Source: Marinovum algicola (lineage in GTDB: Bacteria > Pseudomonadota > Alphaproteobacteria > Rhodobacterales > Rhodobacteraceae). From it: a DNA stretch of 64,000 nt. Each line of letters opens with the position of its first letter. The stretch's first letter is position 1. The translations under genes were made by a program, and so were the position numbers. Below, piece after piece: positions 1 to 64,000 of the stretch. Under the pieces are notes generated by a model that ran no database searches, was not told the origin of the DNA, and saw nothing but the letters and a program-made list of their open reading frames with translations. The stretch is from positions 248,001 to 312,000 of the forward strand of contig NZ_FNYY01000001.1 in assembly GCF_900109145.1 (NCBI RefSeq), in the 5' to 3' direction.

Positions 1-716
1 GCACCGGCTGGCCGATCTGTTACACCTCGGCCGACAGCGTTTTTCAGATTGCCGCGCATGAAGAGCATTTCGGCCTCGCGCGCCTGCTCAGGCTCTGCGA
101 GGAGCTTGCGCCGCATCTGCATGCGATGCGCGTCGGGCGGGTGATTGCGCGGCCTTTCGTCGGCACGCCCGGCGCGTTCGCGCGCACCGGCAACCGCCGC
201 GACTATGCGCTGACGCCGCCAGGCAAGGTGCTGACAAACTGGGTGCAGGACGCGGGCCGTGCGGTGCATGCGATTGGAAAGATTGGCGATATCTTCTCGA
301 TGCAGGGGATTGACGCGGTGTCCAAGGGCACAGATGCCGCGCTGATGCAGGCGCTGGCGCATCAGGTCGATCACGCCCCCGACGGCGGGTTGGTCTTTGC
401 CAATTTTGTCGAGTTCGACAGCCTCTGGGGGCACCGCCGAGACGTGTCGGGATATGCCCGTGCTCTGGAGTGGTTCGACGCCGAACTTGGGCCGATCCTG
501 GCGCGGCTGCGGCCGGACGACCTGATGATCCTCACCGCCGATCACGGCAACGATCCGACCTGGACTGGCACTGATCACACCCGCGAACGGGTGCCGGTTC
601 TGGGCGCCGGCCGGGACGCCCAAGGCATCGGAATCGTCGATTTCACCGCCGTGGCGGCTGCCATATCCGAACGCCTTGACGTCGAATACCCCCCTGACCT
701 GCGGAGCTTTCTGTGA
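1..716 (+). CDS. deoB: Phosphopentomutase, C-terminal part (5' end outside window)
   Basis: Interconverts (deoxy)ribose 1-phosphate and 5-phosphate in nucleoside salvage. The reading frame is open from the window edge (translation begins [20 protein letters not shown]), so the start lies upstream. The C-terminal alkaline-phosphatase-fold metal site is visible as [19 protein letters not shown], with the family's Asp-His-Gly and Asp-His-Thr-Arg-Glu pattern. The stop overlaps the GTG start of the adenosine deaminase gene (GTGA), so the two are probably translationally coupled in a salvage operon with upp. Confidence 0.95.
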
Positions 717-1699
717 CTTTTCGAACATTTCCCAAGGCGGAGCTGCATCTCCACATCGAAGGCGCGGCGCCGCCGAAACTGATTGCCGGGCTGGCCCGGG
801 AAAAGTCTGTGGATATCGCCGGTGTCTTCGACGAGCGGGGCAATTACGCCTATCGCGATTTTCTGCAATTTCTCAAGGTCTACGAGGCCGCAACTCAGGT
901 GCTTCAGACGCCCGAGGACTACCGCCGCCTGACATTGGCGGTGCTTGAGGAAAGCGCCGCGCATGGGGTTGTCTATTCCGAAGCCTTTCTGAGCCCGGAT
1001 TTCTGCGGCGGCGGCGATCTGGCGGCCTGGCGCGAATATCTGCATGCGATCCGCGAGGCCGCCGATCAGGCCGAGCGCGAAATGGGCATCACCCTGCGCG
1101 GTGTGGTGACCTGCGTGCGGCACTTCGGGCCGGAGCAGGCCAAGAAGACGGCGCTCTGCGCTGCCGAAACCGCAGATGACTGGCTCTGCGGCTTTGGCAT
1201 GGGCGGCGACGAGAACGCCGGCGAACAGGGCGATTTCGCCTATTCCTTCGACATGGCGCGCGAGGCCGGTCTGCGGCTGACCACCCATGCCGGCGAATGG
1301 CGCGGCCCCGAGGAAGTGCGGGCGGCGGTTCGCGATCTCCGGGTCGAGCGCGTCGGGCACGGGGTGCGGGTGATCGAGGATCTGGCGCTGGTTGACGAAC
1401 TGATTGAAAAGGATGTGGTGCTCGAGGTTTGCCCCGGGTCCAATGTCATGCTGGGGGTCTACCCCAAGCTTGCCGCGCATCCGATCGAAAAACTGCGCGA
1501 GCGGGGCATCAAGGTCACGGTTTCGACCGATGATCCGCCGTTTTTTCACACCGACATGACCAAGGAATACGAAGGGCTTGCACGCGTCTTCGAATGGAAC
1601 GAAGACGACTTCAAGGCCCTCAACCAGACCGCCCTCGCGGCGGCCTTCTGTGATGACGCGACCCGCGACCGGATCGCGAAGAAACTGGAAACCGCATGA
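713..1699 (+). CDS. add: Adenosine deaminase
   Basis: Cytosolic zinc enzyme that deaminates adenosine/deoxyadenosine to inosine/deoxyinosine. The 328-residue protein has the N-terminal zinc pair HLH (His12, His14) in AELHLHIEG, then THAGEW, VGHGVRV and the STDDPPFF segment carrying the active-site Asp pair, in the family's order. The start is GTG at 713, forced by overlap with the deoB stop. It ends in an ATGA overlap with upp. Deamination feeds phosphorolysis, whose ribose phosphates are handled by DeoB. Some add homologues deaminate adenine or other aminopurines, so substrate is by family only. Confidence 0.93.
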
Positions 1700-2328
1700 C
1701 CGAACATCTGACCGTCGTCGAACACCCCCTGGTGCAGCACAAGCTCAGCCTGATGCGCGACAAGGCGACCTCGACCGCCGAATTCCGTCGCCTGCTGCGC
1801 GAAATCAGCCAGTTGCTGGCTTATGAGATCACCCGCGAGCTGCCGATGACGACGCAGCAGGTGGAAACTCCGATGGAGATGATGGATGCGCCGGTGCTCG
1901 ACGGCAAGAAGCTGGCGCTGATCTCGATCCTGCGGGCCGGCAACGGACTGCTGGACGGGGTGCTCGAACTGGTGCCATCGGCGCGGGTCGGATTTGTCGG
2001 GCTGTACCGCGATGAAGAGACGCTTCTGCCGGTGCAATACTACTTCAAGGTGCCCGACGGCCTCGATGACCGGCTGGTGATCGCCGTCGATCCGATGTTG
2101 GCAACTGGCAATTCCTCGGCCGCCGCGATCGACCTGCTCAAGCAGGCCGGGGCGACCAATATCCGGTTTCTCTGCCTGCTTGCCGCGCCCGAAGGCGTCG
2201 CCCGGATGCAGGAGGCGCATCCCGATGTGCCGATCATCACCGCCTCGCTTGATCGCTGCCTGAATGATCAGGGATATATCATCCCGGGCCTAGGTGATGC
2301 GGGTGACAGGATGTTCGGCACAAAATAG
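1696..2328 (+). CDS. upp: Uracil phosphoribosyltransferase
   Basis: Converts uracil and PRPP to UMP. The 210-residue length is typical. The PRPP loop is seen as [12 protein letters not shown] (residues 131-142), and the C-terminal uracil-binding segment ends [18 protein letters not shown], a hallmark of UPRTases. The start ATG overlaps the add stop by ATGA. It is the last gene of the deoB-add-upp unit. No clear hairpin terminator separates it from the next gene 65 bases on. Confidence 0.96.
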
Positions 2329-2395
2329 GCCCGAGACCGCTTTACTAAATAGCAACCTTTTGTCATGCTGAGCCCCAAACCTGTGGGGACTGGTG

Positions 2396-3760
2396 ATGAA
2401 TAAATCGAGCATCTGTGCGGCGTTGGCGGTCGCAATTGGACTTTCGGCAAGTGCAACCTCGGGGGTGGCCCAGATCCGCGACGATCTGGCCGCACCGGCC
2501 GAGTTGCCGCCGGCTTCCTTTACCGGCCGGCAATATGTCGACAGCCGGGGCTGCATGTACATCCGTGCCGGGATCGACGGCAATGTCACCTGGGTTCCGC
2601 GGGTCGACCGCAACCGGCAGGTGATCTGCGGCCAGACCGCCTCTGCGCCCGCCGCCGCGCCCGCTCCGGTTGCCTCGGCCCCGGCGCCGGTAGCAGAGCC
2701 CGAACCCGCGCCGGCCGCCCCCGCCGAACCCGCGCCCCGGCCGGTTGTCACCGAGCGCCCGGCGCCCGCAGCGGCCCCCGCCGCGCCGCGCCGGGTGGTG
2801 CAGGCGCCGGCCCCGCGCAGGGTGGCGCAGCCCCCGGCGCCGCGTCAGGTCACACAAGCCCCGGCACAGGTCGCCCCCAAGCGGCGCGTGCGTCGCGATG
2901 CCTCGGGCAAAACGGTGATCCGGCATTCGACGCCGATCGTGCGCAACGCGCCGGCGCCGGCGAACAAGGTCATCGTCCGCCGCGCCGGGCAGCTGCCGCC
3001 GAATACTGTGCTGCGTACCCCGGCCGGGCTGAGCAAAGGCCCGACAGTCGTGGTCCGCGAGACGGGCAAGGCGGTGCGTCTGGCCGATCAGGGCGTCAAG
3101 GTCTTTACCGGCACCAGCGGCATCCAGCGTGTCACCGGCCAGACGCGCATCGCGCCCAAGGAAGCCTATGTCCGTGGTGCTTCTGTCGATGTGCCGGTGC
3201 CGAAAGGGTATCAGCGTGCCTTCGACGACGGCCGGCTGAGCACCACCCGCGCGCATCAGACCCTTGATGGCCGTCGCAAGATGCTACTGACCTGGACAAA
3301 TACGGTGCCGCGCCGGCTGATCGACAAGAGTACCGGGGAAGAGGTCAGTCATTATTTCCCCCAGCTTGTCTATCCCGATCGCTCGATGAAGGAACAGCAG
3401 GCCGCCGGTTTTGTCAGCTCACGCGGGGCAGTGCCCGAGGCGGCGCCGGAGCAACAGCGCCGGAGCGCGCCCGAGGCGGTGCGCAAGGACACGCCGAAAC
3501 CGATCCGCAAGAGCGCCGTGGCTCCGGCCAGCCACCGGTATGTTCAGCTCGGCACCTTCAGCACGCCGGCCAAGGCGCAGGCGGCGATCCGTCGGGTGCA
3601 GGCGGCGGGATTGCCTGTACGGATCAATGAATTCAGCCGCGCCGGCGTGCCGCACCGGATGGTTCTGGTCGGGCCTTTCGCGCGGCAGGATCGGCTCAGG
3701 GCCGCGCTGGACACGGTGCGCAACCGGATCGGCTATCGCTCGGCCACGCTGCGCAAGTGA
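2396..3760 (+). CDS. Secreted SPOR-domain protein
   Basis: Predicted periplasmic or envelope protein of 454 residues. A signal peptide (MNKSSICAALAVAIGLSASA) is followed by a short Cys-containing segment, a low-complexity Ala/Pro-rich tract (about residues 80-165, likely extended) and a C-terminal SPOR domain (about 375-454; HRYVQLGTFSTPAKAQAAI...). SPOR domains bind denuded peptidoglycan glycan strands, often at the division septum, so a cell-wall or division role is likely. GTG at 2393 sits directly before ATG 2396; I prefer the ATG. It appears monocistronic, with a hairpin downstream at 3783. Confidence 0.85.
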   Translation: MNKSSICAALAVAIGLSASATSGVAQIRDDLAAPAELPPASFTGRQYVDSRGCMYIRAGIDGNVTWVPRVDRNRQVICGQTASAPAAAPAPVASAPAPVAEPEPAPAAPAEPAPRPVVTERPAPAAAPAAPRRVVQAPAPRRVAQPPAPRQVTQAPAQVAPKRRVRRDASGKTVIRHSTPIVRNAPAPANKVIVRRAGQLPPNTVLRTPAGLSKGPTVVVRETGKAVRLADQGVKVFTGTSGIQRVTGQTRIAPKEAYVRGASVDVPVPKGYQRAFDDGRLSTTRAHQTLDGRRKMLLTWTNTVPRRLIDKSTGEEVSHYFPQLVYPDRSMKEQQAAGFVSSRGAVPEAAPEQQRRSAPEAVRKDTPKPIRKSAVAPASHRYVQLGTFSTPAKAQAAIRRVQAAGLPVRINEFSRAGVPHRMVLVGPFARQDRLRAALDTVRNRIGYRSATLRK

Positions 3761-3782
3761 CGACACGACAGGTTTGACAGCA

Positions 3783-3804
3783 GGGCGGGCTTCGGGCCCG
3801 CCCC
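3783..3804. terminator. Hairpin between convergent genes
   Basis: Perfect 8-bp GC stem GGGCGGGC/GCCCGCCC with a TTCGG loop between the ends of two convergent genes. The U-tract is poor on either strand, so it may act as a bidirectional or mRNA 3'-end hairpin. Confidence 0.6.
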
Positions 3805-3825
3805 ATTCGCTTTCCGAAAGTTGCG

Positions 3826-4947
3826 TTATTCGCCGCAGATCGCCTGCAAGCGCAGCCAGTCGTTGTCCGACATCACCGGCGCGGCATCGGCGTCTTCCAG
3901 CGGATCGGCCTCGATCAGGGGGAGCGTGGTTTCCCCGGTGAAGTCAACCGCATAGGCATAAGGCGCAGTGTGCAGCCGGGCCGCGTGAAACGCCTCGATC
4001 ACGCGCCGGTCGGGCAGGGGCTCGGGCGATCCGGCCATCAGGGTGACGGCAAAGCGCTCAAGCGCCTCGTCGGGCAGTTGCCCGGTGGTCAGCAGGCGCG
4101 CGGTGGCCATCATCCCGGCCTGCCGCAGCAGTGCTTCGAGCGGATCCTCGGCCTGGGCGCGCAGATTCTCGACTAGCACATAGCCGGCGGCGGCCTCGGG
4201 GTCTTCGGTGTCCTCGAGCACGCGCCGGTCAAGCAGGATGAAGCCGCCCGGCAGATGCGCCGTCGCGCGGGACGAGGCGCGCAGTACCACCAGATCGCCG
4301 GCGCGCTCGGGGCCGAGAACCCGGCGGCTCAGCATGCGCAGTTGCGCGACGGCGGTGTCCGAGCGGCAGGCGGGGCCGGAGACGCGCGAAATCTCGGTCA
4401 GCAGGGCACGGCCGATGGCATCGCGTTTCACATCCGGCACCACTCGCATGGTATGGGCGACCAATGCGTCCGGCAGCCAGAACACCGCCAGGCCGAGAAA
4501 GGCCGCCATCGCCGTGGCGCCCAACCCCCAGCGCAGCCGGCCCTGGCGCGGCCGGCGGCGGATGATCTCGCGCCGCAGCCGCTCGATGGCGTCGATCATG
4601 TCATTGGCGTCGTCGTCAAGCTCGAGCTCTTCGCCGGGATCGCCGTTGGGAAAGTAGCGGGCAGGGCGTTGGCCGGGGTTGGCGCGTTCCACCGCCGCCA
4701 GCGACCAATGCGCCAGGGCCTGGTCGTTCATGTCGCTCAGAACCAGCGTCGCTTCGCCCAGAGAGACCACCACATGTCGGCGCTGCGCGCCCTCGGTGGC
4801 GCGCCAGAGACCCTGTGCCTCCAACCTCTGGAATTCCTTCAACGCTGTCATCTGCCGGGCCTGCTCCGCCTCATCGGCGCGGACCGTAACATGAAGCGCG
4901 GGGCGGCGTCCATCAGCGGCGATCAGGGTTTGGGCCGGTCGTCCCAT
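3826..4947 (-). CDS. Membrane-anchored protein with degenerate M48-like domain
   Basis: Unknown function. The 373-residue protein has a soluble N-terminal part (1-100), an acidic stretch, one transmembrane segment (about 140-165) and a periplasmic C-terminal domain. In that domain, HLPGGFILLDRRVLEDTEDP (231-250) resembles the strand before the active-site helix of M48 metallopeptidases. The helix that should carry HExxH instead reads AAGYVLVENLRAQ, so the zinc site is missing. It overlaps the 3' end of ccoS by 25 bases, so it is probably co-transcribed with the cbb3 maturation genes. The M48 relation is inferred from local pattern only. Confidence 0.7.
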   Translation of the reverse strand: MGRPAQTLIAADGRRPALHVTVRADEAEQARQMTALKEFQRLEAQGLWRATEGAQRRHVVVSLGEATLVLSDMNDQALAHWSLAAVERANPGQRPARYFPNGDPGEELELDDDANDMIDAIERLRREIIRRRPRQGRLRWGLGATAMAAFLGLAVFWLPDALVAHTMRVVPDVKRDAIGRALLTEISRVSGPACRSDTAVAQLRMLSRRVLGPERAGDLVVLRASSRATAHLPGGFILLDRRVLEDTEDPEAAAGYVLVENLRAQAEDPLEALLRQAGMMATARLLTTGQLPDEALERFAVTLMAGSPEPLPDRRVIEAFHAARLHTAPYAYAVDFTGETTLPLIEADPLEDADAAPVMSDNDWLRLQAICGE

Positions 4948-5081
4948 TGGTCGCAGAGGATACGCTGCGCATTGCCCGCGGGATCGTCGTATTGCCGTGC
5001 CCGGACGGTAAAGACAAAGCCGGCGAGGCCAATGCCGCCGAGGAGCAGCGCGATCGGGATCAGGTAGATCAGGACGTTCAT
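4923..5081 (-). CDS. ccoS: cbb3 oxidase assembly protein CcoS
   Basis: 52-residue single-pass membrane protein: MNVLIYLIPIALLLGG helix, then a short tail with RQYDDPAGNAQRIL. The Tyr-Asp-Asp followed by an R-I-L segment is typical of CcoS/FixS. It is needed for heme and copper insertion into the cbb3 oxidase. The ATG overlaps the ccoI stop (ATGA). Confidence 0.93.
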   Translation of the reverse strand: MNVLIYLIPIALLLGGIGLAGFVFTVRARQYDDPAGNAQRILCDQWDDRPKP

Positions 5082-7267
5082 GGCGACCTCAGGCGCAGGG
5101 CGTTGAGCGAGACGGTGATCGACGAGGTCGACATCGCCAGCGCGGCGATCAGCGGCGTAGCCAGCCCGGCAACGGCCAGCGGCACGGCGAGGATGTTGTA
5201 GAGCGTGGCAATGCGAAAGTTCTCGCGGATGCGCCGGGTCGCCGCGCGCGCGGTGGTCAGCGCCAGGGGCAGGGGAGCAAGATCGCGGCCGAGCAGCACG
5301 ATATCGCTGGCCACCCGCGCCGCATCCAGCGCGCTGGCAGGCGAGATCGAGACATCGGCCATGGCCAGTGCGGCGGTGTCATTCAGCCCGTCGCCGACCA
5401 TGAGCACATTTGCGCCCTGGGCCTTCAGCGCCCGGATGCGCGCCGCCTTGTCCTCCGGGCGGGCTTCGGCCGTCCAGTCCTCGATGCCGAGGCGCGCGGC
5501 CATGGCCGCCACCGGGCCGGGGGAATCGCCCGACATCAGGAGCACCCGATGGCCCGCCGCCTGCAAGGCCGCGACCGCCGCTTCGGCGCCGGGGCGCAGG
5601 GCGTCGCGAAAGGCGAAGCGGTGGGTTGTGCCATCCGGCAGGGTCAGCCAGGCGGCGGTCTCGCGGCCCTGGTCGCCGGCGCCGGCCCAGGCGGCGCGGC
5701 CGAGGCGGACCATGTGGCCCTCGAACTGCCCTTCGGTGCCGAACCCGGGCACCTCGTGGAGCCGGGTGACCCGGTCCGGTTGCAGCCCGCGATCGCGCGC
5801 GGCGCGGGCCAGTGCCTGGCTCAGCGGATGAGCCGAGCATTCGGCCAGCGCCAGAGCCAGGCGCAGCACCGCGTCTGAATGGCTGTCGGGGTGCGAGAGC
5901 ACAGGTTGGCCCTCGGTCAGCGTGCCGGTCTTGTCGAACACCACGGTGTCGACCCGGGCCAGCCGCTCGAGCGCGGTTTCATGTTTGATCAGCATGCCGT
6001 GTTTGAACAGCCGGCCGGAGGCGGCGGTGGTCACCGCCGGCACCGCGAGGCCCAGCGCGCAGGGGCAGGTGATGATCAGCACGGCGGCCGCGATGTTGAG
6101 CGCGATCCGCAGGTCGCCCGACCAGGCAAACCAGCCGATAAAGGCCAGCGCCGAAAGGATGTGCACGCCCGGCGCGTAGAGCCGGGCGGCCCTGTCGGCC
6201 AGCGAGGTATAGCGCGCGCGGCCGGATTCCGCCACGGCCACCAGATCGGCCAGCCGGTGCAGCGCACTGTCGCTGCCAATGGCGCTGGCGCGAACCTGCA
6301 ATGGCCCGGTGAGGTTCACCTCGCCGGCGCTGACGGCCATGCCCGGCGCGGCAAAGACCGGCAGGGTCTCGCCCGTCAGCAGTGACCGGTCGAGTTCGGA
6401 GTTGCCGGCCAGGATCTCGCCATCGACCGGCATCCGGCCGCCGGGCCGCACCAGGACGATGTCGCCAACCGAAAGCGCGCCCAGCGGCACCTGGGTCTCT
6501 TCGCCGTCGCGCAGGCGGGTGGCGCGGGGCACCTCCAGCGCCGCCAGCTCCTCGGCGGCCGACCGGGCGATGGCGCGGGTGCGGTGATCGAGATAGCGGC
6601 CGGCCAGCAGAAAGAAGGTCAGCGCGATGGCGGCGTCGAAATAGGCGTGGTGGCCCGAGAGCCATGTCTCCCAGAGCGAGGTTGCGAGCGCCAGCGCAAT
6701 GGCCAGCGAAATCGGCACATCCATGTTGAGCCGCCGGGCGCGGAGTGCACGCCAGGCGCTGACAAAGAACGGCTGGGCGGCAAAGCCGATGGTGGGCAGG
6801 GTGATCACCGCCGAAATCCAGTGAAACATGTCGCGTGTCGCACCCTCGGCCCCGGCCCAGACAGCGACCGAGAGCAGCATCACGTTCATCGCCGCAAAGC
6901 CCGCCACCGCCAGCCGCATCAGCAGGTCGCGCCCGACCTTGTCGGTTGCGGTGGCGCCGAGCAGCCCGGCGTCGAGCTCATGCGCCTCAAAGCCCGCATC
7001 CGCCAGCACCCGGATCAGCGCGTCGGGGGTGACTTCGGGCCCGGCCGCAACGGTCACCCGTTTCAGCGTCAGGTTCACCCGTGCCTCGCGAACCCCCGCC
7101 TGGGCATTCAACACCCGTTCGACCGTGGCGATGCAGGCGGCGCAATGGATCGTGGGTAGCGACAGGGCCAGCGGTCCGGATGCCTCGGCGGCGCCGAGGG
7201 CCTGGGCCGCCGGGGCCGCGGCGCAGGCCGGGCAGGCCGAAGGCGAGGGGCGAAGCGCGACCGTCAT
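5078..7267 (-). CDS. ccoI: Copper-translocating P1B-type ATPase of cbb3 assembly
   Basis: 729-residue Cu(I) export ATPase (FixI/CcoI) that supplies copper for cbb3 oxidase. Features in order: an extra N-terminal CPAC (12-15), a heavy-metal-associated domain with HCAAC (Cys42, Cys45), TGE of the actuator domain (298-300), the transmembrane CPC (401-403), phosphorylation motif DKTGT (Asp445), and GDGLNDTAA in the hinge. It is transcribed after ccoH with 3 bases between and overlaps ccoS. The extra N-terminal Cys pair and the CcoGHIS order distinguish it from detoxifying CopA. Confidence 0.95.
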   Translation of the reverse strand: MTVALRPSPSACPACAAAPAAQALGAAEASGPLALSLPTIHCAACIATVERVLNAQAGVREARVNLTLKRVTVAAGPEVTPDALIRVLADAGFEAHELDAGLLGATATDKVGRDLLMRLAVAGFAAMNVMLLSVAVWAGAEGATRDMFHWISAVITLPTIGFAAQPFFVSAWRALRARRLNMDVPISLAIALALATSLWETWLSGHHAYFDAAIALTFFLLAGRYLDHRTRAIARSAAEELAALEVPRATRLRDGEETQVPLGALSVGDIVLVRPGGRMPVDGEILAGNSELDRSLLTGETLPVFAAPGMAVSAGEVNLTGPLQVRASAIGSDSALHRLADLVAVAESGRARYTSLADRAARLYAPGVHILSALAFIGWFAWSGDLRIALNIAAAVLIITCPCALGLAVPAVTTAASGRLFKHGMLIKHETALERLARVDTVVFDKTGTLTEGQPVLSHPDSHSDAVLRLALALAECSAHPLSQALARAARDRGLQPDRVTRLHEVPGFGTEGQFEGHMVRLGRAAWAGAGDQGRETAAWLTLPDGTTHRFAFRDALRPGAEAAVAALQAAGHRVLLMSGDSPGPVAAMAARLGIEDWTAEARPEDKAARIRALKAQGANVLMVGDGLNDTAALAMADVSISPASALDAARVASDIVLLGRDLAPLPLALTTARAATRRIRENFRIATLYNILAVPLAVAGLATPLIAALAMSTSSITVSLNALRLRSP

Positions 7268-7270
7268 GGC

Positions 7271-7732
7271 CTATTCCCCGCGCAGAAGGACGCGCTGCGA
7301 AAATGCGGTGCCGTCCGGCGCCTCGGCGGTCATCCGCAGGTTCCAGTTGCCCGGTGCAATCTCGGCATCGGCGACATATGCGCGACCGTTGAAACTGAAG
7401 TCGAGCGCGATGTCGTCCTTGACATGGGTGGCCCGGCCCAGCACCGCATGCAGGTCGGCCACCTGCACCGGCCGGCCCTCGGCATCCTCGATCGCCAGCA
7501 CCACCCTGCCGTCATCTGCGGTGGCGGTGACGGTCCAGCCCAGCGCCTGCTGCGCGTCGCGTCTGGCATCGAAGCTTTGGCTGGCGACATAGGAATTGCC
7601 GGTCTCGAGCCCCGGAAAGGTCGCGACCGCGTTGAAGGCCAGGGTCAGGTTGACGCCGATGATCACGCCAAAGGCGGCGGTGAAGATCGCCAATACGTGC
7701 CAGCCGGTGAGTTTCCGTGTCGCGGATGTCAT
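7271..7732 (-). CDS. ccoH: cbb3 oxidase assembly protein CcoH (FixH)
   Basis: 153 residues: one N-terminal membrane helix (LAIFTAAFGVIIGVNLTLAF) and a periplasmic beta-rich domain with the family segment NSYVASQSFDARRDAQQALG near residue 43. CcoH associates with and stabilises cbb3 oxidase. The start ATG is one base after the ccoG stop (TGAGATG). Confidence 0.93.
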   Translation of the reverse strand: MTSATRKLTGWHVLAIFTAAFGVIIGVNLTLAFNAVATFPGLETGNSYVASQSFDARRDAQQALGWTVTATADDGRVVLAIEDAEGRPVQVADLHAVLGRATHVKDDIALDFSFNGRAYVADAEIAPGNWNLRMTAEAPDGTAFSQRVLLRGE

Positions 7733-7733
7733 C

Positions 7734-9281
7734 TCAGTTCTCCTTGCCGTTGAAGACGGTGTCTTCGAAGCTGCGTTCGCCGCTCTCGGTGTCTTCGGCC
7801 CAGAGCCGGATATCGCTGCGTGCCCGCCGGGCCGGGGCCGCGGCGGCGGGCGCGATCACATGGACCTTGTGCAATTGCGTGCTGTCGGCGGGAACGGTGA
7901 CGGTCGTGTGTGTGGCGCCTTCGACCTCGAGCCGCAGCGCCGGGTCGCCGGCCACCGAGAGCCGGAAGGGCTGCGCCATGCCATGTTTGTTGCGCAGCCG
8001 CACCTCGTAGGTGTTGCGGATCGCTCCGTCCGACAGGGTAACAAAGGTGGGGTTGCGCACCGGGGCGACCGTCATGTCGATCTCGGGCCGGATGAAGAGC
8101 GCAAAGAGCAGCAGCAGCCCGACCCCGCCCCAGAGCGTGGTATAAAGCACGGTGCGTGGCCGGAAGACATGGCGCCAGACCGGCCGGGGCGTGCCGCCGG
8201 CGCGTTCCGCGGCTTCGTCGGTCAGTGCCATGTAGTCGATCAGCCCGCGGGGCTTGCCGATCCTGGCCATCACGTCGTCGCAGGCATCGATGCAGAGCGC
8301 ACAGGTGATGCATTCCATCTGCTGGCCGTTGCGGATGTCGATCCCCATCGGGCAGACGTTGACGCAGGCCATGCAGTCGATGCAATCGCCGGGCGGCTGA
8401 TCGGCCAGCGGCTGCGGCAGGATCGGTGCGGCATAGGGCATCGGTGTCGAGGGATAGGCCGGCGCGGTGCGCCCGGTGGCGGCCTCTTCGGCGGCGATTT
8501 TCAGCGACAGCGCCTTGTTCTTCTTCTGACGGCGGGTGTTGCCCTTGCCGCGCGGCTCACCGCGCCAGGCGCGGTAGCCGACGGTCAGCGTGTCCTCGTC
8601 CATCATCGCCGCCTGGATGCGCGGCCAGGGGCAGGCGTAGATGCAGATCTGTTCGCGGGCAAAGCCGCCAAAGACAAAGGTGGTCAGCGTCAGGATCGCC
8701 ATGGTGGTATAGGCCACCGGATGGGCCTGGCCGGTCACCAGATCGCGCAGGAGCGTCGGCGCATCGGCGAAATAGAACACCCAGGCGCCGCCGGTGCCCA
8801 ACCCGATCAGCAGCCAGATCGCCCATTTCGTCAGCCGCAGCCGGGCCTTGCGCAGGCTCATGGCCTGACGGTGCAGGCGCAACTGGGCGTTTCGGTCGCC
8901 CTCGATCCAACGTTCGACCAGCATGAAAAGATCGGTCCAGACGGTCTGCGGGCAGGCATAGCCGCACCAGACCCGGCCCAGCGCCGAGGTAAAGAGGAAG
9001 AGGCCGAGACCGGCCATGATCAGCAGCCCGGCGACGAAATAGAATTCATGCGGCCAGATCTCGATCCAGAAGAAATAGAACCGCCGGCCGGCCAGGTCGA
9101 TCAGCACCGCCTGATCGGGCAGGCTGGGGCCGCGGTCCCAGCGAATCCAGGGCACCAGATAATAGATGCCCAGGGTGACCGCCATGATCGCCCATTTCAG
9201 ATTGCGGAACCGGCCCGAGACGCGCTTGGGAAAAATCGGTTCGCGCGACTTGTAGAGGCTTTGCTCTGTCGTATCGGTCAA
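7734..9281 (-). CDS. ccoG: cbb3 accessory protein CcoG (FixG), 4Fe-4S membrane protein
   Basis: 515-residue membrane protein with several helices, two conserved Cys motifs (CGYACPQTVWTD, CIYACPWPRIQ) and a ferredoxin-like pair of clusters (CIDCMACVNVCP; CITCALCIDAC), followed by a periplasmic Ig-like C-terminal domain. CcoG is reported to act as a copper reductase in cbb3 assembly. The frame is open far upstream; I choose TTG at 9281 (MTDTTEQSLYKSREPIFPK) because it has a GGAG upstream and matches family N-termini. An FNR box lies 58 bases upstream. Confidence 0.9.
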   Translation of the reverse strand: MTDTTEQSLYKSREPIFPKRVSGRFRNLKWAIMAVTLGIYYLVPWIRWDRGPSLPDQAVLIDLAGRRFYFFWIEIWPHEFYFVAGLLIMAGLGLFLFTSALGRVWCGYACPQTVWTDLFMLVERWIEGDRNAQLRLHRQAMSLRKARLRLTKWAIWLLIGLGTGGAWVFYFADAPTLLRDLVTGQAHPVAYTTMAILTLTTFVFGGFAREQICIYACPWPRIQAAMMDEDTLTVGYRAWRGEPRGKGNTRRQKKNKALSLKIAAEEAATGRTAPAYPSTPMPYAAPILPQPLADQPPGDCIDCMACVNVCPMGIDIRNGQQMECITCALCIDACDDVMARIGKPRGLIDYMALTDEAAERAGGTPRPVWRHVFRPRTVLYTTLWGGVGLLLLFALFIRPEIDMTVAPVRNPTFVTLSDGAIRNTYEVRLRNKHGMAQPFRLSVAGDPALRLEVEGATHTTVTVPADSTQLHKVHVIAPAAAAPARRARSDIRLWAEDTESGERSFEDTVFNGKEN

Positions 9282-9338
9282 GAGGGGGCTCCGGGTGCTG
9301 CGTTTGCGTCCTTTTGGACGTTGCGCCGCGCCACGGCT

Positions 9339-9352
9339 TTGACCTGAGTCAA
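9339..9352. promoter_or_regulatory. FNR/FnrL box upstream of ccoG
   Basis: TTGAC-CTGA-GTCAA, a perfect inverted repeat matching the FNR/Anr consensus TTGAT-N4-ATCAA closely. It is 58 bases before the ccoG start, as expected for oxygen-responsive activation of ccoGHIS. Confidence 0.85.
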
Positions 9353-9379
9353 ACTGCGCCGCCCGGTCCCCCTTTATGT

Positions 9380-10273
9380 TCAGCCCGCCGCCATGCCCTG
9401 TGCCTTGCCCTGCTGGCGCAGCCAGGCCACGAAACGCCGCAGCGGCGGGCGCTGGACACCGGGGCGGGTGACGATGAAATAGCCTTTCTTGCGCACATCC
9501 TCGAACAGCACCCGCAGCCGGCCGGCGGCGACATCCTCCTCGACAAAGACCCGCGCGGTGATGGCGATGCCCTGGCCCTGCCGCGCCGCCTCGATCATCA
9601 GGTTGCCGGGCAGGGAAGAGATGCCCATGGCGCGGTTGCGGCCGACGCCCAGCCGGGCGAACCATTCGGTCGCCTCGTTGGTGCCCAGCTCCTGGAGCCA
9701 GTGAAAGGCGCGCAGATCGTTCAGATCGTCGAAGTCTCGCATGCCCACCAGCGAGGTCGCCGCCACCACCGCGATCGGTGATTGCACCAGCAGTTCGGCT
9801 TCGAGCCCGGGCCATTCGCCCGAGCCGTACCGCAGCGCCACGTCGATGCCGCCGGGTTCGATCGGCTTCACCTCGGCGGTGGGGTCGATCATCAGGCTGA
9901 TCGCGGGGTTCGCCGCCCGGAAATCCGCCAGCCGCGGCATCAGCCAGGACGAGGCAAAGCTCGGTGTCGCGGATACTGTCAGGGGCCGGTCGGCATCGCG
10001 CCCGGTAAGCTCGTCACAGACCCGGGCGACGCCGCCAAGCCCGTCGAGCAGGGCATCGGCCAGCCGCTGGCCCTCGGGCGTCAGCACCATGCGGCGGCCC
10101 GACCGGTCGAGCAGGGTAAGGCCGAGATGCGCCTCGAGATTGCGGATCTGCTGGCTGATCGCCGCGTGGCTGACATTGAGCGCGGCGCCCGCGGGCTGCA
10201 CCGCGCCGGCATCGGCAAAGGCGGCAAAGGCGCGCAGGGCGGCCAGCGGGGGCAGGGCAGTCCAATCCATCAT
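9380..10273 (-). CDS. LysR-family regulator (GcvA-like)
   Basis: 297-residue LysR-type regulator. The N-terminal winged helix (about 5-65) includes FAAFADAGAVQPAGAALNVS and AAISQQIRNLE; a substrate-binding domain starts near residue 95. The alternation of LRAFAAF and SHAAISQQI resembles the GcvA/AmpR branch. It lies between ccoG and the divergent small ORFs. Its start codon is embedded in a 7-bp inverted repeat (10271-10291), suggesting autoregulation. Targets unknown. ATG at 10270 is an alternative start. Confidence 0.9.
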   Translation of the reverse strand: MMDWTALPPLAALRAFAAFADAGAVQPAGAALNVSHAAISQQIRNLEAHLGLTLLDRSGRRMVLTPEGQRLADALLDGLGGVARVCDELTGRDADRPLTVSATPSFASSWLMPRLADFRAANPAISLMIDPTAEVKPIEPGGIDVALRYGSGEWPGLEAELLVQSPIAVVAATSLVGMRDFDDLNDLRAFHWLQELGTNEATEWFARLGVGRNRAMGISSLPGNLMIEAARQGQGIAITARVFVEEDVAAGRLRVLFEDVRKKGYFIVTRPGVQRPPLRRFVAWLRQQGKAQGMAAG

Positions 10274-10291
10274 GTAATCCTGTCTTACATG
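10271..10291. promoter_or_regulatory. Inverted repeat at the LysR start codon
   Basis: CATGTAA-TCCTGTC-TTACATG: perfect 7-bp arms with a 7-base spacer, containing the candidate LysR start codon at 10273. It is a plausible autoregulatory operator in the divergent intergenic region. Confidence 0.5.
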
Positions 10292-10370
10292 ATCGAATTA
10301 TTCCTGCCTCGCCTGAGCGCCGTCAATAGCGCATATTATCTGCATATCCCCAAGGCCTCAGGAGGCTGAC

Positions 10371-10535
10371 ATGTTCGGAATTTTTGCAGATGTCTTCAAG
10401 CGCGCAACCTATCTCGAGGATCGTGATGCGGGCTATCGCAAGGAAGAGCCGCCGCGCCGCGACATCCAGCAGCGCGCGCCCTTCCACTGGTCTTTCGAGA
10501 CCCGCCGCCGGTTGTTCGGCGACGACAATGGATGA
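10371..10535 (+). CDS. Small hypothetical protein (54 aa)
   Basis: Begins MFGIFADVFKRATYLEDRDA and is rich in Arg and charged residues. A strong Shine-Dalgarno (AGGAGG) lies 7 bases before the ATG. It is divergent from the LysR gene, 97 bases away, which is the classic arrangement of a LysR target. No membrane helix or known motif is seen. A terminator follows at 10632. Confidence 0.55.
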   Translation: MFGIFADVFKRATYLEDRDAGYRKEEPPRRDIQQRAPFHWSFETRRRLFGDDNG

Positions 10536-10626
10536 GCCCCGCGCCAAGCCCGGTGCGCTTCGCTGGCCCTGGCGGACCGGGCGCTGGCGGCGGCATCAGG
10601 TGCCGTTCGGCCGGCGTTATCTCTGA
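10528..10626 (+). CDS. Possible tiny overlapping ORF (32 aa)
   Basis: MDEPRAKPGALRWPWRTGRW... starts inside the last codons of the preceding small gene (overlap ATGGATGA) and ends six bases before a terminator hairpin. It is very basic and Trp-rich. Coupled translation is possible, but composition alone could produce it. Confidence 0.25.
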   Translation: MDEPRAKPGALRWPWRTGRWRRHQVPFGRRYL

Positions 10627-10631
10627 CGCGG

Positions 10632-10657
10632 AAAGGCCGCCGGTTCCGGCGGCCTTT
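10632..10657. terminator. Bidirectional-looking terminator
   Basis: AAAGGCCGCCG / CGGCGGCCTTT stem (11 bp) with a GTTC loop. Flanking A and T runs let it serve either strand. Confidence 0.75.
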
Positions 10658-10670
10658 GGCTTTGAACACA

Positions 10671-10717
10671 GGGGCCCTGTGCGGGTTTCGGGCGTCACGG
10701 TTCCCCGACAGGGCCCC
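10671..10717. other. Long-loop inverted repeat downstream of ccoP
   Basis: Perfect 10-bp arms GGGGCCCTGT and ACAGGGCCCC with a 27-base loop, 44 bases past the ccoP stop in the minus-strand transcript. It could be an mRNA 3'-end stabiliser or part of termination. Confidence 0.4.
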
Positions 10718-10760
10718 CACGCCAGCCCGAGACGGCAGGGCTGTCCTGGCTGTTCCGGGG

Positions 10761-11651
10761 CTATTCGGCCGGTGGCGCCTCGCCGCCGCCCAACCCGTGC
10801 ACATAGGCCGAGACCGCGCGGATCTGCGCCTCGGTCAACCGTCCCTGCCACGCCGGCATGACGCCGTAGCGGGCATTGTGCACCGTCTCAACCAGCCGCG
10901 CGTAATCGCCGCCATACAGCCAGATCGCATCGGTCAGATCGGGGGCGCCCTGCATCCGGTCGCCGGAGCCGTCCGCTCCGTGGCAGGACGCGCATTGATC
11001 GGCAAAGACCTGGGCCCCCGCCGCCACTTCGCCGGCATCCTGCGGCGGGCTGGAAAGCGACATCACGTAGTTGACCACCTGGCTGATCTCTTTGCCTTCG
11101 ATAAGTTCATCGCGGCCAAAGGCCGGCATCATCGAAAACCGCGCATCGGGGTTTTCCTCATTGCGGATGCCGTAAGAGATCGTCTCGTGGATGGCCGTGA
11201 TATCGCCGCCCCAGAGCCAGTCATCGTCGAGCAGATTGGGATAGCCACCGGCCTGCGCGCCGGCCGCACCCGAGCCGTGGCATTGCGCGCACCAGGTGCG
11301 AAACACCGCAGCGCCGGCATTGGTGGCATAGCTCAGAAGCGCGGGATCGGCGGCGATGGCGGTCAGATCGGTGGTTTCGAGCCTTGCGTTGATCGCGGCG
11401 TTGGCGGCGTCGACGGCGGCGATCTCGCTGGCCACTTCGGCGCGGGTGGAATAGCCCAGCACGCCGGCGGTGGCCTTGGAAATCCCCGGCCAGGCCGGAT
11501 AGGCGATGGTGTATCCCACGCCCCAGACAATCGTGGCGTAGAAGGCCCAGAGCCACCAGCGCGGCAGCGGATTGTTGAACTCCTCGATCCCGTCCCAGCT
11601 GTGGCCGGTGGTTTCGGGATCGCCCGTCTGTTTCGGCGGTGTCCGGCTCAT
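10761..11651 (-). CDS. ccoP: cbb3 oxidase diheme cytochrome c subunit III
   Basis: 296 residues: one membrane helix (about 32-52) and two periplasmic cytochrome c domains with CAQCH (121-125) and CASCH (220-224). CcoP passes electrons from the bc1 complex or soluble c cytochromes towards CcoO/CcoN. It overlaps ccoQ by ATGA and is the last gene of ccoNOQP. Confidence 0.97.
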
Positions 11652-11839
11652 GTCCGTGCCTCCTTGTCCTCTGCGGCGGCAGGTCTGTCATCGTGGCGCA
11701 GCGGGATGGCGGCGCAGTCGCGATGGGCGGCGCGGCTACCGGGGCGCAGCACCCAGAGCACCATGCCGACAAAGAAGGTGAAGAGCACCAGAAGGCCCCA
11801 ACTGTCGGCCAGTTCGCGCAGAAAGGAATAATTCTCCAT
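11648..11839 (-). CDS. ccoQ: cbb3 oxidase small subunit CcoQ
   Basis: 63-residue single-helix protein ([20 protein letters not shown]...) with a charged cytoplasmic tail. Size, position between ccoO and ccoP, and the helix ending VLWVLRPG are typical of CcoQ/FixQ. It stabilises the complex. Confidence 0.93.
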
Positions 11840-11851
11840 GTCAGTGCCTCC

Positions 11852-12643
11852 TTAGCGGCTTGCAGCGGGCGTGAAGGTCGAGAAATCGACCAGCGTGCCC
11901 AGCATCTGAAGATAGGCGATCAGCGCGTCGGCCTCGGAAACCCCCGGCGCCCCGTCGAAATTTCGCAGGTTGACACCTTTGCCGTAGCGGTCGAGCAGCC
12001 CGTCGTAATCGCTGTCGGGATCGGCCTGCGCCCGAAAATCGGCCTCTGCCGCCTCGATCATTTCGCTGCTGTAGGGCACGCCGACGAAGCGGTGGGTCGC
12101 CATCAGCTCATCGACATGGCGCCCGTCGATCAGCGTCCGTTCGAGCTGGTCGTATTTCGGCATCACCGATTCCGGCACCACCGATTGCGGATCGCGGAAG
12201 TGATCGACATGCCAGTCGTCGGAATAGCGCCCGCCGACGCGGGCCAGGTCCGGCCCGGTCCGTTTGGAGCCCCATTGGAACGGGTGATCATACATCGATT
12301 CCGCCGCCAGCGAGTAATGGCCATACCGCTCGACCTCGTCGCGCATCGGCCGGATCATCTGGCTGTGGCAGGTATAACAGCCCTCGCGCACATAGATGTC
12401 GCGCCCGACCAGCTCCAGCGGGGTATAGGGGCGCATGCCCTCGACCTTTTCGATGGTGTTGTCGAGGTAGAACAGCGGCACGATCTGCACCAGCCCGCCG
12501 ATGGTCACCACCAGGAAGCTGAAGATCAGCAGCAGGGTGGCGTTTTTCTCGAGGATCTTGTGCCGATCCAGGAGTGAGCGGCGGCGCGGTCGTTCGCCAA
12601 TCGCCGTGGCGGATGCGGGCATTGCGGGTTTGTCAGTAGCCAT
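11852..12643 (-). CDS. ccoO: cbb3 oxidase monoheme cytochrome c subunit II
   Basis: 263 residues: an N-terminal membrane helix (about 35-58), then GREIYV-like [19 protein letters not shown] with heme-c site Cys89-Cys92-His93. Methionine ligands appear in the following MIRP and VMPKYDQL regions. It transfers electrons to CcoN. It follows ccoN by 12 bases and precedes ccoQ by 12. Confidence 0.97.
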
Positions 12644-12655
12644 CTCCGGTCCTCC

Positions 12656-14269
12656 TCATTCGGCCGGCGTGGCATGGGCTGCGGCGGCAGGGGCCTCGGC
12701 GGCCGGGCTGCGTTTCACAGTCATCCACAGGTTGAAACACATGATCAGCGCACCGGCGAGGAACAGGACCCCGCCCAGACCACGCACCACGTACATCGGA
12801 AGCTTCGCGGCCACGGTGTCGGCGAAGGAGTTCACCAGGAAGCCATTGGCATCCACCTCGCGCCACATCAGCCCTTCCATGATGCCGGTCACCCACATCG
12901 AGGCGGCGTAGAGCACGATGCCGATGGTGGCGAGCCAGAAGTGCCAGTTGACCAGGCTCAGCGAATAGAGCCGCTCGCGGTTCCACAGTTTCGGCACCAG
13001 GTAATAGAGCGCGCCAAAGGTGATCATGCCGTTCCAGCCCAAGGCGCCGGAATGCACGTGGCCGATGGTCCAGTCGGTGTAATGGCTCAGCGAGTTGACT
13101 GCGCGGATCGACATCATCGGCCCTTCGAAGGTCGACATGCCGTAGAAGCCAACCGAGATCACCATCATGCGGATCACCGGATCGGTGCGCAGCTTGTCCC
13201 AGGCCCCCGACAGCGTCATCAGCCCGTTGATCATGCCGCCCCAGGACGGCATCCAGAGCACGATCGAGAACACCATGCCCAGCGTCGAGGCCCAGTCGGG
13301 CAGGGCGGTGTAATGCAGGTGGTGCGGACCGGCCCAGATATAGAGAAAGATCAGCGCCCAGAAGTGGATGATGCTGAGCTTGTAGCTGAACACCGGGCGT
13401 TCGGCCTGTTTCGGGATGAAGTAGTACATCATGCCCAGGAAGCCCGCGGTCAGAAGGAAGCCCACGGCGTTGTGGCCGTACCACCATTGCACCATGGCAT
13501 CCTGCACGCCCGAGAAGACCTGCACCGATTTCGAGCCCCAGATCGACACCGGGATCGAGAGGTTGTTGACCACATGCAGCATCGCCACGGTGACGATGAA
13601 GGCGAGGTAGAACCAGTTGGCCACGTAGATATGCGGCTCGCGGCGGCGGATGATCGTGCCGAGAAAGACCGCGAGATAAACCAGCCAGACCACGGTCAGC
13701 CAGAGGTCGATGTACCATTCCGGCTCGGCGTATTCCTTGGATTGTGTGGCGCCGAGCAGATAGCCGGTGGCGGCCAGGACGATAAAGAGTTGATAGCCCC
13801 AGAAGACGAACCAAGCGGCATTGCCGCCCCAGAGCCGCGCCGCGCTGGTGCGCTGGACCACGTAGAACGATGTGGCGATAAGCGCGTTGCCGCCAAAGGC
13901 GAAGATCACCGCCGAGGTGTGCAGCGGCCGCAGCCGGCCAAAGTTGGTATAACCCTCCGACCAGTCGAAGTTCAGCCCCGGAAAGGCCAGCTGAAAGGCG
14001 ATGAAGGTGCCCACGAGAAAGCCCACCACGCCCCAGACAGCGGTGGCGATCACCCCGTAGCGCACGACGCCGTCCATATAGGCGGTTTCGATCGCGGGCT
14101 CGGGTGGGTCCTCGTCGGTGTTGCGCAGAACCCAGAGAAACAGCCCGCCGCTGATCACGAGGATCAGGACGGCGTGCACCTGATAGGCCAGGTCGCGCGC
14201 GAAATTGGCCGCCAGCGCCGAAAAAAGCACCAGCAGACCAAGCGCCGCCAGCTTGATATAATTAGACAT
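12656..14269 (-). CDS. ccoN: cbb3 cytochrome oxidase catalytic subunit I
   Basis: 537-residue, about 12-helix heme-copper oxidase subunit. Ligands are visible: His117 (heme b), His266 in WWYGHNAVG and His316/His317 in AGPHHLHY (CuB), and His404/His406 in [13 protein letters not shown] (hemes b3 and b). It reduces O2 with high affinity and pumps protons in the inner membrane. It is first in ccoNOQP. FNR boxes lie 93-138 bases upstream, in the region shared with the divergent usp gene. Confidence 0.98.
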
Positions 14270-14361
14270 TGTTCGTCCCTTCGTCTGGCCCCGCGCGATT
14301 CGTTGTCCGGCGGGGCAAATACGGATGGGGGCGTTTCTGCGCCTGCCGGGCGAAAGCTGCC

Positions 14362-14375
14362 TTGATCTGGGTCAA
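14362..14375. promoter_or_regulatory. FNR/FnrL box, ccoN side
   Basis: TTGAT-CTGG-GTCAA matches the FNR consensus arms with one G in place of A. It lies 93 bases before the ccoN start and is the likely oxygen-responsive activator site for ccoNOQP. Confidence 0.85.
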
Positions 14376-14393
14376 TACTTTCGCCGTCCCGGT

Positions 14394-14407
14394 TTGACGT
14401 GGCTCAA
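14394..14407. promoter_or_regulatory. Second FNR-like box, stress-protein side
   Basis: TTGAC-GTGG-CTCAA has one mismatch in the right arm. It lies 55 bases before the universal stress protein start, so each divergent transcript has its own box. Confidence 0.7.
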
Positions 14408-14462
14408 GGCGAGGCTGCGATGCAGGCGGCTAACGTGCAGCGACAACGGGAAGGAGACACCC

Positions 14463-15302
14463 ATGACCTACAAATCCGTGTTCACGGTTCTCACCAATCC
14501 GAAGCTGGACAGTTCTGTTCTGCCCCAGGCCGCCGATGTGGCGCGGCTGTTCGAGGCGCATCTCGAGGTGCTCTGCCTGGGCATCGACACCAGCCAGGGC
14601 GGATATTACTTTGCCGGCGCCAATGCGGTGATCCTGCAAGAGACGCTGAGCCGAGCCTCGGCCGAGGCCAAGGCGGTGGACGAGGCGGTGCGGGGCTGGC
14701 TGGACCGGACCGATCTGCACTGGAGCAGCGATGCCGCCATGGCGCAATCCGGCGATCTGGGCCGGTTCGTTGCCGGCCACGGCCGGTTCTCGGACCTGGC
14801 GATCCTGCCGCAACCCTACGGTGAGGATGGCGGTTTCGATCAGGAGGCGGTGATCGAGGGCGCCTTGTTCGGGGCGCAGGTGCCGGTTCTGGTGATGCCC
14901 GAGGGCGCAGAGCTGCGGAGCATGCCGAAACGCATAGCGGTTGCCTGGAACGAAAGCGCCGAGGCGCTGCGCACGGTGCGCGCGGCCTTGCCGTTGCTGA
15001 TGGCGGCCGAGCGGGTGGCGGTGGTCGTCGTCGATCCGCCGGTGCACGGGCCCAACCGGTCGGATCCCGGCGGGCTGTTGTCGCAATATCTGGCGCGCCA
15101 CGGGGTCAAGGTCGAGATCGACATCCTGTCACGGTCGCTGCCACGGGTGTCTGACGTGCTGAGCCGTTATTGCACCGACATGGGGGCCGACCTGCTGGTG
15201 ATGGGGGCCTACGGCCATTCGCGGTTCCGCGAAGCGATCTTTGGCGGGGCGACGCGCGAAATGCTTGAAAGCGCGCAGCTGCCGGTCTTCATGGCGCATT
15301 GA
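14463..15302 (+). CDS. Tandem universal stress protein (UspA family)
   Basis: 279 residues made of two Usp domains. The C-terminal one carries the nucleotide-loop pattern MGAYGHSRFREAIFGGAT (G-x2-G-x9-G). The ATG at 14463 is preceded by GGGAAGGAGA; the frame is open further upstream but the FNR boxes occupy that DNA. A Usp gene divergent from ccoN under FNR control is common in Rhodobacteraceae and suggests a role under low oxygen. Confidence 0.88.
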   Translation: MTYKSVFTVLTNPKLDSSVLPQAADVARLFEAHLEVLCLGIDTSQGGYYFAGANAVILQETLSRASAEAKAVDEAVRGWLDRTDLHWSSDAAMAQSGDLGRFVAGHGRFSDLAILPQPYGEDGGFDQEAVIEGALFGAQVPVLVMPEGAELRSMPKRIAVAWNESAEALRTVRAALPLLMAAERVAVVVVDPPVHGPNRSDPGGLLSQYLARHGVKVEIDILSRSLPRVSDVLSRYCTDMGADLLVMGAYGHSRFREAIFGGATREMLESAQLPVFMAH

Positions 15303-15312
15303 GCGGCGGCGC

Positions 15313-15747
15313 TCAGGCCTGTTGCGTGATCCAGACGCCGATGCCCATGACGCCGATGCCCAGCGCGCGGGTGAAGGTGAGGGGCGAGACCTGCGCTGTA
15401 AAGAGGCCGAAATGATCGATCGCGGCGGCGCTGACCAATTGCCCCAGAAGGACAAAGAACACCGCGTTTCCGACCCCGAATTTTGGCGCCACCCAGGTAA
15501 CAGTGAGCACGTAGAAGGCAACGAAAAGCCCGGCCAGGAACAGGTGCCGCGGCGCGCCCGCCGCCCGCGCCAGCGCCGCCGGGCCGGTGACCGCCAAAAC
15601 GGCGATCGTCGCCGTCAGCGCCACGCAGAACAGGATCGTCGCGGCCGCCGCGGGCGAGCTCATGCGCTGGCCCAGCGCGGCGTTCAGCGCGGCGAGCAGC
15701 GGAATGCCGAACCCGGCGGCAAGCATGGTCAGGGCATAGATCGGCAT
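15313..15747 (-). CDS. DMT-type inner-membrane protein (YdcZ/DUF606 family)
   Basis: 144 residues with about five membrane helices; begins MPIYALTMLAAGFGIPLLAA and contains GQRMSSPAAAATILF and VGNAVFFVLLGQLVSAAAIDHFG, typical of the half-sized DMT exporters. I start at ATG 15747, which has a GAGGAG Shine-Dalgarno; the longer frame is not needed. Substrate unknown. It is divergent from the cytochrome c gene across a 17-bp palindrome. Confidence 0.85.
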   Translation of the reverse strand: MPIYALTMLAAGFGIPLLAALNAALGQRMSSPAAAATILFCVALTATIAVLAVTGPAALARAAGAPRHLFLAGLFVAFYVLTVTWVAPKFGVGNAVFFVLLGQLVSAAAIDHFGLFTAQVSPLTFTRALGIGVMGIGVWITQQA

Positions 15748-15813
15748 CGGCCATCTCCTCGAATTGCTGCGGCACACTATCGCGGGATCTGCGCGGGACG
15801 CCAGCCTCTTTGC

Positions 15814-15830
15814 CATTGCGGTCCGCAATG
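15814..15830. promoter_or_regulatory. 17-bp perfect palindrome in divergent intergenic region
   Basis: CATTGCGG-T-CCGCAATG, 67 bases from the transporter start and 42 bases from the cytochrome c start. Its position suggests an operator for either or both genes; the regulator is not identified. Confidence 0.45.
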
Positions 15831-15871
15831 CGGTTTGCGACTCTCAACTCAATCGAGCAACAGGATAAAAA

Positions 15872-16285
15872 ATGACCCCGATTCAACGTCTCGGCCTTGG
15901 CCTTGCCGCCTTGGCCGCCCTTGCGGCCTGCAAACCGAACGAAATGCCGGAACCGGATGATGGCCGCAGGCTGTTTGTCGAAAATTGTGCCCTGTGCCAT
16001 GGCCGGCAGGGCTTGGGGGACGGTCCTGCGGGGGCGGGGTTGAAGCCCGGACCGGCCGATCTCACGCGGATCAGCGCCCGCAATGGCGGCCGCTTTCCCC
16101 GGGCCGAGGTGCTCTCGACCCTCGATGGCTATTCCCGGGTCGATTTTCCCGGCGCCGGCATGCCGGAATTCGGCGAGCTGTTGCGCGGCGATCTGATCCC
16201 GGTGGATGTCGGCGATGGCAGGCCGACACCGACGCCGCGCAAACTGGTGGCGCTGATGGAATATCTCGAAAGCATCCAGCGCTGA
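15872..16285 (+). CDS. Monoheme cytochrome c lipoprotein
   Basis: 137 residues. A lipoprotein signal ends in ALAAC (Cys near 20), then CALCHG heme site and GDGPAGAG loop, with a Met in GAGMPEFGE as probable axial ligand. It is a class I cytochrome c domain anchored to a membrane by lipid. Single gene; probable periplasmic electron carrier. Partner oxidase not shown, though the cbb3 genes are close. Confidence 0.88.
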   Translation: MTPIQRLGLGLAALAALAACKPNEMPEPDDGRRLFVENCALCHGRQGLGDGPAGAGLKPGPADLTRISARNGGRFPRAEVLSTLDGYSRVDFPGAGMPEFGELLRGDLIPVDVGDGRPTPTPRKLVALMEYLESIQR

Positions 16286-16309
16286 GCCGCCGGCCCGCGC
16301 AAGCCCTGT

Positions 16310-16807
16310 TCAGTAGATGTAGCGGATCTGGTCGGTCCAGTAGCGTTCGACCCGGCGCAGCGATGTGGTGATCTCGGTGATCCCTTCGGGGCCGAGCACG
16401 CCGCGCGCCTGGAGCCCCTCGGCATGGCGGGCAAAGAGCTGCGACACCACATCGCGGATGTCGCGGCCCTTGGGCGTCAGCCGCACACGCACCGAGCGCC
16501 GGTCGATCTCGCAGCGCTGATGGTGCATGTATCCGGCTTCGACAAGTTTCTTGAGATTGTAGCTGACATTGGAGCCCTGGTAATAGCCACGGCTCTTCAA
16601 CTCGCCGGCGGTCACCTCGTGGTCGCCGATATTGAACAGCAACAGCGCCTGGACCGCGTTGATTTCAAGCACGCCAACCCGCTCGAACTCGTCCTTGATC
16701 ACATCCAGCAGCAGCCGGTGCAACCGTTCGACGAGCGCGAGCGCTTCGAGATAATTGGCCATGAAGCCCGCATTGCCGGGTGCGGGCAGGGAGGAATGCA
16801 AGCTCAT
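16310..16807 (-). CDS. MarR-family regulator, LdtR-like
   Basis: 165 residues. The winged helix includes LEINAVQALLLFNIGDHEVTAGELKSRGYYQGSNVSYNLKKLVEAGYM (segment about 45-95) and the wing DRRSVRVRLTPKG. The YYQGSNVSYNLKKL recognition helix matches the alphaproteobacterial LdtR group, which controls L,D-transpeptidase and osmotic-stress genes in Rhizobiales. ATG 16807 has GGAG six bases upstream; two upstream in-frame starts (16822, TTG 16840) lack a site. Confidence 0.82.
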   Translation of the reverse strand: MSLHSSLPAPGNAGFMANYLEALALVERLHRLLLDVIKDEFERVGVLEINAVQALLLFNIGDHEVTAGELKSRGYYQGSNVSYNLKKLVEAGYMHHQRCEIDRRSVRVRLTPKGRDIRDVVSQLFARHAEGLQARGVLGPEGITEITTSLRRVERYWTDQIRYIY

Positions 16808-16882
16808 AAGGATCTCCGCCATGCGTCTTCTTTCGGGCAAGTTGCAGGAAAATCCCGAAAAAAGCGTTAAAGGCGGAAGGAA

Positions 16883-17182
16883 TTACCCGACCCGGCCGGT
16901 CTGTCCCACGCCGCCCGCCGCCGACAGGGCCACATCGCGGATGTCGGCGATCAATGCGGCATGGGCGGGTGGCGGTGTCATCTGGCCCGAGACCCATTGA
17001 TAGAGATCCTGGTCGTTTTCCGACAACAGCGCATCGTAGCGGTCGAGCGCGGGCGCATCCATTGCCACCAGCCGCGCCTCGGCATAGGCCACCAGGATCA
17101 GGTCCATCTCCTTGATGCCGCGCCGCATCGACCGCATGCGCAGCCGCTTGATCCGCGCCTCGCGAGCTTCGCCGCTGCTCAT
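16883..17182 (-). CDS. sdhE: Succinate dehydrogenase assembly factor SdhE
   Basis: 99 residues with the RGxxE motif of the SdhE/Sdh5 family (RRGIKEMDLIL) and the C-terminal acidic YDALLSENDQDLYQWVSGQ helix. SdhE promotes covalent flavin attachment to succinate dehydrogenase. The start overlaps the stop of the XRE regulator (ATGA), so the two are translationally coupled; the family has no known link to that regulator. Confidence 0.9.
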   Translation of the reverse strand: MSSGEAREARIKRLRMRSMRRGIKEMDLILVAYAEARLVAMDAPALDRYDALLSENDQDLYQWVSGQMTPPPAHAALIADIRDVALSAAGGVGQTGRVG

Positions 17183-17577
17183 GTCACCGCCTCGGAGAGC
17201 TTCAGGCGCAGTTTCTTCTCGAGCCGGCCGAGCTTTTCCGCATTGGCCTTCATCGTCGCCTTCATCTCGCGCAGCTCGATCAGCAGGTCATTGATGTCGG
17301 GGGTCATCAGGTCGGTGTCGTCGGGGTCCGACACGCCTTCGCCTTCGCCGGTCAGCAGCCACACCAGCGAGACATTGAGCACGCCCGCCATGATCGAGAG
17401 CCGGTTGGCCCGCGGTTCGAGCAGGTCGTCCTCCCATTTCTTCAGGGTGCTCAGCTTGACTCCCAGGCGCTTGGCCAGATCGGTCTGTGTCATCCCGGCC
17501 TGGTCGCGCGCGGCGGCCAGCCGGTCGCCGAAGGTTGCCGCTTCGGGGCCATACCAGTCGGTGGTGTCGTCCTGCAT
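17179..17577 (-). CDS. XRE-family helix-turn-helix protein
   Basis: 132 residues. HTH about 18-72 (RLAAARDQAGMTQTDLAKRL, then LKKWEDDLLEPR), then an acidic linker and a C-terminal coiled coil (LIELREMKATMKANAEKLGR). Probable DNA-binding dimer; target unknown. First gene of a two-gene unit with sdhE, divergent from the aminotransferase 91 bases away. Confidence 0.88.
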   Translation of the reverse strand: MQDDTTDWYGPEAATFGDRLAAARDQAGMTQTDLAKRLGVKLSTLKKWEDDLLEPRANRLSIMAGVLNVSLVWLLTGEGEGVSDPDDTDLMTPDINDLLIELREMKATMKANAEKLGRLEKKLRLKLSEAVT

Positions 17578-17644
17578 CTCATGCTCCTCGCTGCCGATCC
17601 CGCTTGAACGGCCTTCCCGCGCAATCTAAGACGGATGTCGTTGA

Positions 17645-18871
<1,227 letters not shown>

Positions 18872-18875
18872 GCCG

Positions 18876-19277
18876 ATGACCTCCGGTCTGCCAGAATATT
18901 ACTTTCGCGTGCGCGAGAACGGCGCCCTGGTGTTCCGTATCGACACCGGCAACCGGCACCGGCGGATCGAGATGGACCAGATCGCGGTGGTCAATATCCG
19001 CAACGGCGAGGTCAAGCCGCATGGCGGGCGCGAGCTGAGCGCGGCGGACCGGGCCGAGATCGACCGCTGGATCGCCGAGCGGCAGGCCCTGCTCGAAGCG
19101 CGCGACCTCGACGACATCCTGCGTGCGGTCGATCACATGAATCTGACCACGCAATGGGCGCAGTCGCGGGCGACACCGGAGCAGCTCGATCAGGTGACCG
19201 ATGCGCTGTTGCTGGCGATGCATGATCTGCGCAGCGTGCTGGTGCGCAAGAAAGCCGATCGCCTGCTGAAAGACTAG
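18876..19277 (+). CDS. Conserved-looking hypothetical protein
   Basis: 133 residues, soluble, no signal or membrane helix. The N-terminal half (EYYFRVRENGALVFRIDTGN, then RIEMDQIAVVNIRNGEVKPH) looks beta-rich; the C-terminal half is helical (ADRAEIDRWIAERQALLEAR). It starts 4 bases after aatA, so it is probably co-transcribed. I do not recognise a family. Confidence 0.75.
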   Translation: MTSGLPEYYFRVRENGALVFRIDTGNRHRRIEMDQIAVVNIRNGEVKPHGGRELSAADRAEIDRWIAERQALLEARDLDDILRAVDHMNLTTQWAQSRATPEQLDQVTDALLLAMHDLRSVLVRKKADRLLKD

Positions 19278-19296
19278 GGCCGCCTTTCTGGAGCGG

Positions 19297-20670
19297 TTAC
19301 GAGACAGAGGCCGGGCCGGAAGTGGCGAGGCGGTCGGCACGAAGCCAGAAGCGCGACATCATCATCACCCCGGCGGCGGCCAGGCCGATGACCAGCCCGG
19401 CCCAGACCCCGATGCCGCCGAACCCCCAGGTGAATCCCAGCAGATAGGCGGTGGTCAGCCCGAGGCCCCAATAGCTGATGCCGGCGATGATCATCGGCAC
19501 CGTCGTGTCCTGGACCCCGCGCAACAGGCCCAGGGCCAGCACCTGCATGCCGTCGGCCAGCTGAAACAGGGCCGCCATGACCAGAAGGCCGGTGCCGATG
19601 GTGATGATCGCGGCGCGGTCGGGGTCGTTGTCCGACAGGAAGAGCGAGATCAGCGCCTCGGGCCAGATCAGGAAGATCGCGCAGGTGATCGCGGCGAAAA
19701 AGGCCGACAGGGCAATGACGCTCTGGGCGCCGCGGCGCAGCGCGAGCCGGTCTTTCTGGCCAAAGGCATTGCCCGCGCGCACCGTGGCGGCATTGGACAG
19801 GCCGAGGTGGATCATGAAGGCGGCGGTGCCGATCTGAAGCACAATGCCATGCGCGGCGAGCGGCACGGTGCCCAGCCAGCCCATCATGATCGAGGAGGCG
19901 GCAAAGAGCCCGACCTCGGCGAAATTGGTCAGGCCGATCGGCACGCCCATGCGCAGAACCCGGGCCAGCACGTCGAAATCCGGGCGCCAGAGCCGGGCAA
20001 AGAGGTTGTGCGCGGGCAGGGTGGCGCGGGCATAGATCACCACCCCCACCAGAGAGACCAGATGCACAATCAGCGAGGCACAGGCGGCGCCGGCGACGCC
20101 CAGCTCGGGGGCGCCCCAGTTGCCGAAGATCAGCATGTAATTGGCCAGCGCATTGGCCGCCGCCGCCAGCACGGTGATCCAGAACACCACCGCCGTGCGT
20201 TCCAGCGCCGCGAGGTAGCTCTTGATCACCATCACCAGCAGCGCCGGGATCAGCGCCACACCGGTGATGCGCAGATAGACCTGGGCCTCGGCGGCCAGCT
20301 CGGGCGCCTGCCCCAGCGCCTCGAGCAGCGGCGCCGAAAACCAGAACATCGGCAGGAAGAGCGCGCCGTAGATCACCGAGAGCCAGAGCCCCATGCGGGT
20401 GATGCGGCGCAGCCCGATCTCGTCGCCCTCGGCTGCGGCAGAGGCCACCAGCGGCATCACCGCAAAGGCAAAGCCCGAGCCCAGCAGGAAGGTGACAAAG
20501 AACACCGTGGTGCCCAGCACCAGCGCCGCCAGCGCCTCGACCCCGTACCAGCCCATCATCACCGTGTCGGTCAGACCGATCAGGAATTGCGCCAGGTGCC
20601 CGCCCACCAGCGGCAGGCCGATGCGGGTGATGGCACGGATGTGCTGGCTGTGGGTCAGGGGCGTCTGCAT
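19297..20670 (-). CDS. MATE-family multidrug/cation antiporter
   Basis: 457 residues, about 12 membrane helices. NorM-type start region GLPLVGGHLAQFLIGLTDTV, and the internal repeat at about 235 (MGVPIGLTNFAEVGLFAASS) shows the two six-helix halves. Probable Na+- or H+-coupled exporter of cationic compounds. The longer upstream frame is not needed; ATG 20670 begins MQTPLTHSQHIRAITRIGLP. Convergent with the unknown gene at 18876. Confidence 0.92.
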   Translation of the reverse strand: MQTPLTHSQHIRAITRIGLPLVGGHLAQFLIGLTDTVMMGWYGVEALAALVLGTTVFFVTFLLGSGFAFAVMPLVASAAAEGDEIGLRRITRMGLWLSVIYGALFLPMFWFSAPLLEALGQAPELAAEAQVYLRITGVALIPALLVMVIKSYLAALERTAVVFWITVLAAAANALANYMLIFGNWGAPELGVAGAACASLIVHLVSLVGVVIYARATLPAHNLFARLWRPDFDVLARVLRMGVPIGLTNFAEVGLFAASSIMMGWLGTVPLAAHGIVLQIGTAAFMIHLGLSNAATVRAGNAFGQKDRLALRRGAQSVIALSAFFAAITCAIFLIWPEALISLFLSDNDPDRAAIITIGTGLLVMAALFQLADGMQVLALGLLRGVQDTTVPMIIAGISYWGLGLTTAYLLGFTWGFGGIGVWAGLVIGLAAAGVMMMSRFWLRADRLATSGPASVS

Positions 20671-20710
20671 GGCTCCGCTCTACCACTCTGGCGGGGTCCG
20701 GCAAGCCTTT

Positions 20711-21418
20711 TCAGCGCTGCGGTGTGACGCCCAGAACCAGCTCGCGGGTTTCGCGGTAGAGCTTGCGGGTCATCGCCGCCTCGAAGCCTTCGAAGCCCTG
20801 CGCCTCTTCGAGAAAGGCGCGCCGGCCACGCAACACCTCCTGGCGGTAATACGGCACGACGCGGGTGTCGTCGCCGGTGACCACAAGGCCGTTCACCGTC
20901 ACCCCGTCAAAGGGAAAGTGGCGATAGGCGAGCTGCGGCCGGAAACCTTCGTTGGTGATGCCGTCGCCAGAGACGTCCACCACCTGCCGCAAACAAACCG
21001 GGGCCCGTTGCAGCAGACCGGCGGCAAATCCCAGGGCATAGCCCATGGCGGTGGGAAATTCGGAATAGGAGCGCGGCAGGCGGCGCACGCGGTCGGCGAC
21101 CGCCGCCAGGTCTTCAGCGCTGTCGAGCAGGAGCCAGTCTTGCAGGACCTGTTGTTGCTGCCGGCCGCTCCATTCAAAGATTGCCAGCGCCACCGGGCCG
21201 GAGCCTTCGAGGATGGCCTCGGCCACGGCGTCATCGGTGAGCGCGGCCGCGAGGCCCTGGCGTTGCAGCTGATGCTCGGAGGCGTTGACCGAGGCCGAGA
21301 CATCCACCGCCAGCACCAGCGCCAGCCGGCAGCTGGCCGCCGCCGCCCCGGCCCAGAGGGCCAGAAGACAGGTTGTCAGAAGACGGGTCGTCCAAAGACG
21401 GGCGGCCAGCCGGGGCAT
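20711..21418 (-). CDS. Secreted VWA-like protein (DUF1194 family)
   Basis: 235 residues. A signal peptide ending GAAAAS precedes a von Willebrand factor A-like fold with the metal-site motif DVSASVN in LVLAVDVSASVN and VVDVSGDGITNEG downstream, both DUF1194 features. Periplasmic or secreted; function unknown. The open frame extends far upstream, but ATG 21418 fits the signal peptide and overlaps the gloA stop (TGATG), indicating coupling. Confidence 0.82.
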   Translation of the reverse strand: MPRLAARLWTTRLLTTCLLALWAGAAAASCRLALVLAVDVSASVNASEHQLQRQGLAAALTDDAVAEAILEGSGPVALAIFEWSGRQQQQVLQDWLLLDSAEDLAAVADRVRRLPRSYSEFPTAMGYALGFAAGLLQRAPVCLRQVVDVSGDGITNEGFRPQLAYRHFPFDGVTVNGLVVTGDDTRVVPYYRQEVLRGRRAFLEEAQGFEGFEAAMTRKLYRETRELVLGVTPQR

Positions 21419-21846
21419 CACCAGTGACCGGTGTTTTCCATGCTGGCCCAGGGCTCTTGCGATGGCAGGTTGTCGCCCTCTTGCAGCAGTTCGATCGAGA
21501 TGTTGTCGGGCGAGCGGACAAAGGCCATGTGGCCGTCCCGCGGCGGGCGGTTGATGGTGACGCCCGCGTCCATCAGTTTCTGGCACAGCGCATAGATGTC
21601 TTCGGTGCGATAGGCGAGATGGCCGAAATGGCGGCTGTCGGAGGGCAGGCCCTCGTCGCCGTCCCAGTTGTAGGTCAGCTCGATCGGGCAGTCCTCCTGC
21701 CCCTCGGGCGCCATGAAGACCAGGGTAAAGCGGCCTTTCTCGCTCTCGTTGCGGCGGGTCTCTCTGAGGCCCAGAAGCTGGTAGAAATTCATCGAGGTTT
21801 CGAGGTCCTTGACCCGGACCATGGTGTGCAGATAGCGCAAGCCCAT
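21418..21846 (-). CDS. gloA: Lactoylglutathione lyase (glyoxalase I)
   Basis: 142 residues. Isomerises the methylglyoxal-glutathione hemithioacetal to S-lactoylglutathione. Metal ligands of the two betaalphabeta modules are visible: His7 in YLHTMVRVKD, Glu in IELTYNWD, His in FGHLAYRTEDIY and Glu in ISIELLQEG. ATG 21846 has AGGAG 7 bases upstream; the 13-residue upstream extension is unlikely. Confidence 0.95.
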   Translation of the reverse strand: MGLRYLHTMVRVKDLETSMNFYQLLGLRETRRNESEKGRFTLVFMAPEGQEDCPIELTYNWDGDEGLPSDSRHFGHLAYRTEDIYALCQKLMDAGVTINRPPRDGHMAFVRSPDNISIELLQEGDNLPSQEPWASMENTGHW

Positions 21847-21914
21847 GCCTGTCTCCTTTGTTTGCTGGGGCGGAGCCTCGGGCACGGGGGCGGCGATGTC
21901 CAGTGGTCTGGCGT

Positions 21915-23309
21915 TCAGAATGCCGTGCGCAGCCCGAGCGAGACCGAGAGTTCGTCGGTCTCGAAGCGGCTGACGTTGGACAGCGTGCGCTCGGACGAGA
22001 GCTTGAGGGTGGGGGTGAAGCCCATGTAGCCCAACCGGTCGAAGCTGACATTGACTTCGGCGCTGCTGCGGGTGTCCTCGCGCCCGCCGGGGACGGACCA
22101 GAACAGGATGCGGTAATCGGGATAGGTGGTCTCGGACACTCCGATCGCGGCCGAGAGCGAAACCGGCCCGATCGGCTTGGCGCGGTGATAGGAGAGCCGG
22201 GCCGAGCGCTCGGTAGAGCGCGACTGGCCATTGTCGGAGGCGGCCCAGGTGGTGCCCACGGTCAGCGCCAGCCGGTCCTTGTTGGCCATGGTGTGGATGG
22301 CGCCAAAGCTGACGCCGGTGGTCTCGACATCGGCCAGACCGTTGGCGTCGTTGTGGCGCATCTGGTAGTTGGCCCCGGCGGTCAGTCGCAGTTCGGGGCC
22401 GAGGTCGAAACCGTAAGACAGCCCGCCGCTGGCCAGATCGTAGGACCGGTCGCCGCCGTTCCAGACCTGGCCGAAGCTGAGCCGGGCCGAGGCCAGCCCG
22501 CCGGCGGCCCCCAGGGCGCGATGATGCGACAGGCCGAGGGCGACATAGGTCGAGCCATAATCGGCGTCCTCGGCCTGCGGTGCCTTTTTCCGCGCCTCGT
22601 CGCTTAGCCTGACGCGGCGCAGCTGGCCGCCCCCGGTCAACCGGGTTTCCGATGCCGCGCCCTGATGCAGCCGGTAGCTGAAGCTGCCGCCGACCTCGGC
22701 GATTGTGCCTGACAGCGCCTGGCTCGCGGCGGGCAGGATGCCCACCACTGGAATGCCGTCGATCACGTTGATCCGGTCGGCCGAGCCATTGTTGACGTTC
22801 GAGGAGGGCGCGATCTGGCCCGCGATCTGGAACTTGAGCCGGGCGACGCTGCGCAGGGCGCGGTATTCGTGGATCGACCGGTTGCGCGTCGGCGCGGTGG
22901 GGGCGGCCTGAAGCGCCCGGCGCATCCAGAGCTGACCCAGTACAAACCGCTCGTCGCGGGCCTCGGTCGCGGCCACCACGCGGGCGGCCTCGTGGCGCTG
23001 GCGCCTGGTGTCGGCGTGGCGATAGGCCAGCTTGGCGGCGCGGCGCGCCTCTTCGAGATTGCCGGCCCGCATCAGCACGGTCGACATCACCATATGGCCA
23101 AAGGGATCCTCGGGGTCGGCTCGCAACAGGCCCAGCGCCAGCTTGCCGGCGATGTCATGCCGGTCGGCAGAGAGCGCGCGCAGGATCAGCGCGCGGCTGT
23201 CCTCGGGGGTCAGCAACTCCGAAGCCGGGGCAGCGGGCGGCGCACTGTCGGACCATGCCGGGCCGATCAGGCCCAGGCACAGCCCGAGGATTGCGACACG
23301 GCGCAACAT
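21915..23309 (-). CDS. Slam-type outer-membrane lipoprotein-export protein (DUF560)
   Basis: 464 residues. Signal peptide (MLRRVAILGLCLGLIGPAWS), a TPR-like periplasmic domain (about 35-155, e.g. DPFGHMVMSTVLMRAGNLEEARRAAKLAYRHA region), and a beta-barrel from about 165 to the C-terminal Phe (LSVSLGLRTAF). This is the architecture of surface lipoprotein assembly modulators, which move lipoproteins to the outer leaflet. It starts 4 bases after the stop of the lipoprotein gene upstream, its likely cargo. Confidence 0.8.
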   Translation of the reverse strand: MLRRVAILGLCLGLIGPAWSDSAPPAAPASELLTPEDSRALILRALSADRHDIAGKLALGLLRADPEDPFGHMVMSTVLMRAGNLEEARRAAKLAYRHADTRRQRHEAARVVAATEARDERFVLGQLWMRRALQAAPTAPTRNRSIHEYRALRSVARLKFQIAGQIAPSSNVNNGSADRINVIDGIPVVGILPAASQALSGTIAEVGGSFSYRLHQGAASETRLTGGGQLRRVRLSDEARKKAPQAEDADYGSTYVALGLSHHRALGAAGGLASARLSFGQVWNGGDRSYDLASGGLSYGFDLGPELRLTAGANYQMRHNDANGLADVETTGVSFGAIHTMANKDRLALTVGTTWAASDNGQSRSTERSARLSYHRAKPIGPVSLSAAIGVSETTYPDYRILFWSVPGGREDTRSSAEVNVSFDRLGYMGFTPTLKLSSERTLSNVSRFETDELSVSLGLRTAF

Positions 23310-23313
23310 GGGA

Positions 23314-24276
23314 TCAGTTCGGAGCGACGATATCGCAGACCGCCGCATCGTTCGGCTGGCCGCATTGCGTCAGCACGAAGACACCGTATTCCTGTTCGTT
23401 CTCGACATCGTCGATGTGATCGCTGACGGAAACGATCCCGGCCACGCTGGTGGCGCCGTTGCCGCCAAAGATACCGCCGTAGTCGCCGACGTCGGAGCCG
23501 ACTTCGCCGCTCATCTCGACATCGCCAAAGAACTCGCCGTTTTCGTCGATGTCGCTGACCACCAGCGTCAGATCGTCGAGCACGAGGGTGGTGGTGTTGT
23601 CGATCGGGCTGATCAGCACGCGGTTGTAGATCTCGCCATTCACCGCATTGTCGGCAAAATTTGCGTTGAGGAAGATCGTGCCCTCGATGCGCGACGGCTG
23701 GCCCGGCAGATCGGGAAGATCGTCCGGGTCGACGCCCGGCGGGATCGGCAACAGATCGGCGCCCTCGGAGCTGCTGATATTGGTCACGGCGGCATAGTTG
23801 CCGGCATAAGAGACCTGACCTTCGCCGGGGCCGTTGCCGATCGACGGCGCATTGAAGCCGCCGTCACGCTGGTAATAGCCGCCGCCGTGGAAATAGTTGA
23901 ACTGGCCGCCATCGATGGCCACCCCGGCATGCACGCTGCCGTCAAGGCTCTCGGCCGCCAGCGCAATGAACATCCGGTCCAGCGGATCTTCCTGCGCGGT
24001 ATAGGCCATGTAGCCGGCGGTATCGAGCGCGGCATTGCGGGTGAAGGAATTGGTCAGCGGCGTGCCGTCGAGCGCAAAGATCTCGACGGTGATCGTGTCG
24101 GCGCCGGGCTTGGACACGTTGGACACATTCGACGCCAGCGCCTCGTTGATCGTGCTGGCCTCGGCCTGCTCTTCGGTGTCTTCCGGATCTTCCTGGAAGG
24201 GATTGTCTTTGCCTGTGCTGCCTTCGCAGGCACTGATGGCCACCGCTGCAATCAGCGGTAATACAAAACGATTCAT
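23314..24276 (-). CDS. TbpB-like surface lipoprotein, probable Slam cargo
   Basis: 320 residues. Lipobox AVAISAC gives lipid Cys17, followed by an acidic linker. The rest is beta-rich with no catalytic motif. The C-terminal [18 protein letters not shown] segment resembles the end of transferrin-binding-protein-B beta-barrel domains (the G-N-G-A-x-x-V-A-G turn). Ligand unknown. ATG 24276 is chosen for the signal peptide; the longer frame crosses the promoter region. Two Cys near the C-terminus ([10 protein letters not shown]) may form a disulfide. Confidence 0.75.
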
Positions 24277-24474
24277 GAAACTGCCCCGGTCTTTGCCCGT
24301 TTGTTTTGTCCACACGCTGATTTTCGGGGCCTTGAAAGTCAATGTAAAAAGCCGCGCGGGCGCCCGACACCCGGCAACTGCGGCAAATCGGGCATACCAA
24401 GTCTCCGCTTTTTTCTTGGGCGCCACACCAGATATAGTGGAGCCCTGATTCATCTTGTAGAAAGGATTCGCCCC

Positions 24475-25380
24475 ATGTCCGTCACGCCCGAACAGGCCGC
24501 CGAAATCGAAGCTCTGCGGGCCGAGACGCGACCGACCCTGCGCGCCACCTCGGCCGGGATGGAGGCGCATCTCTATACCGCCTATCCGGTGCTCGATCAC
24601 GGCTTCGTGCGGGTTGTCGATTACATGGGCGACGATGCCGCCATCTGTCAGGCCGCCCGGGTGAGCTATGGTCGCGGCACCAAGTCGGTGCAGAACGACG
24701 AAGGGCTGATCCGCTATCTGATGCGGCACTGGCACTCGACGCCGTTCGAGATGTGCGAGATCAAGCTGCACGTCAAACTGCCGGTGTTCGTGGCGCGGCA
24801 GTGGATCCGCCACCGCACCGCCAACGTGAACGAATATTCCGCCCGCTATTCGATCCTCGACCGCGAGTTCTACATCCCCGAGCGCGATGCGCTGGCGGCG
24901 CAATCCGTGGTCAACAACCAGGGTCGGGGCGAGGCGCTGACCGGGGAAGAGGCCGACCGCGTGCTGCGCTATCTGCGCGACGATGCGATGCGGGCCTACG
25001 ACCATTACGAGGAAATGATTTCGTCGGACGGTCAGCAGGGGCTGGCGCGAGAGCTGGCGCGGATGAACCTGCCGGCCAACATCTACACGCAATGGTACTG
25101 GAAGGTCGATCTGCACAATCTGCTGCATTTCCTGCGCCTGCGTGCCGACGCCCATGCGCAATACGAGATCCGGGTCTATGCGGATGAAATCTGTAAGGTT
25201 GTCGCCGACTGGGTGCCCTTCGCCTTTCGCGCCTTCGAAGATTACCGGATGGGCGGGGCGACCCTGTCGTCGACCGCACTCGACTGTGTGCGCCGGATGC
25301 TGAAAGGCGAAGAGGTGACGCAGGAAACCTCCGGCATGTCCAAAGGCGAGTGGCGGGAGTTTCAGGCCGTCTTGGGTTGA
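24475..25380 (+). CDS. thyX: Flavin-dependent thymidylate synthase
   Basis: 301 residues. Makes dTMP from dUMP with FAD, NADPH and methylenetetrahydrofolate. The ThyX signature RHR-x7-S is at 112-122 ([15 protein letters not shown]), and the C-terminal [16 protein letters not shown] is also characteristic. ATG 24475 begins [14 protein letters not shown] with AAAGGA upstream; the longer frame lacks support. Divergent from the TbpB-like gene. Confidence 0.96.
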
Positions 25381-25475
25381 AACCCCGTGGAATTGGCGGT
25401 CGGCTGAATCCCAAAGTGCTTTGAAGTTGATAAATCAATTGCGTATCAATTTTAATTCCCAGCCGCGGGATAGAA

Positions 25476-25524
25476 CGTTGAATGCGAATTTGGAATGGTT
25501 CCAATTGGTGGTTCGCGTTCAACG
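25476..25524. other. Long hairpin downstream of thyX
   Basis: 13-bp arms CGTTGAATGCGAA and TTCGCGTTCAACG (one G-U pair), with an inner TGGAA/TTCCA hairpin. There is no U-tract, so it is not a simple terminator. It could be a small RNA, attenuator or mobile-element end. Confidence 0.5.
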
Positions 25525-25567
25525 CTTGACGTGTTCAATAGCCAGGTAACCTTTGCCTGAAATGAAA

Positions 25568-25701
25568 CAGGGTGGGTTTTAGCCCGCTTGCGCGCAGGGG
25601 TGGGTTGAAAATCCACCCCACGGCGGACTTCGCCGACCGTCCCGATGCAGGGTGCCGTGCCACTGCTGGCCTCGCTTGCCCGCAGGGTGGGTTTCAACCC
25701 A
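25568..25701. repeat. REP-like GGTGGGTT inverted repeats
   Basis: Three GGGTGGGTT cores (near 25570, 25598 and 25686). Two form hairpins: GGGGTGG/CCACCCC (25597-25619) and TGGGTT-TC-AACCCA (25688-25701). The pattern looks like intergenic REP-type elements; copies elsewhere cannot be checked here. Confidence 0.5.
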
Positions 25702-25942
25702 CTGGCGTGAAATTGCAGAAGAAAATCACTCCAAAGCGGCCGTCGCGAATCGCGTCAGACCGGCCCCGATGCCGCATTTTTCACCCTCTGAGGTGCCTTG
25801 TTACCCAGTTTCCGCAAAAATCGCAGAAGACATGCATGTTTTACGTGAATTTTCAGCGAAATATCGCACACGCCAAGATTGTCTCTGGACCAGTGCGCAC
25901 AATTTGGTCCAACATGGATACAACCTGAAATGGAGTATAGTC

Positions 25943-26164
25943 ATGCTAGCATGTGTCATATTCGGAGCGCTGGCCGGCGTTTTTGCCGCGATCTATGCAC
26001 TGGCGCAGGGGCTTTCGTTCGGCGATGCCTTCGGCATCTATCTCGGCATTTCGCTCTTTTCGATGGTGGGTGTGCCGGTGATGTGCATGGCTGCTCGGCG
26101 CCTGCGACAGTTCGTCAAGCAAGCGCAGACTGGTCACCTGGTCACCCGGTGGTCGAACGGCTGA
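25943..26164 (+). CDS. Small two-helix membrane protein (73 aa)
   Basis: MLACVIFGALAGVFAAIYAL begins a first helix; a second runs FGIYLGISLFSMVGVPVMCM, then a basic tail. TGGAG lies 8 bases before the ATG. The sequence upstream in the same frame is AT-rich and unlikely to be coding. Unknown function. A good Rho-independent terminator follows at 26252. Confidence 0.6.
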   Translation: MLACVIFGALAGVFAAIYALAQGLSFGDAFGIYLGISLFSMVGVPVMCMAARRLRQFVKQAQTGHLVTRWSNG

Positions 26165-26251
26165 GAGATTTGCCGCCAGGGCCACGCGGTTTCTCTTCTG
26201 ATCTCACACAAGGCAGCGGGTGGCACTTTCGCGCCGCCTCGGCCTGCCAAC

Positions 26252-26279
26252 AAAGTCCTCGCCTCGTGCGGGGACTTTT
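26252..26279 (+). terminator. Rho-independent terminator
   Basis: AAAGTCCTCGC / GCGGGGACTTT, 11-bp stem with one G-U pair, CTCGT loop and a TTTT tail, 88 bases after the small membrane-protein gene. Confidence 0.8.
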
Positions 26280-26311
26280 GAGTCTATGGGGTGTGTTGGT
26301 CATCGCAGCAA

Positions 26312-26560
26312 AGCGATCTTGAGACGGTGACGCTGGAGCGGTTGGTGCCTGGCGATGGTCCTTTGCGCAAGATCGGCGCGGGCATCGACTTGGGGCTCGT
26401 CGGGGAGATGACCGAAGGCCTCTGTGCCCGGACCAAGGCCGCCCGCCGCGCCCTTCCGTCAGAACCGGCGTCGCAGAGTTGACGGGACGGATGTCGGCCA
26501 GGGCCTCCTCGCCGCCAGCGCCCAGAACATCAAGAAACTCGTATTGGCACCATGGGCTGC
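26312..26560 (+). pseudogene. Decayed IS1182-type transposase remnant
   Basis: Translated fragments resemble the two ends of an IS1182-family transposase. The N-terminal piece VTLERLVPGDGPLRKI, then IDLGLVGEM, corresponds to the start region (typically LxxLVPxDHxLRxID). In a different frame 130 bases later, GLLAASAQNIKKLVLA corresponds to the C-terminal end. The DDE catalytic core between them is missing, so most of the gene has been deleted. No clear terminal inverted repeats remain. Confidence 0.6.
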
Positions 26561-26608
26561 CATGTCCCGCAGGCCTGGAACCAGCTCCGAACCTCACACG
26601 TCAAAACA

Positions 26609-26633
26609 AAACCCCGCCAAAATGACGGGGTTT
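26609..26633. terminator. Hairpin near the IS remnant
   Basis: AAACCCCG/CGGGGTTT, 8-bp stem with a 9-base loop, flanked by A and T runs. Confidence 0.55.
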
Positions 26634-26647
26634 GCCAGTGGTCCGAG

Positions 26648-26674
26648 AAGGCCCGGATTATCCGGGCCTTCTTT
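26648..26674. terminator. Strong terminator at the end of the CLCA-like gene
   Basis: AAGGCCCGGA-TTA-TCCGGGCCTT with CTTTT following on the plus strand. It lies 20 bases beyond the 3' end of the minus-strand gene and can serve both directions. Confidence 0.75.
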
Positions 26675-26693
26675 TGCTGATCTCCGCCAGCGA

Positions 26694-29507
26694 TTACATG
26701 ATGCGACGCCGCTGTCTCAGGCCGATCAGGGCGAGCAGTGCCGCGAACATCACGCCCCAGGGGCCGATGCCGCCGCCGGAACCGCCGCCGCCGCCATTGC
26801 CGCCGCCGCCGCCGCCGTTGCCGCCGCCATCAGGCACTTTCACCGGCTCATCCGAGGCCAGTTTTGCCCCGATCGAGACCGCATAGTTGCCCATGGCCGC
26901 CGTGGCATCGGCGTGTTCCACCGTGACCACGTGACCCGCGGCATCCAGCGAAGAGGCCGGAACCGTGGCCACAGCCCCCGAAGCCGCATTGGCGCTGGTC
27001 GACAGGTCGACCATCAGCAGCTCGGTTCCACCGGTCGCGTCGTAGACCCGCACCACAGGTTGCATGTCCAGCGCCAGCGAAGTCACGCGGGCGATCAGAT
27101 CATTGGCGGTGGAGGTCGGCGTGAAGAAGAAGCAGTCCACGTCGCCGGCCGCGTCGATCCGCCCGGCGGTATCGACGTTGTTGTCGGTGATTGCGGTACA
27201 GGCTCCGGGCACCGACGGATCATTGCTGTGATCGTCGGGTGCGACACCCGTCACCGCCGCGTTGGTCACCGCAACGCGGGTGAACATCTCGGTGATGTTG
27301 GTGGGTGTCGGGGTCACGCCATTGCCGTTTTCATCCACCGAGATCGCAGTCGCGGTGAAGGTGGTCTGCGCATTGCCTGACGTGTTCTCGGCGGTGACCA
27401 CCGCGGTATAGGTGCCGTCCATGTCGTAGGGCACATCCGCGGTGTAGGTGCCGTCGTCGGCCAGCCGGTCGGAGTTCTTGCCGTCGTCGAGCAAGGGCAG
27501 ATTGACCGTCGAACTGTCCGGCTTGGTCACCGTCGCCGTCACGTCGAGACCGGTGATTGCCGGGCCGTCGGTGACGGTGGCTTCGATCGCGAAGCTCTGG
27601 GGATAGTTCACGTTGTTGAACTCGACGGCGATGTCATAGCTCTCGAAGTCCGAGGGTGTCCCCGATACCAGAACCGAAACATCGATGTCGCTCGAGGTGT
27701 TGTTCACCACCTCGACCCCGTATTGCCCTGCGCCCAGGGTCGTAACGTCGACCTCGGCGTCACAGGAGACCTCGGCCCCAGCGTTGCAGGTAAAGGCCGC
27801 GCCGGTGTCCGCGCCGGTGCCGTCGAGCAGCCGCAGCGAGACATCGGTCACCGCCCCCGCGAAGGAGACGTTGATCGCCGCTGTCGCCAGCGAGCTGTCA
27901 AGCGTGACATTGCGCACGTCGGTGGTGCTGGCGGTGGCCGCCGCAGTGGTCGATTGCACAACCACACTCGACGAGAAGGCGGCATTGGCAGCGACAAAGG
28001 CCTGCTGGATCTGCGCCAGCGTGGTGGGCGAGAAGAAGTACTGCCCGCCGGTGCCATTGGCCAGGCTCTGCAACAGGCCGGCGTTCACGCCCGAGCCGAA
28101 GCCGAAGGTCACCAGAGGCACCTTGGCGGCGGTATAGGCGTTGATCACGGTCGTCTGATTGACCGAACTCTGACCATCGGTCAGCAGATAGACCACCGAG
28201 GGACGGGTGCCGCCCTGGAAGCCCTGCACCTGTGCCAGCGCGGTCAAGGCCGCGTCCTCGATATCGGTGCCCCCGCCAGCGCTGAAGGCGGCGATGGCCG
28301 TCTGGGCGCCGCTGCGCACGCCGGTATCCGGATCAGGAATATCGGTGATCGCAAAGACCTGGGTGGCGCTGCTGGTGAACCGGCCGACGCCGACGGCGTT
28401 TTCGCCCGGGGTCAGTTGGCCGACCAGAAGGCTGGCCGCGGTCTTGGCATTGGAAATCGGCGTGCCTGACATCGACCCCGAGGTGTCGATCATCAGTTCC
28501 GCCACCTGATTGCCGGCCCAGATGATGTCAAGCTCGCTGCGGGCGGTGCTTTCGTCATCGTTGACGATCAGGTTCGGCGCGGTGGGTGCCACCAGGTTGG
28601 TGTATTGCGTCCGCGTCGGCAGGAAGCTGTGCCGCGGGTCAGTCGCCGGATCACGCGTGAGCGTGGCCCATCCGTTTTCGCCGAACACCCTGGCCTGACC
28701 GTTCTTGTCGTCGCCATCGGCCTGTGTGGCATAGGGTTCGACGCCGAGGGTCGAAACCTCGAGCCAGTCCTGGCTGCCGCTGACCGCGGTCCATTGGCCG
28801 TTCATGATGGACGGCGACGAGGCGGTATCGGTCGAGCGCGGGAAGAAGATCACGCAGTTGGTTTCCGGCGTCTGGCCGCAGTTGGCGACATATTCGTCAT
28901 AGATGCCGTAGGTGTAATGTCCCCATTCATGCGCCAGGGTGAACCCTGCGCCTTTGGGGGTGTCCATCAGCGTCGGCGCGCCTTCCCAGTTGGTGCAGAA
29001 ATAGATCCGGGCGCCCGCCACGCCAAAGCCGCTCGGATTGGCCCGCGGCCCGGGGGCCGTAGTGGTCGGATCGCTGTCGGTGCAGTTTTCCTTCCATTGC
29101 ACGTCGGTGTTGTTGGCCTGATCGCCATCGCGGAAGATCGTGACCTTGCCGATCTTGTGTTTGCCGTTGGTCATCTGGAAGACGGCGTCGGCGAATTCTT
29201 CGATTTTCTTCTCGAATTTGTTCTGGTCGTCGTCATCCGTGGCCGGTGTCGGTTCTTCCGGATACTCGTCGTCGCCCTGCGGGTTTTCCTCGAGCGAGAT
29301 GCTGAGATCGAAGACCGCGGTGGTGCTGGTGGCCCTTGGCAGCGGTCGGCTGCTCAGTTCCCCGGCACTGTAGGTCGTGCGCGCGCCATTCTCGATGGTT
29401 GTCACCGTCGACAACCAACTTGAGGCGGCATAGGCCGGCTGGGCCGCCAAACAGGCCACCCCGGCGGTCGCCAATAATTTGGCTATAGTGTGTCGTACAT
29501 GCTTCAT
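26694..29507 (-). CDS. Secreted CLCA-like metalloprotease/VWA protein with GlyGly-CTERM-like tail
   Basis: 937 residues. Signal peptide (MKHVRHTIAKLLATAG...AYA); a CLCA-type N-terminal domain with zinc motif HEWGHYTYGIYDEY (His193, Glu194, His197, Asp204); a VWA domain (about 336-520) with MIDAS motif DTSGSMS (Asp341); beta-sandwich domains to about 860; then a Gly-rich linker, a hydrophobic helix (GPWGVMFAALLALIGL) and an RQRRR end. That tail is the tripartite form recognised by rhombosortases on type II-secreted proteins. ATG 29507 has GGGGGAG upstream. The T2SS and rhombosortase genes lie 3-15 kb away. Substrate of the protease unknown. Confidence 0.85.
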   Translation of the reverse strand: MKHVRHTIAKLLATAGVACLAAQPAYAASSWLSTVTTIENGARTTYSAGELSSRPLPRATSTTAVFDLSISLEENPQGDDEYPEEPTPATDDDDQNKFEKKIEEFADAVFQMTNGKHKIGKVTIFRDGDQANNTDVQWKENCTDSDPTTTAPGPRANPSGFGVAGARIYFCTNWEGAPTLMDTPKGAGFTLAHEWGHYTYGIYDEYVANCGQTPETNCVIFFPRSTDTASSPSIMNGQWTAVSGSQDWLEVSTLGVEPYATQADGDDKNGQARVFGENGWATLTRDPATDPRHSFLPTRTQYTNLVAPTAPNLIVNDDESTARSELDIIWAGNQVAELMIDTSGSMSGTPISNAKTAASLLVGQLTPGENAVGVGRFTSSATQVFAITDIPDPDTGVRSGAQTAIAAFSAGGGTDIEDAALTALAQVQGFQGGTRPSVVYLLTDGQSSVNQTTVINAYTAAKVPLVTFGFGSGVNAGLLQSLANGTGGQYFFSPTTLAQIQQAFVAANAAFSSSVVVQSTTAAATASTTDVRNVTLDSSLATAAINVSFAGAVTDVSLRLLDGTGADTGAAFTCNAGAEVSCDAEVDVTTLGAGQYGVEVVNNTSSDIDVSVLVSGTPSDFESYDIAVEFNNVNYPQSFAIEATVTDGPAITGLDVTATVTKPDSSTVNLPLLDDGKNSDRLADDGTYTADVPYDMDGTYTAVVTAENTSGNAQTTFTATAISVDENGNGVTPTPTNITEMFTRVAVTNAAVTGVAPDDHSNDPSVPGACTAITDNNVDTAGRIDAAGDVDCFFFTPTSTANDLIARVTSLALDMQPVVRVYDATGGTELLMVDLSTSANAASGAVATVPASSLDAAGHVVTVEHADATAAMGNYAVSIGAKLASDEPVKVPDGGGNGGGGGGNGGGGGSGGGIGPWGVMFAALLALIGLRQRRRIM

Positions 29508-29578
29508 CAGACGAACTCCCCCTGGATCAATGGTTTTTCGAACAAACATCCATCGGGCGCATGAGTGCCGCTAAGCGG

Positions 29579-30283
29579 TCACCTGCCCGAAAGAATACCA
29601 AAATACGCGTGGCCGTCCGGCAGGTCCGCTATGAATCGGGACCGGCCCGGGTTGGTTTCGACGAACCCCCGGAACGCACTGTCGGTACGGGTTACAATGT
29701 GACTTCCGCCAAGTGCCTCAGCCAAATTCTTTTCAATGTCCCCGCCACAGCCGTCCGCGGAAAGCGCGAGATCGGCACGACCGGGGTTGTTTGGCGCCAG
29801 AATGGACCAGATGTAGTTTCCGCTGGGCGGCGCACTCACTGGCGCCGCGCCGCGCCAGGCCTCGATCAACCCGCTCAGCGCCGGCGTGGCGGCAATGCGG
29901 AAGACAAAGCGGGTTTTGCCGCCGGGTTCGAGATAGGCGATCTCGACGGTAAATGTCGGAGGCGAAGGGATCGTGCCATCGTTGGGCACCATGGCGTGAC
30001 GCGGCTGCGTGCGGGAAATATCCGCCAGGGCGCTTTGATATGCCTCTACCCCAAGGTCGACAAGTTGGGACCGGCCGAGCAAATTGTTTCCGTCGTTCCA
30101 GAGCGCACGGCTCAATGTGCCGTCCGGGCTGATCCTGAATCCTTCGCGAAGATAAGAGCCGGCATCAAGCTGCCCGATGACCACGTCGATGCTGCGGGTG
30201 TCGCGAGTCTCGCATGCGGCCAGCGCTGCACCCGGAATGACCAGGCTGAAAATTAAAAAGAATAGCGGCAGTATATTCCGCAC
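29579..30283 (-). CDS. Secreted hypothetical protein
   Basis: 234 residues with a clear signal peptide (MRNILPLFFLIFSLVIPGAA, cleavage after ALA). The mature part starts ACETRDTRSIDVVIG and holds one further Cys pair region (DGCGGD). No known domain recognised. It ends 71 bases upstream of the CLCA-like gene on the same strand, so they may share a promoter. Possible secreted partner, not proven. Confidence 0.75.
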   Translation of the reverse strand: MRNILPLFFLIFSLVIPGAALAACETRDTRSIDVVIGQLDAGSYLREGFRISPDGTLSRALWNDGNNLLGRSQLVDLGVEAYQSALADISRTQPRHAMVPNDGTIPSPPTFTVEIAYLEPGGKTRFVFRIAATPALSGLIEAWRGAAPVSAPPSGNYIWSILAPNNPGRADLALSADGCGGDIEKNLAEALGGSHIVTRTDSAFRGFVETNPGRSRFIADLPDGHAYFGILSGR

Positions 30284-30663
30284 GACCGGACTCCCGGTTA
30301 AACGATAAAATCTATGAGAAGAGGATAAACGCCGTATTGTCCCTGCGTCAACTCTTGCTGTAACGCTTTGTTAACGTGAAGTTTATTATGGCGATGATCG
30401 GCATTTCGACTCAGTTGGAACAAGCGGAGCGCGATTGCGGGTGCAGATTTGGCAATCCACGGACATTGTTGCGATACTTGACGGAGTGTCCAAAGATTGC
30501 ATCCATAGAGTGTCCGTACCCCGGGCGCTGGCCTCACCAAGGCGCGCGCGGACTGCGGTCGCGGTGAAAAAGGATGCCGGTGATGCCGGCCGCGCAAATT
30601 ATTGTCACACTTACCAAGTAATTCGGTGACTTGAATTTTATCAACCCGGAGCCTTGCGAATTC
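30284..30663. other. 380-base divergent intergenic region
   Basis: Holds the promoters for the secreted unknown (minus) and the HupE-like gene (plus). Both edges are A/T-rich; the centre is of normal composition. No ORF with a ribosome-binding site, no clear palindrome and no RNA gene seen. Confidence 0.5.
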
Positions 30664-31923
30664 ATGCGGATTTGTTTTTCCAAGCGACGTCCCCGCCTTT
30701 TCCCGGCGCAGCGGGCAATCTATATCCTGACGTGTCTTTTCCTTGTCATCGCCGGTGCGGCGCAGGCGCATTTCAGCCTCGGCACCAAGATCCGCCATAT
30801 GTTTCTGAGCGAGGCGGAGGGCCTGACCGAGGTTCTTGTCTTTTCGCCGATCCCGCTGGTTTTTGCCGATGTGCTGAGCGGCGAAAAGGACACCGAGGGG
30901 TTTCTTGCCACCGTCGGCCCCGCCGATGCGCCCGGCGTCATTCTTTTGCCCGAGGCCGCCAATGCCGCGTCAGAGGCTTTTGCCGCGCGACTGGCACAAA
31001 GTCTTCGCTGGCGGGTCGGCCCACGCGAGATCACGCCCGAGATCGAGGCGTTCCGTATCCTGCCGGGGCCGCCGCCCGAGGGGCTGGCCTCGGTCGAGGC
31101 GGCGGCCGCGCTGCTGGCCACGCCGTCGCCCGAAGGGCCGGTGAGCATCGGTTCGGGTTATGTCGCCATGCGGCTGCGGCTGGACGCGCAGGCCCTGCTG
31201 CTGCCCCTGACGGTAGAGGCCGGATTGCCGGCGCTGACCCTGGCCGAAGGTGTCAGGATCGACAATCATGTGGTCGATGCCCGCAGCGACACGCCGCGCA
31301 GCTTCACCCGCCCGGGCCAGCTCGAACGGCCGCTGACGCTGCCCGAGGGCTGGATCGGCTGGGCGGCGGAATATGTCTATCAGGGCATCGTTCATATCCT
31401 CGAAGGGATCGATCATGTCTTCCTTGTGGTGGCCATGTCGCTTGCCGCGACGACCGCGCTGAGCCTGCTGCGCAACATCACCGCCTTCACCCTGGGCCAT
31501 GCGGTCACGCTGGCCGCCGGGTTCCTTGGGTATGCCCCGAGAAGCGCGTGGTTCATCCCCGCCGTCGAGGCGGCGATTGCCGCGACGATCATCATGGCGG
31601 CGATCACCAGCTACCTGCGGATGCGCGCCTCTGCCACGATTTACGTGCTGATCGGCCTGCTGCACGGCTTCGGGTTTTCCTTTGTTCTCGCCCGGTTGCT
31701 GGGGCCCGGCTCGCCCGATCTGGTGCCGGCTCTGGCGGCTTTCACGGTCGGGATCGAGATCGGCCAGTTGGCTATCGTGGCGATGGTGCTGGCGTTGTTC
31801 TGGGGGCTGCGCCAGGCCACCGCACCGGGGGCCGAACTGGCCCGCAAGAGCGTTCTGGTGATCCTCGGTCTGGTGGCAACCTACATGGTGGTCGAGCGGA
31901 TTCCGGCGCTCCTGGGCGCCTGA
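30664..31923 (+). CDS. HupE/UreJ-type membrane protein with N-terminal periplasmic domain
   Basis: 419 residues. Signal helix (about 14-35, ending AAQAHFSLG), a periplasmic domain of about 190 residues, then a C-terminal six-helix HupE/UreJ-like domain with conserved HILEGIDHVFLVVAMSL, ITAFTLGHAVTLAAGF and LLHGFGFSFVLARLLG. The His/Asp/Glu-rich helices resemble nickel/cobalt permeases of the HupE group, but the natural substrate of this two-domain form is not known. ATG 30664 is preferred; TTG 30631 is in frame. Convergent with gspO after 4 bases. Confidence 0.8.
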   Translation: MRICFSKRRPRLFPAQRAIYILTCLFLVIAGAAQAHFSLGTKIRHMFLSEAEGLTEVLVFSPIPLVFADVLSGEKDTEGFLATVGPADAPGVILLPEAANAASEAFAARLAQSLRWRVGPREITPEIEAFRILPGPPPEGLASVEAAAALLATPSPEGPVSIGSGYVAMRLRLDAQALLLPLTVEAGLPALTLAEGVRIDNHVVDARSDTPRSFTRPGQLERPLTLPEGWIGWAAEYVYQGIVHILEGIDHVFLVVAMSLAATTALSLLRNITAFTLGHAVTLAAGFLGYAPRSAWFIPAVEAAIAATIIMAAITSYLRMRASATIYVLIGLLHGFGFSFVLARLLGPGSPDLVPALAAFTVGIEIGQLAIVAMVLALFWGLRQATAPGAELARKSVLVILGLVATYMVVERIPALLGA

Positions 31924-31927
31924 GTCG

Positions 31928-32653
31928 TCACCGCCACAGCAGGACAAGCCCCGCCGCCGCGCAAAGAAAGACGCCGAAGGGCAGGGGCGTGTCGCGGTTG
32001 GCGCGGCCGAAGACCCCCAGCGCCGCCGCCGCCAGCCCGGCCAGCGAGGCCAGCAGGCCCACCCAAGGCAACGCCAGCGCGCCCAGCCCGGCGCCGATGC
32101 CGGCGGCCAGTTTCACGTCGCCCAGCCCCAGGCCCTCACGGCCCCGGAGGCCCTGATAACCCCAGCGCAACGCCAACAGCGTCACGGCGCCGATTGCCCC
32201 GCCGACAAGCGCATTGCCCGGGCCCCGGCCGTCCAGCCAGGCCAGCCCCAGCCCGAGGGCAAACAGCAGCCCGGTCATCACATCCGGCAGCCGTAGGCAG
32301 ATCAGGTCGGTCAATCCCAGCGCCAGCAACAGCCAGAGGTATCCGAGGGTCAGCGCCAGCCCCGGCAAAGTCTCTGTCACCACGATGGCCGCCAGCGCCG
32401 CGGCGATCGCCAGAACCTCTGCCGCCAGCAAGCGCCAGGGCAGGGCGGCGCCGCAGTACCGGCAACGCCGCCTGCGCAGAAGGAAGGATACCACGGGGAT
32501 CAGGTCGCGCGCCGCCAATCGCCTGCCGCAACCGGTGCAGGCCGAGGGCGCCGAGAGCGAGCGCCCGTCACAGCTGCGCTCGGCCCAGACCGCCAGGAAC
32601 GAGCCCACCGGCCCGGCCAGCAACACGGCAAGCCAGAGCCAGAGATCATCCAT
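31928..32653 (-). CDS. gspO: Type II secretion prepilin peptidase
   Basis: 241-residue A24 aspartic protease of the inner membrane that cleaves and methylates the pseudopilins encoded next door. Zn-binding CTGCGRRL/CRYCG pair in the N-terminal loop, catalytic Asp in LGLTDLICLRLPD, and the second in GLGLGDVKLAAG (GxGD). ATG 32653 (MDDLWLWLAVLLAGPVGS) overlaps the rrtA stop by 8 bases, so it is coupled to it. Confidence 0.92.
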   Translation of the reverse strand: MDDLWLWLAVLLAGPVGSFLAVWAERSCDGRSLSAPSACTGCGRRLAARDLIPVVSFLLRRRRCRYCGAALPWRLLAAEVLAIAAALAAIVVTETLPGLALTLGYLWLLLALGLTDLICLRLPDVMTGLLFALGLGLAWLDGRGPGNALVGGAIGAVTLLALRWGYQGLRGREGLGLGDVKLAAGIGAGLGALALPWVGLLASLAGLAAAALGVFGRANRDTPLPFGVFLCAAAGLVLLWR

Positions 32654-33338
32654 CGGCGGTGACCGCCGCCGGCAGCGCCGCCGCTTCGCGCTCGGCATGG
32701 ATCAGCGACAGCATCAGGCAGACCAGCCCGACACCGAGCCGCGGCCAGAACGGCCCCTCGCGCGCGGCCAGCGCTCCGCCCAGGGTGCCCAGCGTATGCG
32801 ACACGAAGCTGACCCGCCCGCCAATCGCCGCATCGGCGCCCGGCACCGCGCCATTGAAGAATTCCTGCCCCAGCTTGGCCGCGACGCAGGCCAGGATTAG
32901 CCCGCCGAACCAGCGTGGCCCGGTCCGCAGCATCACCAGCCCGCCAAAGGTCATCACGCCATGGGTGATGCCGGAAAATCCCACATAGGTGACCCCGGCA
33001 GGCATCAGCGCCAGCCAGCCCAGGCTGATCGCCGCGCCGGAGAGCAGGATCGCGCGCGCCAGCATCCGGGGTGTCAGGATCGACCACAGGCTCACCAGGA
33101 TCAGCCCCAGCCCGAGGATGTTGAGATGGGTGTGCACACGGCTGAGATTGACCAGATGCGCGGTCACCAGCCGCCAGAGCTCGCCCCGCAGCACGGTGCC
33201 ATTTTCCAGCAGGAAAAGCCGCCGCAGCGCCGCGCCCCCCAGATCGGTCACCAGCATGCCAAGCGCGATTGCAACCGCGATGCCGACCAGCCGCAACAAC
33301 ATTGAGCGCTGCTCAATCATCGGATAGGCTCGATGCAT
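32646..33338 (-). CDS. rrtA: Rhombosortase-like rhomboid protease
   Basis: 230 residues, about six membrane helices. Catalytic dyad candidates Ser122 in YVGFSGITHG and His181 in VSHTLGTLGGAL. The GELWRLVTAHLVNLSRVHTH segment and GxSGxxHG motif match rhombosortases, the rhomboids that process GlyGly-CTERM tails after type II export. It is encoded just upstream of gspO and divergent from gspG, and a protein with such a tail lies nearby at 26694. Start choice: ATG 33338 (AGGAG close by), 33320 or 33302. Confidence 0.8.
   Translation of the reverse strand: MHRAYPMIEQRSMLLRLVGIAVAIALGMLVTDLGGAALRRLFLLENGTVLRGELWRLVTAHLVNLSRVHTHLNILGLGLILVSLWSILTPRMLARAILLSGAAISLGWLALMPAGVTYVGFSGITHGVMTFGGLVMLRTGPRWFGGLILACVAAKLGQEFFNGAVPGADAAIGGRVSFVSHTLGTLGGALAAREGPFWPRLGVGLVCLMLSLIHAEREAAALPAAVTADG
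33301..33317. promoter_or_regulatory. Inverted repeat between rrtA and gspG
   Basis: ATTGAGC-GCT-GCTCAAT, perfect 7-bp arms. It lies in rrtA codons if translation starts at 33338, or in the intergenic gap if at 33302. Placed to regulate both divergent units; regulator unknown. Confidence 0.4.
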
Positions 33339-33364
33339 GTTCTCCTCGCGGCATTGATAATTCC

Positions 33365-33823
33365 ATGATTGAAAACAACCACATTCCCTCGAAAACGCAA
33401 GGCCGGGACGCGGGCTTCTCGCTGTTGGAGCTTATGGTCGTCGTGGTCATCATGTCGATCCTCGCCCTGGTCATCGTGCCCCGGGTGATCGACCGGCCCG
33501 ATCAGGCGCGCGCGGCGCGGGTGCAGACCGATCTTTCGGTGCTCAAGAGCGCGGTCGAGCTCTACCGGCTCGACAATTTCCGCTATCCCACCACCGAACA
33601 GGGGCTTGCCGCGCTTGTCGAACGGCCAAGCCAGCCGCCGGTGCCCGAGAATTATGCCAGCAAGGGCTATATCGACCGGGTGCCGCGCGATCCCTGGGGG
33701 CGCGCGTACCAATATCTTCAGCCCGGTATCCATGACAGTTTCGACATCTTTTCGCTTGGCGCCGACGGGCGCGAAGGCGGCAGCGGAAGTGACGCGGATT
33801 TGGGGACATGGCAGGTCGAATAA
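33365..33823 (+). CDS. gspG: Type II secretion major pseudopilin
   Basis: 152 residues. Prepilin peptidase site AG-FSLLELMVVVVIMSILAL with Glu5, then the GspG hallmark DNFRYPTTEQGLAALVE and a C-terminal calcium-site region (SLGADGREGGSGSDADLGTW). It polymerises into the periplasmic pseudopilus. ATG 33365 lies only 26 bases from the divergent rrtA start at 33338. It overlaps gspH by 16 bases. Confidence 0.96.
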   Translation: MIENNHIPSKTQGRDAGFSLLELMVVVVIMSILALVIVPRVIDRPDQARAARVQTDLSVLKSAVELYRLDNFRYPTTEQGLAALVERPSQPPVPENYASKGYIDRVPRDPWGRAYQYLQPGIHDSFDIFSLGADGREGGSGSDADLGTWQVE

Positions 33824-34272
33824 CGCCTCAAAGCGGGTTTTCGCTGGTGGAACTGATGATCGTCGTCGCGGTCCTTTCGATCCTGAGCCTCGGCGCGGTG
33901 CTGGCCATCGACCTGCGCGATCCGCGCGGCAGCCGCGACGTGGCCTGGCTGGAACAGACTTTCGCGACCGCGCGGCGCGAGGCAATTCTGACCCGGAGGG
34001 AGGCGCGCTTTGCGATCAGCCCGACCGGAGTGACGCGGATGGCGCCGGGAGAGGGCGGATGGCAGCCCGAGGGGGCCGAGTCCGCGCTTGACGGTCTGGT
34101 CACCGCCACCGCCGGCTATGGCGCGCTGCGGGATGATCTGGGCCGTGTGATCATTGCGCTGCTGCCCGACGGCCGCACCAGCGCCTTCGACCTGCGGCTC
34201 GAAGCCGGACGACAGGTCTGGACCTGCGCCGCCGATGGCTGGGGGGCGCTGGCATGCGACGGCGAAAGCTGA
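33808..34272 (+). CDS. gspH: Type II secretion minor pseudopilin GspH
   Basis: 154 residues. Type IV prepilin N-terminus SG-FSLVELMIVVAVLSILSL with Glu5 and a GspH-like C-terminal domain. It sits between gspG and gspI, overlapping both. Probably part of the pseudopilus tip. Confidence 0.9.
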   Translation: MAGRITPQSGFSLVELMIVVAVLSILSLGAVLAIDLRDPRGSRDVAWLEQTFATARREAILTRREARFAISPTGVTRMAPGEGGWQPEGAESALDGLVTATAGYGALRDDLGRVIIALLPDGRTSAFDLRLEAGRQVWTCAADGWGALACDGES

Positions 34273-34652
34273 GACAGGCAGGTGCGAAACGGGCGCGCGA
34301 GCGCGGCTTGACGCTGATCGAGGTGACGGTGGCGGTGCTGGTGCTGTCGATCGGCACCGTGGCGGCGCTGCGGGCCTTCGATGCCGCCCGGCTTCAGATC
34401 GGCGGCGCGCCGGAGCGGCTGTTTGCACAGCAGGTGGCGCTCAATCGTGCGGCGGAGTTCCGGGCGCTGGGCGCCGAGGCCGCGCGCGGCCTGCCCGAGA
34501 CCGTCACCTATGCCGGCCGCGACTGGCAACTCGCGGTGACCGAGACCGAAACCCTCGGCGGCTACACCGAGCTCAGGATCCAGGCGGTGGGGCCCGGGGG
34601 CGAAGGTGCGCTGGTGGTGGGCTTTGTTGGCGAAGAGGAGGCGGCAGGATGA
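34254..34652 (+). CDS. gspI: Type II secretion minor pseudopilin GspI
   Basis: 132 residues. Prepilin site RERG-LTLIEVTVAVLVLSIG with Glu5, a longer basic leader (MRRRKLRQAGAKRARERG), and ALNRAAEFRALG typical of GspI. Tip pseudopilin that starts I-J-K complex assembly. Overlaps gspH by 19 bases and gspJ by ATGA. Confidence 0.9.
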   Translation: MRRRKLRQAGAKRARERGLTLIEVTVAVLVLSIGTVAALRAFDAARLQIGGAPERLFAQQVALNRAAEFRALGAEAARGLPETVTYAGRDWQLAVTETETLGGYTELRIQAVGPGGEGALVVGFVGEEEAAG

Positions 34653-35248
34653 CATCCGAACGCGGGCTGACCCTGCTGGAACTCACCGCCGCGCTGGCGA
34701 TCTTTTCGCTGATCGCGGTGATGGGGTTGCAGGCGTTGAGCGCGACGGTGCTGTTGCAGGACCGTCTTGGCGCCCGCCATTCAGCAACCTGGGAGCTGGG
34801 CGAAGCGCTGACCCGCCTGCGCGCGGATTTCGACGCGCTTGCGCCCTTTGCCTTTGTACCGCCGGACGGGCAGGACGACCGCCAGCCGGCTTTTGTCGCC
34901 GATGCCGCCAACGGCCGCTTCAGCCTCTCGCTTGCCGGTGTCGGGCGGCTGCCCGGCACGCAGGAGACCGGGCTGGGCCGGGCCGAATGGCGGCTTGACG
35001 CGGCCAGCGGCACCCTGCGCCGCCGTTACTGGCGCGACCTGGCGCCGTTCAATGCCAGCGTCGCCGGGCCAGACCAGGTGATCCTGCGCGACGTCAGCGC
35101 GCTTCAGGTCCGGGCGCTGACCGAGACCGGCTGGGTCAGCGATTTCGGGCTGGAGGAGGCCGCCTCGCGCACCCGGTTGCCCCGGGCGGTGGAAGTCACG
35201 CTGAGAACCGGCGATCACGGCGATCTCCGGATCGTGGCGGCGCGATGA
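34649..35248 (+). CDS. gspJ: Type II secretion minor pseudopilin GspJ
   Basis: 199 residues. Prepilin site SERG-LTLLELTAALAIFSLIAV with Glu5, then LTRLRADFDALAPF, typical of GspJ, and a beta-rich C-terminal part. ATG 34649 is set by the ATGA overlap with gspI; the longer frame upstream is a shadow. Overlaps gspK by ATGA. Confidence 0.9.
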   Translation: MTSERGLTLLELTAALAIFSLIAVMGLQALSATVLLQDRLGARHSATWELGEALTRLRADFDALAPFAFVPPDGQDDRQPAFVADAANGRFSLSLAGVGRLPGTQETGLGRAEWRLDAASGTLRRRYWRDLAPFNASVAGPDQVILRDVSALQVRALTETGWVSDFGLEEAASRTRLPRAVEVTLRTGDHGDLRIVAAR

Positions 35249-36177
35249 TCCGGTGGCGGGATAGCGGCCGTGATCGGGGCGTGGTGCTGCTCAACGCGCT
35301 GCTTCTGGTGGTGGCGATGACCGCTGCGGCCAATACCGTGCTGTCGCTCGCGGTGGGCGATACCACGCGCCTGGCCGCCATCCACGGTGGCGATCAGATG
35401 GCGCTCTATCTCGATGCGGGCACGCCGCTGGTGGCCCAGGTGCTGACGGCCGATTGGGAAGCCGGCGCCGAGATCGACCATGACGGCGAGATCTGGGCCA
35501 CCGAGGGCTATTCGGTGCCGATCGACCGGGGTGTGCTCGCCGGTCGCATCTCGGACCTGCAAGGCCGGTTCAACCTCAACTGGCTGGCCAGTGACAACGC
35601 CGGCCCGGCGCAGGCGGCCTTCGAGCGGCTGATCCGCGTGCTCGGGCTGGATATCCGGCTCGGTCGCGCGGTGACCGAGCATCTGCGCCCCGGCGGCCCG
35701 GCCAATCCGGCGCCCTATTACAACCGCGCCCTGCCGGTGACCGCGCCCGGCGGCACAATCGCCGCCATTGCCGAACTGCGCCGGGTGCCGGGGATGACCG
35801 AGGCGGCCTTTGACACGCTTGCGCCGCATGTGGCGGCCTTGCCGTTGGGCACCGGGCTCAACGTCAATACCGCCAGCGCGCCGGTGCTGGCCGCTGTGTT
35901 GCCGGGCGCCGCGCTGCGCGATGCCGAGAAGCTCTTAAGCGAGCGGGCGGCCGCGCCCTTTGTCTCTGCCGGCGATTTCGCCAGCCGCGCCGGCACGATC
36001 CTGCGCCGCGAGGTCGCCGCCGGTCCGGCCCCGCGGGATTTTCGCGTCGTGAGCGAATATTTCGCCGCCGCACTCGATGTCGCACTGGACGATCAGCGCC
36101 AAAGCAGGATGATCTGGCTGCATCGCAGTCTCAGCAGCGGCACGGTAACGGAAACCTATAGAATGACATTGCCATGA
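35245..36177 (+). CDS. gspK: Type II secretion pseudopilin GspK
   Basis: 310 residues. Prepilin-like N-terminus DRG-VVLLNALLLVVAMTA, without Glu5 as is usual for the tip protein GspK, and a helical insert with LNVNTASAPVLAAVLPG, the helix-hairpin-helix-like region of this family. Caps the pseudopilus. Overlaps gspL by ATGA. Confidence 0.92.
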   Translation: MIRWRDSGRDRGVVLLNALLLVVAMTAAANTVLSLAVGDTTRLAAIHGGDQMALYLDAGTPLVAQVLTADWEAGAEIDHDGEIWATEGYSVPIDRGVLAGRISDLQGRFNLNWLASDNAGPAQAAFERLIRVLGLDIRLGRAVTEHLRPGGPANPAPYYNRALPVTAPGGTIAAIAELRRVPGMTEAAFDTLAPHVAALPLGTGLNVNTASAPVLAAVLPGAALRDAEKLLSERAAAPFVSAGDFASRAGTILRREVAAGPAPRDFRVVSEYFAAALDVALDDQRQSRMIWLHRSLSSGTVTETYRMTLP

Positions 36178-37355
36178 CGGGCCGCAAGACGAGGACCATG
36201 CCGGATATCTGGCGGATGGACAGCGGCGATGCGCCGCCCCCAAGCGGCGCCTTCATCGCCGTGGTGCCGGGCGAGGCGGCGCCGCTCTTTCCGCTCGATC
36301 TGCCCGCGCGTCTGCGCGACGGCATCCGCAATCAGGTCGCCCGCCAGCAGGTGGAAAACCTGCTTCAGGACAGTCTCGACGCGGTCGAGCTTCGGGTGAA
36401 CCGGCCCGGCCGCGACGGCGCGGCGGCGGCGCTTGTGGTCACGGCAGAGCGCGCGCGCGACTGGCGTGACCGGCTGAGCGAGCAGGGGCGGCGGGTCGCC
36501 GCGCTCTTGCCCGACTATCTGGTCCTGCCGGTGGTGGCCGAGGGCTGGGCGCTGCGCTGTTTGCCCGAGGGCGAACGGGTGCTGGCGCGGCTCGGCCCGG
36601 CCGATGGCTTTGCCGCCGGCCTGCCGGTGGCGCTGGCGCAGCTCCGCGCGGTCCTGGCGCGATCCGGGGCGCCACAGCGTGTCTACCTTTGTGACAGCCC
36701 GGTGTCCGAGACCCTGCGCCGCGTCCTCGAGGCGACCTCGGCCGAGATCCACGCCGGCTGGCCGGACGAAGCCGCGCTGCTGGGCCATGGCGAGGCCGAT
36801 TTCAACCTGTTCCGCGATCCTGCTGCCGACCGGATGGCGGTGCGGCGGCAGGTACGGCGCTGGCGCGGGCCGATGGCGGCGATGGCAGCCGGGCTGGCGG
36901 CGCTGGCGGCGGCGCTCTGGATCGACGGCGCGCGGATCGAGGCCGCGGCCCAGCGCCAGCGCGACGCCGCCACCGAGGTGGCGCGCGCGGCGTTCCTGCC
37001 CAGCGGGCCGATCCTCAACCTGCGGCTTCAGGTGGGCCGTGTCGTGGCCGAACGGCAGGCGGCCGAGGCCACCCCTGCGCAGGGGGTGGGCTCGATGGAT
37101 GTGCTGCACGCCGCGGCGCAGGTGCTGGCGCAGAGCCCGGTCACCCTGCGCCGCGTCACGCGCACCGCCGGCACGCCGCTGCGGGTCGAGCTCGAGGTCG
37201 GCGATTTTGCCGCGCTCGAGCAGGTGGTCGCGCGGCTGAACGGGGGCGCAATCCGGGCGCGCGTGGTCAATTCCTCGGCTGAGGCCGATGCGCGGGTAGC
37301 GGCGCTGGTGGAAATCGTGGCGGCGCCGGGTGCGGCGGAAAGGGGGCTGCGATGA
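36174..37355 (+). CDS. gspL: Type II secretion inner-membrane platform protein GspL
   Basis: 393 residues. Cytoplasmic actin-like domain (about 1-220), one membrane helix (AMAAGLAALAAALWIDGA, about 240-257) and a periplasmic ferredoxin-like domain. GspL links the ATPase GspE to GspM. Sequence is divergent; call rests on topology and position. Overlaps gspM by ATGA. Confidence 0.85.
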   Translation: MTGRKTRTMPDIWRMDSGDAPPPSGAFIAVVPGEAAPLFPLDLPARLRDGIRNQVARQQVENLLQDSLDAVELRVNRPGRDGAAAALVVTAERARDWRDRLSEQGRRVAALLPDYLVLPVVAEGWALRCLPEGERVLARLGPADGFAAGLPVALAQLRAVLARSGAPQRVYLCDSPVSETLRRVLEATSAEIHAGWPDEAALLGHGEADFNLFRDPAADRMAVRRQVRRWRGPMAAMAAGLAALAAALWIDGARIEAAAQRQRDAATEVARAAFLPSGPILNLRLQVGRVVAERQAAEATPAQGVGSMDVLHAAAQVLAQSPVTLRRVTRTAGTPLRVELEVGDFAALEQVVARLNGGAIRARVVNSSAEADARVAALVEIVAAPGAAERGLR

Positions 37356-37843
37356 TCCCGGTCTCGGACAGCCTTTCCGCGCTCAGCCGCCGTGAACGCA
37401 GGCTGGTCGGCCTGTTGGTGGCGGGCGCCCTGCCGCTGGCGGTGGTGTTTTTGGTGCTCCTGCCGCTGGTCGAGGCCCGTCAGGCCGCGAGCCAGAGGCT
37501 GGCCGAGGCGCGCGAGCTGCACCTCTGGGTCAGCACCCAGGCGCGGCTGTATCCGCCAGTGGAGGATCCGGCCGGCGAGGCCGGTCCGCCACCCGCTGCG
37601 GGCATGTCGGGGCTGGAACAGAGCCTTGTTGACGCCGGTCTGCGCGCGGCGGTCTCGTCGCTGTCGAACCAGGGCGCGGACCGGGTGGCATTGCGTTTCG
37701 ACCGCGTGGCCTTTGGCCGGTTCATGCCGTGGTTTGCAGGGCTGGCGGACACCGCGGGCTACACCCCCGAGAGCTTTTCGATCGAGAGCCTCGGCGCGCC
37801 GGGCTATGTCGCGGTGGCGCTGGTTCTGGAGCCGGGAGCATGA
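37352..37843 (+). CDS. gspM: Type II secretion inner-membrane platform protein GspM
   Basis: 163 residues. Short cytoplasmic LSALSRRERRLVGLL, one membrane helix (VAGALPLAVVFLVLLPLV) and a periplasmic domain with a coiled start. Canonical GspM architecture; GspM pairs with GspL. Overlaps gspN by ATGA. Confidence 0.88.
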   Translation: MIPVSDSLSALSRRERRLVGLLVAGALPLAVVFLVLLPLVEARQAASQRLAEARELHLWVSTQARLYPPVEDPAGEAGPPPAAGMSGLEQSLVDAGLRAAVSSLSNQGADRVALRFDRVAFGRFMPWFAGLADTAGYTPESFSIESLGAPGYVAVALVLEPGA

Positions 37844-38577
37844 GGGTGCTGCTGGGCATTTTCGGCCTGCTGGTCGGACTGCTGTCGGCGGTGGCGCTGT
37901 TTGGCGCGGTCGGCCATCTGCGCCAGGCCGCGCCGGAGAGCCTGCCGCCCTGGACGGCCGGGCTGGACGACGCCGCGGGGCTGGTCAGCGGCCGCGCCGA
38001 GGTGGCGGCCGGAATGCCATGGCCCGAGGATATCGCGCTCACCTGGGCCTGGGCCGGCCTCGAGGCGGGCGCGCCGCGCTGGCGGGTGACGGCCGGCACG
38101 ACCGGCGCGCAGGCTTCGGCACATCTGCTGCTGCCCGCCCCGTTCAGTCACGCCCGGCTGCAAGACGGCAGCGGCAGTCTCGACCTGGCGGCGCTGCCGG
38201 CTCTGGGTGCCCGCGGCGAGGTGCGGCTGGACCGGCTCGAGGCCAGTGTCGTCACCGCCGCCCGGCGGTTGGAGCGGCTGACCGGGGCGGGGCGCATCCT
38301 CGGCGCGTATTATGATGGCACGCTGCTCGGCAACGGCAGTTTCAACATCGCCACCGACGCCGGCGGGGCCTGGCGGCTCAGGTTCGAGCTGGCGGGGCCC
38401 GCGGTTGCGCTCGAGGGCCGGTTGTCGGGCCTGATCGGCGGTGCCGAGGCCACGCTGGATGCGCGGATCACCCCGCGCGAGGCGATGCCGGAGGCCTGGC
38501 GGCAATCGCTCGACCTACTGGCCGACCGGCTCGAGGCCGGCGGCTGGCAAGTGCGGACACGTCTGCCGCTGCGCTGA
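37840..38577 (+). CDS. gspN: Type II secretion protein GspN
   Basis: 245 residues. N-terminal membrane helix (LLGIFGLLVGLLSAVALFGA) and a periplasmic beta-rich domain with GRILGAYYDGTLLGNGSFNIA. Position after gspM and size fit GspN, a non-essential T2SS component; sequence support is weaker than for other subunits. Last gene of the GHIJKLMN unit; a minus-strand lipoprotein gene ends 6 bases beyond. Confidence 0.75.
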   Translation: MRVLLGIFGLLVGLLSAVALFGAVGHLRQAAPESLPPWTAGLDDAAGLVSGRAEVAAGMPWPEDIALTWAWAGLEAGAPRWRVTAGTTGAQASAHLLLPAPFSHARLQDGSGSLDLAALPALGARGEVRLDRLEASVVTAARRLERLTGAGRILGAYYDGTLLGNGSFNIATDAGGAWRLRFELAGPAVALEGRLSGLIGGAEATLDARITPREAMPEAWRQSLDLLADRLEAGGWQVRTRLPLR

Positions 38578-38582
38578 GGCGC

Positions 38583-39116
38583 TTAGCCCAGCGCGGCGAG
38601 TTCACTGGTGATCAGCGCCCGGCGCCGGGCCATCGCCTTGCCGATGTCGAGCCCGGGATATTCCGCCAGCAGCTCATCGAGCGCCGAGGCCGCCGCTTGC
38701 AGGCGCTGGCGGGTGGCGGCGCCCCGGTCGCCGGCGGCAATCGCGCTCCGGGCGATCTCGTGGTCGGCCGAGGCCGCCACCGCCAGCGCCATGCCGCGCA
38801 CCGGCCCGGTCTGCGACGCGGCCAGGCTGCGCGCCGCGCGCGAGGCGGCTTCGTAGTCGCCGCCACGCAGCTGGGCGTGACTCAATTCCAGCATCAGCCG
38901 GGCCTCGACCGCGCCGGCGGGGTAGTTTTTCAACAGTTTCTGATAGCTGCGGGCGGCCGCATCATAACGCCCGGTTTCCAGGGCATCGCGCGCGGCGAAA
39001 TATTGCTGCTGAAAGCCGCCACCGGACGGGGCGGCGAGATCCGTACAGCCCGAAAAGCCCAGCAGGGCCAGTCCGACCACGGCCGGAACGCGGAGTCGTG
39101 CCATGCTCATACCCAT
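38583..39116 (-). CDS. TPR-like lipoprotein within the T2SS locus (candidate pilotin)
   Basis: About 173-177 residues. Lipobox LLGFSGC gives a lipid Cys near 20, then tandem helical repeats (DALETGRYDAAARSYQKLL, AQLRGGDYEAASRAARSLA) typical of TPR. It is on the opposite strand between gspN and gspC. No GspS gene is seen, and TPR lipoproteins serve as secretin pilotins in type IV pilus systems, so a pilotin role is an inference. Three Met codons (39116, 39110, 39104) are possible starts. Confidence 0.7.
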   Translation of the reverse strand: MGMSMARLRVPAVVGLALLGFSGCTDLAAPSGGGFQQQYFAARDALETGRYDAAARSYQKLLKNYPAGAVEARLMLELSHAQLRGGDYEAASRAARSLAASQTGPVRGMALAVAASADHEIARSAIAAGDRGAATRQRLQAAASALDELLAEYPGLDIGKAMARRRALITSELAALG

Positions 39117-39280
39117 TGAATTGATTTGAAATTCTGCCTCTTTTTTTCTAAACTATATCAAAAGTTCGCGTTGGTTCAATCTGCTGGAAATTGTCTTTCA
39201 TTCACAGGGGACCGGGCGCAACACTATAATATACTCGCCGATGAGGCTGGCGGCACCCATGGAGGAGCGAAGCGCAACTC

Positions 39281-40084
39281 GTGTTTCGGGCAGATCACAT
39301 TCTATCGCTTGTCGGATCCGCCGTGTTGGGGCTGGGCGGGGGCGCCTTGGCGCTGATCCTGACCGCGAGCCCGGAAATCCCGCTGAGCCGTGTCACCTTT
39401 GATCCGACTGCCCGCGCCGAGGCCGCCGAGAGCCGCGCCGAGTGGCTCTGGCCGGCGCTTTTCGGCGAGATCCCGCCGGAGCCGGTGGCCGCCACCGAAA
39501 CCGCCGCGCCCGAGCCTTCACCGGATTTCAGCCTCAAGGGGCTGGTGGCGGGCGGCGAGGGGGGCTGGGCCATCGTTTCGGCCGACAGCGGCGATCACCT
39601 GGTCAGTGTCGGCTCGGTGCTGCCGGGCGGAGCCGAGGTGATCGAGATTCAGCCGGATGGCGTGCGCATCTCTCTGGATGACAAGGAATTTCTGATCGGG
39701 TTCGACGAAGAGGCCGAGGCGCCGATGGTTGCGGCAGAACTCGCGCCAGCGCCGGCGGTGCAAAGTGCCAGCCTGTCGCTCTCGGCGCTGCGCGACGACG
39801 GGTTCCAGCGATCGCTTGGGCTGGCCGGGGGCTCGAAGATCGTCGATCAGGGCAACGGCAATCTGGCGCAGCAGATTATGTGGGTGCGCAACGGGCGGCT
39901 CTATGACAAGGTCGGGTTGCGCAAGGGCGACATCATCCTGACGCTGAACGGCGTACCGGCGGGCGATATCGACGCGCTGCGCCAGGCCGCGCCGGAGCTG
40001 TTGCGGCAACGTGATTTCGAGCTTGAGCTTCTGCGGGCCGGGGCGCGCATGACATTGAAAGTGCAAATTGATGAAGACAGTTGA
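39281..40084 (+). CDS. gspC: Type II secretion GspC with PDZ domain
   Basis: 267 residues. One membrane helix near the N-terminus (ILSLVGSAVLGLGGGALALI), an HR domain (FSLKGLVAGGEGGWAIVSA) and a C-terminal PDZ domain (LYDKVGLRKGDIILTLNGVP). GspC joins the inner-membrane platform to the secretin. The GTG start follows GGAGGAG by 13 bases. Overlaps gspD by 14 bases. Confidence 0.9.
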   Translation: MFRADHILSLVGSAVLGLGGGALALILTASPEIPLSRVTFDPTARAEAAESRAEWLWPALFGEIPPEPVAATETAAPEPSPDFSLKGLVAGGEGGWAIVSADSGDHLVSVGSVLPGGAEVIEIQPDGVRISLDDKEFLIGFDEEAEAPMVAAELAPAPAVQSASLSLSALRDDGFQRSLGLAGGSKIVDQGNGNLAQQIMWVRNGRLYDKVGLRKGDIILTLNGVPAGDIDALRQAAPELLRQRDFELELLRAGARMTLKVQIDEDS

Positions 40085-41999
40085 GCGTCTCTTTCTTGCC
40101 GGGTTGATCTGGCTCGCGGTGGCCACGACCGGCGCGGCGCAGGTCAAGCTCGACATGCGCCAGGCCAACCTGCGGGATTTCGTCTCGATCGTCGCCGACA
40201 GCACCGGGCGCAATTTCATCCTCGATCCGCGGGTGCAGGGCACGGTCACCGTGCTGGCCCCGCGCGAGGTGACGCCGGCGGCGCTCTACGAGATCTTTCT
40301 CAATGTGCTCGAACTCAACCGGCTGACCATTGTCGAGGGCACCGAGGCCGACCGCATCGTGCCGCTTGATGTCGCGCGCGAGCTGGCGCCGCCGCGGGTG
40401 GTGGGCAGCGGCGGCTATCAGACGCGGGTGATCCCGGTCAACAACGTGCCGGTGACCGACATCGTCGACGTGATCCGCCCGCTGGTCGCTGGCGAGGCGG
40501 TGCTGACGGCGGTGCCGGATGCCAACCTGCTGGTGCTCTCCGACCGGCTCGAGAGCTATCAGCGGATCTCGGCGCTGGTGGCCCGGCTCGACACCCCGCG
40601 GAGCGACGCGATCGAGACCATCCGACTGCAAAACGCCAATGCGGTGGAGCTGCTGGCGGTGGTGCAATCGCTCGATCTCGGGCCCGAAGGTAGCAATGTC
40701 TCGGCCGATTCCCGCGCCAATGCGCTGGTGGTCTCGGGCGACAAGGCCTATCGGCAGCGGGTGCGCCGGCTGGTCGGCCAGCTCGACACGCCGCAGCGCA
40801 GCTTTGCCACCGTCGTCGTGCGACTGAACTATGCCGATGCCAAGGAGCTGGAGCCGGTGATCCAGCGCTCTTTCGGCGCCGCGACGGGCGAAGACGGCAG
40901 CTCGGGCGGGGAGATCAATATCGTCGCCGAGCCGCAGCAGAATTCTCTGATCATCACCGGCCCGACCGAGCGCATCCAGACCGTGGCGCAATCCATCGCG
41001 GCGCTCGATCAGAAGCCCAGCCAGGTGTTGATCGAGGCGGTGGTCTTCGAGCTGTCGGTCGAGAATTTCTCGGATCTCTCGGTGCAGTTCGGCGCGCTGC
41101 TCAACGATGCGCTGGTCGGCGGGGTGGAGTTCTCGCTCGACGGTCGCCCGACGCTGACCGGGTTGGTCAGCTCAGTGCTTCAGGGCAATATCTCGGCGCC
41201 CGGCAGCGGCGGATTCCTGGGTGGCCGGCAGGTCAGGGGCGAGTCCGGCATCGGCGGCTTTCTTGCCGCGCTGGCCAGCCAGAGCTCGACCCGGCTGCTG
41301 TCGACCCCCTCGATCCTGACGCTGAACAACGAAGAGGCAAGGATCGTCGTGGCGCAGAACGTGCCCTTTGTCACCGGCAGCTATTCCACCGTCGGCGACA
41401 GCGCCATCCCGAATGATCCCTTTCAGACCATCCAGCGCGAGGATGTCGGCCTGACGCTCGAGGTGACGCCGCAGATCACCGCCGATCACAACGTGCGGCT
41501 CAAGATCAATCAGGAGGTCTCGAACCTGACCAATTCCGCCTCTGCCGCCGGCGGCGAGATCACCTCGAAACGGACACTGTCGACCAATGCCATCGTACGC
41601 GACGATCATGTGATCATCCTCGGCGGGCTGGTCGAGGACGGCTCGGGCGTCAACGATCAGCGGGTGCCGGGGCTGAGCCGGGCGCCGATCATCGGCAATC
41701 TTTTTCGCGGCCGCAATGTCGCGTCGGGGCAGCGGGTGCTGCTGATCATGCTGCGGCCCCGCATCCTAGACAGCGCCGAGGAGGCGACGCGTTACACCCG
41801 AAAGATCGCCCGCGAGGCCCGGCTTGTGACCGAGCGGATCGCGCCGCGCGACGATGGCCGTTATCCGACGATCCCCGAGGGCCGGCTGCCCTTCGACGGT
41901 GCCGATCTGAACCAGCCGTTCGAGGCCGGCGCCTCGGACAACATGGTGATCGAGCGGCTGATGCCGGCCCTGCCGAAAAGGCTCGAATTCAGCAGGTGA
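40071..41999 (+). CDS. gspD: Type II secretion outer-membrane secretin
   Basis: 642 residues. Signal peptide to about 23 (GAAQVKLDM...), N0 domain (LDMRQANLRDFVSIVADSTG), N1-N3 repeats (PVTDIVDVIRPLV, NAVELLAVVQSLDLG, DAKELEPVIQRSFG), and the secretin core (LSTPSILTLNNEEARIVVAQ, then VGLTLEVTPQIT and IILGGLVED). The C-terminal S-domain, which binds a pilotin in some systems, is short. Forms the outer-membrane channel. ATG 40071 is preferred to TTG 40068. Confidence 0.96.
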   Translation: MKTVERLFLAGLIWLAVATTGAAQVKLDMRQANLRDFVSIVADSTGRNFILDPRVQGTVTVLAPREVTPAALYEIFLNVLELNRLTIVEGTEADRIVPLDVARELAPPRVVGSGGYQTRVIPVNNVPVTDIVDVIRPLVAGEAVLTAVPDANLLVLSDRLESYQRISALVARLDTPRSDAIETIRLQNANAVELLAVVQSLDLGPEGSNVSADSRANALVVSGDKAYRQRVRRLVGQLDTPQRSFATVVVRLNYADAKELEPVIQRSFGAATGEDGSSGGEINIVAEPQQNSLIITGPTERIQTVAQSIAALDQKPSQVLIEAVVFELSVENFSDLSVQFGALLNDALVGGVEFSLDGRPTLTGLVSSVLQGNISAPGSGGFLGGRQVRGESGIGGFLAALASQSSTRLLSTPSILTLNNEEARIVVAQNVPFVTGSYSTVGDSAIPNDPFQTIQREDVGLTLEVTPQITADHNVRLKINQEVSNLTNSASAAGGEITSKRTLSTNAIVRDDHVIILGGLVEDGSGVNDQRVPGLSRAPIIGNLFRGRNVASGQRVLLIMLRPRILDSAEEATRYTRKIAREARLVTERIAPRDDGRYPTIPEGRLPFDGADLNQPFEAGASDNMVIERLMPALPKRLEFSR

Positions 42000-42003
42000 G
42001 GGC

Positions 42004-43467
42004 ATGAGCACAAGGGCACAGCTTCCGTTCGCCTTCGCCCGCGACCATCAGGTTGTGCTGTCCGAAGGCGCCCTGGTGGCCGGGCCGGAAGCCACGCCCA
42101 CCGGGCTGCGCGAGGCCCTGCGCCGCGCCTTTGATGCCCCGGTCGATTTCACCCAGCTCGACGCCGACGCTTTTCAGGACAGGCTGATGGCCGCCTATCA
42201 GGGCAATGGCCAGGACGCGCCCGAAGAGGTCGAGGCGCAGGACAGCGTGGTGCTGGACGACAGCTCGCTCGAGGCGCCGCCGACCGATTTGCTCGACACC
42301 GGAAGCGACGCACCGGTGATCCGGCTGGTCAACCATTTCCTGCGCCGCGCGGTCGAGGCCCAGGCCTCGGACCTGCATGTCGAGCCGCATGAAGGCGGGC
42401 TGCGCGCGCGCATCCGGGTCGATGGCACCTTGCAGACGATCTATGACCGCGCCGGCGCCCCGGCACGGCGGGTGATCTCGCGGCTCAAGGTGATGGCCGG
42501 GCTCGACATCGCCGAGACCCGGCTGCCGCAGGACGGCCATATCGCGTTGCGCTATGGCGGGCGCTCGATCGATGTGCGGGTCTCGACGCTGCCGGGCAAC
42601 TACGGCGAACGGGTGGTGATGCGGGTGCTCGACAAGACCGCCGGGCTGATGCCGCTGGCCGATCTCGGGCTGCGCCCGGCGCAGGTGGCCGAACTCGAGG
42701 CGCTGAGCGCCGCGCCGCATGGCATCGTGCTGGCCGCCGGGCCGACCGGCGCGGGCAAGACCACCACGCTCTATTCCCTCCTCAAGCTCGCCAATCAGGC
42801 CGAGCGCAACATCCTCACCGTCGAGGACCCGATCGAATACGATCTGCCGGGCATCAACCAGAGCCAGATCCACGCCGAGATCGGGCTGACTTTTGCCGCC
42901 GGGCTGCGCGCCGCGCTGCGCCAGGACCCCGACATCATCCTGGTCGGCGAAATCCGCGATCAGGAGACCTCGAGCGTCGCCGCGCAGGCGGCGCTGACCG
43001 GCCATCTGGTGTTCTCGTCGGTGCACGCCAATTCCTCGGTTGCGGCGATCATCCGGCTGCGCGACCTCGGGCTCGAGGATTACCTGATCGCCGCCACCGT
43101 CCGCGCGATTATCGCGCAGCGGCTGTTGCGTCAGCTCTGCCCCGCCTGCCGCCGCGCGGCACCGCCCGATGCGGTGGCTCGCGCGGCTTTTGACGCGGTG
43201 GAGATGAGCCCCCCGGCCGAGGTCTTCCATGCCGAGGGCTGCCCGGAGTGCAATGGCAGCGGCTATGCCGGACGGGCCGGGATATACGAGATCGCCACGG
43301 TGACAGACGCGCTGCGCGCCGCGATTGACGAGGGCGCGCCGGAACAGCGGCTCAAGGCGCTGGCGCTCACCCCGCAACAGACACTTCTGGGCGAGGCGCT
43401 GCGCCTGGTCAGCGCCGGCACCACCGATTTCCGCGAGGTGGCGCGGGTCGTGGGCACCAGCCCGTGA
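42004..43467 (+). CDS. gspE: Type II secretion ATPase GspE
   Basis: 487 residues. Powers pseudopilus assembly from the cytoplasm. N2-type domain with SDLHVEPHEGGLRARIRVDG (122-141), Walker A GPTGAGKTTT (246-255), Walker B DPDIILVGEIRD (308-319), His-box TGHLVFSSVHAN (332-343), and a C-terminal tetracysteine zinc site (Cys379/382 and Cys413/416). All catalytic elements are intact. Follows gspD by 4 bases; overlaps gspF by ATGA. Confidence 0.97.
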   Translation: MSTRAQLPFAFARDHQVVLSEGALVAGPEATPTGLREALRRAFDAPVDFTQLDADAFQDRLMAAYQGNGQDAPEEVEAQDSVVLDDSSLEAPPTDLLDTGSDAPVIRLVNHFLRRAVEAQASDLHVEPHEGGLRARIRVDGTLQTIYDRAGAPARRVISRLKVMAGLDIAETRLPQDGHIALRYGGRSIDVRVSTLPGNYGERVVMRVLDKTAGLMPLADLGLRPAQVAELEALSAAPHGIVLAAGPTGAGKTTTLYSLLKLANQAERNILTVEDPIEYDLPGINQSQIHAEIGLTFAAGLRAALRQDPDIILVGEIRDQETSSVAAQAALTGHLVFSSVHANSSVAAIIRLRDLGLEDYLIAATVRAIIAQRLLRQLCPACRRAAPPDAVARAAFDAVEMSPPAEVFHAEGCPECNGSGYAGRAGIYEIATVTDALRAAIDEGAPEQRLKALALTPQQTLLGEALRLVSAGTTDFREVARVVGTSP

Positions 43468-44681
43468 CCGCCTTTCGCTACACCGCCTATACCGCTTCGG
43501 GCCAGCGCCGCCGCGGTACATTGGTGGCCGAGACCCGGACCCAGGCCAATGACCAGCTGCGCGCCAAGGGGTTGTTTCCGGCCGAGATCGAAGCCCGCGC
43601 CGCCGGGCGCCGCATCGCCTTTCTGCGACCGCGCACCGTGCTCAGCGCCGATGAACGCGCGGTTTTCACCCGTCAGCTCGAGGTGCTGCTCTCGGCCGAT
43701 ATCGCGGTCGACATGGCGCTCGAGACGGTGAGCAGCTCGGGCGGATCGCAGCGCATAGAAGCGGTGGCCAATGCCGCTCGCGCCGCACTTCAGGAAGGCG
43801 AGAGCCTGAGCCGGGCGCTGGGTGACAGCGATGCCGGGTTTCCGCCGTATTTTTTGGCCGCCATTGCCGCCGGCGAGACATCGGGCGAGCTGGCACGGGT
43901 GGTCAACGAGCTGGCCCACCACCTGGAAACCGCCGGACAGGACCAGTCGCGCCTGGCCACGGCGCTGATCTATCCGGCCTTCGTTGCCGCCGTCTCGCTG
44001 GTGGTCTGCGCCATCCTCGTCACCAGCGTCGCGCCGCAGCTGGTCACGATGTTCGAGGCGACCGGCCAGCCGCTGCCGGGGATCACCCTGCGTCTGCTGG
44101 CGGTTTCGGACTGGCTGCAAGCCAACTGGCTGGCCTGCCTGGTTGCGGTAATCGTGGCCGGGACCGCCGCGCGGCTGGCGCTGCGCGTGCCGCGCCTGCG
44201 CGACCGTTGGGACGGGTTCCGCCTGTCATTGCCGATTGCCGGCCGGCTGATCCGCAACGCCGCCGCACTGCAATATCTCCGGACCCTGGCGCTGGTGATC
44301 TCGAGCCGGCAGACCGCGCTTGATGCGGTGCGCAGCGCCGAGCGTGTCCTGACCATCCGCCGGTTTCAGCGCGAGGCCGCCGAGGTCTCGGTGGCGCTGC
44401 AACGGGGCGAAAGCCTCAGCCGCGCCCTGGCGCAGCTGACGGTGATTCCGCCGGTCTGCTGCCAGCTGATCGGCGCTGGCGAGCAAAGCGCGCGGGTGGC
44501 GCCCATGGCCGACCGCGCCGCGCGGCTGGTGGCAAGCTGGCTGGAGAACGACCGCAAGCGCATCGCCGCGCTGATGGACCCGCTGCTGATGATGATCGTC
44601 GGCAGCTTCGTTCTGGTCGTGGTGCTGGCGATTCTGTTGCCGATCTTCGATCTGCAAGCGATGGTGGCGGCGCCGGGCTGA
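43464..44681 (+). CDS. gspF: Type II secretion inner-membrane protein GspF
   Basis: 405 residues with two GspF domains (about 65-190 and 265-395) and three membrane helices. FTRQLEVLLSADIAVDMALE and GEQSARVAPMADRAARLV are canonical. Platform protein for pseudopilus assembly. Last gene of gspCDEF; no gene follows before the truncated enolase fragment. Confidence 0.95.
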   Translation: MTAFRYTAYTASGQRRRGTLVAETRTQANDQLRAKGLFPAEIEARAAGRRIAFLRPRTVLSADERAVFTRQLEVLLSADIAVDMALETVSSSGGSQRIEAVANAARAALQEGESLSRALGDSDAGFPPYFLAAIAAGETSGELARVVNELAHHLETAGQDQSRLATALIYPAFVAAVSLVVCAILVTSVAPQLVTMFEATGQPLPGITLRLLAVSDWLQANWLACLVAVIVAGTAARLALRVPRLRDRWDGFRLSLPIAGRLIRNAAALQYLRTLALVISSRQTALDAVRSAERVLTIRRFQREAAEVSVALQRGESLSRALAQLTVIPPVCCQLIGAGEQSARVAPMADRAARLVASWLENDRKRIAALMDPLLMMIVGSFVLVVVLAILLPIFDLQAMVAAPG

Positions 44682-44709
44682 CATCGGCGCGCCTCGGGGA
44701 TGCGCGGCG

Positions 44710-44849
44710 GAGCCGGTGACACCGCTGTCGAGCCGTATCTGGGCGATCACCAGTTCGAAATGCGTGTGATCGCCTTGCGTTGCATCGCTGAGCACCTCGG
44801 AGAGCGGCAGGGTGAACAATTCGGCGGTGACGGCTTCGATCCTGGGCAT
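44710..44849 (-). pseudogene. 5' fragment of an enolase-superfamily gene
   Basis: A strong Shine-Dalgarno (GCAGGAGG) and ATG 44849 begin MPRIEAVTAELFTLPL, then ATQGDHTHFELVIAQIRL, the N-terminal capping domain of mandelate racemase/muconate lactonising-type enzymes (the (S/D)DATHGxHTHFELVxxRI pattern). Homology stops after about 46 residues (DSGVTGSA), and the frame then runs antisense through gspF. The barrel with the active site is lost, so this is a truncation junction at the right edge of the secretion locus. Confidence 0.7.
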
Positions 44850-44869
44850 ATATTATCCTCCTGCCCTTA

Positions 44870-44884
44870 TTTGGTCTTGCCAAA
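44870..44884. promoter_or_regulatory. Candidate GntR operator upstream of the GntR gene
   Basis: TTTGG-TCTTG-CCAAA, perfect 5-bp arms, containing TGGTCTTGCCA, one base from the TGGT-N3-ACCA sites downstream. It lies between the truncated enolase start and the regulator gene (autoregulation site candidate). Confidence 0.5.
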
Positions 44885-44990
44885 ATACTTGTTAATGCGT
44901 CAATATTTGAAGGTCTTGCTCGCGTTTCCGATATTTGGTAAGTCCATTGTCGCAGCTTGTTCTGCCTGGATTCACATGGGATAAATCCGC

Positions 44991-45725
44991 ATGAGCGACA
45001 TTCAGCCAGCCTCTTCCGAATCTCAGGTCGCGCCGCGCGAAAGCGCGGTAGAGCGGGTGGTCGCCGCCATCGAGGCGCAGATCATCTCGGGTGAGTTGAG
45101 AGACGGGGAATCGCTTCCGGCCGAGCGCAGCATTGTCGAGGCCATGGGCGTCAGCCGCCCGGTGGCACGCGAGGCGATCAAGATCCTCGGCAGCAAGGGC
45201 CTGCTGGACATTCAGCCGCGTCACCGGCCGATCGTGCGCAAACCCGATGCCCATACGGTGATGGATGTGCTGGGCGGGCTGGTTGGCCATCTGACCGGTC
45301 AGGCGGGCGGGGTGCGCCAGATTTTCGATGTCCGCATCTTTGTCGAGGCCGGGCTGGTGCGCCAGGCCGCGACCCGGGCCGACAAGGCCGATATCGCCAG
45401 GCTGCGCCAGGCGCTGGAGGCCAATCACACCAGCATCGATGACTCGCTGGCCTTTTACGAGACCGACACCGCCTTTCATGGTGTGCTCTATTCGATCCCA
45501 GGAAACCCGATCTTTCCGGCGATCCACAACGCCTTTCGCGACTGGCTTGATCTGCGCTGGCGTCAGATGCCACGGCTGCCGGAGCGCAACCAGCAGAACT
45601 ACGAGGCGCATGCGCGGATCCTGGAGGCGATCCTCGACCGCGATCCCGACCGCGCCGAAGCGGCGCTGCGCGATCACCTCGAATCGGCGTGGAAACAGGT
45701 CCGCGATACTTTCGACGATCTCTAG
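44991..45725 (+). CDS. GntR-family regulator, FadR/FCD type
   Basis: 244 residues. Winged helix about 18-85 (AAIEAQIISGELRDGESLPAE, then GVSRPVAREAIKILGSKGL) and an FCD ligand domain with the metal-site pattern (DTAFHGVLYS, His in ANYEAHARIL-like region). Likely represses the catabolic genes downstream until a sugar-acid-like ligand binds; TGGT-N3-ACCA palindromes at 45816 and 45890 fit FadR-type binding. ATG 44991. Confidence 0.9.
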   Translation: MSDIQPASSESQVAPRESAVERVVAAIEAQIISGELRDGESLPAERSIVEAMGVSRPVAREAIKILGSKGLLDIQPRHRPIVRKPDAHTVMDVLGGLVGHLTGQAGGVRQIFDVRIFVEAGLVRQAATRADKADIARLRQALEANHTSIDDSLAFYETDTAFHGVLYSIPGNPIFPAIHNAFRDWLDLRWRQMPRLPERNQQNYEAHARILEAILDRDPDRAEAALRDHLESAWKQVRDTFDDL

Positions 45726-45815
45726 GTCTCGGGCGCTCCGGTAATTTGGCTGTGCGGTGGCGTCCTTGGGCGGACGGCCTGCGCTCCCCTTTGCTGTTTT
45801 AAGTTCTCAGAATTT

Positions 45816-45826
45816 TGGTAATACCA
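45816..45826. promoter_or_regulatory. FadR-type operator 1
   Basis: TGGTAATACCA, perfect palindrome, 141 bases before the dehydrogenase start, matching the FadR-subfamily form T-x-GT-N3-AC-x-A. Confidence 0.7.
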
Positions 45827-45869
45827 TGCGTGGCAGATAGGTGGCATTTCGCGCAAAAATCGTGAGGAG

Positions 45870-45900
45870 TTGACATGCATCCTCATTTTTGGTCATACCA
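45870..45900 (+). promoter_or_regulatory. Promoter with overlapping FadR-type operator 2
   Basis: TTGACA (-35 candidate, 45870-45875) is followed 14 bases on by TGGTCATACCA (45890-45900), which overlaps the expected -10 position. Binding there would block transcription of the dehydrogenase gene. Confidence 0.6.
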
Positions 45901-45956
45901 TAAATCAAGATTGGCCGCCGGTGAATGGCGGGCGCGAACCAGAGGAGACTTTCCGG

Positions 45957-46991
45957 ATGACCGACACCCAGATCCATGCCGCCTTTTACCGGGGCGACCG
46001 GCGCTTTGACGTCGCCCAGAAGCCTGCCCCGGCGCCTGGGCCGGGCCAGGTTGCCCTGCGCATCGCCTTTTGCGGCATCTGCGGCACTGACATGCATGTC
46101 TTTCACGGCAACATGGACGCCCGCGTCGGATTTGAACGCATCATCGGCCATGAGATGTCGGGCACGGTCGAGGCGCTTGGCGCGGGTGTCGAAGGCTTCA
46201 CGAAGGGGCAAAAGGTCGTCGTGCGGCCGTTGGATCATTGCGGCGACTGCCCGGCCTGTGACGCCGGCCACACCCATATCTGCCACAATCTGAAATTTCT
46301 CGGCCTCGACACCGATGGCGCGATGCAGGAGGTCTGGAACGTGCCGGCCCATACCCTGCATGCCCTTCCCGATGACATGCGGCTCGACCATGCGGCGCTG
46401 ATCGAGCCGGTGGCGGTGGCCTGTCATGATGTCCGCATGGCCGATCTGACGGCGGGCGAGGACGTGGTTGTCATCGGCGGTGGCCCGATCGGCGTACTGG
46501 TGGCGATGGTCGCGCGCGAGGCGGGCGGCAAGGTAGTAATCTCCGAGGTCAATGAAAACCGTCTGGCGATTGCCGCCGACATGGGCTTTGACGTGGTGAA
46601 CCCGGCCAAATCCGACCTGGTTGCCGAAATCGGCAATCGCACCGGCGGCAAGGGTGCCGACGTGGTGTTTGAAGTGTCGGGCAGCCAGCCCGGCGTCGAT
46701 GCGATGACCGATGTGGCCGCCACCCGCGGGCGCATCTGCATGGTGGCGATCCACGCCAAGAAACCGCAGGTCGACATGTTCCGCTTTTTCTGGCGCGAGT
46801 TGCAGCTGATCGGTGCGCGGGTCTACGAGGCGGCGGATTACGACAAGGCGATCGCGCTGGTGGCCTCGGGCGCGATTGCTGCCGACAAGGTGATCACCGA
46901 TGTCAGCCCTTTGGCCGAGATCCAGCGGGCCTTCGAACAGCTCGATGCCTCGCCGACCGCGCTGAAGAGCCTGATCAAGGTGGGGGCCTGA
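45957..46991 (+). CDS. Zinc-dependent sugar/polyol dehydrogenase (MDR family)
   Basis: 344 residues. Catalytic zinc Cys39 in FCGICGTDMH with GHEMSG following, a structural-zinc four-cysteine loop (DHCGDCPACDAGHTHIC) and a Rossmann GGGPIGVL motif. Resembles sorbitol/threonine/galactonate-type medium-chain dehydrogenases. ATG 45957 has AGAGGAGA upstream. First gene after the operators; likely oxidises a sugar or sugar acid. Substrate not determined. Confidence 0.88.
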   Translation: MTDTQIHAAFYRGDRRFDVAQKPAPAPGPGQVALRIAFCGICGTDMHVFHGNMDARVGFERIIGHEMSGTVEALGAGVEGFTKGQKVVVRPLDHCGDCPACDAGHTHICHNLKFLGLDTDGAMQEVWNVPAHTLHALPDDMRLDHAALIEPVAVACHDVRMADLTAGEDVVVIGGGPIGVLVAMVAREAGGKVVISEVNENRLAIAADMGFDVVNPAKSDLVAEIGNRTGGKGADVVFEVSGSQPGVDAMTDVAATRGRICMVAIHAKKPQVDMFRFFWRELQLIGARVYEAADYDKAIALVASGAIAADKVITDVSPLAEIQRAFEQLDASPTALKSLIKVGA

Positions 46992-46994
46992 GCC

Positions 46995-47765
46995 ATGGAT
47001 GTTCTGAAATCCTTTGACCTGTCCGGCAAGACTGCGCTGGTGACCGGCTGCAAACGCGGCATCGGCCGCGGCATGGCCGAGGCGCTGGCGCAGGCCGGGG
47101 CGGATATCGTCGGTGTTTCGGCCTCGCTCGAGGTTTCCGGCTCCGAGGTGGAGCAGGCGGTCACGGCGCTGGGCCGCCGCTTCACCGGCTACCAATGCGA
47201 TTTTTCCGACCGCGCGGCGGTGACGGCCTTCGCCGCGCAGCTGGATAGCGATGGCGTGGCACCGGACATCCTCGTGAACAATGCCGGCACCATCAAGCGC
47301 AAGCCGGCCGCCGAACACCCCGACGCCTGGTGGGATGAGGTGATCGAGGTCAACCTCTCGGCGCAGTTCATCCTGTCGCGCGAGATCGGCCGGGGCATGG
47401 TGGCGCGCGGGTCCGGCAAGATCATCTTCACCGCCTCGCTGTTGACCTTTCAGGGCGGTATCACCGTGCCGGGCTATGCGGCGTCCAAGGGCGGGGTCGG
47501 CCAGCTCACCAAGGCCTTGGCCAATGAGTGGGCGGGCAGGGGTGTCAACGTCAATGCCATCGCGCCGGGCTATATCGCGACCGACAACACCCAGGCGCTG
47601 CAAGACGATCCCGCGCGATCGAAATCGATCCTCGAACGTATCCCCGCCGGACGCTGGGGCCGGCCCGAGGATTTCGCGGGACCGGCGGTGTTCCTGGCCT
47701 CGGCCGCATCGGATTACGTCAATGGCGAGATCCTTACCGTCGATGGCGGCTGGATGGGGCGGTAG
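46995..47765 (+). CDS. SDR oxidoreductase, KduD-like
   Basis: 256 residues. NAD(P) motif VTGCKRGIGRG (16-26), NNAG (95-98), catalytic Ser148, Tyr161 and Lys165 (YAASK). The N-terminal FDLSGKTALVTG and overall pattern resemble 2-deoxy-D-gluconate 3-dehydrogenase (KduD) and related sugar-acid SDRs. Starts 4 bases after the Zn-dehydrogenase gene. A strong terminator follows at 47812. Confidence 0.88.
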   Translation: MDVLKSFDLSGKTALVTGCKRGIGRGMAEALAQAGADIVGVSASLEVSGSEVEQAVTALGRRFTGYQCDFSDRAAVTAFAAQLDSDGVAPDILVNNAGTIKRKPAAEHPDAWWDEVIEVNLSAQFILSREIGRGMVARGSGKIIFTASLLTFQGGITVPGYAASKGGVGQLTKALANEWAGRGVNVNAIAPGYIATDNTQALQDDPARSKSILERIPAGRWGRPEDFAGPAVFLASAASDYVNGEILTVDGGWMGR

Positions 47766-47811
47766 GCCGACCTGCGTCAGAGCGCCGGTCCCGCCGGCCC
47801 CGGCCTTTTGG

Positions 47812-47839
47812 AAAGCCGCCCCACTTCGGGGCGGCTTTT
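47812..47839 (+). terminator. Rho-independent terminator after the SDR gene
   Basis: AAAGCCGCCCC / GGGGCGGCTTT, 11-bp stem, ACTTC loop and TTTT tail. Separates the dehydrogenase pair from the sulfatase operon. Confidence 0.85.
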
Positions 47840-47921
47840 ACGTTTGTCGAGGGTTTTGAAATTTAGAGAGATGAACGAAATAAAATCGTCGACTATCTGG
47901 AAATCTTCATATAACTATTAA

Positions 47922-48019
47922 CCCGGGGGAACACCGAATCCCGGGAGGAAGAGATGAACGGCGTTGCACCGGCCTTGGCCGAACAGAGAGAGTGTGTCTG
48001 CTTGGGGGTCGCCCTGTGA
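47922..48019 (+). promoter_or_regulatory. Leader with 21-codon uORF and RBS-masking hairpin before the sulfatase
   Basis: CCCGGG (47922-47927) can pair with CCCGGG (47940-47945), which overlaps the GGGAGG Shine-Dalgarno of a short ORF at 47954 (MNGVAPALAEQRECVCLGVA plus one Leu). Its stop TGA overlaps the GTG start of the sulfatase (GTGA). Coupled translation is the simple reading; the Cys-Val-Cys near the end hints at a sulfur-responsive leader. Confidence 0.45.
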
Positions 48020-49536
48020 GCCGCACGCCCGACATCCTCTTGATCACAACCGATCAGCAGCGCGGCGACTGCATCAGCGGCGCCGGCCGCCAGGTGCGCA
48101 CCCCGAACATCGACCGGATCGCCGGTCGCGGCGCACGGTTCGATACCTGTATCACGCCGCATCCGATGTGCCAGCCAGCCCGCGCCTCGATCCTGACCGG
48201 CAAGCTGCCCTACAGCCACGGCGTGCGCGACAATGGCCGCAACCTCGATCCGGCGCTTGCCGAAGAGGGGCTGGGCGGACTGTTCGCCGGCGCCGGCTAT
48301 GACACCCGCTTCATCGGCAAGGCGCATCTCTCGACACATGAGACCTTTGCGCCGACCGGCGCCGCGGAATGCTACAGCTCGGTCGCGGATTACGACGACG
48401 ATTGGGCCGGGCCGTACATGGGCTTCGAACGGGTCGATCTCACGCTCAGGCCGCACCATCACTGCGGCTGGAAGGACCGGCCGTATACGCTGCACTACGA
48501 AAATTTCCTCGACCAGGACGGCAGGGGCGGCGACCGCTGGGCGCAGGCCAAGGACCGGGTGCCGCCGCTGACCGAGCACAAGCAGGTCTGGCGCTCGGCG
48601 CTGTCGGAGGAGTGGTTCTCCACCGCCTGGGTCGGCGACCGGGCCATCGATATGCTCGAGGAAGACCGCGACCGGCCGCTGATGTCCTGGATCTCCTTTC
48701 CCGATCCGCATCCGCCTTTCCTGGCGGCGGCGCCCTGGGCCACGATGTACGACCCGGCCGAGGTCGATCTGCCGCCGCACCGGGCGCTCGATCTCGACCG
48801 GCGGCCCTGGTGGCACCGCGCCTTTCTCGAAAGCCCGGCGCGGCGCAACCAGAAGCGGCCGCATGCCGGCGACCAGCCGTATTGGGGCAACGACGATGCC
48901 TTGCAGGACAAGGATCTGCGCGACGTGATCGCGGTCTACTACGGCATGATCGCCGCCATCGACATGCAGGTCGGGCGCATCCTCGATCATCTCGAGGCCT
49001 CGGGGCGGCTCGAGAACACCATCGTGATCTTCACTTCGGATCACGGCGAATGGCTGGGCGATCACGGCCTGCTCCTGAAGGGGCCGATGCTCTATGACGG
49101 TCTGCTGCGGGTGCCGCTGGTGATGGCCGGTCCGGGGGTCACGCGGGGGCGCTTTGATGCGCCGGTCTCGACCCTCGACCTGCGCGCCACGCTGGCCGAG
49201 CTTTGCGGGCTGAGCGCCTCCGCCGATGACGGAACATCACTCACCGATGTGATGCAGGGCGGCGCGCGCGAAGTGGCGCACAACGAATGGGAGGTGGATG
49301 CCACCCGCAGCGGCGTCGATCTCGATCTGCGCACGGTGCGGTCTCGCAGCCACCGCCTCTCGGTCGACCTCAATAGCGGGGCGGGCGAACTTTATGATCT
49401 CGCCGCCGATCCCCACGAAATGACCAACCTCTGGGACGATGCCGGAGCCGGCGCCATGCGCGACCGGCTCTGCGCGACAATCGCGACTGACCGCCCCGCA
49501 ATGATCCCCGCCGCGCCCCGCGTCGGCTGGCACTGA
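48016..49536 (+). CDS. Sulfatase (formylglycine-dependent)
   Basis: 506 residues. Type I sulfatase signature CQPARASILTG with Cys52 to be converted to formylglycine (C-x-P-x-R), metal-site Asp13 in ITTDQQRGD, and FTSDHGEWLGDHG in the C-terminal half. No signal peptide, so cytosolic: it would act on an imported sulfated sugar. GTG 48016 is coupled to the uORF stop. Needs a sulfatase-maturing enzyme not in this window. Could also be a phosphonate monoesterase-like member of the same family. Confidence 0.88.
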   Translation: MSRTPDILLITTDQQRGDCISGAGRQVRTPNIDRIAGRGARFDTCITPHPMCQPARASILTGKLPYSHGVRDNGRNLDPALAEEGLGGLFAGAGYDTRFIGKAHLSTHETFAPTGAAECYSSVADYDDDWAGPYMGFERVDLTLRPHHHCGWKDRPYTLHYENFLDQDGRGGDRWAQAKDRVPPLTEHKQVWRSALSEEWFSTAWVGDRAIDMLEEDRDRPLMSWISFPDPHPPFLAAAPWATMYDPAEVDLPPHRALDLDRRPWWHRAFLESPARRNQKRPHAGDQPYWGNDDALQDKDLRDVIAVYYGMIAAIDMQVGRILDHLEASGRLENTIVIFTSDHGEWLGDHGLLLKGPMLYDGLLRVPLVMAGPGVTRGRFDAPVSTLDLRATLAELCGLSASADDGTSLTDVMQGGAREVAHNEWEVDATRSGVDLDLRTVRSRSHRLSVDLNSGAGELYDLAADPHEMTNLWDDAGAGAMRDRLCATIATDRPAMIPAAPRVGWH

Positions 49537-49547
49537 AAAGGACCAAG

Positions 49548-50702
49548 ATGACCAAGATCGCCTCGATAGAACCGCTTCACGCCCGTGTCGGCATCCGTAA
49601 CCAGCTTCTGGTGAAGGTGACGACCGAGGATGGCCTGTACGGCTGGGGGGAATCCGGCCTGTCCTGCCGCGAGGGCGCGGTGGCCGCCGCCATTGCCCAT
49701 TTCGCCGATTTCCTGGTGGGCAAGGATTCCCGCCAGATCGGGCGGATCTGGCAAGAAACCTACCGCAGCCAGTATTTCGAAGGCGGGCGGGTGTTCACTG
49801 CGGCCATGTCGGCCATCGACATCGCGCTTTACGACATCCTCGGCAAGCGGCTGGGCGTGCCGGTCTATCAGCTTCTCGGCGGCAAGCAGCGCGACGAGAT
49901 CCCGACCTTTCCGAGCTGTCAGTCACCGGACATGGACGAGCTTCTGTCAAAGGCGCGGGTGCTGGTCGATGCCGGCTGGGACTGCCTGCGAATCTATACC
50001 GGCGATTTCGACGGCGACGCGGTGTTCGACCCGCGCCAGAACCTGAACCGCGCCGCCAAGGAACTGATCGCCTTGCGCGAGGAATTCGGCACCGACCTCT
50101 GCCTCGGGATCGATTTGCACCATCGTCTGTCGATCGCCGAGACCGCGGATTTCTGCAACCGCCTGCCGGCCGGCACGCTGGATTTTCTCGAAGAGCCGAT
50201 CCGCTGCCAGACGCCGCAGGCCTATCGCACCCTGCGCGGCATGACCAACATCCCCTTTGCCGTGGGTGAGGAGTTCGCCTCGAAATGGGAGGCCGCGCCT
50301 TACATCGAAGAGGGGCTGACCCAGTACATGCGGCTCGATATCTGCAACATCGGCGGCTTTACCGAGGCGATGAAGGTCGCCGGCTGGTGCGAGCAGCATT
50401 ACATCGACCTGATGCCCCACAACCCGCTTGGCCCGGTCTGCACCGCGGCCACGGTCCACATGGCCGCGGCGGTCCCGAACTTCAGCTGGGCAGAGACCCG
50501 GCAGGGCCCGACCGAAAGTCTCGGCTTCCACGATCCCGAATTGTTCCCGGTTCAGATCCCGCTCGACGGCATCACCTACAAGGTGCCCGACAGACCGGGG
50601 CTGGGGGTCGAGGTCGATGAAGAGAAGATCCGGGCATCCCGGCCCACCCATGTCGAACCGCCGCATCTGACGCGGCCGGACGGCTCTGTCACCAACTGGT
50701 GA
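49548..50702 (+). CDS. Sugar-acid dehydratase, enolase superfamily (galactonate/mannonate type)
   Basis: 384 residues. MR-subgroup barrel with Arg148-x-Tyr150, Asp189 and His191 in GIDLHHR, EEP (215-217), GEE (240-242) and His291 in MPHNPLGP, the DxH/E/E/H set of D-galactonate and D-mannonate dehydratases. It would make a 2-keto-3-deoxy acid that the KduD-like SDR could use next. Starts 11 bases after the sulfatase. Exact substrate unknown; a truncated second enolase-superfamily gene lies at 44710-44849. Confidence 0.88.
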   Translation: MTKIASIEPLHARVGIRNQLLVKVTTEDGLYGWGESGLSCREGAVAAAIAHFADFLVGKDSRQIGRIWQETYRSQYFEGGRVFTAAMSAIDIALYDILGKRLGVPVYQLLGGKQRDEIPTFPSCQSPDMDELLSKARVLVDAGWDCLRIYTGDFDGDAVFDPRQNLNRAAKELIALREEFGTDLCLGIDLHHRLSIAETADFCNRLPAGTLDFLEEPIRCQTPQAYRTLRGMTNIPFAVGEEFASKWEAAPYIEEGLTQYMRLDICNIGGFTEAMKVAGWCEQHYIDLMPHNPLGPVCTAATVHMAAAVPNFSWAETRQGPTESLGFHDPELFPVQIPLDGITYKVPDRPGLGVEVDEEKIRASRPTHVEPPHLTRPDGSVTNW

Positions 50703-50731
50703 TACACTTCAACGGAGGAGGAGAAAGACCA

Positions 50732-52651
50732 ATGAAAAACAGATGGAAATGGACCACGCTCGCCAGCGCGCTTGCAATGGCCGTCGCCAGCCACGCCGCG
50801 GCCTATGAGCAGGCGCCGGTGCTGGACGAAAAGGTTTCTGCCGGCGAACTGCCGCCGGTGGACGAACGCCTGCCGGCGGAACCGCTGGTGATGGACACCA
50901 TCGAAGGCCCCGGCGAATACGGCGGCACCCTGCGTCGCGCCATCCTCGGCGGAGGCGATCAGCACAACATGGTGCGCACCATCGGCAGCGACAACATGGT
51001 GCGCTGGTCCCCCGACTGGTCCGAGGTGCGGCCCAATATCGCCAAGTCCTGGGATGTCTCCGACGACGCCTCGAAATTCACCTTCCACCTGCGCGACGGG
51101 ATGAAATGGTCGGATGGCGCGCCCTTTACCGCCGATGACATCATGTTCTGGTACGAGGATGTCTTTACCAATACCGATCTGACGCCGAACAAGGACAGCA
51201 CCTTCATCGGCCCGGCCGGCCCGGTCACCGTGCGCAAGATCGACGACGTCACCGTCGAGTTCGATTTCGGCGCGCCCAACGGGCTGTTCCTGCAAGCGCT
51301 GGCCTATGGTTTCGGTTATCACCCGACCGCCTATCCGAAACACTACCTCAGCCAGTTCCATGCAAAATACAATGACGACCTGCAAGCGCTGGTCGATGCC
51401 GAGCCGGCGGCGGCGGACTGGAAACAGCTGTTCAACCTCAAGGCCGGGCCGATGGACACGCCGCTTTTCTGGCAGAACCCGGATCGCCCGACGCTGCATG
51501 CCTGGCATTTGACCAATGCCTATGGCGCCACCGACCGCGTGGTCGCCGAGCGCAACCCCTATTACTACAAGGTCGACAGCGAAGGGCAGCAACTGCCCTA
51601 CATGGACCGGATCACCTATGATCAGGTCGAGGATGTGGAAACCATCCTGCTCAAGGCCTTCAATGGCGAGATCGACTATATGCTGCGCCACCTCGGCCGG
51701 CCGTCGAACAAGGCTTCGCTGACCGACAACATGGAACGCGGCAAATACGGGTTCTTCGACGTCGGCGATCTTCCGGCCAACATCATGATCCTGATGATGA
51801 ACCTCAACCACACCGATCCGGTGAAACGCGAGGTGATCAACAACAAGGATTTCCGCATCGGCGTCAGCCACGCGATGAACCGGCAGGAGGTGATCGATCT
51901 GCTCTACTTCGGGGCGGGCGAGGCGGCCCAGACCGCGCCGCGTGAAGGCACCGAGCTCTACAAGGAGGAATACGTCAAGCAGTACACCGAATATGACGTC
52001 GAGAAAGCCAATGAATATCTCGACAAGGTGCTGCCCGAGAAGGATGCCGAAGGCTTCCGCCTTGGCCCGGATGGCGAGCGTTTCTCGCTGATCTTCCTGG
52101 TCGCCGATGTCTTTGGCCTGCAATATCCCGACGCGATGGAGCTGATCGCCGGCTATGCGCGGGATGTGGGGCTCGACTTCCAGATCCGCGCCACCGACCG
52201 GTCACGGCTGATCGAATTGCACACCTCGAACGATTTCGACGCCTATCTGTGGAATTGTTCGGGCGGCCAGGCGGATGCCTATACCTCGCCGATCTGCTAC
52301 GTGCCGACGATCTCGAACTCGGTGAGCTGGGCCCGGGAATGGGCGGCCTGGGGTGTCGATCCGACCACCGGTGAAGAACCGCCGCAGGCGGTCAAGGACA
52401 TCTTCGAGACCTATCGGCAGGTCCGCGCCGCGGCCACGCCGGAAGAGCAGAAGGCGCTGATGCAGCAGGTGCTCGACATGGCTGCGGATCAGTTCTTTAC
52501 CATCGGCATGGTGCAGAACGACCCGGTCTTCGGCATCGCCCGCAACAATGTGCGCAACGTGCCCGATCCGCTGCCGATCGCCGGTCAGCTCTGGTTCCCG
52601 GCACCCTATACCGCGCAGATGTACTTCGAAGGTGGCACCAACCTGCCCTGA
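50732..52651 (+). CDS. ABC transporter substrate-binding protein, family 5
   Basis: 639 residues. Signal peptide ending HAAA (MKNRWKWTTLASALAMAVAS) and an SBP_bac_5 fold with the signature region around YGGTLRRAILGG, RPNIAKSWDVSDDASKFTF and WSDGAPFTADDIMFWYED. GGAGGAGGAG precedes ATG 50732. Family members of this size in sugar clusters often bind oligosaccharides rather than peptides. Confidence 0.92.
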   Translation: MKNRWKWTTLASALAMAVASHAAAYEQAPVLDEKVSAGELPPVDERLPAEPLVMDTIEGPGEYGGTLRRAILGGGDQHNMVRTIGSDNMVRWSPDWSEVRPNIAKSWDVSDDASKFTFHLRDGMKWSDGAPFTADDIMFWYEDVFTNTDLTPNKDSTFIGPAGPVTVRKIDDVTVEFDFGAPNGLFLQALAYGFGYHPTAYPKHYLSQFHAKYNDDLQALVDAEPAAADWKQLFNLKAGPMDTPLFWQNPDRPTLHAWHLTNAYGATDRVVAERNPYYYKVDSEGQQLPYMDRITYDQVEDVETILLKAFNGEIDYMLRHLGRPSNKASLTDNMERGKYGFFDVGDLPANIMILMMNLNHTDPVKREVINNKDFRIGVSHAMNRQEVIDLLYFGAGEAAQTAPREGTELYKEEYVKQYTEYDVEKANEYLDKVLPEKDAEGFRLGPDGERFSLIFLVADVFGLQYPDAMELIAGYARDVGLDFQIRATDRSRLIELHTSNDFDAYLWNCSGGQADAYTSPICYVPTISNSVSWAREWAAWGVDPTTGEEPPQAVKDIFETYRQVRAAATPEEQKALMQQVLDMAADQFFTIGMVQNDPVFGIARNNVRNVPDPLPIAGQLWFPAPYTAQMYFEGGTNLP

Positions 52652-52727
52652 TCCGAAGTACAGTGACGGGGCGTCCGGTATCCTCCCTTCCGGGCGCCCC
52701 ACTTGAACTCAAACGCAAGGAGCGGAC

Positions 52728-53711
52728 ATGGGTGGCTTCATCCTCCGAAGGGTTCTCTACATGATCCCGACGGTCTTCCTGGTCTCCATCGTGACCTTTA
52801 TCATCATCCAGCTTCCGCCGGGCGACTACCTCGACAGCCTCGCCGCCGAGATGGGCGAAGCGGGCGTCGACAATACCGCCGTCGTCGAACAGCTGCGCGC
52901 GCAATACGGCCTCGGCCAGCCGATGTATCTGCAATACTGGAAATGGATGACCGGCATCCTGCTGGAAGGCGATTTCGGCATTTCCTTTGAAAAGAACCTG
53001 CCGGTGACGGATGTGATCTGGGACCGGCTCGGCTGGACCTTCGGCATCTCGCTGCTGACGCTCGGGTTCATCTGGGCGGTGGCGCTGCCGATCGGCATCT
53101 ATTCGGCGGTGTGCAAGTATTCGGTGGGCGACTACATCGCCACCTTCTTCGGCTTTGTCGGCCTCGCGATCCCGAATTTCCTGCTGGCGCTGGTGATGAT
53201 GTATGTCGCCTTCAAGTATTTCGGCCAGTCGGTCGGCGGTCTGGTCAGCCCGGAATACCTGGGCGAGCCCTGGAGCTGGGCCAAGTTCGTCGATCTGCTG
53301 AAACACATCTGGATGCCGGTCTTTGTCGTCGGCACCTCCGGCGCGGCGGCGCTGATCCGCATCATGCGCGCCAACCTGCTGGACGAGCTCTATCGGCCTT
53401 ATGTCGTGACCGCCCGCGCCAAGGGCATGTCGGAATTCCAGCTTCTGATGCGCTACCCGGTGCGCGTCGCGCTCAACCCGTTCATCTCGACCATCGGATG
53501 GATCCTGCCCACGCTTGTCTCGGGCGAAATCATCGTCGCCGTGGTGATGAACCTGCCCACCACCGGCCCGCTCTTGCTGCGCGCGCTTCTGGTGCAGGAC
53601 ATGTACCTGGCCGGATCGCTGATCCTGATCGTCAGCCTGCTGACGGTGATCGGCACCCTTCTGTCCGATGTACTTCTTGCCTGGGTCGACCCGAGGATAC
53701 GCTACCAATGA
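52728..53711 (+). CDS. ABC transporter permease (DppB type)
   Basis: 327 residues, six membrane helices. N-terminal ILRRVLYMIPTVFLVSIVTF and the EAA loop YVVTARAKGMSEFQLLMRYP typical of the DppB family. Overlaps the next permease by ATGA; forms the importer with it. Confidence 0.94.
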   Translation: MGGFILRRVLYMIPTVFLVSIVTFIIIQLPPGDYLDSLAAEMGEAGVDNTAVVEQLRAQYGLGQPMYLQYWKWMTGILLEGDFGISFEKNLPVTDVIWDRLGWTFGISLLTLGFIWAVALPIGIYSAVCKYSVGDYIATFFGFVGLAIPNFLLALVMMYVAFKYFGQSVGGLVSPEYLGEPWSWAKFVDLLKHIWMPVFVVGTSGAAALIRIMRANLLDELYRPYVVTARAKGMSEFQLLMRYPVRVALNPFISTIGWILPTLVSGEIIVAVVMNLPTTGPLLLRALLVQDMYLAGSLILIVSLLTVIGTLLSDVLLAWVDPRIRYQ

Positions 53712-54853
53712 CAGCCATCGATACCGCAGCCGAAGTTCAGGCGGCCGAATCCGTGAAATCCCCGGCGCTCCTGGGGCCCTGGGCCCTGATGTGGCGCCAG
53801 TTCCGCCGGCACAAGGTCGCCTGGGTCAGCCTCTATATCGTGGGGTTCATCTATTTCGTCGCGCTCTTCGGCGAGTTCCTGGCCCCCTCCAATTACCTCG
53901 ACACCAACACCCGCGCGCCCTTTGCGCCGCCGCAGGGCATCCATTTCTTCACCGAGGGCGAGGACGGCGGCCGCGACTTTCAACTGCATGCCCGCGGGCT
54001 GAAGATGGAGATCGACCGCGAGGCGATGCGCCGGCATTTCGTCGAAGATCCGTCCAAGGTGATCCCGCTGGGGTTCTTTGTCGAAGGGTACGAGTACAAG
54101 CTGCTCTGGTTGATCCCGACGAACCGGCATTTCTTTGGCCCGACGGACCCCGGGCAAAGGGTCTATTTCTTCGGCGCCGACCGGCTGGGTCGCGATATCC
54201 TGAGCCGGATCATCATGGGCACGCGGATTTCCATGTCGATCGGTCTGGTCGGCGTGGCGGTCTCGCTGGTCGTCGGCGTCAGCCTGGGCGGCATCTCGGG
54301 CTACTACGGTGGCTGGATCGACAATGCCATCCAACGGCTGATCGAGTTCCTGCGTTCGATCCCGACGATCCCGCTCTGGATGGGGCTGGCGGCGGCCATC
54401 CCGCTCGACTGGCCGCCCTTGCGCACCTATTTCGTGGTGACGCTGATCGTGTCGATGATCGGCTGGACAACGCTGGCGCGCGAGGTGCGCGGCAAGTTCC
54501 TGTCGCTCAGACACGAGGATTTCGTCATCGCGGCGCGGCTTGACGGGCTGTCGGACTGGGAGGTGATCCGCAAGCATCTGGTGCCCAGTTTCGCCAGCCA
54601 TATCATCGCCTCGCTCACCCTTGCGGTGCCGCTGATGATCCTGGCGGAAACCTCGCTGTCGTTCCTCGGCATCGGGCTGCAACCGCCCATCGTGTCCTGG
54701 GGCACTCTGCTGAAAGAGGCACAGAACATCCGCACCATCATTGAGGCGCCCTGGCTTCTGATCGCGCCCGGTTCGGTGATCGTGATCACCGTGCTTGCCC
54801 TCAACTTTCTAGGAGACGGCCTTCGCGATGCCGCAGATCCCTATGCACACTGA
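53708..54853 (+). CDS. ABC transporter permease (DppC type)
   Basis: 381 residues. Six helices, with a long periplasmic insert after the first (about 60-150; HFFTEGEDGGRDFQLHARGL) that is larger than in DppC. Conserved GADRLGRDILSRIIMGTRIS and EAA loop FVIAARLDGLSDWEVIRKHL. ATG 53708; the upstream open frame is a shadow of the first permease. Overlaps the first ATPase gene by 26 bases. Confidence 0.93.
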   Translation: MTAIDTAAEVQAAESVKSPALLGPWALMWRQFRRHKVAWVSLYIVGFIYFVALFGEFLAPSNYLDTNTRAPFAPPQGIHFFTEGEDGGRDFQLHARGLKMEIDREAMRRHFVEDPSKVIPLGFFVEGYEYKLLWLIPTNRHFFGPTDPGQRVYFFGADRLGRDILSRIIMGTRISMSIGLVGVAVSLVVGVSLGGISGYYGGWIDNAIQRLIEFLRSIPTIPLWMGLAAAIPLDWPPLRTYFVVTLIVSMIGWTTLAREVRGKFLSLRHEDFVIAARLDGLSDWEVIRKHLVPSFASHIIASLTLAVPLMILAETSLSFLGIGLQPPIVSWGTLLKEAQNIRTIIEAPWLLIAPGSVIVITVLALNFLGDGLRDAADPYAH

Positions 54854-55868
54854 CACCTCCGCAAAACCCCTGGTCGAGATCAAGGGCCTGAAAACCCACT
54901 TCTTCACCGATGACGGGTTGGTCAAGGCGGTCGAGGGCGGCGATCTCGACATCCTGCCCAACCGCACCCTCTGCCTTCTGGGCGAGAGCGGTTGCGGCAA
55001 GTCGATCATGGCGCGATCGATCCTGCGCATCGTCGACGCGCCGGGCCGGATCACCGGCGGCAGCATCCTTTATCATTCCGCCGATGGCCGCACGGTCGAT
55101 CTGGCGCGCGCCCGGGCGGGATCAAAGGAGCTGCGCTCGATCCGGGGCAGCGACATCGCGATGATCTTTCAGGAGCCGATGTCCTCGCTTGGCCCGATCC
55201 AGAAGATCGGCAAGCAGATCACCGAGACCATCCGCCTGCACCGCGACGTTTCAAAGGCCGAGGCCCGCGAAGAGGCGATCGACATGTTGGCCCGCGTCGG
55301 CATCCCGCGTCCGGCCGAGCGGTTCGAGGCCTATCCCTTCGAGCTCTCCGGTGGCATGCGGCAAAGGGCGATGATCGCCATGGCGCTGAGCTGCCAGCCG
55401 CGCCTGTTGATCGCGGACGAGCCGACCACGGCGCTCGACGTGACGACGCAGGCGCAGATCCTCGACCTGATCGCCGAGCTGAAAGAGGAATTCCAGATGG
55501 CGGTGATGCTGATCACCCATGATCTGGGCGTGGTGGCCGAAGTGGCCGATGACGTGGCGGTGATGTACATGGGCAAGATCGTCGAGAAATCGGATGTCTA
55601 CGGGCTGTTCGAGACGCCGCAGCATCCCTATACGCGGGCGCTGCTCGATTCCGTGCCGCGTATCGGGGTGACGGCACGGGCCCGCCTGCCGGCCATTCGC
55701 GGCATGGTTCCGCATCCGCTGGCGCGGCCCTCGGGCTGCACCTTCCGCACCCGCTGCGATCATTTCATGCAGGGTCTCTGCGACCTGCGCGAACCGCTGC
55801 TGAAACCGCATGGGCCGGGGCAGGTGGCCTGTTTCCTGCACGAAGAGGAGGCGCATGCCAATGTCTGA
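54828..55868 (+). CDS. ABC transporter ATPase (DppD type)
   Basis: 346 residues. Walker A GESGCGKS, signature [13 protein letters not shown], Walker [13 protein letters not shown], and an oligopeptide-type C-terminal zone with a Cys-rich end ([17 protein letters not shown]). Partner of the following ATPase. Confidence 0.94.
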
Positions 55869-56847
55869 GGCCATTCTCGAGGTCAAGGACCTTACGATGT
55901 CATTCGGCGGCAGCAAGGGCGGCTGGTTCTCGGACCCGGTGCAGGGCTTTGTCGCGGTGGATTCCGTCTCCTTCGAGGTGCGGCGCGGCGAGACCTTCGG
56001 CATCGTCGGCGAGTCGGGCAGCGGCAAGACGACGCTCGGCCGCTGCATCCTGCGGGTTCTGGACCCGAGCTCCGGCAGCATCCGCTTCCTGCCGAAAGAG
56101 GGTGGCGAGGTCGAGCTGGCCAATGCGCCGCTGGAGCAGATGCGGCAGGTCTGGCGCAAGGTGCGGATGATCTTTCAGGATCCGCAGGCCTCGCTCAACC
56201 CGCGCCTGCGGGTGATCGACGTGGTGGGCCAGGCGCTGCAAAAAACCGAAGGGCTGAAAGGCAAGGCGCTGAACGCGCGCGTGGCCGAGCTTCTGGAGAA
56301 CGTCGGGCTGCGCAAGGAATTCATGCACCGCTATCCCAACGCGTTTTCCGGCGGCCAGCGCCAGCGACTGGGCATTGCCCGGGCGCTGTCGACGCACCCC
56401 GAGCTGGTGGTCGCCGACGAGGCGGTTTCGGCGCTGGACGTGTCGATCCAGGCGCAGACGCTGAACTTGTTGCAGGATTTGCAGGAGGAATTCGCGCTGA
56501 CCTTTCTGTTCATCGCCCATGACCTGGCCGTGGTGGAACATATCTGCGACCGGGTGGCGGTGATGTATCGCGGCCAGTTCGTCGAGGTGGCCGACACAAG
56601 AACCCTGTTCGAAAACCCCCAGCACCCCTATACCCGCGCGCTGCTTCAAGCGGTGCCGGTGGCCGATCCGCGCCAGCGCGGCCGTCGCTCCGGCAAACCC
56701 GAGCCGGTCGATGTCGGCGTGCCGCCAAAGGGCTGCCGCTTCAGCCCGCGCTGCCCGCACGCCACCGATCTCTGCCGCGAGACTCGGCCGCCGGCAAAGT
56801 CCAGCGCCGGCGCCGATGTGCTGTGCCACTATGCGGGAGAGATCTGA
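55861..56847 (+). CDS. ABC transporter ATPase (DppF type)
   Basis: 328 residues. Walker A GESGSGKT, signature [13 protein letters not shown], Walker [14 protein letters not shown]-terminal [18 protein letters not shown] 55861 has AGGAGG 9 bases upstream (55855 is in frame but too close). Completes the importer; a terminator follows. Confidence 0.93.
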
Positions 56848-56855
56848 CAGCAAGG

Positions 56856-56883
56856 GCCCCGCCCCACTGGAACAGGGCGGGGC
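56856..56883. terminator. Hairpin after the ABC operon
   Basis: GCCCCGCCC / GGGCGGGGC, 9-bp stem with a 10-base loop, 8 bases after the last ATPase stop. Weak U-tract. Confidence 0.65.
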
Positions 56884-56926
56884 AGACCGTTATGATGGCG
56901 CTTGATCCAAAGAGTATGACATTATC

Positions 56927-57598
56927 ATGAAAACCGGCGACGATACCGCGGAACTCCCGCTCTACGATGCGATCCTCGATGACATCTATGATGGCCGTCT
57001 GGCCGGTGGCCAGCGGCTGAAGGTCTCCGAGATCGCCGAGCGCTATGGCACCAGCACCAGCCCGGTGCGCGAGGTTCTGCGCCGGATGCAGGGTGAAGGG
57101 TTTGTCGAGATCCATCCCAACCGCGGCGCCACGATCCGGCCCACCGATGCCGGATCGATCCAGAACATCTTCGAGGTCCTGCAAATGCTCGAGCCGTATT
57201 TCGTCAATTGGTTCGCCGATTACGCGCCGCCCGATCTGCTGGACGAGCTGGAGGGCATCCAGGCCAGGATCCACGAGCTGCCGCATTCCGAGCAGCGGAC
57301 CTTTCGCAAGCTCGACTTTCAGTTCCACGAGATTTTCTGCCGGGGGCATTACAACCAGACAGCGGCCGAGATCTGGCGCAACCTGCGCACCACGCTCAAC
57401 GTCCAGGCGGCCCGGCTGCGGATTTCACCGGCGCGGTTCGAGGCGATCAAGAAGGAACATGACGAATTGATCGTCGCCCTGCGCGCCAATGATCCGGCCC
57501 GCGCGGATACCGTGATCCGCAAGCACGTCGACGGCTCCTTCGTGCAGATGTCACAGCAGATCCGGGCGCTCGGGATGAAGAACGTTGCGGCGCATTAG
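56927..57598 (+). CDS. GntR-family regulator with FCD domain
   Basis: 223 residues. Winged helix about 10-75 (LAGGQRLKVSEIAERYGTST, then SPVREVLRRMQGEGFVEIHP) and an FCD domain with DFQFHEIFCRG. Tail-to-tail with the CoA-transferase operon (stop codons overlap), separated from the ABC operon by a hairpin. It could regulate either neighbour. Confidence 0.88.
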   Translation: MKTGDDTAELPLYDAILDDIYDGRLAGGQRLKVSEIAERYGTSTSPVREVLRRMQGEGFVEIHPNRGATIRPTDAGSIQNIFEVLQMLEPYFVNWFADYAPPDLLDELEGIQARIHELPHSEQRTFRKLDFQFHEIFCRGHYNQTAAEIWRNLRTTLNVQAARLRISPARFEAIKKEHDELIVALRANDPARADTVIRKHVDGSFVQMSQQIRALGMKNVAAH

Positions 57599-58743
57599 CC
57601 TGTCGCGGCCGCAGCGCTGAACCCGAACTCCGCGGCCAGTTTTTGCCCGTGTTCGTTCAGTGCCGGGCCGCGCCGGGCAGGCTCCGGACGCTGACCGTCG
57701 AGCCGGAACGGCGCCGCAACGCGGGCCAGTTCCGCTCCGGGCCGCAGCATTCCGGTCACCGCCGGGCCGCCCTCGGCGATCATGTCCTCCCAGGTGCGGA
57801 CCCGGGCGCACCAGATGCCCTTGGCCGCAAGCTCCGCTTCCCAGTCCGCCGCCCGGCCGGTGGCGAAAACCGCCTGCACCGCGGCGCGGATCGCCTCGCG
57901 GTCGGCGAAGCCGTCCATCCCGTCCAGCTCTGCCGTCAGCGCCGGCCGGCCCAGCGCCTCGGTCAGCACCGGCAGCGGGGTCATGGCCAGCGCCAGCCAG
58001 CCCTCCGCGGTGTCGTAGACCCCGTAAGGCGCGGCGAGATAGCCATGCGCCGACCCCTGGCGCATCCGGCGCGGCGGGGTCTGGCCGTTGCTCATCCAGG
58101 TGGTCAGGAATTCGAATTGCAGGTCGATCAGCGCTTCCAGCAGGCTGGTCTGCACATGGGCGCCCACGCCGCTGCGGGCCTGCCGGAAAAGCGCGGCGAG
58201 CAGCCCCTGCGCCAGACAGGCACCGGCGGCGATATCGGCAACCGGCAGCCCCACCGGCACCGGACCCTGGCCCCGGTCGCCGCTCAGCCACATCAGCCCG
58301 CTGCGCGCCTGCGCCAGCAGATCCTGCCCCGGCAGCCCGGCCCAATCGCCGGTCTCGCCGTAGCCGGAAATCGAGCCGTAGACGAGCCCCGGCCGCAGGG
58401 CCTGCGCCGCCTCATAGCCGAGGCCCAGCCGGTCGATCACGCCGGGGCGAAAGTTCTGGATCACCACATCGGCCCCGGCGACAAGCCTTTGCGCCGCCTG
58501 CTGTCCGTCGATGCTCTTGAGGTCGAGGGTCAGGCTTTCCTTGCCACGGTTGATGGCGTGAAACAGCGTGCTGTCGCCTTCGACGCGGGTCGCGGACACA
58601 TAGTGATGACGACAGAGATCGCCACGGTCGGGGTTTTCCACCTTGATCACCCGCGCGCCCAGATCGAGCAGCCGCAGCGCGGCATAGGGACCGGCCAGGA
58701 ACTGGCTGAAATCCACCACTGTCACGCCATCGAGCGGCCTCAT
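57595..58743 (-). CDS. Class III CoA-transferase (CaiB/BaiF family), copy 2
   Basis: 382 residues. Starts MRPLDGVTVVDFSQFLAGPY, then VIKVENPDRGDLCRHH and ISGYGETGDWAGLPGQDLL, where the Asp of GQD is the family's acyl-carrying residue. Moves CoA between carboxylic acids. ATG 58743 overlaps the first copy by ATGA; the open frame continues upstream as a shadow. About half identical in layout to its partner. Confidence 0.9.
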   Translation of the reverse strand: MRPLDGVTVVDFSQFLAGPYAALRLLDLGARVIKVENPDRGDLCRHHYVSATRVEGDSTLFHAINRGKESLTLDLKSIDGQQAAQRLVAGADVVIQNFRPGVIDRLGLGYEAAQALRPGLVYGSISGYGETGDWAGLPGQDLLAQARSGLMWLSGDRGQGPVPVGLPVADIAAGACLAQGLLAALFRQARSGVGAHVQTSLLEALIDLQFEFLTTWMSNGQTPPRRMRQGSAHGYLAAPYGVYDTAEGWLALAMTPLPVLTEALGRPALTAELDGMDGFADREAIRAAVQAVFATGRAADWEAELAAKGIWCARVRTWEDMIAEGGPAVTGMLRPGAELARVAAPFRLDGQRPEPARRGPALNEHGQKLAAEFGFSAAAATG

Positions 58744-59897
58744 GCCCGGGCTGCGGCAACAAGGCTGCCGAACACCGCGTCGGTGTCGGCGCCCAGCGCC
58801 GGCGCGGCCACGGGGTTGCGCAGCATCCGGCCGTCGATGCGGATCGGGCAGCGGGTGGTCTTGGCGTCGGCACCGCCTTCGGTTCTGATCACCTGCACCG
58901 GATCGAGCGCCGCGAAACCCGGGGTCGCGGCAAAGGCGGGCCAGTCGAGAACCGGCGCACACCACAGCCCGGCCGGTTCGAGAATGTCGAGCCAATGCTT
59001 CGTCGGTTGCGTCGCGAGAACGCCGGCCACCACCGACTTGATCTCGTTGAGCCGAGCAAAGGCCTGCGCCTGTCCGAAGGCCGCGATCTCGGGGCAGGCG
59101 AGCAGCTCCGCCAATCTGGCCAGAGGTGCCATGGCCAGCGCCATGTGGCCATCGGCGGTCCGGTACACACCGTAAGGCGCGGGCTGATAGGGGTTGGCGT
59201 TGCCCTGCGCGTGGCGGCGCGGCTGGCCGCTGTCGTCATTGAGGAAACAGGTGAACTGCTCGAAGGTCATGTCGATCGCCGCCGACATCAGATCGACTTC
59301 GACCAGCCCGCCTCTGCCGCTGACCCCGCGCCGCACCAGACAGGCAAGGATGCCCTGCACCAACTGCCCCGCCGTCGCCACGTCGAGCATGGCAAAGCCG
59401 GTCGGCACCGGCCCGTCACCGTCATTGCCGTTTAGCCAGGCAATCCCGGACAGCGCCTGCACCAGCAGGTCCTGTCCCGGCTTGTCCTTCCACGGACCCT
59501 CGGCGCCATAGCCCGAGACCGCGCCATAGACCAGTCGCGGGTTGAGAGCCTTGACCGCGTCATAGCCCAGCCCGATCCGCTCCATCACGCCGGGACGGAA
59601 GTTGTGGATCATCACGTCGGCGGTTTCGATCAGCCTGCGCACGTCGGCCAGATCCTCGGGCCTCTTGAGGTCGGCGGTGACGCTTTTCTTGCCGCGGTTG
59701 AAGGTGTGAAACACCAGGCTGTCGCCGTCCAGCCGTTGATCGTTGACCACCATCGACCGACACAGATCGCCGCCCTGGGGCCGTTCGATCTTGATCACCT
59801 CCGCCCCCAGGTCGGCCAGCCGCAGCGCCGCCACCGGGCCGGCAAGGAATTGCGCGAAATCCAGCACGCGCAGGCCGGAGAGCGGAAGATCGGTCAT
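58740..59897 (-). CDS. Class III CoA-transferase (CaiB/BaiF family), copy 1
   Basis: 385 residues. MTDLPLSGLRVLDFAQFLAG, VIKIERPQGGDLCRS, and VSGYGAEGPWKDKPGQDLLV with the catalytic Asp. The pair likely forms a hetero- or two-step system activating the organic acid imported by the TRAP transporter. Downstream of the IclR gene by 17 bases. Confidence 0.92.
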   Translation of the reverse strand: MTDLPLSGLRVLDFAQFLAGPVAALRLADLGAEVIKIERPQGGDLCRSMVVNDQRLDGDSLVFHTFNRGKKSVTADLKRPEDLADVRRLIETADVMIHNFRPGVMERIGLGYDAVKALNPRLVYGAVSGYGAEGPWKDKPGQDLLVQALSGIAWLNGNDGDGPVPTGFAMLDVATAGQLVQGILACLVRRGVSGRGGLVEVDLMSAAIDMTFEQFTCFLNDDSGQPRRHAQGNANPYQPAPYGVYRTADGHMALAMAPLARLAELLACPEIAAFGQAQAFARLNEIKSVVAGVLATQPTKHWLDILEPAGLWCAPVLDWPAFAATPGFAALDPVQVIRTEGGADAKTTRCPIRIDGRMLRNPVAAPALGADTDAVFGSLVAAARA

Positions 59898-59914
59898 GGG
59901 TCAGGTCCTTTGTG

Positions 59915-60718
59915 TCATGAGGTAAGTGCGGCGCCGAATGGGCTGGCGTCGGGCAGAAAGCCCAGCGAGCGCGACAGTTCGAGCGCGGTGAGGCGAATTG
60001 TGGCGAGGGCGTCTTCGGCGCTGGGCGCGTCGCCCACCTGGCCGATGAACCCCGAGGTAATGGCGGCGGTGACGCCGCGCGTGTCAAAGACCGGCACGCA
60101 GAGGTTGCGCACGCCGGTGATCATCGTGCTGGGCGTATCCTCGAAGCCGTTATGGCGGATGCGGGCGAGGCGCCGGGCCAGCGCCGCTCGCTGGTCTTCG
60201 GGCTGGCGGGCGATGTGGCGGTCCTGCACATCCTCGGGCGAGAAGGCGAGGATCACATGGCCGGAGCTGGTCTGGCTGACCGGAAACAGGGCGCCGGTGC
60301 GCACCGCATAGCCGGCGGGCAGGGGGCTTTGCACCGAGGTGAGCACAAGGACGTTGTCGCGGTTGAGAACACCGAGATGACAGGATTGGCTGGTGCGCGC
60401 GGCAATCCTTTCCAGCAGCGGCAGGGCGGCATGGATCAGCCGTTCGGTCGGGTCGTGTCGGTGCGACAGCTCGAACAGTTTCAGCGTCAGCGCATAACGG
60501 CTGGTGCGCGGATCCTGATGCAGGTAGCCGCGTTCGGTGAGATAGACCACGACGCGATAGATTTCGCCCATGGTCCGGCCCAGCGCATCGACGATCTCGT
60601 TCATCGTCAGGCCGCCCGACCGGTCGGTCAGCAGTTCCAGCACGTCGAGCGCCTTTTCCACCGCCGGAACCGAGGATTTGGCTTTCTTGGTCGCGTCATT
60701 TGCCGCAGGTTTGTTCAT
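59915..60718 (-). CDS. IclR-family regulator
   Basis: 267 residues. Winged helix about 18-75 (VPAVEKALDVLELL, then GGLTMNEIVDALGRTMGEIY) and an IclR effector domain (SCHLGVLNRDNVLVLTSV...). Embedded in the operon it likely controls, overlapping the hydratase gene by ATGA. Confidence 0.93.
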   Translation of the reverse strand: MNKPAANDATKKAKSSVPAVEKALDVLELLTDRSGGLTMNEIVDALGRTMGEIYRVVVYLTERGYLHQDPRTSRYALTLKLFELSHRHDPTERLIHAALPLLERIAARTSQSCHLGVLNRDNVLVLTSVQSPLPAGYAVRTGALFPVSQTSSGHVILAFSPEDVQDRHIARQPEDQRAALARRLARIRHNGFEDTPSTMITGVRNLCVPVFDTRGVTAAITSGFIGQVGDAPSAEDALATIRLTALELSRSLGFLPDASPFGAALTS

Positions 60719-61479
60719 CTGGTGTCCCCTGATTGCCTGGCGCGCATCTTGGCCTGTTCCGCCTTGGCGAAACAGAGGGACATCAGTTCATTTTCGTTGC
60801 GCAGCCCCTGTTCCAGACTCAGATCCATCGCCCCGCGCACCGCCGCCTTGACGCCCTGGGTGGCGTGCGGCGCGTGTCCCGCGATCTGGCCGGCGATGGC
60901 GCGGGCGCTGTCCAGCTCTTCGCCCGGTGCGACGAGGTATTCGACCATGCCGATCCGCGCCGCTTCTTCGGCGTCGAAGCGATCCCCGGTCAGCAGCAGC
61001 CGCATCGCCTGGCCCTGGCCGCACATCCGCGTCAGATGCTGCGCGGCGCCGCCGGCGCCATTCCAGCCGAGCCGCACCTCGGGCGCGGCAAAGATCGCCG
61101 AGCGGGCCACCACGCGCAGGTCGCAGGCCAGCGCGATTTCCAGCCCGCCGCCCAGGGCCCAGCCCTTGACCGCCGCGATGGCGGGCTTGCGCAGCGACAG
61201 GATCGGCGGGATGTAATCGAGGCGGTTGCGCCAGGCCCAGAAATCCTCATAGCCCTCCAGCGCCTTGATATCGGAACCGGCGCAGAAGGCGCGGTCGCCC
61301 GCGCCGCGAAAGATCACCACATGAACGGCGGCGGTCTCGTTCGCCTCGGCGCAGCATTGGCCGATCTGGCGATACATCTGCGGCGTCAGCGCGTTGTGCT
61401 TGGCGGGGCGGTTCAGCGTGATCTCGGCGACATGTCCGTCGTGGGTGAAATCCACGCTGCCGTCGGTGTCCTGAGTCAT
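60715..61479 (-). CDS. Enoyl-CoA hydratase/isomerase-family protein
   Basis: 254 residues of the crotonase fold. Oxyanion-hole segments FCAGSDIKAL and KGWALGGGLEIALACD; both catalytic Glu are present (Glu in GGGLEIA and in APEVRLGW). Acts on a CoA thioester, probably the product of the CoA-transferases. ATG 61479 overlaps dctM (ATGA); the longer frame upstream is a shadow. Confidence 0.92.
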   Translation of the reverse strand: MTQDTDGSVDFTHDGHVAEITLNRPAKHNALTPQMYRQIGQCCAEANETAAVHVVIFRGAGDRAFCAGSDIKALEGYEDFWAWRNRLDYIPPILSLRKPAIAAVKGWALGGGLEIALACDLRVVARSAIFAAPEVRLGWNGAGGAAQHLTRMCGQGQAMRLLLTGDRFDAEEAARIGMVEYLVAPGEELDSARAIAGQIAGHAPHATQGVKAAVRGAMDLSLEQGLRNENELMSLCFAKAEQAKMRARQSGDTR

Positions 61480-62768
61480 TGCGGGCCTCCGTCGAATTGC
61501 AGGTTGGGCAGCCAGAGCGAGAGCTGCGGAAGATAGGTGAGCACGAAGAGCATCCCGAAAAGCACCAGGTAGAAGGGGGCGCAGGCGCGGATGAAATCGG
61601 CGATCCGCACCCCGGTGATCGAGCAGGTGGTGAACATCAGCGTGCCGAGCGGCGGGGTGACGCCGGCGACGGTCAGGTTGAACACCATGACGACACCGAA
61701 ATGCACCGGATCGATGCCGACCTTGGTGATCACCGGCACCAGAATCGGCGTCAGCAGGATCAGCGCGGCCGAGCCTTCGATGAACATGCCCGCAAGCACC
61801 AGCAGCAGGTTGATCAGCAGGAGCAGCAGCAGCGGGTTCTGGGTCAGGGCCAGCATCGCCTCGGCGACCTGCGCCGGGATCCGCTCCCATGTCATGTAGA
61901 AGCCAAAGGCGTTGGCGGCGCAGATGATCAGCAGGATCACCGCCGTCGCCTGCATCGTCTGCTCAAGGATCGGGCGAATGTGGGAAAGCTTCAGGTCGCC
62001 ATGCACCAGCCCGACGACGACCGCGAAAAGCACCGCCATCGCGCCGGCCTCGGTCGGCGTGAAATAACCCAGCCGGATGCCCAGCACGATGCCCACCGGC
62101 ACCAGCAGCGCCAGGAAGGCGCCGCGAAAGGCGCGGCCGCGGCCGGCCCAGGGCAGGGGCGCCTCATACGCCGGTTGCAGGTCGAGTTGGCGGGCGCGCA
62201 GGGCCACCGCGCCCATCATCGCGGCGCAGATCAGTACCCCCGGCACGATCCCGGCGAGAAACAGCCGCCCGATCGACACATCGCCCATGAAGCCATAAAG
62301 GATCAGCCCGATCCCCGGCGGAATGATCACCGAGATGATCGAGGAGGACGCGGTGACGGCGGTAGAAAATGCCGGGTCATAGCCGCGCTTCGTCATCTCG
62401 GGCACCAGAACCTTGGACTGCATCGCCGCATCGGCATTGGCCGAGCCCGAGACACCGCCCAACAGCGTCGAGAGCAGTACGTTGACCTGCGCCAGCCCGC
62501 CTTTCCAATGGCCGGTCATCGCCTCGGCGAAGCTCATCATGCGGCTGGTGATGCCGGCGTAGTTCATCACGACGCCGGTCATGACAAACAGCGGCACCGC
62601 CAGCAGCGGAAAGGAATGGGTGACGGCGACAATGCGCTGGATGAAGATCTCGGGCGGCATGGCGCCGGAAATCAGGAAGAAGGAGAGCCCCGCCATGCCG
62701 ATGGCGAAGGCGACGGGAATGCCGATGGCGATGCCGAGCAGCAGGATCAGGACGGGCGCGAGGCTCAT
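61476..62768 (-). CDS. dctM: TRAP transporter large permease
   Basis: 430 residues, about 12 helices. SLAPVLILLLGIAIGIPVAF start and the conserved GISGSANADAAMQSKVLVPEM (VSGSANADAAMQS) and FTPTEAGAMAVLFAVVVG segments of the DctM family. ATG 62768 overlaps dctQ (ATGA). Works with dctQ and the substrate-binding protein to import an organic acid driven by Na+. Confidence 0.94.
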   Translation of the reverse strand: MSLAPVLILLLGIAIGIPVAFAIGMAGLSFFLISGAMPPEIFIQRIVAVTHSFPLLAVPLFVMTGVVMNYAGITSRMMSFAEAMTGHWKGGLAQVNVLLSTLLGGVSGSANADAAMQSKVLVPEMTKRGYDPAFSTAVTASSSIISVIIPPGIGLILYGFMGDVSIGRLFLAGIVPGVLICAAMMGAVALRARQLDLQPAYEAPLPWAGRGRAFRGAFLALLVPVGIVLGIRLGYFTPTEAGAMAVLFAVVVGLVHGDLKLSHIRPILEQTMQATAVILLIICAANAFGFYMTWERIPAQVAEAMLALTQNPLLLLLLINLLLVLAGMFIEGSAALILLTPILVPVITKVGIDPVHFGVVMVFNLTVAGVTPPLGTLMFTTCSITGVRIADFIRACAPFYLVLFGMLFVLTYLPQLSLWLPNLQFDGGPQ

Positions 62769-63256
62769 ACCACATCCTCCAGCGCGTCGACCGGCGGCGG
62801 GTCCATCAGGCCCAGCAGCCGCAGGGCCGAGGTCAGCGACATGCCGACAAAGGCGAGCAGCGTGGCGAGGTAGACCCAGGAGAACGGAATATCGAGCACC
62901 GGCGAGGGCCGCGTCGCGCCCTTCTGCATCATGACAAAGCTCAGCCAGGCGGCATAGGCGAGAAAGGCCAGCACCAGCCCGTCGGCCAGCTTGCGCAGCG
63001 CGCGCCGGGCCGCAGCGGGCAGGAGATCGATCAGCAGGGTCACCCGGATGTGCCGCCCTTCCTGATGGGCGGTCATCGCGCCGATAAAGACCACCCAGGT
63101 AAAAAGGATGCCGGAGAGCTCGGTTGTCCAGACCGCCGGGCGTTCGGTGACGTAGCGCGTCAAAACACCCCAAAGCACCGAGCCGGTCAGCACCGCCAGC
63201 GCCGTGAAGGACACCAGATTCTCGGCCCGCCGGACCCATTTGGCAAGGTTCTGCAT
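62765..63256 (-). CDS. dctQ: TRAP transporter small permease
   Basis: 163 residues, four helices: FTALAVLTGSVLWGVLTRYV, then ELSGILFTWVVFIGAM and the EGRHIRV motif of DctQ. ATG 63256 follows AGGGAGGAGA. Upstream open frame is a shadow. Confidence 0.92.
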   Translation of the reverse strand: MQNLAKWVRRAENLVSFTALAVLTGSVLWGVLTRYVTERPAVWTTELSGILFTWVVFIGAMTAHQEGRHIRVTLLIDLLPAAARRALRKLADGLVLAFLAYAAWLSFVMMQKGATRPSPVLDIPFSWVYLATLLAFVGMSLTSALRLLGLMDPPPVDALEDVV

Positions 63257-63312
63257 GATCTCTCCTCCCTTGGTTGGCCCGGGCCGCATCTGGCCCGGAC
63301 CGGGGGCCTTCC

Positions 63313-64000
63313 TCAGTTGTCGAGGATCGCGCGCACGCGGTCGTACAGGCCTTCGGACCAGTCCGGGAACTTGGTATAGACTTCGGCCGTGGCGTCCTGG
63401 AAGGCCGCGATGTCGACGTCGCGGTTGAATGTGACGCCTTCGGCCTCGAGCTTGGAAATCCACTCTTCTTCCGAGTTCAGCATAACGTCGGTCATGAAGA
63501 CACCGGCCTTGTTGGCCTCTTCGTCCAGCACGATCTGGATGTCCTCGGGCAACGAGGCGAAGAGATCGGCGTTCATCATCAGCCCGGTGAAGCCCTTGAA
63601 ATGGCCGGTGAGCGAGATGGTTTTCTTGGTCTCGTGCAGCTTGGCGCCGTGGATCGAGGGCAGGGGCGCCTCGGCGCCATCGACCACGCCGGCGGACAGC
63701 GCCGAATAGACCTCACCCCAGGCGACCTGCGTCGGGCGCGCACCCATGGCGTTGAAGGTTTCCACCCACATGATGTTGGGCGGGGTGCGGAAGGTCATGC
63801 CTTCGGTGTCCGCGGGGCTGGAGATCGCCTTGTCGGCCAGCATGTGGCGCGCGCCGAACAGCCAGTTGAGCGACAGCAGTTCGATGCCGGATTCGCTGCG
63901 CAGCCGGTCCTTCATCTCGGCATAGAGATCGCTTTCCACGATTTTGGTGAAATCGCGGGGATCATCCATCAGGTAGGGCCCGCCCAGAACGCCGAAATCG
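63313..64000 (-). CDS. dctP: TRAP transporter substrate-binding protein (DctP), 5' end outside window
   Basis: Frame open to the window edge (residues ending at 64000 translate DFGVLGGPYLMDDPRDF), so the N-terminus and signal peptide are missing. FRTPPNIMWVETFNAMGARP and WGEVYSALSAGVVDGAEAPL are the DctP ligand-binding core with its carboxylate-binding Arg. First visible gene of the minus-strand operon that runs to the CoA-transferases. Confidence 0.92.
   Translation of the reverse strand, partial: DFGVLGGPYLMDDPRDFTKIVESDLYAEMKDRLRSESGIELLSLNWLFGARHMLADKAISSPADTEGMTFRTPPNIMWVETFNAMGARPTQVAWGEVYSALSAGVVDGAEAPLPSIHGAKLHETKKTISLTGHFKGFTGLMMNADLFASLPEDIQIVLDEEANKAGVFMTDVMLNSEEEWISKLEAEGVTFNRDVDIAAFQDATAEVYTKFPDWSEGLYDRVRAILDN

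What the first reader, a model, noticed from the sequence alone, without database searches (positions are those of the whole stretch)
26694..44681. Type II secretion, rhombosortase and a GlyGly-CTERM-type protein in one locus
The block encodes a near-complete T2SS (GHIJKLMN and CDEF), its prepilin peptidase, a rhomboid with rhombosortase motifs (Ser122/His181) beside gspO, and a secreted 937-residue protein ending in a Gly-rich, transmembrane, Arg-rich tail. Known rhombosortases cleave such tails after type II export and lead to surface attachment. The co-location strongly suggests a dedicated secretion-and-processing unit for one main substrate, with a HupE-like protein and a secreted unknown as further members. 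A compact unit with a CLCA-like client in a Rhodobacteraceae-type genome may not have been described.
Basis: partly seen in the sequence, partly recalled or inferred. Interest (0 to 1): 0.85.

Follow-up and report, generated by a model that had tools for sequence, protein, structure and literature searches.

The report
Secretion unit with built-in rhombosortase
A marine-type bacterium carries, next to a complete protein-export machine, the enzyme that probably trims and anchors one large surface protein resembling an animal metalloprotease; it is a new variant of a known sorting system and a simple case for testing it.

Summary
The block encodes a complete T2SS (gspC-O), a TPR lipoprotein, a rhomboid passing the rhombosortase model (93.1 bits, cut-off 84), and a 937-aa CLCA-like metalloprotease-motif/VWA protein with a Gly-rich/TM/Arg tail. 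The tail does not hit the GlyGly-CTERM model, but homologues in two Shewanella and two Pseudoalteromonas carry tails that do.

The unit is more than chance. Tropicibacter alexandrii shows the same order as far as its locus reaches, and Rhodobacteraceae genome G152 a rearranged version. The client profile occurs in 2 of 295 family genomes, the two with T2SS-linked rhombosortase. The same T2SS type occurs in 17 of 295; 16 other loci show no rrtA or client (gspG side in view in 13). So rrtA and client look like a module added to a family T2SS, rrtA lying at the gspO/gspG junction and overlapping gspO. Elsewhere T2SS genes adjoin rrtA in 1 of 49 phylum loci.

Corrections: in Vibrio, cleavage precedes T2SS export; dedicated rrtA-target pairs are known. 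New variant of a known kind.

The parts
26694..29507 (-). CLCA-like secreted protein (937 aa): signal peptide, HExxH metalloprotease-like N-terminal part, VWA, choice-of-anchor X domain, C-terminal sorting tail; the proposed client
   Evidence: Pfam VWA 64.3 bits; CLCA PF08434 14.8 bits, below cut-off 25.6; NF041940 choice_anch_X 41.9 bits over cut-off 25, TIGR00868 51.1 bits below cut-off; homologues; VWA part matches the human CLCA1 VWA structure 6pyx, TMt 0.81
26694..26825 (-). C-terminal tail, residues 895-937: Gly-rich stretch, GP-W, hydrophobic helix, GLRQRRR
   Evidence: alignment of five rhodobacterial tails with invariant GG, GP, GLRQRR; no TIGR03501 hit; TM segment 912-930
28890..28931 (-). 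HEWGH...DEY (residues 193-206), zinc-metalloprotease motif of CLCA type
   Evidence: H193, E194, W195, G196, H197, D204, E205, Y206 invariant in 17 of 17 rows
28473..28487 (-). DTSGS (residues 341-345), MIDAS motif of the VWA domain (motif name recalled)
   Evidence: sequence; S345 invariant, D341 and S343 nearly so in 17 rows
27390..27500 (-). choice-of-anchor X domain (residues 670-706)
   Evidence: NF041940 41.9 bits, cut-off 25
29579..30283 (-). secreted protein of unknown family directly upstream of the client gene; candidate client-specific partner or chaperone
   Evidence: no Pfam or NCBIfam hit; homologues next to the client in L052, L053, L055, L056, L061; model pLDDT 81 with no PDB match at E<=0.001
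30664..31923 (+). HupE/UreJ-like membrane protein
   Evidence: PF13795 102.3 bits; also near the client in T. alexandrii, G152 and Granulosicoccus
31928..32653 (-). gspO prepilin peptidase; the chosen ATG overlaps the rrtA stop codon (ATGGATGA); an earlier ATG at 32698 is possible
   Evidence: PF06750, PF01478; junction sequence
32646..33338 (-). rrtA rhombosortase, Ser122/His181
   Evidence: TIGR03902 93.1 bits, cut-off 84; tree and active-site columns
33365..33823 (+). gspG, divergent from rrtA
   Evidence: PF08334 132.4 bits
33808..34272 (+). gspH
   Evidence: N_methyl over cut-off, GspH 20.2 bits just below cut-off 21
34254..34652 (+). gspI
   Evidence: N_methyl over cut-off, T2SSI 22.2 bits below cut-off 25
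34649..35248 (+). gspJ
   Evidence: PF11612 49 bits
35245..36177 (+). gspK
   Evidence: PF21687, PF03934
36174..37355 (+). gspL
   Evidence: TIGR01709 80.6 bits over cut-off 65
37352..37843 (+). gspM
   Evidence: PF04612 76.5 bits
37840..38577 (+). gspN
   Evidence: PF01203 33.1 bits, cut-off 29.6; no NCBIfam hit
38583..39116 (-). TPR lipoprotein of the T2SS locus (BamD/YbgF-like repeats)
   Evidence: TPR_18 and YfiO over cut-off; found in 11 of 16 other family T2SS loci
39281..40084 (+). gspC
   Evidence: PF11356 37.3 bits over cut-off 27; TIGR01713 55.9 bits, below its cut-off
40068..41999 (+). gspD secretin
   Evidence: TIGR02517 405.7 bits over cut-off
42004..43467 (+). gspE
   Evidence: PF00437 423.2 bits
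43464..44681 (+). gspF
   Evidence: PF00482 143.1 bits

Best explanation
This is a dedicated T2SS-rhombosortase unit: a complete T2SS of a type found in some Rhodobacteraceae, to which a module of rhombosortase, client and client partners has been added. Proposed path: (1) The CLCA-like protein enters the periplasm by Sec and is held in the inner membrane by its C-terminal helix (inferred from architecture). (2) It folds, possibly with help from the secreted protein encoded just upstream (inferred). (3) RrtA cuts in the Gly-rich stretch before the helix and, as in V. cholerae, leaves the new C-terminus free or joined to an ethanolamine lipid (inferred by homology). (4) The T2SS moves the folded protein across the outer membrane, where it stays as a surface metalloprotease or adhesin (inferred). 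Shown here: gene content, family membership of RrtA, conservation of the block, one tail of this type per genome, co-occurrence of tail and RrtA, and rrtA-gspO overlap. Not shown: cleavage, lipid transfer, export route, protease activity.
For: RrtA over the TIGR03902 cut-off; Ser/His invariant in 61 of 61 rows. Same block in T. alexandrii as far as the locus reaches (gspD-F lie beyond its edge): rrtA 65%, gspO 52%, hupE 52%, unknown 34%, client 62%. Contiguous and rearranged in G152, without gspG and gspO. gspN-G, rrtA, gspO also in MAG G298. rrtA stop and a gspO ATG overlap in window, T. alexandrii (8 nt each) and G298 (14 nt). RrtA of these four genomes is one clade, support 100/100. Client profile in 2 of 295 family genomes, both RrtA-positive. 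Among 19 genomes with a readable client C-terminus, RrtA is over cut-off in 8 of 9 with a tail and 1 of 10 without (Fisher p 0.001). No exosortase-family hit in 6 of 6 genomes of this group (the seventh genome searched, G171, has one). The tail profile finds one strong gene in each of the 5 genomes that have the tail. Choice-of-anchor X domain.
Against: None of the five rhodobacterial tails reaches the GlyGly-CTERM cut-off of 15.5 bits: no hit for window, T. alexandrii and L055, 11.6 for G152 in the genome search, 7.5 for T. litoralis. MYXO-CTERM scores higher for two of them, 22.0 for G152 (over its cut-off of 20) and 18.6 for T. litoralis, although none has the Cys. In MAG G298 client and T2SS lie on different contigs. 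In Granulosicoccus a 60% client homologue has no such tail although a T2SS-linked RrtA is present. A second T2SS in the own genome could be the exporter. The Fisher count includes close relatives (two Shewanella, two Pseudoalteromonas). The five strong hits are the rows of the profile itself, so only the absence of others is informative.
Confidence: 0.75

Rival explanations
1. RrtA does cleave the client, but the T2SS next door is only a neighbour: the client leaves by the second T2SS (contig C19) or stays in the periplasm, and co-location reflects joint transfer.
For: A second T2SS secretin and GspG are in the genome. In G298 client and T2SS lie on different contigs. Outside this group rrtA is rarely near T2SS genes, 1 of 49, so RrtA does not need an adjacent T2SS.
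Against: The block is kept between T. alexandrii, G152 and the window at 47-65% identity for rrtA and client. rrtA overlaps gspO in 3 of 3 genomes where the pair was seen. The C19 system has a distant GspD, 34%.
Confidence: 0.17
2. The tail is an ordinary C-terminal membrane anchor, or a signal for another enzyme (exosortase, myxosortase or IPTL type), and RrtA acts on something else.
For: Tail of the window: no TIGR03501; IPTL_CTERM 13.7 bits (cut-off 20.5) and MYXO-CTERM 9 bits. The G152 tail reaches 22.0 bits with MYXO-CTERM, over its cut-off, and that of T. litoralis 18.6. A myxosortase was not searched for.
Against: RrtA is over the rhombosortase cut-off, while the other rhomboids of the family draw score 53 bits or less. 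No exosortase-family protein in 6 of 6 such genomes. No Cys in the tails, which the MYXO-CTERM signal always has according to PMC3237569. Homologues have GlyGly-CTERM tails over cut-off. Tail and RrtA co-occur.
Confidence: 0.08

Closest known systems
Rhombosortase/GlyGly-CTERM system (Haft and Varghese 2011, PMC3237569; V. cholerae RssP-VesB, PMC6219818)
   Same: RrtA family model and catalytic residues; tripartite tail; apparently one target per genome, encoded in the same locus; T2SS involved
   Different: rrtA lies inside a T2SS locus and overlaps gspO; the tail escapes TIGR03501 and has GP-W and GLRQRR; the host is a rhodobacterium. Table 1 (selected genomes) and Table 3 of the 2011 paper list no genome that I recognise as alphaproteobacterial, and its discussion reports no T2SS subclass marked by rhombosortase
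Bacterial CLCA metalloproteases (Lenart et al. 2013, PMC3650047)
   Same: HExxH motif, VWA domain, patchy occurrence in aquatic alpha- and gammaproteobacteria and Chloroflexi
   Different: That paper found no conserved neighbourhood in prokaryotes; here one is conserved with T2SS and rhombosortase
T2SS chaperone-effector pairs such as CpaB-CpaA (PMC4713064)
   Same: A small gene with an N-terminal hydrophobic segment sits next to the gene of a T2SS-linked putative metalloprotease
   Different: No sequence comparison with CpaB was made; requirement for secretion unknown; the hydrophobic segment may be a cleaved signal peptide
Myxosortase/MYXO-CTERM (PMC11980579)
   Same: Tripartite tail, T2SS-dependent surface location (passages); the G152 tail passes the MYXO-CTERM model
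   Different: The signal has an invariant Cys, absent here; a different protease, not searched for in these genomes

Membership tests
Rhombosortase (TIGR03902) | model score over curated cut-off | tested here: met
   93.1 bits against 84; 94.4 in the genome search
Rhombosortase (TIGR03902) | rhomboid catalytic Ser and His | tested here: met
   Ser122 and His181 aligned, 61 of 61 rows
Rhombosortase (TIGR03902) | cleaves a GlyGly-CTERM target | not testable with these tools
   needs biochemistry
GlyGly-CTERM (TIGR03501) | model score over cut-off | tested here: not met
   no hit for the window tail; none of 3 genomes over cut-off; none of the four other rhodobacterial tails over cut-off
GlyGly-CTERM (TIGR03501) | tripartite C-terminus: Gly motif without Cys, TM stretch, basic cluster | tested here: met
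   tail sequence, TM segment 912-930, five-row alignment
GlyGly-CTERM (TIGR03501) | homologues with trusted tails at the same place (the curation logic of Haft and Varghese) | tested here: inconclusive
   four gammaproteobacterial homologues end in TIGR03501 tails, but they carry about 300 extra residues before the tail
MYXO-CTERM (TIGR03901) | Cys in the signature motif and model score over cut-off | tested here: not met
   no Cys in any of the five tails; window tail 9 bits, cut-off 20; but G152 tail 22.0
Dedicated rhombosortase system (Haft and Varghese 2011) | a single target in the genome | tested here: inconclusive
   one gene with this tail type and no TIGR03501 hit over cut-off; targets with other tails cannot be excluded
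Dedicated rhombosortase system (Haft and Varghese 2011) | target no more than one gene from the protease gene (a tendency there, 16 of 21) | tested here: not met
   three genes lie between in the window and T. alexandrii; in G152 they adjoin
CLCA family | CLCA_N domain model (PF08434) | tested here: not met
   14.8 bits, cut-off 25.6
CLCA family | HExxH motif followed by a VWA domain | tested here: met
   CLCA1 VWA structure match
Type II secretion system | GspC to GspO present | tested here: met
   H and I slightly below model cut-offs
T2SS chaperone class (CpaB-like), for 29579-30283 | encoded beside its effector, N-terminal TM segment | tested here: inconclusive
   adjacent in 6 genomes; hydrophobic segment 4-22 could be a signal peptide
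T2SS chaperone class (CpaB-like), for 29579-30283 | required for secretion of the effector | not testable with these tools
   needs a mutant

The most novel reading that the evidence does not exclude
A T2SS subtype exists in which rhombosortase is a built-in, translationally coupled component made together with the prepilin peptidase, so that pseudopilus maturation and client anchoring are co-produced for one CLCA-type surface metalloprotease that has its own folding partner.
Probability: 0.35. Interest if true: 0.72.

Novelty: new variant of a known kind. Interest (0 to 1): 0.52.

Why it matters
In the best studied host, V. cholerae, six GlyGly-CTERM proteins share one rhombosortase, and the T2SS also carries other effectors (abstract), which makes the link between tail cleavage, lipid anchoring and T2SS export hard to isolate. 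Here one protease, one T2SS and apparently one client are encoded together in a rhodobacterium, and relatives keep the T2SS without the module (16 other loci, 13 with the gspG side in view). That gives a natural with/without comparison. It also gives bacterial CLCA proteins a predicted destination, and it suggests that the public tail model misses a tail class.

Tried and rejected
Exosortase as the processing enzyme: no TIGR04178 hit in G000, G152 and G295-G298, so rejected as far as that model reaches; a myxosortase was not searched for. Fold of the secreted unknown: confident model, but the best PDB match was E 0.0017 with TM 0.44 to a Mago protein chain, taken as no identification. VIA-align was not available. 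PDB sequence search of the client gave two VWA-type matches and three low-complexity ones. T2SS linkage of rrtA as one clade: the four rhodobacterial RrtA form a clade, but with Granulosicoccus and G724 the label needs 3 changes on the tree, so one common origin of all six is not shown. HupE function: not pursued.

Counts and what was left out. Alignment A3 used 17 rows: window, G152 and 15 of the 45 loci; L056 (same gene as G152), L052 (in-frame stop), L061 (cut by contig end) and 27 weaker matches were left out. One search was given 18 of those 45 loci. The tail/RrtA table has 19 genomes: window, G152 and 17 of the 18; L061 was dropped. For the phylum control, 49 of 49 non-own loci over cut-off were fetched, about eleven of them shortened by contig ends or by a stretch that starts at base 1. 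The tree used 60 rows, one (L202) dropped; one search used all 61.
Full report
What is there. The window lies at G000:C22:248001-312000 of a 5.4-Mb genome. Between 26694 and 44681 it encodes a complete T2SS: gspG-N at 33365-38577, gspC-F at 39281-44681 and gspO at 31928-32653. A TPR lipoprotein lies between gspN and gspC. rrtA (32646-33338) passes the rhombosortase model with 93.1 bits against a cut-off of 84. Beyond gspO come a HupE/UreJ_2 membrane protein (PF13795, 102 bits), a 234-aa secreted protein without any Pfam or NCBIfam hit, and the 937-aa client. The ATG that I take as the start of gspO overlaps the stop of rrtA (ATGGATGA), which suggests coupled translation. The same kind of overlap is seen in T. 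alexandrii (8 nt) and G298 (14 nt); other start codons are possible in each case.

The client. It has a VWA domain (64.3 bits), a choice-of-anchor X domain over cut-off and a HEWGH...DEY motif that is invariant in 17 of 17 aligned homologues. It resembles CLCA proteins without passing a CLCA model: PF08434 14.8 bits, cut-off 25.6; TIGR00868 51 bits, cut-off 901. The predicted structure (mean pLDDT 78) places the VWA part on human CLCA1 VWA 6pyx with TMt 0.81; many other VWA domains match too. Bacterial CLCA proteins, including one from the alphaproteobacterium Citreicella sp. SE45, are in print (PMC3650047, section 7 read). That paper reports no conserved neighbourhood in prokaryotes.

The tail. 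It has the three parts of a GlyGly-CTERM but gets no TIGR03501 hit: none in the whole protein, none for the isolated tail at E<=10; in three genomes no gene is over that cut-off. Five rhodobacterial tails share GG, GP and GLRQRR. None of the other four reaches the TIGR03501 cut-off of 15.5 bits either: T. alexandrii and L055 no hit, G152 11.6 bits, T. litoralis 7.5. With MYXO-CTERM (cut-off 20) the G152 tail scores 22.0 and that of T. litoralis 18.6, but all five lack the Cys of that signal. Homologues of the client in two Shewanella and two Pseudoalteromonas (34-37% identical) end in tails that score 24.8-30.7 bits with TIGR03501. I therefore call the tail a divergent relative of GlyGly-CTERM, not a member by the model.

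Is the co-location more than chance? The client profile matched 2 of 295 genomes drawn from the family (one per genus with one exception) at E<=1e-20. The rhombosortase model was over cut-off in 3 of 295: the same two and G171. In G152 the genes lie in one block: gspN-H, rrtA, client, unknown, hupE, TPR, gspC-F, without gspG and gspO. G152 is the record titled uncultured Rhodobacteraceae CANNFA010000003.1 (equal contig length). T. alexandrii has gspC, TPR, gspN-G, rrtA, gspO, hupE, unknown and client in the order of the window; its locus ends inside gspC, so gspD-F were not seen. A Rhodobacterales MAG has gspN-G, rrtA, gspO together, and client plus unknown on another contig. T. litoralis has unknown plus client at a contig edge; the client gene carries an in-frame stop and the genome search found no rhombosortase over cut-off (best 23.4 bits), which may be decay or an assembly gap. 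Among 19 genomes with a readable client C-terminus, 8 of 9 with a tail and 1 of 10 without have RrtA over cut-off (Fisher p 0.001, relatedness not corrected).

A module added to a family T2SS. The window's GspD has close relatives in 17 of 295 family genomes including its own (E<=1e-100), one of them a second species of the same genus. I fetched the 16 other loci, namely 15 genomes plus the second T2SS of G152. By tblastn at E<=1e-3 none of the 16 shows rrtA, client, unknown or hupE in the stretch; the gspG side is in view in 13 of them. In 9 of 16 gspO is divergent from gspG with no rrtA hit between. So rrtA most likely entered between gspG and gspO. In the phylum draw, 50 of 398 genomes have RrtA over cut-off. 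Of the 49 other loci, 1 (G724) has T2SS genes beside rrtA; Granulosicoccus, found through its client homologue, is another case. In the class draw 3 of 385, own included, have RrtA over cut-off. The other cases from this class (G171, G390, G521) have a VWA-type target with a Gly tail beside rrtA and no T2SS hit in the fetched stretch. The rhodobacterial T2SS-linked RrtA form a clade with 100/100 support, apart from those three. They have GFSG around the active Ser, where 53 of 61 rows have L in place of F; Granulosicoccus and one further genome also have F.

How it probably works. In V. cholerae rhombosortase cleaves VesB, exposes a Gly, and a glycerophosphoethanolamine-containing group is attached before T2SS engagement (PMC6219818, passages). 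The tail and rhombosortase suffice for membrane association, and a further secretion signal is needed for crossing the outer membrane (PMC13393428, abstract). No exosortase-family protein was found in six genomes of this group. The tail profile gives one strong match in each of the five genomes that have the tail, all rows of the profile itself, and nothing else below E 0.14 in these or two further genomes, which supports one client of this tail type. The upstream unknown lies beside the client in five further genomes, while T2SS genes were seen near the client in two further ones; two of the five loci are cut by contig ends. By analogy with CpaB-CpaA (PMC4713064, passages) it may be a client-specific chaperone. 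This is a guess; its fold matched nothing informative.

Novelty. [quoted passage not shown] section 15 read). The same paper says that no particular T2SS subclass is marked by rhombosortase (section 18 read). In the library 21 papers mention rhombosortase (listing), and no paper holds rhombosortase, CLCA and type II secretion together. A search with rhodobacterial names gave 3,892 papers, and the five listed do not mention rhombosortase, so it settles little. Most subscription papers are not in that library. I rate it a new variant of a known kind.

Noticed in passing
L034 (G171) 9329-12783 and 17924-19842: Exosortase T (657 bits) beside a VIT/VWA-type protein with a PEP-CTERM tail (20.1 bits, cut-off 16), and about 5 kb further a rhombosortase beside a second VWA protein with a Gly-rich tail: two sorting systems for the same kind of protein in one region.
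   Followed up: partly
G000:C19:40000-59900 (L241): A second, distant T2SS in the window's genome (GspD 34%, GspG 55%).
   Followed up: partly
L032/L033 (G152): The T2SS of the unit lacks gspG and gspO in the locus; the only GspG found in that genome belongs to its second T2SS. The two systems may share the major pseudopilin.
   Followed up: partly
L225-L240: In 16 other family T2SS loci the TPR lipoprotein was found in 11 and gspN in 3, never both, whereas the window, T. alexandrii and G152 have both (short divergent genes may be missed).
   Followed up: no
L060, L068, L071-L076, L080: CLCA-like proteins of Chloroflexi and related records often end in a short motif such as YLPLIRR or YLPLVRR, perhaps another C-terminal signal.
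   Followed up: no
L052 998-3802: Thalassovita litoralis client gene has one in-frame stop, and no rhombosortase over cut-off was found in that genome.
   Followed up: partly
L054 4446-7397: Granulosicoccus client homologue (60% identical) ends in a Cys-containing C-terminus without the sorting tail although the genome has a T2SS-linked rhombosortase.
   Followed up: partly
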